Positions 1 through 36,663 of a stretch of 36,663 bases of DNA are shown here, in pieces. Within the stretch, counting starts at the first letter, position 1. Every line of letters begins with the position of its first letter. A program made the position numbers and the translations under genes. Source of the DNA: a virus; the IMG/VR virus record IMGVR_UViG_3300028361_000074, positions 1 to 36,663 of that record. One strand, given 5' to 3'. The notes beneath the pieces were generated by a model. The model worked only from the letters and a program-made list of their open reading frames with translations. It searched no databases and had not been told where the DNA came from.

Positions 1-8
1 TGCGCCGG
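1..8. other. Short left flank outside the phage terminal repeat
   Basis: These eight bases precede the first TG of the left terminal repeat and are probably host DNA. A Mu-type insertion should repeat the 5 bases next to the left end (GCCGG) just after the right end, but TCCGT is found there. The two flanks therefore do not come visibly from one insertion site. This could reflect assembly from virion DNA, which in Mu-like phages carries varied host ends. Confidence 0.4.
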
Positions 9-36
9 TGTGGTGTGACACTTATTCCTGCAGTAA
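9..36 (+). repeat. Left terminal inverted repeat (attL-like end)
   Basis: A 28-base repeat starting TGTGG and ending CTGCAGTAA matches the reverse complement of 36506-36533 at 27 of 28 positions; the only difference is T versus C at base 14. A 5'-TG terminus is typical of Mu-family transposon ends. This is the likely cleavage and strand-transfer end recognised by the A transposase at 5029-7158. The exact terminal base is inferred from the repeat boundary. Confidence 0.8.
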
Positions 37-685
37 CCCGGATGAGGGCCGAAGAAGCGGGAAGAGCCAGAATGGGGCTTAAAAAATAGGGCGTTGGGGA
101 CAGGTGGGCCGCTAAAATTGGCGGATCTGTTGTGATCTGCAGTGGTGGCGTAAATGGCCGTTTAAGGGCGGTTTGAGCGCGCGTGAACACTGACCGGCGC
201 TGTTGAGGGTGCGGCACAAAACAGGACCTAAGCCATTGATAAACGGGCGGTCAGGGGGCTTTGAGCGCGGCGTTTGGGGAAAATCGGCGTGTCCGGAACT
301 GGGACGCTGACGTCCCAGTTCGGTTTCAGCGTCCCAGATAGCGAAAAACCGTTTAGGAACATACGCAAAGCCGTTTGCGATGCCTGCAGAGGCGGGGTGC
401 GAACTGGGACGCGATTTCGCCGATTATCGGGCTTTGAGGCGTCTTTTGGGCGCGCTGCATGCGGCTATCGGCAGGGTCGTGAAGATCGCAGCGAGAGGGC
501 AGAGAAAAAGGTCTACCGGCGGCGGAAAACGGGCGCCGGTGGCCTGTGGACGTCGGAGCCGAAGTTCCCGGTGCGCCTTGCAGTTCCCATAACGGAAAGA
601 CGTGTCAGGAAACCGTGCCCTGGCGTCGGTTCGTGGGCCTGTATGCGCAAGATGAACGGGGACCTGATTTCGGCGTGTGCGTCGC
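37..685. other. Left-end non-coding region with candidate transposase/regulator sites
   Basis: No convincing gene is seen in this ~650-base stretch; the open frames in it have no good ribosome-binding site and no recognisable protein. It holds repeated words: TTTGAGCGCG near 172 and 260, GCGTTTGGGGA-like words near 92 and 268, and the CGTCCCAG cluster at 297-412 listed separately. By analogy with Mu, where A-binding sites lie within about 200 bp of the left end, part of this should be transposase-binding DNA. Which words are bound cannot be told from sequence alone. Confidence 0.5.
297..412. repeat. Cluster of four AACTGGGACG / CGTCCCAG repeats
   Basis: AACTGGGACG (297-306) and its exact reverse complement (311-320) form a 24-base dyad with 10-base arms around CTGA. 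A third copy of the core, GCGTCCCAG, lies at 329-337, and a fourth, AACTGGGACGC, at 402-412. Clustering of an identical 8-10 base word with a perfect dyad in a gene-free end region suggests a protein-binding array, either for the transposase or for a regulator. No matching cluster was seen at the right end. Confidence 0.55.
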
Positions 686-1126
686 CTATTTGATGCCAAC
701 CATCGTCTGCCAGGTGCTGACGAGATGGTCATTTTGATCGGCGAGAGACGTCACATCGTTCACGCGGACGAACAACTCAGGGCCGCTTTCGGGCGTCGCG
801 TCGTCATAGCCGGGCATATAGTTCATGCGGATATGCAAAAGCATCGGCCCCTTTTCAGCGCCGATGATTTCCCCGTGGCTTCCCTGCATGAGCGGGACGC
901 ATTCATTCATCAACATCAACTGTTTTGTCATTATTTGATCGCCTGCGCGCATTGCAGAGTTCAGCGGTTCCACGTCTTCGGCGTCGGTACAGGCCGCCAC
1001 GACCGGATGCCACCTTACAAGAGCTTCGCCGACATATCCGTTTGCCGGGACGTACCATAAATTATCCTGCGCAATGGCGGGGCTTATCCCTATTGCGATT
1101 GCAGCTGCTGCAATGATCGTTCGCAT
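686..1126 (-). CDS. Exported protein of the lysogeny operon, unknown function
   Basis: 146 residues when started at the ATG at 1126, which has AAGGA 8 bases upstream; a TTG 27 bases earlier is less likely. The first ~20 residues form a Sec signal peptide (positively charged start, an Ala/Ile-rich core, then PAIAQ), with cleavage expected after AIA. The mature part is soluble, with two cysteines that could pair in the periplasm. It is the last gene of the leftward operon behind the repressor, so it is probably made in the lysogen. A lysogenic-conversion or superinfection-exclusion role fits that position, but no family was recognised. Confidence 0.65.
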   Translation of the reverse strand: MRTIIAAAAIAIGISPAIAQDNLWYVPANGYVGEALVRWHPVVAACTDAEDVEPLNSAMRAGDQIMTKQLMLMNECVPLMQGSHGEIIGAEKGPMLLHIRMNYMPGYDDATPESGPELFVRVNDVTSLADQNDHLVSTWQTMVGIK

Positions 1127-1142
1127 TATCGTTTTTCCTTTT

Positions 1143-1370
1143 TTATTGGCCAAGCGGGCGCTTTGGCCGGGGGCTTTGGCCGAAGGCTTTGGGGTGGGGG
1201 CTTTGGGGTGGGATATTGTAGATCGTCACGTTGCCCCCGGCTACGATATTCGCATTGCCATGAATAGTCACGATTGCCGGACCGGAGGTGGCGGCACCGT
1301 CCCGCGTTGTGGCTTCGCGCATCAACTGGTGGATCGTTCCTTTGGGGTTTTCGGACGGGTCTTTCGGCAT
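1143..1370 (-). CDS. Small lysogeny-operon protein with GNxNIVAGGNV motif
   Basis: 75 residues from the ATG at 1370; a GAGGTG ribosome-binding site overlaps the repressor stop codon, so the two genes are probably translationally coupled. After an acidic/polar N-terminal helix (residues ~1-25) comes a Gly/Asn-rich beta-type stretch, IHGNANIVAGGNVTIYNI, then a Pro/Lys-rich tail. GNxNIVxGxxVxI stretches occur in small phage proteins encoded beside repressors, but no molecular function is assigned here. The 3' end nearly abuts the exported-protein gene. Confidence 0.65.
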   Translation of the reverse strand: MPKDPSENPKGTIHQLMREATTRDGAATSGPAIVTIHGNANIVAGGNVTIYNIPPQSPHPKAFGQSPRPKRPLGQ

Positions 1371-1377
1371 GGTCACC

Positions 1378-1791
1378 TCAGGCTCTGAGCAGGCGAATGA
1401 TTTCGGCGGTGGCGGCTTCGCCTTCACTTGAGAGAATGTCATAGGCCGCGAGCACTAACTGGGCCTTTACGGCCGGGGCTGCCGTTCGGTCAAGCGCCGC
1501 GAGGCCTTCTTCAATGGTTTCTATGGCATCGCTGAGCCGCTGACGCAGGCGCGGCGGAAAGTTTTTAGAATCGGGCAACGGGAGAGACGCGGCGCGCGTG
1601 CCAGTGAGCACATAAAGAACATCGACACCGTGCCGCGCGACGATCGAAAGATATTCAGCATCTGGCGACCGAGTGCCGGCCTCGTAGCGTTGCTGTGATT
1701 TAGGCACTTGGCTGGCCAGCGCAGCAATTTCGGCCTGGTTCAAACCAAGCGCGCGCCTTTCTTGCTTCAACCGATCACCAATAGAGACCAT
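1378..1791 (-). CDS. XRE-family lysogeny repressor (CI/c-like)
   Basis: 137 residues. An N-terminal XRE helix-turn-helix spans about residues 3-65 (ALGLNQAEIAALASQVPKSQQRYEAG, then DVLYVLTG, a typical end of this domain). The C-terminal helical half shows no LexA-type Ser/Lys protease motif, so RecA-stimulated self-cleavage is not expected. The ATG at 1791 is chosen over the upstream in-frame ATG at 1872 because AAGGA lies 5 bases before it and the longer reading would cover the operators and promoters. It heads the leftward operon and faces the early operon. An operator candidate (1786-1797) covers its own start codon, which suggests autoregulation. Confidence 0.85.
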   Translation of the reverse strand: MVSIGDRLKQERRALGLNQAEIAALASQVPKSQQRYEAGTRSPDAEYLSIVARHGVDVLYVLTGTRAASLPLPDSKNFPPRLRQRLSDAIETIEEGLAALDRTAAPAVKAQLVLAAYDILSSEGEAATAEIIRLLRA

Positions 1792-1855
1792 TTGGTCCTT
1801 TTCCTGTTGACTGAGACCATATGGTCCCCTAATCTCACTATCAGACCAGCGGTGG
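1786..1855. promoter_or_regulatory. Three repressor-operator candidates with exact 29-bp spacing
   Basis: GACCATTTGGTC (1786-1797), the perfect palindrome GACCATATGGTC (1815-1826) and a degenerate copy GACCAGCGGTGG (1844-1855) start exactly 29 bases apart. The first overlaps the repressor start codon, the second lies in the spacer of the rightward early promoter, and the third lies in the spacer of a weaker leftward promoter candidate. This is what an operator set for the 1378-1791 repressor should look like. In Mu the operator also acts as a transpositional enhancer; whether that holds here is unknown. Confidence 0.75.
1807..1835 (+). promoter_or_regulatory. Early rightward promoter (Pe-like)
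   Basis: TTGACT at 1807-1812 and TAATCT at 1830-1835 are separated by 17 bases, a near-consensus sigma-70 promoter. Transcription would begin near 1842 and run into the gene at 1886. The perfect operator palindrome fills the spacer, so bound repressor would exclude RNA polymerase. Confidence 0.75.
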
Positions 1856-1866
1856 AAACCGCATAA
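1838..1866 (-). promoter_or_regulatory. Possible leftward repressor promoter
   Basis: On the minus strand TTATGC (plus 1861-1866) and TGATAG (plus 1838-1843) are spaced by 17 bases. It is weaker than the early promoter but correctly placed to transcribe the repressor operon. The degenerate third operator (1844-1855) falls in its spacer. Confidence 0.4.
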
Positions 1867-1885
1867 CGACAAGTGAGGTTAACAT

Positions 1886-2179
1886 ATGACACGGCGGGAA
1901 TTCGAGTTCCAGCCCGGCGCGGTACTGCATGCCGCGATCATCGGGGCGTTCCGCGGGAACGGTAAAAGTTTTGAGCGGTGGTGCCGGGAAAACGGAGTTC
2001 TGCCAACCGTGGCGCGGCAGGCGACCTTCGGGCAATCGCGCGGCGAGAACGGGCGGGACATCCTAGCCCGGCTTATTGATGCCGCAGGGGAGGATTTCGT
2101 CCGTCATATCTATGAAGCCCGGCTTCTGGATCATGCCGACCAGGTGCGCGCAGCGCAGCGCGGAAAGGGTGCCGCATGA
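1886..2179 (+). CDS. Early DNA-binding candidate in the Ner position
   Basis: 97 residues; the ATG has GTGAGG 7 bases upstream. It is the first gene of the early operon, where Mu has ner, the small early repressor. The central part (FRGNGKSFERWCRENGVLP, then ARQATFGQSRGENG) reads as two or three helices with a turn and could be a helix-turn-helix. Similar small proteins beside repressors in alphaproteobacterial Mu-like prophages are known to me only as hypothetical proteins. It overlaps the next gene through ATGA. The regulatory role is inferred from position. Confidence 0.6.
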   Translation: MTRREFEFQPGAVLHAAIIGAFRGNGKSFERWCRENGVLPTVARQATFGQSRGENGRDILARLIDAAGEDFVRHIYEARLLDHADQVRAAQRGKGAA

Positions 2180-2571
2180 CGATTTCCACGCAAAATATTA
2201 TTGCCAAGGGGTTTTACGGAGCCTGCCTGCGCAGCGACATGTCACAGGCGACGGCCGATGCGTTCTGGGCTGCGGCGTTTGTCGCCATTCAATCCGAAAC
2301 CAACGCGCCGCAGGCGGCCGTGCGTGCCTTTCTGGACAGCAGGCACGGGCAGCATTTTTTGGACGGGTTGCTGCACCTTCTGTTCGAGCCGCATCTACAA
2401 ATCGGGCCCGACATCCGGGCCATAGCGGCGCAAGAGGTTGCGCGCTGGCAGGGCTGGTCGATCGACCGCCGGACGGAGCGCATGTTCGGGATACCTCACG
2501 CCCAGCCATATCTGACCGGGTGGGTCGAATATTACAGCGTGATCAAAGACGATCAAACGGGTGCCGCATGA
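2176..2571 (+). CDS. Hypothetical early protein (131 aa)
   Basis: 131 residues, ATGA-coupled at both ends. It looks soluble and helical, with an Ala-rich N-terminal half and several aromatic residues near the C-terminus (PYLTGWVEYYSV). No motif or family was recognised. Its tight placement in the early operon supports expression with the neighbouring small genes. Confidence 0.6.
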   Translation: MTISTQNIIAKGFYGACLRSDMSQATADAFWAAAFVAIQSETNAPQAAVRAFLDSRHGQHFLDGLLHLLFEPHLQIGPDIRAIAAQEVARWQGWSIDRRTERMFGIPHAQPYLTGWVEYYSVIKDDQTGAA

Positions 2572-3029
2572 GCGCGCGCCTTATCCTTGCCGGTGCGATC
2601 CTGGCTTGCCTTGCGGCGCCGGTTCAGGCCGGAGGCGCGCCGGGTGCCGACCCGGTGGGCGAGACGCTGGAGGAATGGCAGGCGCTGATCTGCGGGCCCG
2701 CCATTGGCGAGCGTTGGGACGCCCCGGCGGTGGAGCGCAGCCCGGACGGCACGAGCGGAACGCTGCATGTGAACGGGCTGTGGCACGGCGGATGGGTCGA
2801 CGGGTTTGACCCGCGCGCGCCGGATGCCCTGTTCGCGCCGCGCCCGTTCTTTGTGGTTGAGACGACCCCGGATCACACCACACCGGGCGACATTCCCGGC
2901 GCACAAACCCCTGCCGCCGCACCGATACCGCTGGGCGGAACCGCCTGGTTTCTTCTGGCCGGTCTGGGCGGGCTTGCCCTGCTGCGCTGGACCGTTCTGC
3001 GCCCCGTTCCCGTGAGGAGATCACGATGA
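2568..3029 (+). CDS. Secreted/anchored early protein with VPLPA-CTERM-like tail
   Basis: 153 residues from the ATG at 2568, which overlaps the previous stop. Residues 1-22 are a signal peptide ending in AAPVQA. The middle is a short soluble domain with a single cysteine. The C-terminus runs PIPLGG, a hydrophobic helix (TAWFLLAGLGGLALL), then an Arg-rich end. That order (Pro/Leu motif, transmembrane helix, basic tail) resembles the VPLPA-CTERM/PEP-CTERM sorting signals processed by exosortases in Rhodobacteraceae; it could also be a plain C-terminal membrane anchor. An exported early protein may change the cell surface, for example against superinfection. That role is inferred. Confidence 0.65.
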   Translation: MSARLILAGAILACLAAPVQAGGAPGADPVGETLEEWQALICGPAIGERWDAPAVERSPDGTSGTLHVNGLWHGGWVDGFDPRAPDALFAPRPFFVVETTPDHTTPGDIPGAQTPAAAPIPLGGTAWFLLAGLGGLALLRWTVLRPVPVRRSR

Positions 3030-3157
3030 CCGACGACGAGAGACAGTGGCCCCGCCGCGCGCGTTTCGAGCTGGCGATTGCCTGGATGCTGGTCATCGCG
3101 GGGATGGCCCCCGGGATCGGGCTGGTGGTTCTGGTGCTGTACCGGTGGCTGGCATGA
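3026..3157 (+). CDS. Tiny membrane protein (43 aa)
   Basis: 43 residues, with GAGGAG 6 bases before the ATG. A charged N-terminus (MTDDERQWPRRARFE) is followed by one hydrophobic segment of about 23 residues (LAIAWMLVIAGMAPGIGLVVLVL) and YRWLA. It is very likely a single-pass inner-membrane peptide. It overlaps both neighbours through ATGA. Function unknown. Confidence 0.6.
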   Translation: MTDDERQWPRRARFELAIAWMLVIAGMAPGIGLVVLVLYRWLA

Positions 3158-3294
3158 TTGCGACCATCACCATCGGCACGACCAGCCTGCAGGGGGTTCT
3201 GCTGCGGTTTTTGCCGGGCGGAATGGCGCGGGTCATGATCCATGGCCGGGTTCATGTGGGGCGGCTGGTGCCGCCTGTGAGGCGGTCCGCATGA
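3154..3294 (+). CDS. Small hypothetical protein (46 aa)
   Basis: 46 residues starting inside the previous stop (ATGA). The composition suggests short beta strands (IATITIG, RVMIHGRVHVGRLV) and a basic C-terminus; no membrane segment is evident. It also overlaps the next gene through ATGA, which favours real translation over chance. No family recognised. Confidence 0.5.
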   Translation: MIATITIGTTSLQGVLLRFLPGGMARVMIHGRVHVGRLVPPVRRSA

Positions 3295-3545
3295 GCCGCC
3301 CTGAATTCAAACGCCGCGCGCCAGACGCCCCGATCCGGGACGCGGGTGCGCATATCGAGATCCCGGCGGGTCCGCCTGCCGGGGACAGCGCCGGGAGGTC
3401 GGGATCCTCCCCCCGGTCCTTCCGGCGCTGGATCGCCGATGGCTGGGCATGGCTTGAGGACAGCGTGATCGGCGACGTGATCGGCTGTGCCTGCCTGTTC
3501 GCCATCATCATCACTTTCATCATCATCACAGGAGTATTGGGATGA
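3291..3545 (+). CDS. C-terminally anchored small membrane protein (84 aa)
   Basis: 84 residues. The N-terminal half is polar and Arg/Pro-rich; residues ~62-83 form one very hydrophobic helix (VIGCACLFAIIITFIIITGV) at the extreme C-terminus. This makes a tail-anchored or single-pass inner-membrane protein. It is ATGA-coupled upstream and overlaps the next ATG. Function unknown; it belongs to the run of small envelope proteins in this early operon. Confidence 0.6.
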   Translation: MSRPEFKRRAPDAPIRDAGAHIEIPAGPPAGDSAGRSGSSPRSFRRWIADGWAWLEDSVIGDVIGCACLFAIIITFIIITGVLG

Positions 3546-3829
3546 CCAAAACCACCGCAGAGACCGCCCCCGCCCGTCATATCAGCGATCTGGAAGCATT
3601 TCAGGATTTCCGCAGTTCGTTGAAGCGGCTGCGGGTCCATGACCGCGTGATGGCCGAGCATTGCATGACGCCGCGCGGCGACGCGGCGATGGCCGCATTC
3701 GACCTGGAACTGGATGTGTTTTTCACCGCCTACGGCGTTCTGGTGCGGCGCGGCACCATCGGATTTTGCGAGGACATGCTGGCCGAGAAGGACGCGCGCG
3801 CCCCGCTGGACGCCGCGGCCCGCGCATGA
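3542..3829 (+). CDS. Hypothetical early protein (95 aa)
   Basis: 95 residues, soluble and mostly helical by composition, with a cluster of charged residues (FRSSLKRLRVHDRVMAEH) and acidic patches. The start overlaps the previous gene by four bases. No motif recognised. Confidence 0.55.
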   Translation: MTKTTAETAPARHISDLEAFQDFRSSLKRLRVHDRVMAEHCMTPRGDAAMAAFDLELDVFFTAYGVLVRRGTIGFCEDMLAEKDARAPLDAAARA

Positions 3830-3879
3830 GCCGCATCCGCATGGGCCAGCCCACCCTTCACACCCCGTTTTACAGGTGA
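3826..3879 (+). CDS. 17-codon mini-ORF before the parB-like gene
   Basis: ATG at 3826 overlaps the previous stop (ATGA); the frame encodes 17 residues and ends three bases before the next ATG (3883). It may be a coupling peptide that carries ribosomes across the gap to the ParB-like gene rather than a functional protein. A similar bridge occurs at 17066-17116. Confidence 0.35.
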   Translation: MSRIRMGQPTLHTPFYR

Positions 3880-3882
3880 TCA

Positions 3883-4701
3883 ATGGCCGTTGAATTCCTG
3901 AATTCCATAGGCACGCTGCCGGTCCCGGATATTCGCGAGACGTCCCGCCTGCGGCCGGTTTCAGACGATGCCGTCCTTTCGCTGGTCGACGCCATTGGCG
4001 CGCACGGTTTTCTGACGCGCATCCTGGTGAGACGCACGAAAGGCGGCGATGTGCTGCTGGATGGGGCGCACCGGCTGGAGGCGATGCGACGGCTTGAGCG
4101 CAGCGATATTCCCGCTGTCGTGGTGACATGCCGCGACGACGAGGCGCGCCTTCTGGAGGCGGATGCCAACCTTGTCGGCGCCGATCTGACCCCGCTTGAT
4201 CTTGCGGTGTTCCTGTCAGCGCGACGGCGCGTGTGGCAGGAAATGCACCCGGAGACGAAGCCAGGGCATGCGGGTGCTGCGGGGCGGTGGATGCAAGTGA
4301 ACTGGAGTTCACTTGCATCGACGCTGGCGGAGACGCGTGGTGTTTCAGTTCGCCAAATACTTAAAATCATGGCCGCGGGCGACAAGCTTGGGGCTGATGA
4401 AGTGACCCGGCTGCGCACGGCGGCACGGGCGGTTTCGTTGAACGACCTACAGGCGATTGCAAAGATCAACGAGGCCGTCCTGCGCTATGACGTGGTGGAC
4501 GCGCTGGCCGAAGGTCGCGCCAAGACCGCCGCCGCGGCGATTGCCGCGCAGCGGTCGGTCCCGCCGCCGGACCCTGTGGATGCTGCCTACATGAAGCTGT
4601 GCAGCGCATGGGACCGCGCGCCGAAGGTGGCGCGCCGCCGGTTCATGGAGAGCCGGGGTTCAGACATGGCCAAGGTTCTGCCGAAGGGCGGTGAGGCATG
4701 A
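3883..4701 (+). CDS. ParB/sulfiredoxin-fold DNA-binding protein
   Basis: 272 residues. Residues ~15-105 match a ParB N-terminal (ParB/Srx fold) domain: LRPVSDDAVLSLVDAIGAHGFLTRILV, then the box DGAHRLEAM, equivalent to the GxxR nucleotide-binding box of ParB proteins. The middle (~145-170, VSVRQILKIMAAGDKLG) looks like the helix-turn-helix that follows in this family. Such proteins recur in early regions of alphaproteobacterial transposable phages, where regulatory roles are supposed but not proven. The gene contains a 30-base palindrome (4290-4319). It is ATGA-coupled to the next gene. Confidence 0.8.
   Translation: MAVEFLNSIGTLPVPDIRETSRLRPVSDDAVLSLVDAIGAHGFLTRILVRRTKGGDVLLDGAHRLEAMRRLERSDIPAVVVTCRDDEARLLEADANLVGADLTPLDLAVFLSARRRVWQEMHPETKPGHAGAAGRWMQVNWSSLASTLAETRGVSVRQILKIMAAGDKLGADEVTRLRTAARAVSLNDLQAIAKINEAVLRYDVVDALAEGRAKTAAAAIAAQRSVPPPDPVDAAYMKLCSAWDRAPKVARRRFMESRGSDMAKVLPKGGEA
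4290..4319. repeat. 30-bp palindrome inside the parB-like gene
   Basis: Two perfect 14-base arms, GATGCAAGTGAACT and its reverse complement, flank a GG centre. The repeat lies between the ParB box region and the HTH-like part of the coding frame. It could be a protein-binding site (ParB proteins bind palindromes) or an mRNA hairpin. No second copy was noticed in the window. Confidence 0.7.
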
Positions 4702-4892
4702 GGTTCACCGATCAGGACAAGCGGTCAGCGGCCCTGAAGGAGGCCCTTTATCGCCGTCTCACTTTTCCGGCGTGGGTCAAGCGGGGGGTGATCAGCAAAG
4801 CCGAGGCCGAGCGTCAAATCGCCGTGATGAGCGCCATTGCCGAGGACTACCGCGCGCCCGACCTGCGGGACCAAGGGAGTTCCGACGCATGA
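4698..4892 (+). CDS. Small conserved phage protein (64 aa)
   Basis: 64 residues with the pattern Y(R)RLTFPAWVKRG.ISKAEAERQIAVMSAIAEDYR. I recognise it as a small charged protein found in many alphaproteobacterial phages and prophages, usually near replication genes, with no known activity. It overlaps the parB-like gene and the next gene through ATGA. Confidence 0.65.
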   Translation: MRFTDQDKRSAALKEALYRRLTFPAWVKRGVISKAEAERQIAVMSAIAEDYRAPDLRDQGSSDA

Positions 4893-5032
4893 CTTATGTT
4901 TGGTTCTTGAATACGGCTATTGCGGCCTGGGCGCTGATTGCAGTCACATTGCGTTTTATGAGCGCACCAGATCATGGCCTGACGCGCTTTGATTTTGTGC
5001 TTCTCGCACTATTGATCCTGTGGGCCTCATGA
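4889..5032 (+). CDS. Two-helix membrane peptide (47 aa)
   Basis: 47 residues with two hydrophobic segments (residues ~5-23 and ~35-46) joined by a short polar loop (MSAPDHGLTRFD). It would sit in the inner membrane as a helical hairpin. The start overlaps the upstream gene and the stop overlaps the transposase ATG (ATGA), so it is probably translated with both. The local sequence is less GC-rich than its neighbours. Function unknown. Confidence 0.5.
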   Translation: MTYVWFLNTAIAAWALIAVTLRFMSAPDHGLTRFDFVLLALLILWAS

Positions 5033-7158
5033 CCGCCGCCGCGCCTGACCGTCTGTGGTGGACCGCCGACGAGATCGCCGCCGCCATGCTGCCGGATATG
5101 CCCGGCACGAAGCGCCGCGTGAACGCCCTGGCCATCCGGTGCGACTGGCGTGGGCAGGTGGAGCATGCGCGGCGGCGCACCGGGCGCGGCGGCGGGTGGG
5201 AGTATCACTGGTCGTTGTTTCCGCAGCGCGCCCAGCAGGCCCTGATCGCCACCGGCAAGCCCGCCGCTGCGCGGGCGAAACCCGCTGCGGTGAGCCGCGA
5301 TACCGCATGGGCGGCGTTCGAGGCGCTGCCGGAGGCGGTGCGCGACCGCGCCCGCGCGCGTCTGGACGTGGTGCAGGCCGTCGATAGCATGGTTGCGGGC
5401 GGTGCCGTCCGGCATCTGGCGGTGCGCGAGGTTTCGCGCCTGCGCAGCGTTGCCGACCGCACCATCTGGTCGTGGTTCGCGTTGATCGATGGCGTGGATA
5501 TTGCAGACCGTCTGCCGTATCTCGCGCCGCGCCACCGGATGGCGCAGCGGGCCGTGGTGCGCGCAACCTGCGCGCCCGAATTTCTGGACCGGCTGAAAAC
5601 CGATTACCTGCGCCCGGGCCCGCACAGTTTCAAAAGCAGCTATGACCGCGTGGCGGATGTGTGCACGGCCCGCGGGCTGGCGGTATTGAGCCCGCAGACC
5701 GCGCGCAGGTGGATGAAGACCAATGTTCCCCGCGTGACGCAGGTCTATGCGCGCGAAGGGTATGACGGGCTTGCGAAGTGCTTTCCGCCGCAGATCCGGG
5801 ACCGGTCGGGATTGTCTGCAATGGAAGGCGTGAACGCGGATTGCCACAAGATCGACGTCTTCGTGCAATGGCCCGGGATCGACAAGCCCGTGCGCCCGCA
5901 GATCGTTGCGTTTCAGGACCTGTATTCGAACATGATCCTGTCCTGGCGGGTCGATCTGAGCCCCAACAGTGTCGCGGTGATGTCGGCGTTCGGCGAGATG
6001 ATCGAGACCTGGGGTATCCCGCGGCATTGCCTGTTCGACAACGGGAAAGAGTTTGCCAACAAGTGGCTGACCGGCGGGGCGAAACATCGCTTCCGGTTCA
6101 AGATCCGTGAAGACGATCCGAAAGGCGTTCTGCAAGCCATGGGCATCCAGTTGCATTTCGCAACACCCGGCCACGGTCAGGCCAAACCCATCGAGCGGGG
6201 CTTTCGGGACTTTGCCGACCGCATCGCTCTCGATCCCCGGTTTGCCGGGGCGTATGTGGGCAAGCGGCCCGATGCCAAGCCGGAAGATTACGGTGCGCGG
6301 GCTATCCCGCTTGAGGATTTCCTGCGGGTTCTGGACGAGGGCGTGCGGGCGCACAACGCGCGGCAGGGGCGGCTTTCGGACACGGCCAAGGGGCGCAGTT
6401 TCGAGCAGACGTTTGCCGAGAGCTACGCGAAAGCCCCTGTGCGCAAGGCCACAGAGGCGCAGCACAGGTTGTGGCTGATGGGTCAGGACGTGCGCAAGCT
6501 GCACGCCACCCACGGCGCGCTGACGCTGCACAAGAACCGCTACTGGGCGGACTGGATGAACGAGTATGCCGGCCAAAAGATCGTGGCGCGGTTCGATCCG
6601 GAAAACCTGCACGCGGGTGTGTATCTTTACGGGCTGGACGGCGCGTTTCTGGGCCAAGCGGATTGCAGCGAGAAGGTCGGGTTCTTCGACCTGGTCGGCG
6701 CGCAGCTTCATGCGAAGGTCAGCCGCCAGCGCAGGCGTGCGGAGAAGGCGCTTCTGGATATCACCCGCCCCACATCCGTGGCCCAATTCGCCCGCGAGAT
6801 GGACGCCGCTGCGAAGGACGCAGCCCCCAGCCCGCTGGTGGAGGCCAAGGTGGTCGAGCTGGCCCCGGCCCGCATCCGCCAGCCGTTGATCAGCAAGCCG
6901 CTGCCGGTGCCGGACCCGGAAGCCGACGCGCGTCTGAAAGTGTTTGAGGCGGATTTCAGCAGGCCCAGGGCGACAGCCCCCGCGGCGGAGACATCATCGG
7001 CGCGGTTCTGGCGGATGCTGGATATCGAGCGACGCGCGGAGGCCGGAGAGCCGGTCACGCAGGCCGAGGCCGAGGAGCTGGCCCGCATACAACAATTGCC
7101 CGAATACCGCGCGCAGCGGACCGCCTATCAGCGGTTCGGCGAGACGGCCATCGGGTAG
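5029..7158 (+). CDS. muA: Mu A-type DDE transposase
   Basis: 709 residues from the ATG at 5029, coupled to the previous gene by ATGA. The order follows MuA: an N-terminal winged-helix Mu DNA-binding domain (~1-70, LWWTADEIAAAML), internal DNA-binding helices, an rve/RNase H-like core (~265-400), a Mu C-terminal beta-barrel (~470-570) and a C-terminal tail expected to contact the B protein. The catalytic triad is visible as D271 (NADCHKID), D337 (FDNGKEF) and E389 (PIERGF), very close to D269, D336 and E392 of MuA. It should bind the phage ends, nick them and join them to target DNA during integration and replicative transposition. Confidence 0.97.
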   Translation: MTAAAPDRLWWTADEIAAAMLPDMPGTKRRVNALAIRCDWRGQVEHARRRTGRGGGWEYHWSLFPQRAQQALIATGKPAAARAKPAAVSRDTAWAAFEALPEAVRDRARARLDVVQAVDSMVAGGAVRHLAVREVSRLRSVADRTIWSWFALIDGVDIADRLPYLAPRHRMAQRAVVRATCAPEFLDRLKTDYLRPGPHSFKSSYDRVADVCTARGLAVLSPQTARRWMKTNVPRVTQVYAREGYDGLAKCFPPQIRDRSGLSAMEGVNADCHKIDVFVQWPGIDKPVRPQIVAFQDLYSNMILSWRVDLSPNSVAVMSAFGEMIETWGIPRHCLFDNGKEFANKWLTGGAKHRFRFKIREDDPKGVLQAMGIQLHFATPGHGQAKPIERGFRDFADRIALDPRFAGAYVGKRPDAKPEDYGARAIPLEDFLRVLDEGVRAHNARQGRLSDTAKGRSFEQTFAESYAKAPVRKATEAQHRLWLMGQDVRKLHATHGALTLHKNRYWADWMNEYAGQKIVARFDPENLHAGVYLYGLDGAFLGQADCSEKVGFFDLVGAQLHAKVSRQRRRAEKALLDITRPTSVAQFAREMDAAAKDAAPSPLVEAKVVELAPARIRQPLISKPLPVPDPEADARLKVFEADFSRPRATAPAAETSSARFWRMLDIERRAEAGEPVTQAEAEELARIQQLPEYRAQRTAYQRFGETAIG

Positions 7159-7209
7159 CACGACCCGCGCGGGGAATGCCCGCCGCGGCCAACGAGGAAA
7201 GGAAATCAC

Positions 7210-7959
7210 ATGGACGGATCAACGCAGAGGGTGCGCGTGACCAATGTCATGCCGCTGCGCAATGTCATGCTGCTGGCCGAGCTGATCGAACGGGTGCGCG
7301 ACCGCGACCCGGACCTGCCTGGCATGGCATGTTTTTCCGGGCCGAGCGGTCTGGGAAAGACCAAGGCTGCGGCGTGGAGCGCCAACGAATACGGCTGCTA
7401 TCACGTTGAAATGAAGGAGAGCTGGTCGCCCAAGAAATTCGTCGCAAAGGTGGTCGAGGCGATGGGCATGACGCCGGTGGGCACCATCGGCGATATGGTG
7501 GACCAGGCGGGCGAAGAGCTGGCCAAATCCGGCCGGCCGCTTTTGCTGGACGAGGCGCATCTGCTGGCATCGACCCGGCTGATCGGCATCGTGCGGGACC
7601 TTTACGAAAGCTCGGCCGGGGGCACCGTCGTTCTGATCGGCGAGGAGATGCTGCCGCAGAAGCTGGGCCGCTGGGAACGGGTTCACAACCGCATGCTGGA
7701 CTGGGTGCAGGCACAGCCCTGCGATCTGCGCGAGGTCGGTCTGCTGGCGGGGCTCAAGTGCCCCAAGTTGCAGCTTTCGGACGCCGTTTTGCAGATGGTT
7801 CTGGACCAGTCACAGGCCCGCGCGCGGCGGATCGTCGTGAACCTGCGCCAGATTTCGGAGCACATGCTGCGCAGCGGCAAGACGTCCGTCGATGTGGACG
7901 ACGTCAAGGGTGTGCGGTTCTTTACAGGCGAGGCCCCACGGCCCCGGGCAGGGTACTGA
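7210..7959 (+). CDS. muB: Mu B-type AAA+ ATPase, transposition target activator
   Basis: 249 residues, preceded by GAGGAAAGGAA. Walker A is GPSGLGKT (residues 44-51) and Walker B is LLLDEAH (D114, E115). It lacks the long N-terminal HTH of Mu B (312 aa), so it is a short version as seen in many Mu-like phages. It should form ATP-dependent filaments on target DNA, deliver the target to the transposase and give target immunity. It lies 51 bases after the transposase and overlaps the next gene by one base (TGATG). Confidence 0.92.
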   Translation: MDGSTQRVRVTNVMPLRNVMLLAELIERVRDRDPDLPGMACFSGPSGLGKTKAAAWSANEYGCYHVEMKESWSPKKFVAKVVEAMGMTPVGTIGDMVDQAGEELAKSGRPLLLDEAHLLASTRLIGIVRDLYESSAGGTVVLIGEEMLPQKLGRWERVHNRMLDWVQAQPCDLREVGLLAGLKCPKLQLSDAVLQMVLDQSQARARRIVVNLRQISEHMLRSGKTSVDVDDVKGVRFFTGEAPRPRAGY

Positions 7960-8546
7960 TGCGCATGGGAACAGCCGGGCGCAGACCCGCCGATGCAGGC
8001 ACGCCGATCCGCCAGGACATCTGGGACGCCGTGCGGCGCATGGACGGCACGTTCGACATCAGCGCCATCGTCGCGGTGACGGGCGCGCCGCGAAGGACCA
8101 TTCAAAGTTATTTGAAGTGCCTGTGCGCGGGCGATTACATGGACTGTGTGGCGGCTGTGGGCGCGGGCAAACCGGCGCAATACCGGCTGCTGCGGGACAC
8201 CGGCGTGCATGCCCCGCGCCTGCGCCCGGACGGCACGCCCGTCACGCAGGGCCGCGTCACCGAGCAGCTGTGGACCAGCATGCGCATCCTCAAGCAGTTC
8301 ACCTACCGTGACCTGATCGAGACCGCGACGGTGCCGATCCCGGAGGCGACGGCAAAGGCCTACTGCAAGATGCTGCGCGCCACCGGGTATCTGAAGGTCG
8401 TGCGCAAGGCCGATCCGCCGAAAGGGCAGATCGCGCTTTACCGCCTGATCCGCGCTTCCGGCCCGAAAGCGCCGCAGGTGCAGCGGGTGAAGCGCATCTT
8501 CGATCCGAATACCGGCGACGTGTTCATGCAGGAGCCGCACCAATGA
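7959..8546 (+). CDS. Winged-helix-like early/middle protein (195 aa)
   Basis: 195 residues from the ATG in the TGATG overlap with the B gene. Two similar halves each look like a winged helix: IRQDIWDAVRRMDGTFDISAIVAVTGAPRRTIQSYL (~17-52) and VTEQLWTSMRILKQFTYRDLIETA, with PEATAKAYCKMLRATGYL (~90-145). It is therefore a likely DNA-binding protein with duplicated HTH domains. Proteins of this type follow B in Rhodobacter-type Mu-like phages. No function is known to me. Confidence 0.7.
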   Translation: MRMGTAGRRPADAGTPIRQDIWDAVRRMDGTFDISAIVAVTGAPRRTIQSYLKCLCAGDYMDCVAAVGAGKPAQYRLLRDTGVHAPRLRPDGTPVTQGRVTEQLWTSMRILKQFTYRDLIETATVPIPEATAKAYCKMLRATGYLKVVRKADPPKGQIALYRLIRASGPKAPQVQRVKRIFDPNTGDVFMQEPHQ

Positions 8547-8929
8547 CCGGCCCGCTGGACATCGCGCGGGAAGCATGGGGCGACGCGTTGCCCGAATGGG
8601 TCGAGCGGCTGGCCGTCGAATGTGCGGCGTCATCGCAGAACCAGGTGGCGCAGCGGCTGGGCCGGTCGGCATCGTTGGTCAGCTGCGTTTTGCGCCGGAA
8701 GTACACCGGCGACATGGCGGCGGTCGAGGATGTGGTGCGTGGCAGGCTGGAGGCATCGACGGTCGCATGCCCGGCCCATGCGAACCCGATCGCCTGGACG
8801 CGCTGCGAGGAGTGGCAGCAGCTGTCCCGGGTCTATTCCAACGTCAACAGCGAACGGCAGCGGATGTACCGCGCCTGCAACACATGCCCGTTAAACAAGC
8901 TCAGGAGGAAGACCGATGCCAAAGCGTAA
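8543..8929 (+). CDS. HTH protein with C-terminal Cys cluster
   Basis: 128 residues. The N-terminal half carries a helix-turn-helix (SQNQVAQRLGRSASLVSCVLRRKYTGD, ~31-58), followed by a Cys-containing region (VACPAHANPI, TRCEEW, YRACNTCPLN). The spaced cysteines suggest a small metal-binding site. The pattern is common in genes annotated as transcriptional regulators in the early region of Mu-like phages. It overlaps both neighbours. Confidence 0.75.
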   Translation: MTGPLDIAREAWGDALPEWVERLAVECAASSQNQVAQRLGRSASLVSCVLRRKYTGDMAAVEDVVRGRLEASTVACPAHANPIAWTRCEEWQQLSRVYSNVNSERQRMYRACNTCPLNKLRRKTDAKA

Positions 8930-9275
8930 GGGCTGCACGCCGCGGAGAGACCTTTACGTCAAGCTGCGGCAGGACGGTAAGAAGGTCGGCGAAATCGCAG
9001 ATCAGTGCGGGGTGGCGTACTCCTCAGTTTCGTCAGCCCTGTCTGCCGCCCGCGCCGCCGGTACCAGCGTCCGGATGGCTACCCCCAACCGGTTCATCGG
9101 CGACCGGCGTGCGCGCCTGCATGTGACGCCGTGCACCCGTAAGCATCTGGACGCGCGGGCCGAAATCCACGGCATGACGGCACATGATCTGGCTGACAAG
9201 ATCCTGTCGCGCATCGCGCGCAGCGAACGGCTGGTGGCCGCATTTCTCAACCCCGAACACGGAGCGAACACATGA
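8916..9275 (+). CDS. Small HTH-like protein (119 aa)
   Basis: 119 residues, starting 14 bases inside the previous gene. The N-terminus has a resolvase/homeodomain-like HTH pattern (LRQDGKKVGEIADQCGVAYSSVSSAL, ~17-42). The C-terminal part (LHVTPCTRKHLDARAEIHGMTAHDLADKILSRIARSERL) resembles the ribbon-helix-helix-like tails of small phage regulators. It is probably DNA-binding; the target is unknown. Confidence 0.65.
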   Translation: MPKRKGCTPRRDLYVKLRQDGKKVGEIADQCGVAYSSVSSALSAARAAGTSVRMATPNRFIGDRRARLHVTPCTRKHLDARAEIHGMTAHDLADKILSRIARSERLVAAFLNPEHGANT

Positions 9276-9883
9276 AAAACGAGATCCCCGCGGGCTACAT
9301 GAGCGGCCCGGACGGCACGCTGGTGCCCAAAAGCAAGGTCAAGCCGCAGCACATGCTGGAGGACGAGATGGTGCGTCACCACATCGGGCTGGCGCGGTCG
9401 CTGAACGCGGCGCTTGCGCAGTTCAAGAGGGAGGCCCTGCAGAGTTCGGAGGATTTTCTTGATCTGCTTGCGCAGGACTACCAGATCGCGCGTGGCGGGC
9501 GGAAGGGCAACGTGATCTTCCGCAGCTACGACGGCACGCTGGAGATGCAGGTGTCGGTGTCAGAGACGCTTTCGTTCGGTCCGGAGTTGCAGGCGGCGAA
9601 GGCGCTGGTGGACGCGTGCATCGCGCGGTGGAGCGCTGGCAGCAGTGACAACCTGCGGGCGCTGGTCGATCACGCCTTTCAGGTGAACAAGGCGGGCCGG
9701 ATCGACACCCAGCGGGTGCTGAGCCTGCGGCGGCTGGACATCGCAGAAGAGGAATGGGTCAAGGCCATGAACGCAATCGGCGACGCGCTGCGCGTGCATT
9801 GTTCCACCACCTATGTGCGGTTCTACCACGTGAGCGAGAGCGGCGCGCGCGCCGCGATCCCGCTCGATCTGGCGAAGGTCTGA
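9272..9883 (+). CDS. DUF3164 family protein
   Basis: 203 residues matching the DUF3164 pattern: IPAGYMSGPDGTLVPKSKVKP at the start, a helical middle, then GRKGNVIFRSYDGTLEMQVSV and FQVNKAGRIDTQRVLSLRRLDI. The family is widespread in the early/middle region of Mu-like phages and is sometimes mislabelled as a sulfate transporter; no activity is established. The protein is soluble. Its ATG overlaps the upstream stop. Confidence 0.88.
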   Translation: MKNEIPAGYMSGPDGTLVPKSKVKPQHMLEDEMVRHHIGLARSLNAALAQFKREALQSSEDFLDLLAQDYQIARGGRKGNVIFRSYDGTLEMQVSVSETLSFGPELQAAKALVDACIARWSAGSSDNLRALVDHAFQVNKAGRIDTQRVLSLRRLDIAEEEWVKAMNAIGDALRVHCSTTYVRFYHVSESGARAAIPLDLAKV

Positions 9884-9887
9884 GCCG

Positions 9888-10124
9888 ATGAAAATTGAAG
9901 AATTCGAAGCCGTGGAGAGCGAGGCGATGAGGCTGATTTCGGTGGCGGAGGGCGACAACGTCCGGTCCAGGGCCATTTTTCACGCGGCAGCAGTGCTCGC
10001 GGTGTCTCAGGCTGCCGGGTCAGAGGATGCTGAGAAATGCTTGAATGGCATCCTGCACTACGTTTCGGGCGTCGCGAATTTGCAAGTCAAGGTCCAGTTG
10101 CTAAAAAAGGGAGGGCTCCACTGA
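9888..10124 (+). CDS. Hypothetical middle-region protein (78 aa)
   Basis: 78 residues, mostly helical and acidic in the first half. The start lies four bases after DUF3164, and the stop overlaps the gemA start by one base (TGATG). No motif recognised. Confidence 0.6.
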   Translation: MKIEEFEAVESEAMRLISVAEGDNVRSRAIFHAAAVLAVSQAAGSEDAEKCLNGILHYVSGVANLQVKVQLLKKGGLH

Positions 10125-10576
10125 TGAGCCGTAACTTGCAGAAACTGATCCATGTGGGCTGTCGCGAACTGGGGATCGATGCCGACATGCGGCGCGAATT
10201 GCAGGTTTTGACCACCGGCAAGCCCAGCATGGCCGACATGACGGAGGCCGATCTGACCGCTGTGCTGGACGTGCTGAAGGATCGCGGGTTCCAGCCAGGC
10301 GCATTCAAGGGCGGGCCGCAGCGTCATCCGCGGGCGCCGCGCGCCGATCTGCGCCTGGTGCACGTGCTGTGGGCCGCGTTGGGGCGTGCGGGCAAGCTGG
10401 ACAAGCCGGGGCGCGTGGGGCTGAACACGTTCGTGCGGCGGCGGTTCGGCGATGCCTGGGGATCGGTGCCCGCCGATATCGACATGCTGCGCGACGCCGC
10501 GCAGATCAGCGCCGTGGTCGAGGCATTGAAACAATGGTGCGCCCGTGAAGGCGTGCCCGTGGATCGGGCGCGGTGA
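10124..10576 (+). CDS. gemA: GemA / Mu gp16-like regulatory protein (DUF1018)
   Basis: 150 residues. The N-terminal half fits the GemA family: LQKLIHVGCRELGIDADMRRELQVLTTGKPSMADMTEADLTAVLDVLKDRGF. The C-terminal half (FVRRRFG, LRDAAQISAVVEALKQW) also fits. In Mu, GemA affects host gene expression and DNA supercoiling; the biochemical basis is unclear. It is one base-overlapped with both neighbours. Confidence 0.88.
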   Translation: MSRNLQKLIHVGCRELGIDADMRRELQVLTTGKPSMADMTEADLTAVLDVLKDRGFQPGAFKGGPQRHPRAPRADLRLVHVLWAALGRAGKLDKPGRVGLNTFVRRRFGDAWGSVPADIDMLRDAAQISAVVEALKQWCAREGVPVDRAR

Positions 10577-10830
10577 TGCGGCGCCGGTGCGAGATATCCG
10601 ACCACGCCCTGCTGCGCTATATCGAGCGCGTGCTGGGCTATGATGTCGAGGGGCTGCGCGCCGAGATCCAGCGGCAGGTGCGCCCGGCCGTCGAGGTCGG
10701 CGCCAGCAGCATCCGTGCGGACGGGTTCGTCTACCGCATCCAAGGCGACATTGTGGTGACGGTCTACCGGATCGGCAGCCAAGACATACACGGCCCCCGC
10801 GCCAAGCGTGGCAAGGCGCGCCGTGGGTGA
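10576..10830 (+). CDS. Small conserved phage protein (84 aa)
   Basis: 84 residues. The start has SDHALLRYIERVLGYDVEGLRAEI, a pattern I have seen in small phage proteins near gemA; the second half is beta-rich and ends with a basic tail. The ATG in the TGATG overlap is chosen, although GTG three bases earlier is possible. Function unknown. Confidence 0.65.
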   Translation: MRRRCEISDHALLRYIERVLGYDVEGLRAEIQRQVRPAVEVGASSIRADGFVYRIQGDIVVTVYRIGSQDIHGPRAKRGKARRG

Positions 10831-11200
10831 CTGGATAGGCCTTGCCCGCGAGATCGTCGATCTGATCGGCGAACCGGCGGCGGTGAAGCTGCTGGCCGCA
10901 CGGGGCGGAACCGAGGTGTTCATCCCGGACCAGGTGACGGACAGCAAACTGTCGTCGATTGTCGGGCTGCCCGCAGCGGTGAAATTGCGGGAGCATTTCG
11001 GGCCGGGGCCATTGCGACTGCCCACCGGATCGGCGCGCGGGGCCGGGGCGCGCCGCGCGCGGGCGATGCAGATGCTGCGCGAGGGCGCCACGACCCGCGA
11101 GGTCGCCATGGCGTGCGATCTGCACACGCGCACAGTCGAGAATTACAGCGCGCAGATGCAGCGGGTGCAAGATGCCCGCCAGACCGGGTTCAACTTCTGA
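10823..11200 (+). CDS. mor: Mor-family middle/late transcription activator
   Basis: About 125 residues from GTG at 10823 (an upstream GTG at 10808 is an alternative). It shows the Mor/C layout: an N-terminal dimerisation part with GGTEVFIP (~33-40), then LPAAVKLREHFG, then a C-terminal HTH (MQMLREGATTREVAMACDLHTRTVENY, ~90-115). Mu Mor activates the middle promoter and its paralogue C activates late promoters. Only this one family member was found, so it may switch on lysis and head genes directly. It is the last gene before the 127-base control region upstream of the endolysin. Confidence 0.85.
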   Translation: MGDWIGLAREIVDLIGEPAAVKLLAARGGTEVFIPDQVTDSKLSSIVGLPAAVKLREHFGPGPLRLPTGSARGAGARRARAMQMLREGATTREVAMACDLHTRTVENYSAQMQRVQDARQTGFNF

Positions 11201-11252
11201 GACTTGACACAGCGCGCCCGGTTCTGGCAGCGTTCGACAAGTCAGTGCGGCC

Positions 11253-11276
11253 CCCCCGAAAACGTTCGGGGCGCAC
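11253..11276 (+). repeat. Late dyad element, copy 1
   Basis: Twenty-four bases identical to 18821-18844. The core is CCCCGAAAACGTTCGGGG, with 7-base arms around AACG, followed by CGCAC. There is no T-run on either side, so a rho-independent terminator is unlikely. It is best read as a binding site for a dimeric activator, plausibly the Mor-family protein encoded just upstream. Confidence 0.7.
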
Positions 11277-11300
11277 GCAACCCCCGATAGCATGACAGTT

Positions 11301-11323
11301 TGATCCCGACACGAAAGGGATCA
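11301..11323 (+). promoter_or_regulatory. Hairpin covering the endolysin ribosome-binding site
   Basis: TGATCCC (11301-11307) can pair with GGGATCA (11317-11323). The right arm overlaps the AAAGGGA Shine-Dalgarno of the amidase gene at 11328. Folding would lower endolysin translation. The stem is short, so the effect is speculative. Confidence 0.35.
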
Positions 11324-11327
11324 CCGC

Positions 11328-11876
11328 ATGCGAATGCTCAACGAAATCACGATCCACGGTTCGGTCACCAGCCGTGACTGGATGGCGAGGCAATCGATTG
11401 AGGAGAAGGTCGCCGAGATCCGGCGCTGGCATCTGGCGCGTGGGTTCAACGACATCGGCTATCATTTCGTGATCGACCGTGACGGCAAGATCTGCCGGGG
11501 GCGTGACGTGGAACGCGTGGGCGCAGGCGTCGCGAACCAGAACACCGGCAAGATCCATATCTGCCTTCTGGGCGGACTTGACGGGCACGACAACGATTGG
11601 TTTGCCTCCCATTACACGCTCTTTCAGGACAGTGCGCTGCGCGACCTGATCGAGGTCCTGTGCCGTGAATACGGCAATCTGGCGGTGCGCGGCCACAACG
11701 ACCACGCCGCCACGGCGTGCCCGCAATTCCAGGTGGCGGATTGGCTGGCGCGGGTTCCGCACGTCCCGCGCGTCCCACGCATACCGGGTGAGGCCCGTGC
11801 TGCAATTTCCCAAGAACCATCGATACCCGTCTGGCTGGTGCGCCTGATCGGCTGGCTGAAAGGACGCATGTCATGA
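11328..11876 (+). CDS. Endolysin: N-acetylmuramoyl-L-alanine amidase, T7-lysozyme type
   Basis: 182 residues with an amidase_2 domain over ~1-140. The zinc ligands of T7 lysozyme (H17, H122, C130) line up with H10 (ITIHGS), H123 (VRGHND) and C131 (ACPQF). DIGYHFVIDRDG and GRDVERVGAGVANQN are also characteristic. It should cut the amide bond between MurNAc and L-Ala in peptidoglycan. The tail after residue ~140 is Pro-rich and then amphipathic (PVWLVRLIGWLKGRM), perhaps membrane-associated. No signal peptide, so release depends on the adjacent holin candidate, with which it overlaps by ATGA. Confidence 0.93.
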   Translation: MRMLNEITIHGSVTSRDWMARQSIEEKVAEIRRWHLARGFNDIGYHFVIDRDGKICRGRDVERVGAGVANQNTGKIHICLLGGLDGHDNDWFASHYTLFQDSALRDLIEVLCREYGNLAVRGHNDHAATACPQFQVADWLARVPHVPRVPRIPGEARAAISQEPSIPVWLVRLIGWLKGRMS

Positions 11877-12172
11877 CTGAACACAATTTGCCCCCACTGA
11901 ACGCCCTGCACGCGCGGTCGACCTATGCGATGCTGCTGACGCTGATCGTGCCTCTGGCCAGCCTGTTCGGGATCGACCTGCTGGGTCTGCTTGGCAGTAT
12001 TCCCGCCCCGGCCGAGATCGGCCCCGCCGCCGACAGGCTGACGGCGATCGCGACCATCGCCACCGCCACATGGGCCTATGCCGAGCGGCGCCGCCCGAAA
12101 TTCGCCATCGACTGGGGTGCTGCGGCGCGGAGCGTTGCCAGCACGGTCGTGCGGTCCGGCGCCCCGCGATGA
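11873..12172 (+). CDS. Probable holin (99 aa)
   Basis: 99 residues with two hydrophobic segments: ~18-42 (YAMLLTLIVPLASLFGIDLLGLLG) and ~55-68 (RLTAIATIATATWAY), and a basic C-terminus. Size, topology and its place directly after the endolysin gene fit a small phage holin. No specific holin family was recognised. ATGA overlaps link it to both neighbours. Confidence 0.65.
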   Translation: MTEHNLPPLNALHARSTYAMLLTLIVPLASLFGIDLLGLLGSIPAPAEIGPAADRLTAIATIATATWAYAERRRPKFAIDWGAAARSVASTVVRSGAPR

Positions 12173-12534
12173 TCGTTGACTTAGACACGGTGCTCAGGAC
12201 GGCGACGTTCCTGTTGTCAATCACGGCGCTGGTCGCCGCGTGGATCGCCACGCGGCGCAGTGACGTTGAGGAGCGGTTCAAGAAGAAAGCCGACCTGATC
12301 GAGGCGCAGCGGGTGCGCACCGACACCGTCGAGATGCGGCTTAGTCGGGTCGAGCAGCATGTGGACGGCATGCCGCGGCATTCGGAGCTGCACCAGCTGG
12401 AAGTCAACCTGACCCAGATCAGCGGAAGCCTGAACACCATGAACGCCACGCTGGAAGGGCAGCGCGAGATCATGAAGCGGCTGGAGGCCATCGTCGGGCG
12501 TCATGACGACCATCTGATTGGAGGCAATAAATGA
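12169..12534 (+). CDS. DUF2730 family protein (Mu gp25-like)
   Basis: 121 residues: one N-terminal membrane helix (~8-26, VLRTATFLLSITALVAAWIA), then a long charged coiled-coil-like region (RRSDVEERFKKKADLIEAQRV, SRVEQHV, LHQLEVNLTQI). This is the DUF2730 arrangement found between lysis and terminase genes of Mu-like phages. A role as a spanin-like envelope protein has been imagined for such proteins, but it is not shown. Overlaps both neighbours. Confidence 0.8.
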   Translation: MIVDLDTVLRTATFLLSITALVAAWIATRRSDVEERFKKKADLIEAQRVRTDTVEMRLSRVEQHVDGMPRHSELHQLEVNLTQISGSLNTMNATLEGQREIMKRLEAIVGRHDDHLIGGNK

Positions 12535-12827
12535 GCTACGCGGAAGATCTGCGCAAACACCGCCGCCTGGCCATTCTGCGGCACCTGGAATTATCGAGCG
12601 GATACACGTCGAACGCGGCGATACTGGGCTATGTGCTGCAACGCGTCGGGATCCGGTCCAGCCGCGATCTGATCACGACAGAATTGGCGTGGCTGCGGGA
12701 GAACGGCTTTGTGGTGTTGAAAGAAAGCGACGGCTTTGTGGTTGTCACGGCGACCCAGGCGGGCGCCGAGATCGCGCAGGGTGTGTCCACCCACCCCGAT
12801 ATCCAGCGCCCGAGCCCGAGCGCCTGA
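12531..12827 (+). CDS. VpaChn25_0724-family protein (Mu gp26-like)
   Basis: 98 residues: YAEDLRKHRRLAILRHLELSSGYTSNAAILGYVLQRVG, SRDLITTELAWLRENGFVVL and a C-terminus ending HPDIQRPSPSA. This is a winged-helix fold common at this place in Mu-like phages and often annotated as ArsR-like. A DNA-binding role, perhaps in packaging, is inferred. Linked by overlap to DUF2730 and DUF3486. Confidence 0.82.
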   Translation: MSYAEDLRKHRRLAILRHLELSSGYTSNAAILGYVLQRVGIRSSRDLITTELAWLRENGFVVLKESDGFVVVTATQAGAEIAQGVSTHPDIQRPSPSA

Positions 12828-13363
12828 TGCCTGCGCCCCGCAAAGTGGACCTGCTGCCGTCCGAATTGCGCGGGTGGCTTCAGGACGAGCTGATCGCCTG
12901 TGGCTTTGGCGATTACGAAGGCATTGCGCAACGGCTGGCCGAGAGGCTGGAGGAAGGTGGGCTTGAGCTGCGCATCGGGAAGTCGGCGATCCACGCCTAC
13001 GGTCAGGACTTCAAGGGCTATGCCGAGGCACAGCGGCAGGCCCAGGATGAAATCCGCGCGTTTCTGGAAGAGGCGAGCCTGAAGGACGAGACCGATGTCA
13101 CCCGCGCCCTGTTCCAGCAGCTGACCACGCTGCAGTGGCGTTTGCAGATGGCGCTGGCCGCACCTGACGCCGACGTGTCGCCGCGGGCGATGAAGGATCT
13201 GACGCAGGCCCTGAACAACCTGATCCGGTCAACGTCGCTGAGGGACGCCATCCTGAAGGATGAACGCGCGCGCATCGGGGAACGGATCGACCGGGCGGAA
13301 AGTGCCGGGGATCTGGACGTGGCGGCGGCGCAGAAGGCCCGCGAGATCATGGGGTTCACATGA
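12827..13363 (+). CDS. DUF3486, Mu gp27-like small terminase subunit
   Basis: 178 residues. The start RKVDLLPSELRGWLQDELIACGFGDYEGIAQRLAERL and ELRIGKSAIHAYG form the DNA-binding HTH end of DUF3486. The remainder is long helices likely used for oligomerisation. It sits two genes before the large terminase, as in Mu (gp27 before gp28). It should recognise the phage end for headful packaging. Confidence 0.88.
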   Translation: MPAPRKVDLLPSELRGWLQDELIACGFGDYEGIAQRLAERLEEGGLELRIGKSAIHAYGQDFKGYAEAQRQAQDEIRAFLEEASLKDETDVTRALFQQLTTLQWRLQMALAAPDADVSPRAMKDLTQALNNLIRSTSLRDAILKDERARIGERIDRAESAGDLDVAAAQKAREIMGFT

Positions 13364-13629
13364 TGGCCCGGTTTGCGTTTCCGCCCACACACCCGCCCAC
13401 ACACCCGGCCACACACCCGGCCCCGCCCACACGCGTCGACGACGAATGGTTGCTGGCATGGCTGATCCTGCATGACGCAGGCTGGCCGGTGGCATTGCTG
13501 GCGTCTGTGTGCGGGGTCGCGCCGTACTTCGTGCGCCGCTGCATGGCCGATGTTCGCCGCGAGGATGCGGCGGCGCACCGGCCCCCGCGGGCGGCTGCGC
13601 GGCGGGCGGTGTTCGGAGTGCCGGCATGA
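13360..13629 (+). CDS. Small HTH-like protein with HPPT repeats (89 aa)
   Basis: 89 residues. Residues ~8-24 are a low-complexity THPPTHPATHPAPPT stretch produced by a 12-base tandem repeat. The following region (DDEWLLAWLILHDAGWPVALLASVCGVAPYFVRRCMADVRRED) resembles a homeodomain-type HTH, and the end is Arg/Ala-rich. It lies between the two terminase subunits and overlaps both. The family was not recognised. Confidence 0.55.
   Translation: MMARFAFPPTHPPTHPATHPAPPTRVDDEWLLAWLILHDAGWPVALLASVCGVAPYFVRRCMADVRREDAAAHRPPRAAARRAVFGVPA
13382..13429 (+). repeat. 12-bp tandem repeat (CCCACACACCCG type)
   Basis: About three copies of a 12-base unit, then a degenerate fourth, coding for THP-P/A repeats without shifting the frame. 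Copy number could vary by slippage. Confidence 0.65.
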
Positions 13630-15026
13630 TCCAGAAAAGCCCGGTCATCCAGTTCTACCCCTACCAGCAGCGATGGCTGCAGGATGACAGCCGGTTCAAG
13701 ATCGGATCGATGTCACGACAGGTCGGCAAGACCTTCGTCACAGGTGGTGAATGCGTCGACGACTGCATCAAGGCGGAAATCGCCGGGCGGCGGGCGCGTT
13801 GGGTCATCCTGTCGCGCGGGGAACGCCAGGCGGCCGAGATGATGATCGAGGCGATCCAGCCGATCACAAAGGCCTTTTACGGGGCCTACAATACCCTGTT
13901 GAAAGGCGGCGACCCGGTCTATTCCGAAGGTGAGTTTCGCGCGCCGCAGGAAAAGGGCCCGGATGCCATCTACAAGTCGCTGGAGGTGAAATACCCCGGC
14001 GGCAGCCGCATCACAGCGCTGCCCGCCAATCCAGACACGGCGCGTGGGTTTTCGGCGAACGTCATCCTGGACGAATTCGCGTTCCATGCGAAGTCCCGCG
14101 AGATCTGGGCGGCGCTGTTTCCGGTGATTTCCAAAGGTGGTCAGAGGTTGCGCGTGATCAGCACGCCAAATGGCAAGGGCAACAAGTTTTTTGAGCTGAT
14201 GACCTCCGAGGACAGCGTCTGGTCCCGTCACATGGTCGATATCTATCAGGCGGTGGCCGATGGCTGCCCGCGGGACGTCGATCAGCTGCGCGCAGGCATC
14301 GCAGATGAGGATGCGTGGCAGCAGGAATACGAGCTGAAGTGGCTCGACGAGGCGTCTGCGTGGCTGGACTACGACCTGATTTCTTCGGTCGAGCATCCTT
14401 TTGCAGGCGCGCCGTCGCGCTATTGCGACGGGATGTGTTTCGTCGGCGTCGATATCGCCGCGCGCAACGATCTGTTCGTGATCTGGGTGCTGGAACTGGT
14501 CGACGGTCGGCTGATCACCCGGGAAGTGATCGCCCGCAAGCGCGCCAAGTTTGCCGAACAGGACCGGCTTCTGGCGGATGTGTTCACGCGCTACCGCGTG
14601 GTGCGGTGCGCAATTGACCAGACCGGCATGGGTGAAAAGCCGGTGGAAGACGCCAAGCGCAACCACGGTGAGAGCCGCGTCGACGGGGTGCTGTTTTCCA
14701 ACGCGTCGAAGCTGGATCTGGCGACCGGGCTGAAAGAGGCGATGCAGGACCGCACTGTCGTGATCCCCGCAGGTGACCCGGTGCTGCGCGCCGATCTGCA
14801 CGCGATCAAGTCGCGCATCGGCCCCACCGGCATGCGCCGCCTGGTGGCAGAGGGTGAAACCGACGGTCACGCCGACCGGTTCTGGGCGCTGGCGCTGGCC
14901 GTGGGCGCGTCGGAAACCGAATACCAGCCCTACGCCTATCGCGCGGTCCCGCGCGGCGGCGGGCCGGACACAGACCGGCCCGTGCGGGTGACGGCGGGCT
15001 TTGGCAACCGCAAGGGGATATGGTGA
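13626..15026 (+). CDS. Large terminase subunit (Mu gp28-like)
   Basis: 466 residues from the ATG overlapping the upstream stop. The ATPase domain has Walker A SRQVGKT (residues 30-36) and Walker B VILDEF, with the coupling motif near STPNGKGN. The RNase H-like nuclease has its acidic residues in GVDIAARNDLFVIWVLE, AIDQTGMGE and ETDGHADRFWALALAVG. It powers DNA entry into the capsid and makes the headful cut. Length and order agree with Mu-type terminases. Confidence 0.94.
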   Translation: MIQKSPVIQFYPYQQRWLQDDSRFKIGSMSRQVGKTFVTGGECVDDCIKAEIAGRRARWVILSRGERQAAEMMIEAIQPITKAFYGAYNTLLKGGDPVYSEGEFRAPQEKGPDAIYKSLEVKYPGGSRITALPANPDTARGFSANVILDEFAFHAKSREIWAALFPVISKGGQRLRVISTPNGKGNKFFELMTSEDSVWSRHMVDIYQAVADGCPRDVDQLRAGIADEDAWQQEYELKWLDEASAWLDYDLISSVEHPFAGAPSRYCDGMCFVGVDIAARNDLFVIWVLELVDGRLITREVIARKRAKFAEQDRLLADVFTRYRVVRCAIDQTGMGEKPVEDAKRNHGESRVDGVLFSNASKLDLATGLKEAMQDRTVVIPAGDPVLRADLHAIKSRIGPTGMRRLVAEGETDGHADRFWALALAVGASETEYQPYAYRAVPRGGGPDTDRPVRVTAGFGNRKGIW

Positions 15027-15223
15027 TGGGTCTGCAGCGGCTGAATTTCGAGTATCTGGGTAAGTCGTTCGAAGTGTCGCCGGGCATGGTCTGGTTCGGC
15101 CAATGCTGGCAGCATGTAGAGCCGCAGTGGCTGCTCTACGCCGAAGATTATGCCACGAAGCAACGGCGCAACTTTGTCCTGCGCCTGTGCCGGTTCGACC
15201 GCATGGCGGGGCGGGAGCAATGA
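15026..15223 (+). CDS. Hypothetical protein (65 aa)
   Basis: 65 residues, aromatic-rich (VWFGQCWQHVEPQWLLYAEDY), with a basic C-terminus. It starts in the TGATG overlap with the terminase and is followed by the exported protein gene. No family recognised. This pair is an insertion compared with Mu, where terminase and portal are adjacent. Confidence 0.55.
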   Translation: MGLQRLNFEYLGKSFEVSPGMVWFGQCWQHVEPQWLLYAEDYATKQRRNFVLRLCRFDRMAGREQ

Positions 15224-15555
15224 TGCGCGCTGTCTGGGGGGCGCTGCTGGCTGCTGCGGCATGGCCCGCGCTGGCCGATGTGGAATTCGTGACGGTCACG
15301 GGGCAGGCGCATTTCGCGGAAGTGTGGCTGCACAATCGCGTGACCAGCGGGCCGACCACATGGCGGTATGAATTTGACGTCGACGGGCTTCCGGTCGTGG
15401 TTGTGAACCGGCAGGTTCCGAACAACCGGCCCGACGACGGCGACTTTCTGTTTATCGAAAGCCTGCCCGCCCATATCGAGGCCGACCGGCTTGAGATCGT
15501 GGTGGAAGAAAACGACAGCGGCGTGATCCGGCTGTTCTGGAAATTGTTGGGGTAA
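15220..15555 (+). CDS. Small exported protein between terminase and portal
   Basis: 111 residues (two adjacent in-frame ATGs at 15220 and 15223). A clear signal peptide (MMRAVWGALLAAAAWPALA, cleavage before DVEF) precedes a beta-rich domain with no cysteines. An exported protein within the packaging genes is unexpected and looks like a moron. Possible roles are envelope modification or lysis support; neither can be shown from sequence. Confidence 0.6.
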   Translation: MMRAVWGALLAAAAWPALADVEFVTVTGQAHFAEVWLHNRVTSGPTTWRYEFDVDGLPVVVVNRQVPNNRPDDGDFLFIESLPAHIEADRLEIVVEENDSGVIRLFWKLLG

Positions 15556-15561
15556 CGCGCA

Positions 15562-17073
15562 ATGGCACAGCTTCTGGACGCATACGGCACCCCGGTGCAA
15601 AAGCGCGCGCTGACGCAGCCGCAGGCGCGCGCCGGGGTGACCGGTATCCGTCAGATCTGGGCGGGTAGCGTCGCATCCGGGCTGACGCCGGTGCGGTTGG
15701 CGAATATCCTGCGCAACTGCGACGACGGGGACATTCACGACTATGCCGTGCTGGCCGAGGAAATGGAGGAACGCGATCCGCATTACGCCAGCGTTCTGGG
15801 CACCCGCAAGCGCGCGGTATCGGGCGTGGCCCCCACGGTCACGGCGGCATCGGAAAGCGCCCGCGACGAAGAGATCGCCGATGCCGTGCGCCGCCACATC
15901 GCCGGGCATGACGAATTTGCCGACCTGGTAGAGGATTGCCTGGACGGGCTGGGCAAGGGTTTTGCGGTTGTCGAAATCACGTGGCGCACCACCGCGAAAG
16001 GCTGGTACCCTGACGCGTTCGAATGGGTGCACCAGCGGTTCCTGCGGTTTGATCGCGCGACCGCACGGGAGATCCGGCTGATCGACGACACGGCGCCCGC
16101 CGAAGGCATTCCGCTGGCGCCCTACAAGTTCATCACCCACAAGCCCCGCCTGAAATCCGGTCACCCGTCGCGGGGCGGACTGGCGCGGCTCGCCGCGTTC
16201 AGCTGGATGTGCAAGGCCTACACGATGAAGGACTGGATGGCCTTCGCCGAGATCTATGGCATGCCGCTGCGGCTGGGCCGGTACGGCCCCGGCGCATCTG
16301 CCGAGGACGTTGAAAAGCTGTTCACGGCCGTGGCCAACATTGGCAGCGATGCGGCGGCGGTGTTGCCCGAAAGCATGCGGATCGATTTCGAGCAGGTGAG
16401 CGGGACACAATCCGAGGCGGTTTTCGAGAACCTTGCGCGGTTCACGGACGAACAGGTCAGCAAGGCCGTGCTGGGCCAGACCATGACCAGCGACAACGGG
16501 TCAAGCCAGGCGCAGGCCACTGTGCATAACGAAGTGCGCCACGACATCGCCGCCGCTGACGCGCGGGCGGTGAGCGGATCGATCAACCGCGATCTGGTGC
16601 GCCCTTTCGTGGATCTGAATTTCGGCCCGCAGGAAGATTACCCGCGCCTGTCGATCGATCTGGAGCAGCCGGAGGATATCGGCACGCTGATGACGCACAC
16701 CAACGCCGCCGTGAAGGCCGGGCTGCGCGTCAAATCGGCGGAGCTGCGGCGGCGGTTGCGCCTGACCGATCCCGATGACGACGATGAGGTCATCGGCGGG
16801 ACCGCACCCGCACCGCAGACGCGGCGGGAGCTCAACAGCGCAGGTCCCGCCGACGATCTGGACGAGATCGAGGCGGAGATGCTGGACGGCTGGGAGCCGG
16901 TGATGGATGAAACGCTGGCGCCGATCATCGCCGCGATCGACCGGGCCGAGACGCTGGAAGACGTGCTGCCGCTGCTGGACGATCTCGGGCCGATGGAGGC
17001 CGGGAAGCTGATCGAGGCACTGGTTCAAGGGGCCTTCAAGGCCCGTTCACTGGGGGATGTAAAAGATGACTGA
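15562..17073 (+). CDS. Portal protein (DUF935, Mu gp29-like)
   Basis: 503 residues with the DUF935 pattern: GIRQIWAGSVASGLTPVRLANILRNCDDGDIHDYAVLAEEMEERDPHYASVLGTRKRAV near the start, GLARLAAFSWMCKAYTMKDWMAFAEIYGMPLRLGRY in the middle, and the acidic C-terminal tail typical of the family. It should form the ring at the unique capsid vertex through which DNA passes and to which the tail is joined. Its stop overlaps the 16-residue mini-ORF at 17066. Confidence 0.93.
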   Translation: MAQLLDAYGTPVQKRALTQPQARAGVTGIRQIWAGSVASGLTPVRLANILRNCDDGDIHDYAVLAEEMEERDPHYASVLGTRKRAVSGVAPTVTAASESARDEEIADAVRRHIAGHDEFADLVEDCLDGLGKGFAVVEITWRTTAKGWYPDAFEWVHQRFLRFDRATAREIRLIDDTAPAEGIPLAPYKFITHKPRLKSGHPSRGGLARLAAFSWMCKAYTMKDWMAFAEIYGMPLRLGRYGPGASAEDVEKLFTAVANIGSDAAAVLPESMRIDFEQVSGTQSEAVFENLARFTDEQVSKAVLGQTMTSDNGSSQAQATVHNEVRHDIAAADARAVSGSINRDLVRPFVDLNFGPQEDYPRLSIDLEQPEDIGTLMTHTNAAVKAGLRVKSAELRRRLRLTDPDDDDEVIGGTAPAPQTRRELNSAGPADDLDEIEAEMLDGWEPVMDETLAPIIAAIDRAETLEDVLPLLDDLGPMEAGKLIEALVQGAFKARSLGDVKDD

Positions 17074-17116
17074 TCGCGCTTCCGGCATGGTCGCCACACG
17101 GGCACCCGCATCATGA
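17066..17116 (+). CDS. 16-residue bridging mini-ORF
   Basis: The ATG lies inside the end of the portal gene (17066) and the TGA overlaps the ATG of the next gene (ATGA at 17113). It encodes MTDRASGMVATRAPAS. A coupling device that carries ribosomes across the 39-base gap is the simplest reading; a functional peptide is not excluded. Confidence 0.35.
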   Translation: MTDRASGMVATRAPAS

Positions 17117-17379
17117 TCGCCGATCTGGCCCGCCGTGCCCGCGTGTGCGAGGCGCACGAGCGCATCGGCGAAGAGCTGTTCGATCTGTGCGAGGACGAAG
17201 ACCTGTCGCCATCCGAAATGATCGCGCTGCTGGCCTATCTGACCGGGGCCATGGTCGGGGCGCTGGCGCCCGGCGAGATCAGCCAGGCGGGCGCGATGGA
17301 TCTGATCTGGCAGAACGTCGCCGCCGGGGCCGCGCTGGAAATCCAGCCGCTGGCGCTGAATGCGGGGCGGTCGAACTGA
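17113..17379 (+). CDS. Hypothetical protein (88 aa)
   Basis: 88 residues, helical and acidic (ELFDLCEDEDLSPSEMIALLAYLTGAMVGAL). It lies between portal and ASCH protein, overlapping the latter by one base (TGATG). No family recognised. Confidence 0.6.
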   Translation: MIADLARRARVCEAHERIGEELFDLCEDEDLSPSEMIALLAYLTGAMVGALAPGEISQAGAMDLIWQNVAAGAALEIQPLALNAGRSN

Positions 17380-17759
17380 TGGTTGCCTACAGCTTTCAGA
17401 AACGGTTCTGCGATGACGTGGCGGGGTTCGTCAAACACCAGACCATCCGCGCCAACCGCAAGCGCCATGCCCGCGTGGGCGAGCCGGTGCAGCTGTATTA
17501 TGGCATGCGCAGCAAGCATTGCTGCAAGCTGATCGACCCCGACCCGGTCTGCACCGCCGTGATCCCGATCCGGATCGGTGTGCCCGAAGGCACCGGCGTG
17601 GCGCTGGTGTCGCTGGACGGCGCGCTGTTCGATTATGTCAGCGACGCCTTTGCGCGCGCCGATGGGTTCGACGATGTGCACGACTTTACCCGCTTCTGGT
17701 TTGACACCCACGGCCCCGTCAACTTCAGCGGTGTGCTGATCCGGTGGCACCGTGCGTGA
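17379..17759 (+). CDS. ASCH-domain protein
   Basis: 126 residues. The start YSFQKRFCDDVAGFVKHQTIRANRKRHARVGEPVQLYYGMRSK fits the ASCH fold. K19 and T22 in KHQTIR match the K-x-x-T active-site spacing of the E. coli amidohydrolase YqfB. DGFDDVHDFTRFWFDTHG gives the usual C-terminal half. ASCH proteins bind RNA or hydrolyse N4-acetylcytidine; the activity of phage copies is not known. It sits between portal and head-morphogenesis genes. Confidence 0.75.
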   Translation: MVAYSFQKRFCDDVAGFVKHQTIRANRKRHARVGEPVQLYYGMRSKHCCKLIDPDPVCTAVIPIRIGVPEGTGVALVSLDGALFDYVSDAFARADGFDDVHDFTRFWFDTHGPVNFSGVLIRWHRA

Positions 17760-18654
17760 CCGCCCCGGCTACAGCTTCGCGCCCGGCCCGCCGCCCGAGG
17801 CATCGGCGTTCCTGCGCAACAAGGGGCTGACGCCCAGCTTTGCGTGGCAGGATGTGGAACCCGAAGAGCACGCGGTGTCGTTCACTGTGGCCAAGGCGAT
17901 GCAGGCTGATGTGCTGCAGGACATCCGCACCGAGGTGCAGCGCGCCCTGGACGAGGGCCGCACGCTGGCGCAGTTCCAGCGCGACCTGAAACCGAAGCTG
18001 GCCGCGCACGGCTGGTGGGGCCGCACGGAAATGACTGACCCGCTGACCGGCGATGTGATCGAAGTGCAGTTGGGCAGCCCGCGCCGCTTGCGCACGATCT
18101 ATCGCAGCAACATGCGGTCGGCGCGGGCGGCCGGGCAATGGGAGCGGATCCAGCGCACGAAGGACGCGCTGCCTTATCTGCTTTACCAGCTGGGGCCTTC
18201 CGAACGGCACCGGCCCACGCATCAGGCCAAGAACGGTCTGGTGCTGCTCGCCGACGATCCGTTCTGGGCCCAGTGGTATCCGCCCAACGGCTGGAACTGC
18301 AAATGCTGGGTGCGCCAGCTGACCCGCACCGAGGGCGAACGCCTGGGCGTCGGGCAGGCCCCCAGCGTGCCGACCCGCGAACGGCGCAACCGGCGCACCG
18401 GCGAGGTCCGTCAGGTTCCCGACGGGCTGGACCCCGCATGGATGGGCAACCCGGGCGCATTGAGGGTCGACCGGATGCACGACATGCTGGCGGGGAAGCT
18501 GGCCGCGGCCGACCCTGCCGTGCGCGCCCAGGTCGAGCGCGATATCGCCAGCAGCTGGTACGCCAGCCGCCTGATCGAGGCGGGTGCGATCACCGCAGAT
18601 ACCCCGATCCTGGACCAGATCGGGGCGATATCCGAATTTTTCCGGCGCAGGTGA
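17752..18654 (+). CDS. Head morphogenesis protein (Mu gp30/F-like)
   Basis: 300 residues from GTG at 17752, which overlaps the ASCH gene by eight bases. The C-terminal half carries the SPP1 gp7/Mu F pattern: RTIYRSNMRSARAAGQWERIQRTKDALPYLLYQLG, then HRPTHQAKNGLVLLADDPFWAQWYPPNGWNCKCWVRQLT, with the conserved CKC near the end. Such minor head proteins associate with the portal and take part in capsid assembly or DNA entry. It is the last gene before a 220-base control region. Confidence 0.9.
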   Translation: MRDRPGYSFAPGPPPEASAFLRNKGLTPSFAWQDVEPEEHAVSFTVAKAMQADVLQDIRTEVQRALDEGRTLAQFQRDLKPKLAAHGWWGRTEMTDPLTGDVIEVQLGSPRRLRTIYRSNMRSARAAGQWERIQRTKDALPYLLYQLGPSERHRPTHQAKNGLVLLADDPFWAQWYPPNGWNCKCWVRQLTRTEGERLGVGQAPSVPTRERRNRRTGEVRQVPDGLDPAWMGNPGALRVDRMHDMLAGKLAAADPAVRAQVERDIASSWYASRLIEAGAITADTPILDQIGAISEFFRRR

Positions 18655-18775
18655 CCTGTCGGAGCCTCCCCGTGGCCGCAGGACCGCCGTTAAATACCCT
18701 TTAAACGGGTCAGCACCGCCATCTTGCGTTTTCAAGTGGAACGCGTAGGGTCAGACCGGCAAGGGGCCTCTACGG

Positions 18776-18793
18776 GCCGCTGAGCGGCTCTTT
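18776..18793 (+). terminator. Weak terminator-like hairpin
   Basis: GCCGC and GCGGC pair around TGA, can extend by one G-U and one G-C pair, and are followed by TCTTT. It lies between the head-morphogenesis gene and the late dyad element. The T-run is short, so termination would be inefficient. Confidence 0.3.
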
Positions 18794-18820
18794 CCAAAAC
18801 CCCGGATCGGCCAGGGCCTG

Positions 18821-18844
18821 CCCCCGAAAACGTTCGGGGCGCAC
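18821..18844 (+). repeat. Late dyad element, copy 2
   Basis: Identical over 24 bases to 11253-11276: a 7-base-arm dyad (CCCCGAA / TTCGGGG) around AACG, followed by CGCAC. Surrounding sequence differs, so the conserved unit is sharply bounded, as expected for a protein-binding site. Confidence 0.7.
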
Positions 18845-18874
18845 AGGGATGCGCGCGCCTGCGATGGTCGTCGC

Positions 18875-19837
18875 ATGAACACCGACATCCTGACTGACAG
18901 TTATTCCATTATCGAGCTGAATTTCAGCGCGCCGGGTTCCGTGCCCGAGGCGATCGAGATCCTGCCACGCGGCCCGGTCATCACCGGGCGCGATGGCCGG
19001 TCGTTCCGCGTGACTGACCCCGATGCGCTGGTCGCTGCGTTCAACGCCGCCGGTCAGCCGATGGTGATCGATATCGATCATGCCAGCGAAAGCGACACGC
19101 CCGGCACCATCGCCCCGGCCATGGGCTGGGTTGAGACGCTCGAAGTGCGCGACGGGGCGGTATGGGGTCAGGTCAAATGGACGGAGCAGGGCCGCGCGCT
19201 GATGCAGGCGCAGGCCTACCGGTACGTGAGCCCGTCGATCTGGACGCACAAGAAAACCCGCGAGGTGTCGGGGCTGTCCAGCGTCGCGCTGGTGCACAAA
19301 CCCAATTTGACGCTGAAGGCGCTCAATTCCCAGCAGGAGAACGACACGATGGACAACGCGATACTTCAGGCGCTTGGCCTTGAAGAAAATGCCACGCTCG
19401 CCCAAGCGGTGGCGGCGATCAACGAAATGAACGCGGCGCATGAGACGGCGCTGAACGCGGCCAGACAACCCGACCCGGAGGTGTTCGTGCCGCGCGCCGA
19501 TTACGATCTGGTCACGAACCAGCTCAACGCTGCAAATGCCGCCGCCGATGCCGCGCTGGAACAGGAAATCCACGCGGTTGTCGACGCCGCCATCGCGGCG
19601 GGCAAGGCCGCGCCTGCATCCCGCGAGCTTCATCTGGCGACCTGCCGGGCGAACGGCGTTGAGAAATTCACCGCGCTGATGGGCACCGCCCCCGACCGTT
19701 TCCACGTCAACGTCGAAACGAACACGCAAAAGACCGACAAGGCCGCGCCCGACGCGACCGTGCTGGAAATCTGCAAGCTGTTCGGAACGGATCCCGAAAC
19801 CCACATGGCGTTCGCCGCCAAAGACAAGGACGCCTGA
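18875..19837 (+). CDS. Capsid maturation protease with scaffold (Mu I/Z-like)
   Basis: 320 residues. The N-terminal ~150 residues match the Mu-like protease: LPRGPVITGRDGRSF, MVIDIDHASE, APAMGWVETLEVRDGAVWGQVKWTEQGRALMQAQAYRYVSPSIW and GLSSVALVHKPNL. The C-terminal part (Ala/Asn/Glu-rich helices, ~160-300) is scaffold-like. In Mu the protease I and scaffold Z share one gene, with Z starting inside I. The same architecture is seen here with an internal start at 19349. It acts in procapsid assembly and is removed during maturation. Confidence 0.92.
   Translation: MNTDILTDSYSIIELNFSAPGSVPEAIEILPRGPVITGRDGRSFRVTDPDALVAAFNAAGQPMVIDIDHASESDTPGTIAPAMGWVETLEVRDGAVWGQVKWTEQGRALMQAQAYRYVSPSIWTHKKTREVSGLSSVALVHKPNLTLKALNSQQENDTMDNAILQALGLEENATLAQAVAAINEMNAAHETALNAARQPDPEVFVPRADYDLVTNQLNAANAAADAALEQEIHAVVDAAIAAGKAAPASRELHLATCRANGVEKFTALMGTAPDRFHVNVETNTQKTDKAAPDATVLEICKLFGTDPETHMAFAAKDKDA
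19349..19837 (+). CDS. Internal-start scaffold protein (Mu Z-like)
   Basis: An in-frame ATG at 19349 has AGGAGA (19335-19340) 8 bases upstream, much better than expected by chance inside a gene. It would produce a 162-residue protein (MDNAILQALGLEENATLAQAV...) corresponding to the scaffold part only. Mu Z and lambda Nu3 are made this way. Confidence 0.7.
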   Translation: MDNAILQALGLEENATLAQAVAAINEMNAAHETALNAARQPDPEVFVPRADYDLVTNQLNAANAAADAALEQEIHAVVDAAIAAGKAAPASRELHLATCRANGVEKFTALMGTAPDRFHVNVETNTQKTDKAAPDATVLEICKLFGTDPETHMAFAAKDKDA

Positions 19838-19840
19838 TCC

Positions 19841-20767
19841 ATGGCCCTGATTACCAATGCACTGCTCCAGGCCCTTCGCACCGAACTGCGCCGGGAGTAT
19901 TCCACCGCCTACGACGCGATGCGTGCGGCGGCGTTCTATCGCGATGTCGCGATGGTCGTGCCGTCCAGCACCGCGATCAACACCTACGACTGGCTGGGCG
20001 ATTTCCCTGCCCTGCGGGAATGGGTCGGTGACCGCACCTTGAAATCCATGAAAGAGCACGCCTACCAGATCGCGAACAAGACGTTCGAGAGCACGGTCGA
20101 TGTGAAGCGCACGCATATCGAGGACGACATCATCGGCACGTCCGCGATCCGCACGCGCCGCATGGCCCAGGCTGCAGCCGAGCACCCGGACATCATGATT
20201 TCTGACCTGCTGAAGGGTGGGCAGGCGGCCCTGGGCTATGACGGTCAGAACTTCTTTGACACCGATCACCCGGTTACCCCCAACGCCGACGGCACCGGCA
20301 CGGCCACGACCTGGTCGAACTATGACAACAACGGCGGAACGACTTCGACCCCCGCCTGGTATCTCATGGCCACATCGAGCGAGATCAAGCCGCTGATCTT
20401 CCAGGAGCGGACCGCCCCCGAGTTCGAGGCGCAGGAAAACCCCGCCACATCGGATCACGTCTTCATAAAAGACGCTTATTTGTACGGTGTGCGGTATCGC
20501 TGTGCGGCGGGCTACGGATTTCCGCAGATGGCATTCAAGAGCCATGCAACACTCGACGGCGACAGTCTGGATGCCGCGATCGCAGGCATGATGGGGCTCA
20601 AGGGCGACGGCGGTCGCCCACTGGGGCTCATGCCCACGGTTCTTGCCGTTCCGCCCGCCCTGCGCGCCGCTGCGAACAAGACCGTCAAGGTCATGCTGGG
20701 CGCGGACGGTTCCTCGAACGCCAACTATGAGGCGGTCGAGGTCAAAGTAATCCCGTGGCTGGCATGA
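19841..20767 (+). CDS. Major capsid protein (Mu T-like)
   Basis: 308 residues, the length of Mu T. Recognisable parts: ITNALLQALRTELRREYSTAYDA, PSSTAINTYDWLGDFPALREWVGDRTLKSMKEHAYQI, NKTFESTVDVKRTHIEDDIIG, GQNFFDTDHPV, and YGVRYRCAAGYGFPQMAFKS. It forms the HK97-fold icosahedral shell. It follows the protease/scaffold gene by three bases, with AAGGA 10 bases before its ATG. Confidence 0.95.
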   Translation: MALITNALLQALRTELRREYSTAYDAMRAAAFYRDVAMVVPSSTAINTYDWLGDFPALREWVGDRTLKSMKEHAYQIANKTFESTVDVKRTHIEDDIIGTSAIRTRRMAQAAAEHPDIMISDLLKGGQAALGYDGQNFFDTDHPVTPNADGTGTATTWSNYDNNGGTTSTPAWYLMATSSEIKPLIFQERTAPEFEAQENPATSDHVFIKDAYLYGVRYRCAAGYGFPQMAFKSHATLDGDSLDAAIAGMMGLKGDGGRPLGLMPTVLAVPPALRAAANKTVKVMLGADGSSNANYEAVEVKVIPWLA

Positions 20768-21210
20768 TGCGGCGGGTTGCCCTTTCCGCCAAGGCGCGGG
20801 CGGCGGGTCTTGCCCGCCGGTTCCGCGCCGGGGTCGAGCATCTGGCGGATGGCGCGGCTTTTGCACAAACGGCATTCAACGCCACCGAATGGGCCTCGAT
20901 CGAGGCTGATCCGATGCTGGTGGTAACGGACGCGCCGGACGGCGCCCCGTTCCCCGACACCGAGCTTGCCCTGCGCCAGCGCATGGTGGACGCGATCACC
21001 CGCCTGACCCCCGACGAGTTCCTGAAATCCGGCGCACCCGATCTGGGCGCCCTGCGCACCGCGCTTCCCGACGACGCGCGCGCCATCACCGGCAAGCTGC
21101 GCGACACGGTCTGGGACGAGATGACGGCACTGGCGGATGCGACCGGGGCCCAACCGGACGGCGGCGCGACACCCGTCCCCGACGAGATGGCCCAGCCCCC
21201 CGGGGACTGA
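20764..21210 (+). CDS. Mu gp35-like small head protein
   Basis: 148 residues from the ATG overlapping the capsid stop. FNATEWASIEADPMLVVTDAPD (~38-60) resembles the HeH/LEM-like segment of Mu gp35-type proteins. The middle and end are acidic and helical. It may help DNA or head completion; the function of the family is not known. Confidence 0.65.
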   Translation: MMRRVALSAKARAAGLARRFRAGVEHLADGAAFAQTAFNATEWASIEADPMLVVTDAPDGAPFPDTELALRQRMVDAITRLTPDEFLKSGAPDLGALRTALPDDARAITGKLRDTVWDEMTALADATGAQPDGGATPVPDEMAQPPGD

Positions 21211-21215
21211 GGTCT

Positions 21216-21247
21216 GCCGGGTGGCTTGAGCCCTCACGCCACCCGGC
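21216..21247 (+). repeat. Strong hairpin between head genes
   Basis: GCCGGGTGGC (21216-21225) and its exact reverse complement (21238-21247) flank a 12-base loop in the 126-base gap after the gp35-like gene. There is no T-run, so it may stabilise or process the capsid mRNA rather than terminate it. Nothing else was seen in this gap except the GAGGA ribosome-binding site before 21337. Confidence 0.6.
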
Positions 21248-21336
21248 CCGGATACCGCGCAGAAGGGGCAAGGGAGCGCGCCTTGAACGGGCCGAAATGT
21301 CGCCGCCGCCGCGGTGCCGCAATGAACGAGGATTGA

Positions 21337-21768
21337 ATGGCCTACGCTTCGCGTGACGACATCGAGACGCTCTATTCCGCCGACGCGCTGCATGTGGCGG
21401 ATCGCGGCGGCAATGCGGGCGAGACGTCGGCCGCGATCAGCCGCGCCCTGACGCAGGCGACCGATGAAATCGACAGCCATCTGCGCGTCCGCTACGACAC
21501 GCCCGTCACCCCGGTGCCGTGGCTGCTGACGCAAGTTTGCGTCGATATCGCGCTGTACCGGCTGGCCAACACGCCGGACGTGCTGAGCGACGAGATGCGT
21601 CAGCGCTATGAGGACGCGATCAAACAGCTGGGCAATCTGGCCAGCGGCAAGATGCGCCTGGCCGAAGTGTCGGCCCCCGGCGAGCCGGAAAAGCTGGACG
21701 GGCCGCGCCCCATTGTGCGCACCGGCCCCGAGCGCCTGTTCACCCGCGCCAAGACTGAGGGGCTGTAG
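21337..21768 (+). CDS. Mu gp36-like connector protein (DUF1320)
   Basis: 143 residues: MAYASRDDIETLYSADAL, ISRALTQATDEIDSHLRVRYDTPV, VDIALYRLANTPDVLSDEMRQRYEDAIKQLGNLASGK. This is the DUF1320 family, an all-helical head-completion/connector protein related to HK97 gp6-type adaptors. GAGGA precedes the start by 5 bases. Confidence 0.9.
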   Translation: MAYASRDDIETLYSADALHVADRGGNAGETSAAISRALTQATDEIDSHLRVRYDTPVTPVPWLLTQVCVDIALYRLANTPDVLSDEMRQRYEDAIKQLGNLASGKMRLAEVSAPGEPEKLDGPRPIVRTGPERLFTRAKTEGL

Positions 21769-21769
21769 C

Positions 21770-22225
21770 ATGGCAGGCGTCACCTACACCCTTGAAAGCC
21801 GCAGCCTTGATCAGGCGCTGACCGGGCTGGCGCGCTGGTCGGGATCGATCGCGGCGCGCCGTCTGGCGCTGGCCGGTGCGATCGGTGCGGTTGTGGAAAG
21901 CAGCACGCGCCGCCGCATCGCCGATGAGAAAACCGCGCCCGATGGCACGCCCTGGGCGCCGTGGTCCGCGGCGCACGGCGCGACCCGACGCCCCGGCCAG
22001 TCGATCCTGCAGGGCGAGAACGATCTTCTGGACAGCGTTCAGGCGCTGAGTTCCGCCGCCGAGGTTCAGGTGGGCTCCAACCTGGTCTATGCCGCAATTC
22101 ACCAGATGGGTGGCGAGGATGTGGGCAAGAACATCCCCGCGCGCCCCTATCTTGGGGTGTCGGCCGCAGACGAGCGCGACATCCGCGATCTGGCCGCCGA
22201 TTTCCTGTTCGGGGGGCTGTCATGA
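21770..22225 (+). CDS. Virion morphogenesis protein (Mu G / P2 S-like)
   Basis: 151 residues. SSTRRRIADEKTAPDGTPWAPWS, ILQGENDLLDSVQALSSAAEVQVGSNLVYAAIHQMGGE and IPARPYLGVS are typical of the phage virion morphogenesis/tail completion family. It should act at the head-tail junction or in tail completion. Overlaps the next gene by ATGA. Confidence 0.88.
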   Translation: MAGVTYTLESRSLDQALTGLARWSGSIAARRLALAGAIGAVVESSTRRRIADEKTAPDGTPWAPWSAAHGATRRPGQSILQGENDLLDSVQALSSAAEVQVGSNLVYAAIHQMGGEDVGKNIPARPYLGVSAADERDIRDLAADFLFGGLS

Positions 22226-22809
22226 GCCTGCCTGACGATTTTCTGGCGCAGCTGCCCGTGGTCATTGCCGCCGCCATTCAGACCCGCCTGCCCGCCCTGC
22301 GGACCTGCGAAGCGATTGAGGGCGATTTCGACGCGACCGAGCTGCGCCGTGTGTCAAAGCGGGCGCCTGCCGTGCTGGTCGCCGTTCTGGGGCTGAACCA
22401 GGTCGACGATATCAGCTGGCAGCAGAACGAGGTCGCGGCCAGCATGGCGGCGTTTGTCGTGACGCGGAACCACACCGATCTGAGCGCGCGGGCCAGTGCC
22501 TGGGCCATCACCCAGGCCATCGTGAACCTGATCCCCGAAAACGCATGGGGCCTGCCCGCCTGTGGCCCCGCCGGGCAGATGCGCCAGCGCCCGATGATCA
22601 ACGCCGACACACGCGCGGCCCAGGTGCATCTGTCTACCATCACCTGGACCCAGCCGCTGGTTCTGCAGCCCTACGCCAATGCCGCCCCGATCAACCCGCA
22701 GGTCTATATCAGCCGCGCGCCCGCCATCGGCGCGGACAACGAGGATGATTACACGCCCATTGGAGACTGGCCCACGGGAGACGGGCCCATTGGAGACTGG
22801 GATGTCTGA
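22222..22809 (+). CDS. Mu gp37-like protein (DUF1834)
   Basis: 195 residues: SLPDDFLAQLPVVIAAAIQTRLP at the start, VAVLGLNQVDDI, ASAWAITQAIVNLIPENAWGL and TWTQPLVL, matching DUF1834. These are tail-terminator-like proteins. The last ~20 residues come from three 15-base DNA repeats (TPIGDWPTGDGPIGDW). It overlaps the spike gene by eight bases. Confidence 0.82.
   Translation: MSLPDDFLAQLPVVIAAAIQTRLPALRTCEAIEGDFDATELRRVSKRAPAVLVAVLGLNQVDDISWQQNEVAASMAAFVVTRNHTDLSARASAWAITQAIVNLIPENAWGLPACGPAGQMRQRPMINADTRAAQVHLSTITWTQPLVLQPYANAAPINPQVYISRAPAIGADNEDDYTPIGDWPTGDGPIGDWDV
22756..22800 (+). repeat. Three 15-bp tandem repeats
   Basis: CCCATTGGAGACTGG, CCCACGGGAGACGGG and CCCATTGGAGACTGG in tandem; units 1 and 3 are identical. 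They end one base before the ATG of the spike gene, and each contains GGAGA, so they also supply that gene's ribosome-binding site. Confidence 0.75.
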
Positions 22810-23374
22810 TTTTGCCATCGCAGAATGCGACCGCCGCATTGCCGGATTGCTGAACATCGGCACCGTGACCGCCGTGGGCGGCGATGGCACCGCGCGCGTG
22901 CAGATCGGTGATCTGGGCACCCATCCGATCCCGGTGAACGCCCTGCGCGCGGGCGGTATGCAGGTCTGGTGGATGCCAACCGTGGGCGAGCAGGTCGTGG
23001 TCGGCGCGCCGTCAGGCGATCTGGCGCGTGCCTTCGTGGTCTGCAGCCTGTTTGCGGGCAACGCGCCCAGCGGCGACGTGGCCGTGCCGATGATCGATCT
23101 GCGCGGCGGCGACATGGTCATCAAGGGCGGCACGGTAAAGATCGAGGCCGATGTGAAGATCACCGGCAAAATCGACGTCACCGGCAATGTGGCGTCGGAA
23201 GCCGACATCACCGCGGCGGGCGGCGTGGCCGTGGGCGGCGCAAGCGTCCAGGCGGGCAAGATGCGCGCCAGCGGCGACATCGAAACCACCGGCGACGTCA
23301 AGGCGGGATCCGTCAGCCTGAACAGCCACACGCACCCGGGCGCCAGCGGCGGCACGACCGGTGGCCCGTCATGA
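22802..23374 (+). CDS. V: Baseplate spike (P2 V / Mu gp45-like)
   Basis: 190 residues. An N-terminal OB-fold (~1-80: IGTVTAVGGDGTARVQIGDLGTHPIPV, WWMPTVGEQVVVGAP) is followed by a beta-helix of short repeats (VKIEADVKITGKIDVTGNVAS) and a tip with SLNSHTHPG. The HxH motif is the iron-binding site of P2-type spikes. It should pierce the outer membrane as a trimer. First gene of the P2-ordered tail block. Confidence 0.92.
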   Translation: MSDFAIAECDRRIAGLLNIGTVTAVGGDGTARVQIGDLGTHPIPVNALRAGGMQVWWMPTVGEQVVVGAPSGDLARAFVVCSLFAGNAPSGDVAVPMIDLRGGDMVIKGGTVKIEADVKITGKIDVTGNVASEADITAAGGVAVGGASVQAGKMRASGDIETTGDVKAGSVSLNSHTHPGASGGTTGGPS

Positions 23375-23706
23375 CCGGGATCAGCCGTTTCACGGGCCGC
23401 GAAATCCCGGACACACGAGAGCTTTCCGAGGCGATCACCACGATCCTGTCCACACCGAAGGGCAGCCGGGTCATGCGCCGCGATTTCGGCAGCGACCTGC
23501 CGCGCCTGATCGACGCCCCGATCAACGGCGAGACGATGGTCGACCTGTTCGCCGCCGTGGCCGAAGCGCTGGCCCGCTGGGAGCCGCGCATCACGCTGCG
23601 CCGGGTGCAGCTGGCCGATGCCCAGGCCGGGCAACTGGCCTTCGTCATCGATGCCGACACGCCGCAGGGTGCGGTGCGTCTTGATGTTGCGGGGGCCGCC
23701 GCATGA
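23371..23706 (+). CDS. W: Baseplate wedge protein (P2 W / gp25-like)
   Basis: 111 residues with the gp25 pattern: LSEAITTILSTPKGSRVMRRDFGSDLPRLIDAPIN and ALARWEPRITLRRV; the EPR motif is characteristic. It builds the baseplate and starts sheath assembly. ATGA overlaps on both sides. Confidence 0.93.
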   Translation: MTGISRFTGREIPDTRELSEAITTILSTPKGSRVMRRDFGSDLPRLIDAPINGETMVDLFAAVAEALARWEPRITLRRVQLADAQAGQLAFVIDADTPQGAVRLDVAGAAA

Positions 23707-24599
23707 GTGTGCAGGTCGACCTGAGCCGGATCCCGGTACCGGACGCCATCGAGGTGCTGGCGTTCGAAACCATCCTGAGCGAGATCACCGATTACGTGAC
23801 AGCGCGCGTGCCGGACCTGGCCGATGACTTCGCGCGCGAAAGTTCCATGGTGTCGGTTGTCGCACAGGTCCTTGCCTACCGTGAGCTGCTGGTGCGCCAG
23901 CGCGTGAATGACGGGGTCAGGGCCTGCATGCTGCCAAGCGCGCAGGGCGCTGATCTGGACAACCTTGCGGCACTGTTCGGGGTCACCCGCCTGGTGCTCG
24001 ATCCCGGCGACGCCGCGGCGATCCCGGTGGTCCCGGCAATTCTGGAAACCGACACCAACTTCCGCGCCCGCGTGCAGCTGGCCCCTGAAAGCTGGACCTC
24101 GGCCGGGTCCATCGGCGCGTACACATTCCACGCCCTGAGCGCGGATGCCGATGTGAAGGATGTCGCGGTGTCGAACCTGGACCCCGGCGAAGTCACCGTG
24201 AGTGTGCTGTCGCGCACCGGGCGCGGCACGCCGACGGTCGCCCTGGTGCAGACCGTGACGAATGCCCTTTCAGCCGAGGACGTGCGCCCGTTGTGCGACA
24301 CGGTTTTCGTGGAGAGCGCCAGCGTGGTGGATTACCAGGTGGTGGCCACGCTGTATGTCGAGCCGGGCCCCGACGGCGCGGTGATCGTGCAGGCCGCACG
24401 CGATGCTGTGGCCGCTCATGTGACCAACCAGCACCGGCTGGGGCGATCGGTGACGCTGTCGGCGATCTATGCAGCCCTGCACCGGCCCGGCGTGACGCGC
24501 GTGGACCTGTCGCAGCCGGTGTCCGACATTCTTGTGGACGCCCGCACGGCCCCGTTTGCCGCGGCCGTGACCGTGACCGATGGGGGCGTCGATGTCTGA
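23703..24599 (+). CDS. J: Baseplate protein J (P2 J / Mu gp47-like)
   Basis: 298 residues. VLAYRELLVRQRVNDGVRACMLPSAQGADLDNLAALFGVTRLVL and APESWTSAGSIGAYTFHALSADADVKDVAV are typical of baseplate J, a wedge component. It lies between W and I, in P2 order. Its stop is inside the start of the next gene. Confidence 0.94.
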   Translation: MSVQVDLSRIPVPDAIEVLAFETILSEITDYVTARVPDLADDFARESSMVSVVAQVLAYRELLVRQRVNDGVRACMLPSAQGADLDNLAALFGVTRLVLDPGDAAAIPVVPAILETDTNFRARVQLAPESWTSAGSIGAYTFHALSADADVKDVAVSNLDPGEVTVSVLSRTGRGTPTVALVQTVTNALSAEDVRPLCDTVFVESASVVDYQVVATLYVEPGPDGAVIVQAARDAVAAHVTNQHRLGRSVTLSAIYAALHRPGVTRVDLSQPVSDILVDARTAPFAAAVTVTDGGVDV

Positions 24600-25152
24600 G
24601 CTGCTGCCCCCCAACGCCACGCCGGTCGAGCGCGCGTTCGACGCTACGGCCGCGCGTCTTACTGCCATGCCGGTGCCCCTGCGCGATCTGTGGAACCCGG
24701 CCCAGTGCCCCGCGCACTTGCTGCCGTGGCTTGCCTGGACGGTGAGTGTCGACGAATGGGAAAGCGTCTGGACCGAAGCGCAACAGCGCGACGTGATCGC
24801 GGCCAGTGTCGGGGTGCACCGGCGCAAGGGAACGCTGGCGTCGGTCCGCCGCGCGCTGTCGGCGGCGGGGTTTCCCGATGCTGTCGTGCTTGAACAATGG
24901 GCGAATTTTTCTTTCGACGGCGAGCTGACAGCCGACGGGACCGAGACGTTTGAGGGCGCAGGCCACTGGGCCGCGTACCGCGTCGTCATGGCAAGCCCGA
25001 TCACGATCAAACAAGCCCTGGCTGTCCGCGCGATCCTGCGAACGACGGCACCGGCGCGGTGCCGTCTGGACGCTCTGGATTTCGCGGCGGCGCAGTTCCT
25101 GTTCGACGGCGAAATCCTGGCCGACGGCACTTACACATTCGGAGAGGCATAA
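24592..25152 (+). CDS. I: Tail protein I (P2 I / Mu gp48-like)
   Basis: 186 residues: LLPPNATPVERAFDATAARLTAMPVPLRDLWNPAQCPAHLLPWLAWTVSVDEW and HRRKGTLASVRRALSAAGF define the phage tail protein I family. The C-terminal half holds two copies of a FDGE-L/I-TADGT-TF-like motif (FSFDGELTADGTETF, FLFDGEILADGTYTF). It joins baseplate to fibres. Starts 8 bases before the J stop. Confidence 0.93.
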   Translation: MSELLPPNATPVERAFDATAARLTAMPVPLRDLWNPAQCPAHLLPWLAWTVSVDEWESVWTEAQQRDVIAASVGVHRRKGTLASVRRALSAAGFPDAVVLEQWANFSFDGELTADGTETFEGAGHWAAYRVVMASPITIKQALAVRAILRTTAPARCRLDALDFAAAQFLFDGEILADGTYTFGEA

Positions 25153-25763
25153 TGGCGGAATTCAGCGAGAGTGCGATCTGGCACAGCTCGGTCTATCAGA
25201 TCGAGACGACAGACCCGGTCCGGGGAGGTGCGCCCAGCCGTTCGCCAAAAGCCGGGCCCATCAACATCGGCATCGGCGAACTGGCGGACCGAACGCTGTT
25301 TCTGAAGGGCGCGACAGAGCGGGGTGTTCCCGCGTGGTCCGCCACCCGGACCTATCTGGCCAATGACGCCGTCACGCATCTGGGGCGGCTCTGGCTCAGT
25401 CTCACGATCCACTCCGACAGCGCGCCCGCGGTGGGCAATGCCAACTGGAGGCGCCTGTGGTCGGATGCGGACGGGGGGCTGACCGATACCGCGAACAGTA
25501 CCGTCGATGTCAGCCCGAGCGGGCTGATCACGCAAATAGTGCTAGGATCTACAAACGCGCAGGGCCTTGTTGCGGTCACTTTTCCACAAACGTTTCCCAA
25601 CGCCTGCCGTGGCGTCTGGGCAACGCATAGTGGCACGGATGTGATGGCCATCGCCGAGTTATCTGGCACGCGATCGACGGGGGGCGTGTCGCTGCGCACC
25701 CGCCGTCTGGATGGCAGTGTGTCGGCCAACTTAACCCTGCAAATTCTGGCCATCGGGAGGTGA
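25152..25763 (+). CDS. Tail fibre protein (P2 H position)
   Basis: 203 residues from the ATG overlapping the I stop (TAATG). It is short for a fibre. The C-terminal ~80 residues (LVAVTFPQTFPNACRGVWATHSGTDV and later strands) resemble the gp53-like C-terminal domain of tail fibres, which mediates receptor contact. The N-terminal part should attach to the baseplate. The P2 H position before the fibre-assembly gene supports the call. Confidence 0.75.
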   Translation: MAEFSESAIWHSSVYQIETTDPVRGGAPSRSPKAGPINIGIGELADRTLFLKGATERGVPAWSATRTYLANDAVTHLGRLWLSLTIHSDSAPAVGNANWRRLWSDADGGLTDTANSTVDVSPSGLITQIVLGSTNAQGLVAVTFPQTFPNACRGVWATHSGTDVMAIAELSGTRSTGGVSLRTRRLDGSVSANLTLQILAIGR

Positions 25764-25768
25764 TCGCA

Positions 25769-26293
25769 ATGCACTATTCACCGGGTTCGGGATTTTTTTA
25801 TGCGGCTGGCAGCGATCTGCCGCTTGATGCCATGCCGGTCACCGCCGCGCGCCATGCGGAGCTGATGGACGGTCAGGCCACCGGCAAGCGGATCGTCACC
25901 GGGCCCGGAGGCCATCCCGTGCTGGTCGACCCGGTCACGCCCGACCCGACGCTTGGCGATGCCGAACGCGAACGCGACCGGCGCATCGCGGCGGGCACCA
26001 CAGTCACGGTCACCGGCATCACGGGCGGCATCCCGATCAAGGGGCGCGGGGCGGATCGCGATAATATTTCCGGGCTGGCCACGATCGCGCTGGCACGCAT
26101 GGCCGCATCGGACACAACCACCATCCGTTTTCGCGACACCGCCGGGACCCGGCACAACCTGACACCGGCCCAGACCATGCAGATGTTCGCGGGGGGTGCC
26201 GCCTATATCGAAGCGGTGCACGCCGTGGTCTGGGACTGGGACGACAACGGCCCGGTTCCCGCAGATTTTAGCGACGACAAACACTGGCCCTGA
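25769..26293 (+). CDS. DUF4376 fibre-associated/assembly protein (P2 G position)
   Basis: 174 residues from ATG 25769, with an excellent GGAGGTGA 5 bases upstream. The C-terminal ~110 residues match DUF4376 (ERDRRIAAGTTVTVTG, DRDNISGLATIALARMA, FRDTAGTRHNLTPAQTMQMFAGGAAYIEAVHAVVWDW). Such domains occur in tail fibre or fibre-assembly proteins. It occupies the place of P2 G. Its stop lies in the first unit of a 14-base tandem repeat. Confidence 0.78.
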   Translation: MHYSPGSGFFYAAGSDLPLDAMPVTAARHAELMDGQATGKRIVTGPGGHPVLVDPVTPDPTLGDAERERDRRIAAGTTVTVTGITGGIPIKGRGADRDNISGLATIALARMAASDTTTIRFRDTAGTRHNLTPAQTMQMFAGGAAYIEAVHAVVWDWDDNGPVPADFSDDKHWP

Positions 26294-26346
26294 AAAGCTG
26301 GCCCTGAAAAACCGGCCCTGAAAAACTGGCCGTGAGGCCCTGAAAA
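26284..26346 (+). repeat. 14-bp tandem repeats (CTGGCCCTGAAAAA) before the sheath gene
   Basis: Three 14-base units at 26284-26297, 26298-26311 and 26312-26325, then degenerate copies up to the AAGGAG ribosome-binding site of the sheath gene. The first unit includes the stop codon of the upstream gene. The unit length is not a multiple of three, but only the first unit is coding. It could expand or contract and change the distance to the sheath gene. Confidence 0.75.
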
Positions 26347-26358
26347 AGGAGACAAGCC

Positions 26359-27867
26359 ATGGCATTCCTGCACGGCGTCGAAACCATCGAGAAAGACACC
26401 GGCCTGCGCCCGATCGCACTGCTGGACACATCCACCATCGGCCTGATCGGCACCGCCCCCGATGCCGCAAGCGCCCGCGCCGCCACCCTGGTCGCGGGCA
26501 CTGGCAGCAGTGGGTTCATGCTGACCGCCGATGCGGCGGGCACGGCGGGCAATGCGATCACGCTGAACCTGATCGCGCCGCAGACCAACGGCGCGTCGCT
26601 TGGCGTCACGGTCACGGGCACCGCCATTGCGGTCAGCCTTGCCACCGACACCGGCGGCATCGTGACATCCACGGCCCTACAGGTCATCACCGCGATCAAC
26701 GACAATGCCGACGCCGACGCGCTTGTCACCGCAGCGGCGGTTCAGGGCCAGCCCACCACGGGCGTTGTGCGCCGGTTTCTGGCACCGCGCGCGTTGGCGG
26801 GCGGAGCCCTGGAGCCGTTCCCGCTCAACACGCCGGTGCTGGTGGCAGGGTCGCGCACCGAGGCCGCAGGGCTGGGCATGACCGGCGATCTGCCGCGTGC
26901 GATTGACGGGATCTTCGACCAGGGCGGCGCGCGCGTCATCGTGGTGCGGGTCGAGACAGGGGAGAATGCCGCCGCAACGCTGGCCAACGTGATCGGCGGC
27001 GTGGACGGCAATGGCAACAACACGGGCATGCAGGCATTTCTGGATGCAAAGGCCGCGACCGGCGTTGTGCCCAAGGTGCTGATCGCGCCGGGCTACAGCG
27101 CGAACGTGGCGGTCACATCCGACATGATCGCCATCGCCGACCGGCTTCGCGCCGTCGTGCTGGCGGACGGGCCCAACACCACCGACGCCGAGGCGATTGC
27201 GTTCCGGGACAATTTCGGGTCGCAGCGCGTGATGGTGATCGATCCGTGGGTCACCGCCTTCGACACCGTGACGCAGACCGAAGTGGTGCTGGCCCCCAGC
27301 CCGCGCGCGGCGGGCATCATCGCGCGCACCGACGCGGAGCGCGGCTTCTGGTGGTCGCCCAGCAACAAGGTGATGAACGGCATCACCGGCACCGCGCGGC
27401 CGGTCAGCTATGCGCTGAACGATCCGCTGACGCGCGCCAATCTGCTGAACGAAAACGAGGTCACGACCATCATTCAGGATCGCGGCTGGCGGTTGTGGGG
27501 CAACCGGAGCACCACCGCAGATCCGCTGTGGGCGTTCCTGGCCGTTCGGCGCACCGCCGATGCGGTGGAGGAGAGCATCGAGGCCGCGCAGCTTTGGGCG
27601 ATGGACCGCCCTTTCAGCGCGCAGCTGCTGCGCGACATCCGCGACAGCGTGGCCGCGTTCCTGCGGACGCTGCAGGCGCAGGGCGCAATCCTTGGCGGCA
27701 CATGCTGGCTGGATCCGGAACTGAACACCGAGACCACGATGAAGGCCGGGCGGCTGTTCGTGAACTACGATTTCGAGCCGCCCGCACCGCTGGAGCGGCT
27801 GACGTTTCACGCCTACCGCAACGGCGATTATTACAGCGATCTGATCGCCGAAGCCAACAACACCTGA
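26359..27867 (+). CDS. FI: Tail sheath protein (P2 FI / Mu L-like) with inserted domain
   Basis: 502 residues. The ends match P2-type sheath: FLHGVETIEKDTGLRPI, STIGLIGTAPDA (~26-37), FPLNTPVLVAGSR (~154-166), VLIAPGY, and WAMDRPFSAQLLRDIRDSVAAFLRTLQAQGAILGGTCWLDPELN. P2 FI is about 396 residues; the extra ~115 residues (38-150) are inserted exactly between APDA and FPLNTPVL. The insert is a beta-rich, Gly/Ala/Thr-rich domain (TADAAGTAGNAITLNLIAP, TAIAVSLATDTGGIVTST) likely exposed on the sheath. The protein contracts during infection. Confidence 0.94.
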   Translation: MAFLHGVETIEKDTGLRPIALLDTSTIGLIGTAPDAASARAATLVAGTGSSGFMLTADAAGTAGNAITLNLIAPQTNGASLGVTVTGTAIAVSLATDTGGIVTSTALQVITAINDNADADALVTAAAVQGQPTTGVVRRFLAPRALAGGALEPFPLNTPVLVAGSRTEAAGLGMTGDLPRAIDGIFDQGGARVIVVRVETGENAAATLANVIGGVDGNGNNTGMQAFLDAKAATGVVPKVLIAPGYSANVAVTSDMIAIADRLRAVVLADGPNTTDAEAIAFRDNFGSQRVMVIDPWVTAFDTVTQTEVVLAPSPRAAGIIARTDAERGFWWSPSNKVMNGITGTARPVSYALNDPLTRANLLNENEVTTIIQDRGWRLWGNRSTTADPLWAFLAVRRTADAVEESIEAAQLWAMDRPFSAQLLRDIRDSVAAFLRTLQAQGAILGGTCWLDPELNTETTMKAGRLFVNYDFEPPAPLERLTFHAYRNGDYYSDLIAEANNT

Positions 27868-27877
27868 GGAGAGCGAC

Positions 27878-28372
27878 ATGTATCCCCGCACGATCCGGAA
27901 TTTCAACGCGTTCATCGACGGCACTTCGTATTTCGGAAAAGTGTCCGAAGCGAAGATGCCCATGCTGCAGCTCCAGACCGAGGAGTTCCGCGGCGCAGGC
28001 ATGGACGCCCCCATCGCCATCGACATGGGCCAGCAGGCCATGACGGCCGAGATCACGTTCCAGGAATGGTCGCCCGAGCTGATCACGCTGTTCGGCACCA
28101 AGCAGCGCCTTGTCCTGCGCCCCGGCGCGATGGGCGAGGATGATTTCACCGCCGACACGTTCATCGCAACGATCGGCGGGCGCTGGTCGACGGTGGAGCC
28201 GAACAACCTGCGCCCCGGGCAGGCGGCGCCCCTGAAGCTGATCACCAGCTGCGACTATTTCCGGCTGGAGCTGAACGGCACCGAGCTGTGCGAGATCGAT
28301 GTCGAGAACGGCAAGCGCGTGATCGGCGGCGTCGATCAGCTGGAAGGTATCCGCCAGGCCATGGGGTTCTGA
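27878..28372 (+). CDS. FII: Tail tube protein (P2 FII / Mu M-like)
   Basis: 164 residues: YPRTIRNFNAFIDGTSYFGKVSEAKMPMLQLQTEEFRGAGMDAPI and MTAEITFQEWSPELITLFG match the P2 FII family. It forms the inner tube inside the sheath. Ten bases after FI, with GAGGAG upstream. Confidence 0.93.
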   Translation: MYPRTIRNFNAFIDGTSYFGKVSEAKMPMLQLQTEEFRGAGMDAPIAIDMGQQAMTAEITFQEWSPELITLFGTKQRLVLRPGAMGEDDFTADTFIATIGGRWSTVEPNNLRPGQAAPLKLITSCDYFRLELNGTELCEIDVENGKRVIGGVDQLEGIRQAMGF

Positions 28373-28572
28373 TGGGTCAGCGCGCCGAACGCCGCCGCGC
28401 CGCCCGACACCGCGCCGCCCTACACCGCGCCGCCTGTAGGACAGCCAAGCAGGAGGTTAAAGCGCGGCAGGTGCGTGCCGCCACCCCGAAGACCCCACCG
28501 AAGACCCCACTGAAGACGGGCAAACGCCGGTCGCGGCTTGCCGCCTTCATCACCAGTTTAAGGAGCCATTGA
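28372..28572 (+). CDS. Small strongly basic protein (66 aa)
   Basis: 66 residues starting in the TGATG overlap with FII. It is extremely Arg/Lys/Ala-rich (QRAERRRAARHRAALHRAACR, then KTPPKTPLKTGKRRSR), and two short DNA tandem repeats produce the RAALHR- and PKTP-type repeats. It could be a nucleic-acid-binding peptide or an open frame created by repeats. The upstream overlap and the absence of a gap before the next gene make translation plausible. Confidence 0.4.
   Translation: MGQRAERRRAARHRAALHRAACRTAKQEVKARQVRAATPKTPPKTPLKTGKRRSRLAAFITSLRSH
28407..28515 (+). repeat. Two short tandem repeats in the basic-protein frame
   Basis: ACACCGCGCCGCCCT-type 15-base units near 28407-28436 and CCGAAGACCCCA-type 12-base units near 28486-28515 (about three copies). 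Both unit lengths are multiples of three. Confidence 0.55.
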
Positions 28573-28887
28573 ATGGACCATGAAGCGACCGCCGATGTGC
28601 CAAACGTCTGGCCCAAGGTCCTGACCGCGCCGCGGGTTACACCCCAGATGCTGGATGACGAGGTCGTGGCCGAGGAGTTCCACGTGTTCCCCGGGTCTTG
28701 CCTCACCGTCTGCGCGCTGACACTGACCAATGGCTTCGTGGTGACCGGCGAAAGTGCGTGCGCGGCCCCCGCGAATTTCGACGCTGAGCTGGGCCGCATC
28801 ATCGCGCGCCAAAACGCGCGAACGAAGATCTGGCAGCTGCTGGGCTTTCGCCTTCGCGACAGGCTTGCCACCCAAACCCCCACCTGA
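28573..28887 (+). CDS. Gp49-like conserved phage protein
   Basis: 104 residues: EEFHVFPGSCLTVCALTLTNGFVVTGESACAAPANFDAELGRIIARQNARTKIWQLLGFRLRDRL. This is the Gp49/66 family of phage proteins of unknown function, widespread in tailed phages. Its position between tail tube and E is unusual for P2 and suggests an inserted gene. Confidence 0.85.
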   Translation: MDHEATADVPNVWPKVLTAPRVTPQMLDDEVVAEEFHVFPGSCLTVCALTLTNGFVVTGESACAAPANFDAELGRIIARQNARTKIWQLLGFRLRDRLATQTPT

Positions 28888-28899
28888 AGGACAACCACC

Positions 28900-29178
28900 A
28901 TGGACACCAAGACCATCACCCTGGTCCGCCCGATCGAACGCGGCGAAAGCAAGATGACCAAGCTGACCCTGCGCGAGCCGACATCCGGCGATCTGCGCGG
29001 CCTGAAACTGGCCGATGTGCTGCAACTGGATGTAAACGCGCTGATGAACCTGTTGCCGCGCATCTGCATCGAAGGGTTGACAGGACCCGAAATCGCAAAG
29101 CTGTGCCCCGCAGATCTGGCCCGGGCAGGCGGCGCCGTTGTGGGTTTTTTCGACCAGGAGGCGGCGACGGAGGCCTGA
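28900..29178 (+). CDS. E: Tail assembly chaperone (P2 E / Mu gp41-like)
   Basis: 92 residues: ITLVRPIERGESKMTKLTLREPTSGDLRGLKLADVLQLDVNALMNLLPRICIEGLTGPEIAKLCPADL, the phage TAC (E/gp41) family. It helps assemble the tube around the tape measure. A slippery T TTT TTC lies at 29145-29151 near its 3' end, giving the longer E' product (separate entry). One base of the stop overlaps the next ATG. Confidence 0.92.
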   Translation: MDTKTITLVRPIERGESKMTKLTLREPTSGDLRGLKLADVLQLDVNALMNLLPRICIEGLTGPEIAKLCPADLARAGGAVVGFFDQEAATEA

Positions 29179-29315
29179 TGCCCGACGACGTCGAAGACGC
29201 CATGGCCGACATCGCGCTGATCTACCGGTTCGGGCACGCCGAAATGTGCGCGATGTCGCTGCCGGAACTTGCCCGCTGGCGCGACCGGGCGCGCGAGCAA
29301 GCACAGGAGCAGTAG
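28900..29315 (+). CDS. E' -1 frameshift fusion product of the tail chaperone
   Basis: Reading shifts from the E frame to the -1 frame at T TTT TTC (29145-29151; zero-frame codons GGT TTT TTC). This joins residues 1-84 of E to 54 residues that include the GpE-like domain (ADIALIYRFGHAEMCAMSLPELARWRDRARE), giving 138 residues. The -1 frame stays open from before the site to 29313. P2 makes E+E' by the same kind of -1 slip on a T-run. Frameshift efficiency cannot be judged here. Confidence 0.8.
29145..29151 (+). promoter_or_regulatory. Programmed -1 frameshift slippery site TTTTTTC
   Basis: The heptamer has the X XXY YYZ form in the correct phase for E, and both tRNAs can re-pair in the -1 frame. 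GC-rich sequence follows, which could slow ribosomes; no clear pseudoknot was worked out. Confidence 0.78.
29178..29315 (+). CDS. GpE-family (E' domain) reading frame
   Basis: 45 residues from ATG 29178: DIALIYRFGHAEMCAMSLPELARWRDRAREQ is the GpE-family signature. It may be translated separately from the TGATG overlap, but its main use is likely as the C-terminal part of the E-E' frameshift protein. Confidence 0.7.
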   Translation: MPDDVEDAMADIALIYRFGHAEMCAMSLPELARWRDRAREQAQEQ

Positions 29316-31157
29316 ATGTCCGACCTCAACATCGCCATGATCCTGCGCCTGGTCGATCAGGTCACCGGACCGTCCAGGCGGGTGCTGTCGTCGATGCGCG
29401 AGGTCGGTGGCTCTGTCACAAGCGTGGCAGACCGGCTGGATGGTGCTGCGCAGCGACAGATTGCGTCGATGCGCGGGCAGGTAATCGAAGTCGGCGCATT
29501 GAGTGCGTCGATCTATGCCGCTGTGCGGCCCGCCATCCAGTTTGAGACCGCTATGGCCGGGATTAACAAAGTCGTCGATTTCGAGACGCCTGATGCGCTG
29601 AAAGCGCTTGGTCAGGAAATCCAGAACCTGTCAACTTCTGGGGGTATCGCGCAGACCGCGACCGACATTGCAGCCATCATCGAGGAAGCTGGCAAGGCGA
29701 ACCTGATCAACAAGGATCTGGGCATCGAGGCCCTGAACGCCGAGATGATCGAGTTTGCGCGCAACACCGCCCAGATGGCCGTTGCATTTGAAATTCCGGC
29801 ACAGCTGGCGGGCCAAACCATGGCGATCTGGAAGAACGCTCTTGGCATGGGGACCGAAGAAAGCCTGATTTTCGCCGATGCCATAAACCACACCGCAAAC
29901 AACATCGGCACGACCGAAGCCAAGCTGATCGATATGATCGGCTATGTCGGCGCGACTGCGAAAAGTGCAGGCCTGGCAACTACCGAAATCGTCGGCCTGT
30001 CTGCGGCCATCCTTTCTGCCGGGGCATCGCCGGAACGCGCAGCCACTGGCCTGAAGAATTTCACCAACGCGCTGACCCGGGGCGCGAGCGCGACTGACAG
30101 GCAGCTTGCGATTTTCGAACAGCTTGGCCTGGACGCGACGGAGATGGCCGAGCGGATGCAGGTCGACGCAAAGGGCGCGATTATCGACGTGCTGGAGCGG
30201 CTGCGCGAACTGCCCGCCGCCGTCCAGAACGCTGCGATCGGGGATTTGTTCGGCCAGGAAGCAACCAGCGCAATTACGCCCTTGATCGGCAATCTCGACA
30301 ACCTGCGCGCGTCGTTCGATCTGGTGGCGGATCCGGCGGAATTTGCCGGGGCCATGCTGCGTGAATTCGAAGCACAGTCGGGCACGACCGAGAACCAGAT
30401 CAAACTGCTGATCAATAACGTGAACGCGCTGGTGACGACATTCACAACCGAGCTGCTGCCCGCGATCAAGGATGTGATCCAAGCAGTCGCCCCGTTTCTG
30501 CAGCAAATGCGCGAATGGGTTTCCGCAAATCCGGAACTGGTCGCCGCTTTGGGACAGGCGGCACTGGCCTTGTTGGGGTTCAAGGCGGCGTCTTTGGCTG
30601 TGAGCGTTGCGCTTGTCGGCATCATCAAGCCGGTCGCATTGGTCGCGAAGGGCATCGGACTTCTGCTGTCGGTTGTCGCGGTTGCAAACCCGTTCAGCCT
30701 GTTGATTGCGGGCGCTGCACTTTTGACCGCCGCGATCTTTGCCCCATGGGATGAAATCGGGGCTTACATCGATGGCAAGCTGTCAGGCATCAGCCTGTAC
30801 GACAGCGGCAAGGCGATGATCCAGACGCTGTGGAGCGGTGCGAAAGGGGTCATCCCCCGGATGGTCGCGGACATCAAGGCGCGCATCGCGGGGATACTCC
30901 CCGACTGGCTGTCCAACTATCTGTCGGGTGGGGGCGGGGACAGTGCGGCACCGGACGCCGCGGTTGACATGACCGGCCCGCTGCGCCCGCCGCGGGCGGA
31001 TGGAACCTACACCCAGAACAACACCATCACCATCACGCCGCATCCCAACCAGAACCCCGAGGCCATTGCGAACGAGGTCATCCGCCAGCAGGCCAGAAGG
31101 GGCCGCGGCGGACCCGCCATGCCGCATCTTTATGACACGCCCGAGGACGCGCAATGA
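29316..31157 (+). CDS. Tape measure protein (P2 T / Mu gp42 position)
   Basis: 613 residues. The N-terminus (~1-330) is a TP901-type tape-measure domain (FETAMAGINKVVDFETPDALKALGQEIQNLS, GLATTEIVGLSAAILSAGASPERAATGLKNFTNAL). Helical coiled regions follow, then hydrophobic segments at ~405-475 (LVAALGQAALALLGFKAASLAVSVALVGI and further), which may enter the host membrane during DNA injection. It sets tail length. Starts directly after the GpE stop. Confidence 0.93.
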   Translation: MSDLNIAMILRLVDQVTGPSRRVLSSMREVGGSVTSVADRLDGAAQRQIASMRGQVIEVGALSASIYAAVRPAIQFETAMAGINKVVDFETPDALKALGQEIQNLSTSGGIAQTATDIAAIIEEAGKANLINKDLGIEALNAEMIEFARNTAQMAVAFEIPAQLAGQTMAIWKNALGMGTEESLIFADAINHTANNIGTTEAKLIDMIGYVGATAKSAGLATTEIVGLSAAILSAGASPERAATGLKNFTNALTRGASATDRQLAIFEQLGLDATEMAERMQVDAKGAIIDVLERLRELPAAVQNAAIGDLFGQEATSAITPLIGNLDNLRASFDLVADPAEFAGAMLREFEAQSGTTENQIKLLINNVNALVTTFTTELLPAIKDVIQAVAPFLQQMREWVSANPELVAALGQAALALLGFKAASLAVSVALVGIIKPVALVAKGIGLLLSVVAVANPFSLLIAGAALLTAAIFAPWDEIGAYIDGKLSGISLYDSGKAMIQTLWSGAKGVIPRMVADIKARIAGILPDWLSNYLSGGGGDSAAPDAAVDMTGPLRPPRADGTYTQNNTITITPHPNQNPEAIANEVIRQQARRGRGGPAMPHLYDTPEDAQ

Positions 31158-31567
31158 TCGCGTCGCTGACCATGATGGCGTTGGGCGGGTTCCGGTTCGG
31201 CGTGAACCGCGCCAGCTATCAGACGCTGCAGCGCACGGCGATGTACCGCTGGGCGACGCTGGACCGCGCAGGCCGGGACCCGGCGGCGCAGTTTCTGGGG
31301 CCCGGGGTCGAAACCATCACGTTGAACGGCACCATTTACCCCCATTTCAAGGGCGGTTTACGGCAGGTTGAAGCGATGCGCCTGGTGGCCCGCCTGGGCG
31401 AGCCGATGATCCTGGTCGATGGTCTGGGCTTTGTTCTGCAACGCTGGGTAATCCTGCGCATTTCCGAGACGAAAGGCACATTTCTGCGCGACGGCGCGCC
31501 CCGGCGCATCGACTTTTCGGTGGATCTGCAAAGCTACGGGGAGGACGGCACATGGCCGAATATCTGA
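31154..31567 (+). CDS. U: Tail protein U (P2 U-like)
   Basis: 137 residues: MIASLTMMALGGFRFGVNRASYQTLQRTAMYRWATLDRAGRDPAAQFLGPGVETITLNGTIYPHFKGG and GWVLRI/FSVDLQSYGED-type C-terminus match the P2 GpU family, a tail-completion protein. ATGA overlap with the tape measure. Confidence 0.92.
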   Translation: MIASLTMMALGGFRFGVNRASYQTLQRTAMYRWATLDRAGRDPAAQFLGPGVETITLNGTIYPHFKGGLRQVEAMRLVARLGEPMILVDGLGFVLQRWVILRISETKGTFLRDGAPRRIDFSVDLQSYGEDGTWPNI

Positions 31568-31761
31568 CCGGGCGCGGCGAGGTGCTGGACCAGATCGTGC
31601 TGGCTCAGTACGGGCGGCGTGACGTGCTGGTTGCCGTGCTGGATGCCAATCCCGGCCTTGCCGAGCTGGGGCCGATCCTGCCCTACCGCACGCGCGTCAC
31701 GCTGCCCGATCTGCCCGCACCGTCCCAGACCCCCGTGCTGCGCCTGTGGGGCCGGTCGTGA
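31552..31761 (+). CDS. X: Tail protein X (LysM-like)
   Basis: 69 residues: MAEYLTGRGEVLDQIVLAQYGRRDVLVAVLDANPGLAELGPILPYRTRVTLPDLP, the Phage_tail_X/LysM-like pattern. In P2-like phages it contacts the tail tube or spike assembly. Overlaps U by 16 bases. Confidence 0.92.
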   Translation: MAEYLTGRGEVLDQIVLAQYGRRDVLVAVLDANPGLAELGPILPYRTRVTLPDLPAPSQTPVLRLWGRS

Positions 31762-32771
31762 AGCCGTTGTTCCGCGTCACCGCCGACGGCGAGGACGTGA
31801 CCGCGCGGGTGGCTGACCGGCTGCTGGAGCTGCGCATTCTGGACGCCGCGGGGATCGAGGCCGACACGCTGAGCCTGACGCTCGATGACCGTGACGCGCG
31901 GCTGGCCGCGCCGCCGCACCAGTCGGTCATCCGTGTCTGGCTGGGCATGCAGGGGCCGCTTGGCACCCCGATGGCCAGCGTCCCGTTGACGCCGATGGGC
32001 GCGTTTCGCACCGACGATACCGAGCTCACCGGGCCGACCCGCCAGATGCGTATCAGCGCCACCGCCGCCGACATGAGCGGCGGCATCCGCAGCCCGCGCA
32101 CCCGTGCGTGGGAAGGGGCCAGCCTGGGCGATATCCTGCGCACCATCGCGGGCGCGCATTCCCTGACGCCCGCCGCCGACGCCGCCCTGGCCGCCCATGC
32201 GCCCGGGTTTGTGGCACAGACGGCCGAGAGCGACCTGAACCTGCTGACCCGCCTCGCGCGGCGCGTGGGCGGCACCGTGAAGCCCGCAGACGGGCGGCTG
32301 GTGCTGGCGCGCCGCGGGGCGGGCACCGCCGCCGACGGCACGCCGTTGCCGCCCGTGATGCTGGCACCGTCCGACGCCAGCAAATGGTCCTGGCACGCCG
32401 CCGACAGGGGCCGATACGCCAGCGCAGAGGCGTCCTGGACCGACCTGGGCACCGGGGCCGTCAACAAGGTGATCGTGGGTGAAGGCGATCCGCGCCGCGT
32501 GCTGCGCCACGTTCACGCCACCGAAAATGAAGCCGCGCGCGCCGCACAGGCCGCGTTGGCCGATGCCGCGCGCGGGGCCCAGACCGCCCGCATCAACCTG
32601 ATCCGGTTCGTGCCTTCGGCATTTGCCGGTGCCCGCATCCGGTTTGCCGAGGTCCGCCCGGAATGGGCGGGCGACTGGTCGGTGCACCGCGCACATCACA
32701 TTCTGACCGACCGGCTTGTGACCGAGCTGGATCTGGAACGCCCCCCCATTTCGCCCGCCACAGGAGCCTGA
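31758..32771 (+). CDS. D: Tail hub protein D (P2 D / Mu gp44-like)
   Basis: About 337 residues from GTG at 31758, which overlaps the X stop (GTGA); GTG at 31746 is an alternative. KPLFRVTADGEDVTARVADRLLELRILDAAGIEADTLSLTLDDRD, VRIWLG-like PHQSVIRVWLG, and DLNLLTRLARRVGGTVKPADGRLVLARRG match the phage late-control/GPD hub family. It forms the baseplate hub that holds the spike. Last gene of the P2-ordered block. Confidence 0.93.
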   Translation: MKPLFRVTADGEDVTARVADRLLELRILDAAGIEADTLSLTLDDRDARLAAPPHQSVIRVWLGMQGPLGTPMASVPLTPMGAFRTDDTELTGPTRQMRISATAADMSGGIRSPRTRAWEGASLGDILRTIAGAHSLTPAADAALAAHAPGFVAQTAESDLNLLTRLARRVGGTVKPADGRLVLARRGAGTAADGTPLPPVMLAPSDASKWSWHAADRGRYASAEASWTDLGTGAVNKVIVGEGDPRRVLRHVHATENEAARAAQAALADAARGAQTARINLIRFVPSAFAGARIRFAEVRPEWAGDWSVHRAHHILTDRLVTELDLERPPISPATGA

Positions 32772-32772
32772 C

Positions 32773-35700
32773 ATGCCCATTGAGACCGTTGACGCCCAGT
32801 TCGGACGCTATGAAGATTTCCCCGAGCGCACCATTGCAATTGGTGCGGACGAAACGCTCGATCTGGCGTTTGTCTGGAAAGACGATGCCACCGCGATCGA
32901 CATCACGGGCGGCTACGTGACCGCGTGGATCGTGCTGCCGGATGGCAGTCACATGCAGCTGCCATCGGATATCGCGGACGGCACCGGTGGGCTGCAAAAG
33001 GTGTTGCAACCGCCCTACAAGTTTGCACCTGGTCTGCACCGGATCGCGGTGCGGCTGACGCTGAACGACCGCACCATGTCAGCGGGGTGTTTCATTGATT
33101 TCGCGGCCGCTGTCGGGACATTGATCGCGCCGCCGGTGGTGATCGCGCAGCTGGCGCCGGTGGCCGCCGTGCAGGGTGCGGATGCGATCACCCGCGACGC
33201 GGCGACGGCCATTCGCGGGGCCACCGAGTGGTCAGTCACAGGGACAGCGACGGTCAGTTCGACCGGGCTTGTGACCATCCCCACCACAGCGCCGATCAGC
33301 GCCACGCTGGTGGTCACCGGGCGCAACGTGGCAGGCCCCACATCGGTGCCACTGCCTGTGGAGATTACGGCGGCGGCGGAAAGCGCCACGGCACCTGACA
33401 CCATGGCGGCCCCGACGCTGACCGGCGGCGAGACACAGATCACGATCACCCCGCCCGCCGCACCGGACCTGAACGGCGGAACGCTTCTGACGGACGGCTA
33501 CCGGTTTCTGGTCTACAGCGCGGCGGACGCGCTGCTTGCCACGATCAACCGTGGCAATCTTGCGGAGTTTGATGTGACGGGCCTGAGCGCGCAGACCGGT
33601 GTTTATGCGACCGTCTTCGCGCGCACCAATGCAGGCAACGGCACGGCCAGCGCGGCCTCAAATACCGTGGCGGTTACACCCGCAGCAACGGCACCGGACG
33701 CGTTTCTGACCAACGGCTGGGCGCTGGCGGATCAGCCGAGCACAGACGGCGACACCCTGACGCTGACGATCAGTGCGCTGCCCGTTGACAACGGCGGGGC
33801 GGCGATCACGAGCATCGAATATCGGATCGGCACAGGCGCGGCTGTGACGCTCGCGAGCGGTGCTGCAACAGGTGCGCGCGACATTACAGTGCTGGCCGAC
33901 ACGGAAGCCAGCATCACGGTCCGGGCGGTCAATTCGGTTGGCGCAGGGCCGTGGTCGGATGCGAAAACGGCCACACCTACGGAAATCATCACAGTCACCG
34001 CTGTCCCTTTCAGCGGGACAACGCGCACAGGCTCCGGCCCCGGCAACGGGCAGGCTAACAACGCTGAGTTTGTTACCCCCAAGTCCGTGCGCATGTCGAA
34101 TGGTGACGTTTACGCCGCGTTGTATTCGTCAAACGAAGGCGACAATGGGATCACCGGTGGGGTCATTATACGCCACATGGTGTGCCCAACGAGCGATACT
34201 CTTGACGCTGATGTTTTCCTTGGGTGGACAGCACGAAACAACCACTCTGACCCAGCGCTGATAATGCGCTCGGACGGCAAGGCTATGGTGATCTGGACCG
34301 GTCACAGCCTGCGATACATGCGGATGCGGGTTCAAACCACTGCCGGGGATTGGGCAAATTGGGACGCGGTAGTAGAATTAGGGCCGTCGCTGTTCCCGAA
34401 CGACGATCCAATCCCGACGATGACGTATGTCAATGCGGTCAATCTTTCGGGCGCAACGACGCCAACGATCTACATTTTCTTCCGGGGTGCAGGGAGTGTC
34501 GATGGAAGGCTCTATTACACATCATCAACAGACGATGGGGATACGTGGTCGGCGGCGACACAAGTCTGTGACAGCGCACAGCGGCTTTACCCAGTTTCCG
34601 CAGTAAATGCGGCAGGCACCGAAGCCACTATGACGGTGGCGTACCATCCGCTTGACAGCACAGGAAATGCAGGTCAGCCGATCTGGGGGTTTAATATCGA
34701 CAATGCGGGTCAATTCCGATCCCTGACTGGCACCGCGATTACACCATCGGCTACACTGGCCCTTTCGGATCTTACTGAAATTGCGGATGAGGGTATCCTG
34801 CCAGTCTGGAACTTCTCGCTTCGGTATGATGGGGCCGTCGCGTATCTGCTGTATTTAGTATATGTGGAAGATGCGTTGGCAGATGGTGACATGACGCTCA
34901 AACGCGCCACCATTCTTGCCAACGGCACCGTGTCTACAGAAATTGTTGGAAACCTCGGTGCCGGAGAGGGGATTAACCGTGTTGGAGCGGCCATAACAAT
35001 GAGCAATGGCTCCCCAGATGTGGTTTACGCGGGGTTTTCTGACAGCACAGTCGCAACATCGCGACTGCTGGGCGTGTACCAGCGGCGGACTGACGGAACC
35101 AGTTGGCGCAGGACCGTTATTGGCGAGGGAGAAATTGATATCACAGGCCTCCGCGTAATGGAGACCAGCAACGATGAGCCGGTACTGCTAGTATCACAAC
35201 TCCCCGGCCCGTTCGGGATGATCGTGCAATATCCAAACAGTGAAGACGGTTGGTTGGTGCAAGAGTATTCATCAATGCACAACGGTCAGGCAGTGGCCTA
35301 TACGCCAAACCCGTCGAGATGGGCACCAACGGTCAGCACTGCGGCGCAGGCAGTAGTAGATCTTGAGTTCGATACAGTTTTGGACGCGACGCAGGTTGCC
35401 AGTACTTTTGACAGTGCAAATATGCGTGCGCTTGACAACGGTGACTCAGTAGGTGTGCTGCGTACACTGACAGCCGGAACCAACCCGTTTGTAAACCGTG
35501 TTGATGCTGCGGCCCGGCACAGCCGACTAGCCTTGACCGCTGACGGTGTTGTCAAACATGCGAATGGTGTGAGTTTTGATGGCGCGGCTGGCAGTTATCT
35601 TTTGTGCCGGCAGGGCGCCCTAGGCCCAAACTGGATGACGGCGGTTCGTTTCTCGCCGACAAACATCGGCACAGACTTCATACAGTTAATTGCTGCTGAT

Positions 35701-36096
35701 ATTCCCCCAAGGCGTATTATCCAGTTCAGGGTTAATTCAACCGGCGTGCAGGCTATCGCCTTCAACACCAGCGATGCAAACTTTGGCGCACTCGCAACAA
35801 AAACAATAGTAAACGGCGGCGATTATTGCGCGATTGCGTACCTGAATGGAACGGCAGTCCATGTGGAGGTGATCGACATGGCGGACACGGCCCCTCGAAC
35901 GCCGGTAACCGGTACTGGGACCCTGACTGGATCTGGCAGGCTAACCACCGCTAACATGCCGGTGGCAATCGGCGCCAATCTTAACACGGTCGATGGGTCG
36001 GGACGATTTGAAGGCGTAATCCGGAAGGCGGCATTCAAGCGGGAGACTGCGCCCGTTGCGGATATCGCAGCCGTCCGGACTTGGCTGCAAGAGTGA
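32773..36096 (+). CDS. Giant receptor-binding protein with BNR/polysaccharide-lyase-like propeller
   Basis: 1107 residues, the largest gene. Residues ~1-115 look like a baseplate-attachment domain. Residues ~120-400 hold Ig/fibronectin-III-like repeats (AATAPDTMAAP..., VTPAATAPDAF). From ~430 to 840 a repeated beta-propeller pattern resembles BNR_4 proteins and PL24-type lyases: NNHSDPALIMRSDGKAMVIWTGHS with H491 and H511, IYIFFRGAG with R571, and YYTSSTDDGDTWSAATQV. Residues ~855-1107 look like a concanavalin/LamG-type lectin fold (VSFDGAAGSYLLCRQGALGPNWMTAVRF). It probably binds, and may cut, a host surface glycan. Enzyme activity is inferred. Confidence 0.75.
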   Translation: MPIETVDAQFGRYEDFPERTIAIGADETLDLAFVWKDDATAIDITGGYVTAWIVLPDGSHMQLPSDIADGTGGLQKVLQPPYKFAPGLHRIAVRLTLNDRTMSAGCFIDFAAAVGTLIAPPVVIAQLAPVAAVQGADAITRDAATAIRGATEWSVTGTATVSSTGLVTIPTTAPISATLVVTGRNVAGPTSVPLPVEITAAAESATAPDTMAAPTLTGGETQITITPPAAPDLNGGTLLTDGYRFLVYSAADALLATINRGNLAEFDVTGLSAQTGVYATVFARTNAGNGTASAASNTVAVTPAATAPDAFLTNGWALADQPSTDGDTLTLTISALPVDNGGAAITSIEYRIGTGAAVTLASGAATGARDITVLADTEASITVRAVNSVGAGPWSDAKTATPTEIITVTAVPFSGTTRTGSGPGNGQANNAEFVTPKSVRMSNGDVYAALYSSNEGDNGITGGVIIRHMVCPTSDTLDADVFLGWTARNNHSDPALIMRSDGKAMVIWTGHSLRYMRMRVQTTAGDWANWDAVVELGPSLFPNDDPIPTMTYVNAVNLSGATTPTIYIFFRGAGSVDGRLYYTSSTDDGDTWSAATQVCDSAQRLYPVSAVNAAGTEATMTVAYHPLDSTGNAGQPIWGFNIDNAGQFRSLTGTAITPSATLALSDLTEIADEGILPVWNFSLRYDGAVAYLLYLVYVEDALADGDMTLKRATILANGTVSTEIVGNLGAGEGINRVGAAITMSNGSPDVVYAGFSDSTVATSRLLGVYQRRTDGTSWRRTVIGEGEIDITGLRVMETSNDEPVLLVSQLPGPFGMIVQYPNSEDGWLVQEYSSMHNGQAVAYTPNPSRWAPTVSTAAQAVVDLEFDTVLDATQVASTFDSANMRALDNGDSVGVLRTLTAGTNPFVNRVDAAARHSRLALTADGVVKHANGVSFDGAAGSYLLCRQGALGPNWMTAVRFSPTNIGTDFIQLIAADIPPRRIIQFRVNSTGVQAIAFNTSDANFGALATKTIVNGGDYCAIAYLNGTAVHVEVIDMADTAPRTPVTGTGTLTGSGRLTTANMPVAIGANLNTVDGSGRFEGVIRKAAFKRETAPVADIAAVRTWLQE
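33985..36096. other. Lower-GC segment within the receptor-binding gene
   Basis: From about 33985 the DNA becomes visibly less GC-rich, with more A/T-ending codons. A hand count of 60 bases at 34861-34920 gives 32 G/C, against 39 in the 60 bases at 32461-32520. The change coincides with the start of the propeller domain (about codon 405), which points to domain acquisition by recombination. Confidence 0.65.
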
Positions 36097-36159
36097 CCAA
36101 GGCAGCCAGCAGCATCCACGCCGATCCGGGCAGGGGGATCGGCGGGATCGGCAGCGGCA

Positions 36160-36342
36160 GTGGCCTACAACAGGGATGGGACGGCAATCACCTTCAATGG
36201 GGGAACCGTGAACCACACAGACACGAGAACCTACGCGAGTTCTGCCCGCAGAGTTTCGGTCATGTCGGGCACAGCTTCGGGCAACCTGACTGTTAAGGCC
36301 ACAGCTGAGATGCTTGTGGTGGGGATCATCCCGCCGGTCTGA
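36160..36342 (+). CDS. Small C-terminal reading frame after the receptor-binding gene
   Basis: 60 residues from GTG 36160: MAYNRDGTAITFNGGTVNHTDTRTYASSARRVSVMSGTASGNLTVKATAEMLVVGIIPPV. The composition is coding-like and beta-rich, similar to fibre-tip proteins. It is in the same frame as the large gene, separated by a TGA followed by C (36094-36097), with no other stop between. It could be an independent small protein or a readthrough extension. The ribosome-binding site before the GTG is poor. No family recognised. Confidence 0.45.
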   Translation: MAYNRDGTAITFNGGTVNHTDTRTYASSARRVSVMSGTASGNLTVKATAEMLVVGIIPPV

Positions 36343-36505
36343 TGGTGAGCGAATGAGGCAGGCGGGGCGGCCGACTTGTCAGACATACGGCCCGCGCGAC
36401 AGGACGGCATGACAACAGCCATTCAATGGCTATTCAAACACCTGTTGAACGGACCATCGCGGGCGCAAGCGCGCAAAAACGCTCTGCTGCAGATATTGGT
36501 GTAAT
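36343..36505. other. Right-end non-coding region
   Basis: No gene is supported. It contains a small perfect dyad, AGCCATT-C-AATGGCT (36417-36431), nearby ATTCAA and TTGAAC words, and CTGCAG shared with the terminal repeat. By analogy with Mu's right end it should carry transposase-binding sites. Confidence 0.45.
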
Positions 36506-36533
36506 TTACTGCAGGAATAAGTGTCACGCCACA
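36506..36533 (-). repeat. Right terminal inverted repeat (attR-like end)
   Basis: Reverse complement of 9-36 with one mismatch in 28; it ends in CCACA, giving the 5'-TG...CA-3' termini usual for Mu-type elements. IS6 transposase homology starts immediately outside it. Confidence 0.8.
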
Positions 36534-36663
36534 TCCGTGGCAAGAAGCACTGGCTGTGGCGTGCGATCGACGCCAATGGCGATGTTCTTGATATTCTCGT
36601 GCAAACACGCCGAAACGCCAAGGCAGCAAAGCGCTTTCTCAAAAGATTGGTTGCTGAGTTCGG
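36534..36663 (+). pseudogene. IS6-family transposase fragment in host flank (interrupted)
   Basis: Reading from 36536, the frame gives RGKKHWLWRAIDANGDVLDI, then LVQTRRNAKAAKRFLKRLV, open to the window end. This is the DDE-domain segment of IS6-family transposases (compare IS26 VNGRWAYLYRAVD...SSRRNSKAAYRFL). The 5' part of the gene is absent because the phage end abuts it, so the phage (or this virion copy) sits inside an IS6-type element. The rest lies outside the window. Confidence 0.8.

Follow-up and report, generated by a model that had tools for sequence, protein, structure and literature searches.

The pairing of a Mu-type head with a P2-type tail is already known. It is found whole in POA1180, an Ochrobactrum phage (Abaiavirus, KX669658) that is infectious and has a contractile tail by TEM, and whose paper carries no Mu-like label (PMC5492332). 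POA1180 shares with the phage described here the Mu-type A, the terminase, the DUF935-type portal, F, the protease, gp36, G and gp37, and its tail genes after gp37 (V-J-I-fibre-sheath-tube-tape-U-X-D) follow the same arrangement. A mosaic of Mu-like head and myoviral tail has also been described for the Citromicrobium prophage vB_CibM-P1, for which the 2017 report sets a head of the Mu-like group beside a myovirus-like tail and explains the mosaic by tail replacement (PMC5488378); here the likeness is one of published description. Other transposable phages of Rhodobacterales, namely vB_PeaS-P1 (Pelagibaca), Rhodovulum phage vB_RhkS_P1 and RC1, carry a siphoviral tail instead.

The window (the whole stretch of DNA that was analysed, 36,663 nt) holds a complete temperate Mu-type transposable phage genome, with marine Rhodobacterales as the host group. 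It is highly probable, in our judgement, that this is a transposable temperate Rhodobacterales phage whose Mu-type head and contractile tail of the P2 family were paired a single time in the ancestor of its lineage and have since been passed on together, with the early block being exchanged.

Genome ends, host flanks and the transposition block

The phage extends from 9 to 36533, and is thus wider than the region (5029-32771) described by an earlier reading of the sequence alone (the sequence-only reading). The features near its ends, where G008 denotes the nearest relative, are:

9-36 (+): left terminal inverted repeat, TGTGGTGTGACACTTATTCCTGCAGTAA, a 28-nt arm 96% complementary to 36506-36533
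1378-1872 (-): HTH repressor-like gene (HTH_3)
3883-4701 (+): ParB-N-like gene of the G008-like lineage (76% aa)
32773-36096 (+): 1107-aa right-end protein, with fn3 and BNR_4 both below cut-off; probably an extra receptor-binding protein
36506-36533 (-): right terminal inverted repeat, ending ...CCACA, complementary to 9-36

The whole genome is therefore bounded by the TG...CA terminal inverted sequences of Mu-type phages, and left-end-like sequences related to 9-36 are present in G008 and POA1180. In the window the right end adjoins a gene for an IS6-type transposase; in a sister contig (L213) it meets another host gene, which we take, from reading its translation, to be D-cysteine desulfhydrase/ACC deaminase-like. 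The same right end next to a different host gene is as expected of transposition, and the two different sites seen are in keeping with Mu-type insertion at many host sites. In the target-duplication comparison, the 8-bp left flank and the right flank came from different insertions; in a relative, where the IS6 gene is uninterrupted, it reads CACGATCCGTGG. Three flanking pentamers (GCCGG, TCCGT and CCGGT) match NYSRN, the Mu-type target (PMC12486242).

The early genes include both a Mu-family DDE transposase A and its partner B, and in the residue map the catalytic residues D274, D340 and E392 of A align with D269, D336 and E392 of MuA:

5020-7158 (+): transposase A (PHROG 310), chimeric near residue 186
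5573-8890 (+): exchanged block, 72.5% DNA identity to the Pelagibaca siphovirus vB_PeaS-P1, with G008-like DNA on either side
7210-7959 (+): transposition protein B (PHROG 296)
9272-9883 (+): DUF3164-family gene, again of the G008-like lineage (75% aa, versus 38% to vB_PeaS-P1)
10037-10576 (+): GemA (PHROG 286)
10808-11200 (+): Mor-type activator (PHROG 836)
11328-11876 (+): amidase endolysin (PHROG 822)

By homology, A and B would act on the TG...CA ends and the genome would replicate by transposition. The N-terminal part of A (about 186 residues) belongs with the P2-tailed lineage, and its catalytic part, together with B, with a siphovirus like vB_PeaS-P1. Support for this chimera comes from a Fisher p of 5e-23, taken at the breakpoint picked as best, and from a permutation p of 0.0005, which allows for the picking. 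The P2-tailed rows fail to form one clade in the tree of A (AU p 0.0021, nine rows), and a single clade of this phage with G008, G007 and G005 is rejected at an AU p of 7e-8. Judged from these sequence comparisons, the recent exchange is located in the transposition block (about 5.58-8.89 kb), with a crossover inside the transposase, and not at the boundary between gp37 and V. The early block (the last part of A, then B and two further genes) is readily traded with relatives that have siphoviral tails, the latest swap lying at 5.58-8.89 kb.

The crossover near residue 186 corresponds to about MuA 182, within the end-binding region. The chances seem to us evenly balanced that Rhodobacterales transposable phages reassort their 'transposition engine' independently of the virion through such crossovers, in which the part recognising the phage's own ends would be kept and B, with the B-contact domain and catalytic core of A, would be swapped as a unit, the A of this phage being one such natural chimera. 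This phage also provides a natural means of asking where a Mu-type transposase has to fit the phage ends and where it has to fit B.

Head and tail modules

Gene identities were assigned by PHROG and Pfam scans, which place every gene named in the sequence-only reading where it had put them, with Mu-type transposition and head genes followed by a tail in P2 order (W being assigned through homologues). The head genes are:

12845-13363 (+): terminase small subunit, Mu Gp27 (DUF3486; PF11985), start approximate
13509-15026 (+): terminase large subunit (TerL), family scan match
15562-17073 (+): portal of the Mu gp29/DUF935 type (PHROG 113)
17752-18654 (+): F, minor head protein (PHROG 220)
18875-19837 (+): I, head protease (PHROG 328)
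19841-20767 (+): T, major head protein (PHROG 371)
21337-21768 (+): gp36 head-tail adaptor (PHROG 195)
21608-22225 (+): G/S-type virion morphogenesis protein between gp36 and gp37 (PF05069, Phage_tail_S), ORF limits, real start downstream

The tail genes follow directly:

21961-22809 (+): gp37 tail terminator (PF08873, Mu Gp37), given as ORF limits, the true start being probably near 22220
22802-23374 (+): V, baseplate spike, with GpV Apex motif, its ATG at 22802 overlapping the gp37 TGA (22807-22809)
23361-23684 (+): W, baseplate, matching no family in the PHROG and Pfam scans and assigned from its position and from homologues that relatives carry
23703-24599 (+): J, baseplate (PF04865)
24580-25152 (+): I, baseplate (Tail_P2_I, PF09684)
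25059-25763 (+): tail fibre (PF21882, PHROG 4209), ORF limits
25760-26293 (+): tail fibre assembly protein (chaperone; PHROG 188)
26359-27867 (+): FI sheath, lengthened by some 110 residues (38-152), with split matches in relatives
27878-28372 (+): FII tube, Phage_tube family (PF04985)
28573-28887: gp49/gp66-family protein, between FII and E
28900-29315 (+): E/E', with E at 28900-29178, E' to 29315 and a -1 slippery site (T TTT TTC) at 29145-29151
29316-31157 (+): T, tape measure, family scan match
31154-31567 (+): U (PHROG 76)
31552-31761 (+): X (PHROG 46)
31746-32771 (+): D, baseplate hub (PF05954, Phage_GPD)

As a correction, the ORF at 28573-28887 is not E. The tail is of P2 type in its order (V-W-J-I-H-G, then FI-FII-E/E'-T-U-D), its FII tube, its GPD hub and its -1 frameshift, the last recognised by signal only; a P2-type slippery site is also present in nine relatives. 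Within the module there is no sheath-tube-tape block before the baseplate, Mu M tube, N/P hub or -2 frameshift.

Gene content and order, the ends, the two host flanks, the trees and the breakpoints are direct observations, and the assembly steps are what homology would predict. The head would be filled by the Mu-type terminase. The hub of a P2-like baseplate would consist of D, X, U and V and the wedges of W, J and I, on which an FII tube, its length limited by the tape, would be built with the FI sheath around it, E' being produced alongside E by -1 frameshifting. At the neck, gp37 would contact gp36 and G as terminator.

Age and position of the head-tail join

The order of A, head and P2-type tail is shared by G001, G003, G004, G005, G007, G112 and G008 (whose tail lies on two contigs), and its recurrence in about ten diverged relatives means that it is not due to chance. 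The head tree unites 11 P2-tailed phages in a single clade (support 100) whose sister is the siphovirus-tailed group (98), and in the tail tree the P2-tailed Mu-type lineage is again one clade (99); these trees carry 'quick' SH-aLRT values, except for a 12-taxon pair. Both trees of that pair recover this phage with G008, G005 with G007, G001 with G003, and the POA1180 group, and differ only in G196 and in the order of G004 and G112. The comparison of head and tail trees that had been proposed as a check on a hybrid thus recovers one lineage twice, with mostly the same branching, and the tail proteins group with Mu-type phages of the same gene order, the very result that the proposal had named as counting against it. 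On these grounds the pairing is old, inherited by the whole lineage and already present in the isolated phage POA1180. The different placement of G196 makes some later exchange possible. POA1180, G122 and G131 stand apart as a head clade of their own and have long branches in the tail tree, so that the pairing may have been made twice independently.

The sequence-only reading amounts to a fairly recent swap of the whole tail module at the gp37/V boundary (22802-22809), with a Mu-type and a P2-like phage as partners. In its favour, the head families are of Mu type and those of the tail of P2 type, and the best sheath and J matches among named phages lie in non-Mu phages such as ZRG1. Moreover, heads related to this one carry Mu, siphoviral or P2 tails, so tail exchange has occurred at some depth, and the hybrid claim stands to the extent that a P2-lineage tail sits on a Mu-type block. 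A recent seam does not, because similarity to the nearest relative is unbroken across 22802 (the alignment being continuous over 21337-24304 at 73.7% DNA identity), head and tail phylogenies agree as above, and in its own tree gp37 falls with the P2-type tails (with modest support). The tandem repeat next to the boundary (22762-22800) lies in frame within the gp37 C-terminus and does not mark a breakpoint. Improbable as an explanation, recent exchange at gp37/V is already contradicted for this phage. Given that gp37 groups with P2-type tails and also precedes V in phages lacking Mu-type head matches, the old join is more plausibly put upstream of gp37, where we infer that it arose by recombination.

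It is very improbable that Mu-type tail genes were rearranged into a P2-like order without any exchange with P2-like phages. Mu and P2 tails are remotely homologous (V, J and sheath), and gp37 matches the Mu Gp37 Pfam family, but the tube is of the FII family, D is Phage_GPD, I is Tail_P2_I and E has a P2-type -1 site where Mu has -2; an iterated profile search found no Mu-tail counterpart for sheath, tube, U, X or D, and P2-order tails occur in phages without Mu heads. An assembly chimera of two phages might be suspected in a metagenomic virus record whose two host flanks come from different insertions, and yet it is scarcely credible, as two independent contigs from other metagenomes (L015, 17694-31027, and L069, 22276-26860) span the junction at 99.96% identity and diverged relatives keep the same gene order.

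Separately, a repeat motif resembling ACTGGCCC before V and before the sheath was considered as a recombination tag and rejected, its core 8-mer being near chance (8/100 shuffles). A looser 12-mer exceeds chance, all of its matches but one being the two short tandem arrays; it was set aside because its matches are nearly all in these arrays and similarity continues across the array at gp37/V.

Comparison with Mu, P2 and related phages

At 26-48% protein identity to POA1180, and with a separate head clade, this phage falls outside Abaiavirus as judged by genus-level similarity. Nor does it belong to Peduoviridae, having a Mu-type head and A/B transposition genes instead of the P2 head genes (Q, P, O, N, M and L), a tyrosine integrase and an A nickase.

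It shares A (68%) and B (79%) with vB_PeaS-P1, in which the Mu-type head is related and the terminal sequence resembles its own; the siphovirus-tailed group differs in its head order (F-I-T-gp36-G or F-G-I-T) and is without gp37. Escherichia phage Mu, Vibrio phage martha 12B12 and Shewanella phage MuM16-2 have the transposition and head gene set in common with it, but their tail order is sheath-tube-tape-N-P-45-46-47-48, and the frameshift of Mu is -2. Conversely, Enterobacteria phage P2, Pseudomonas phage ZRG1 and Acidithiobacillus phage AcaML1 have the same tail proteins in the order V-W-J-I-fibre-FI-FII-E-T-U-D, and no match to a Mu-type transposase or portal was found in them. The slippery site is TTTTTTG in P2 and TTTTTTC here, and X comes after U and before D, an arrangement shared with AcaML1 and ZRG1, whereas the X of P2 is in the head region. 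A whole lineage of P2-tailed Mu-type phages can now be set beside its siphovirus-tailed and Mu-tailed sisters, among which tail type changes rarely and is then passed on along with the head, the transposition block being the part that moves quickly.

Gene content and tail type

PHROG and Pfam scans bore out the gene list of the sequence-only reading. From the transposition proteins A and B onwards, the genes are of Mu type: GemA, Mor, an amidase, a Gp27-type small terminase subunit, the large terminase subunit, portal, F, protease, major head protein, gp36, a G/S-type protein and gp37. The stop codon of gp37 is overlapped by the start codon of V (which carries an apex motif), and from there the P2 operon order is followed: V, W, J, I, fibre, chaperone, sheath, FII-family tube, E, tape, U, X and D (GPD). 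Two annotations change: 28573-28887 is not E, and E itself lies at 28900-29178.

Transposition block and inserted reading frame
5020-7158: transposase A, transposition block
7210-7959: B, transposition block
28573-28887: gp49/gp66-family (PF13876) open reading frame, inserted between FII tube and E

Inside E there is an in-phase slippery heptamer, T TTT TTC (29145-29151), through which a -1 frame is fused to E; this frame ends at 29315 and the tape gene starts directly after, at 29316. The heptamer is TTTTTTG at the same place in P2 and TTTTTTC (n=8) or TTTTTTG (n=1) in relatives, whereas Mu uses a -2 shift. In its protein families, its gene order and its expression signal, the tail is therefore of P2 type.

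In the window, G005, G007 and the nearest relative, G008 (Phycocomes zhengii), the sheath (26359-27867) is longer by about 110 residues (38-152), which G001, G003, G004 and most others lack. After D, a 1107-aa protein (32773-36096; weak fn3 and BNR_4 matches, low-GC C-terminal half, G008 match limited to the N-terminal ~208 residues) is a probable extra receptor-binding protein. The gap between fibre chaperone and sheath (26279-26335) holds about four copies of a 14-nt tandem repeat, AAAAACTGGCCCTG, resembling a 15-nt repeat at the end of gp37.

The head-tail join

The sequence-only reading placed the junction at the gp37/V boundary (22802) and suggested exchange of a whole tail module. No seam is present there. 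The alignment with G008 is continuous across it (21337-24304, 73.7%); contigs of other metagenomes, L015 and L069, span it at 99.96%; and per-gene identity to G008 is about equal upstream (gp36 69%, G 77%, gp37 61%) and downstream (V 78%, J 63%, sheath 74%, tube 87%, U 86%, D 79%). Separate head and tail trees recover the same P2-tailed lineage. The head tree, built on five proteins and 40 rows, places the window and the P2-tailed phages around it in a single clade (100), whose sister group is the siphovirus-tailed Mu-type phages of Rhodobacterales (98); the Mu-tailed phage B23 comes next. In the tail tree (six proteins, 37 rows) the lineage reappears (99), separate from P2, Pseudomonas phage ZRG1, Acidithiobacillus phage AcaML1 and other non-Mu phages. 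For 12 shared taxa the trees concur at most nodes, the exceptions being G196 and the G004/G112 order. Head and tail have thus been inherited jointly over a long time.

A deep hybrid origin stands, and the proposed junction and its timing do not. The ancient join is better placed between G and gp37: gp37 also lies upstream of V in P2-order phages without Mu-type head matches, and in the gp37 tree this lineage groups, with modest support, with P2-type tails rather than Mu-tailed phages. A gp37-like terminator precedes a P2-order tail in L198, L200, L201, L206, L207, L209 and AcaML1 (L007), in none of which a Mu-type head gene was matched; this suggests that gp37 moves together with the P2-order tail.

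Transposition block, ends and host flanks

The window shares DNA similarity with the Pelagibaca siphovirus vB_PeaS-P1 at 5573-8890 (72.5%) and with G027 at 5602-8889, and on both sides of 5573-8890 it is closest to G008. Over residues 1-180, A shares 58-72% identity with G008 against 38-50% with vB_PeaS-P1; over residues 241-540 the values are 45-65% and 82-87%, respectively. The best crossover is at residue 186 (nt ~5578; aligned with residue 182 of MuA, the Mu transposase), with a permutation p of 0.0005 (Fisher p 5e-23, computed at the chosen point). In the A tree, P2-tailed and siphovirus-tailed phages are intermixed; a single group of P2-tailed Rhodobacterales (AU p 0.0021, nine rows) and one of the window, G008, G007 and G005 (AU p 7e-8) are rejected. 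It is therefore the transposition block that moves fast, not the tail.

Inverted repeats of 28 nt with one mismatch (9-36 and 36506-36533), starting in TG and ending in CA, bound the element, which is an entire phage. Similar end sequences are present in G008 (upstream of A), in vB_PeaS-P1 (at one end of its record) and in Ochrobactrum phage POA1180 (KX669658). A search with the end sequence returned a single further contig: L213 matches the window at 99.9% identity from 28764 up to the right end, beyond which it continues into a different bacterial gene. In the window the phage borders on its right an IS6-family transposase gene that shares 86% identity with a plasmid copy in Pseudohalocynthiibacter, a marine Rhodobacterales bacterium, so such a bacterium is probably the host. 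The left flank (8 bp, 1-8) comes from another insertion than the right (36534-36663): the uninterrupted IS6 gene reads CACGATCCGTGG, the window start TGCGCCGG. The contig therefore merges copies at different sites or contains packaged host DNA. Three flanking pentamers are all consistent with NYSRN, which PMC12486242 quotes as the target consensus of Mu type.

Occurrence and known phages

The family of G008 was sampled with 298 genomes, one per species, and 31 of them had a portal match (E<=1e-20). Of 22 typable neighbourhoods, 17 had siphoviral-tail genes and five a P2-type tail (G008, G112, G196, G131, G122), rough proportions given one genome per species and few tail queries; with these queries no Mu-type tail gene was matched in the 22. 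The P2-tailed kind is therefore a regular minority type. In L026, L043, L063 and L202/L028, which group together as a single clade in the tail tree, the P2-family tail genes are arranged in a further way, with J and I placed after V, sheath, tube, tape, U, X and D; the first three have Mu-type head genes upstream.

POA1180, an infectious myovirus whose description nowhere mentions "Mu-like" (PMC5492332), has the same gene order as the window. POA1180-group heads fall in a clade apart from the window's and the tail branches are long; that group may have acquired its tail separately. Its record has Mu-type end-like sequences at 27283 and 28445 (KX669658.1 27283-28445, equivalent to L006 6284-7446), and an inverted copy of the former, 83 nt long, is located near 28037. 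Between the two sites are the fragments reported to encode chromate resistance (27279-27945); rather than belonging to the phage, these are probably adjacent host DNA or an artefact of assembly. vB_CibM-P1 was described in 2017 as a member of the Mu-like-head group that bears a myovirus-like tail, explained by replacement of the tail (PMC5488378), and a 2025 Citromicrobium paper takes it as documented that Mu-like phages recombine their tails (PMC12486242). The window phage is thus a new lineage of an already known kind, with a Mu-type head and a P2-type tail.
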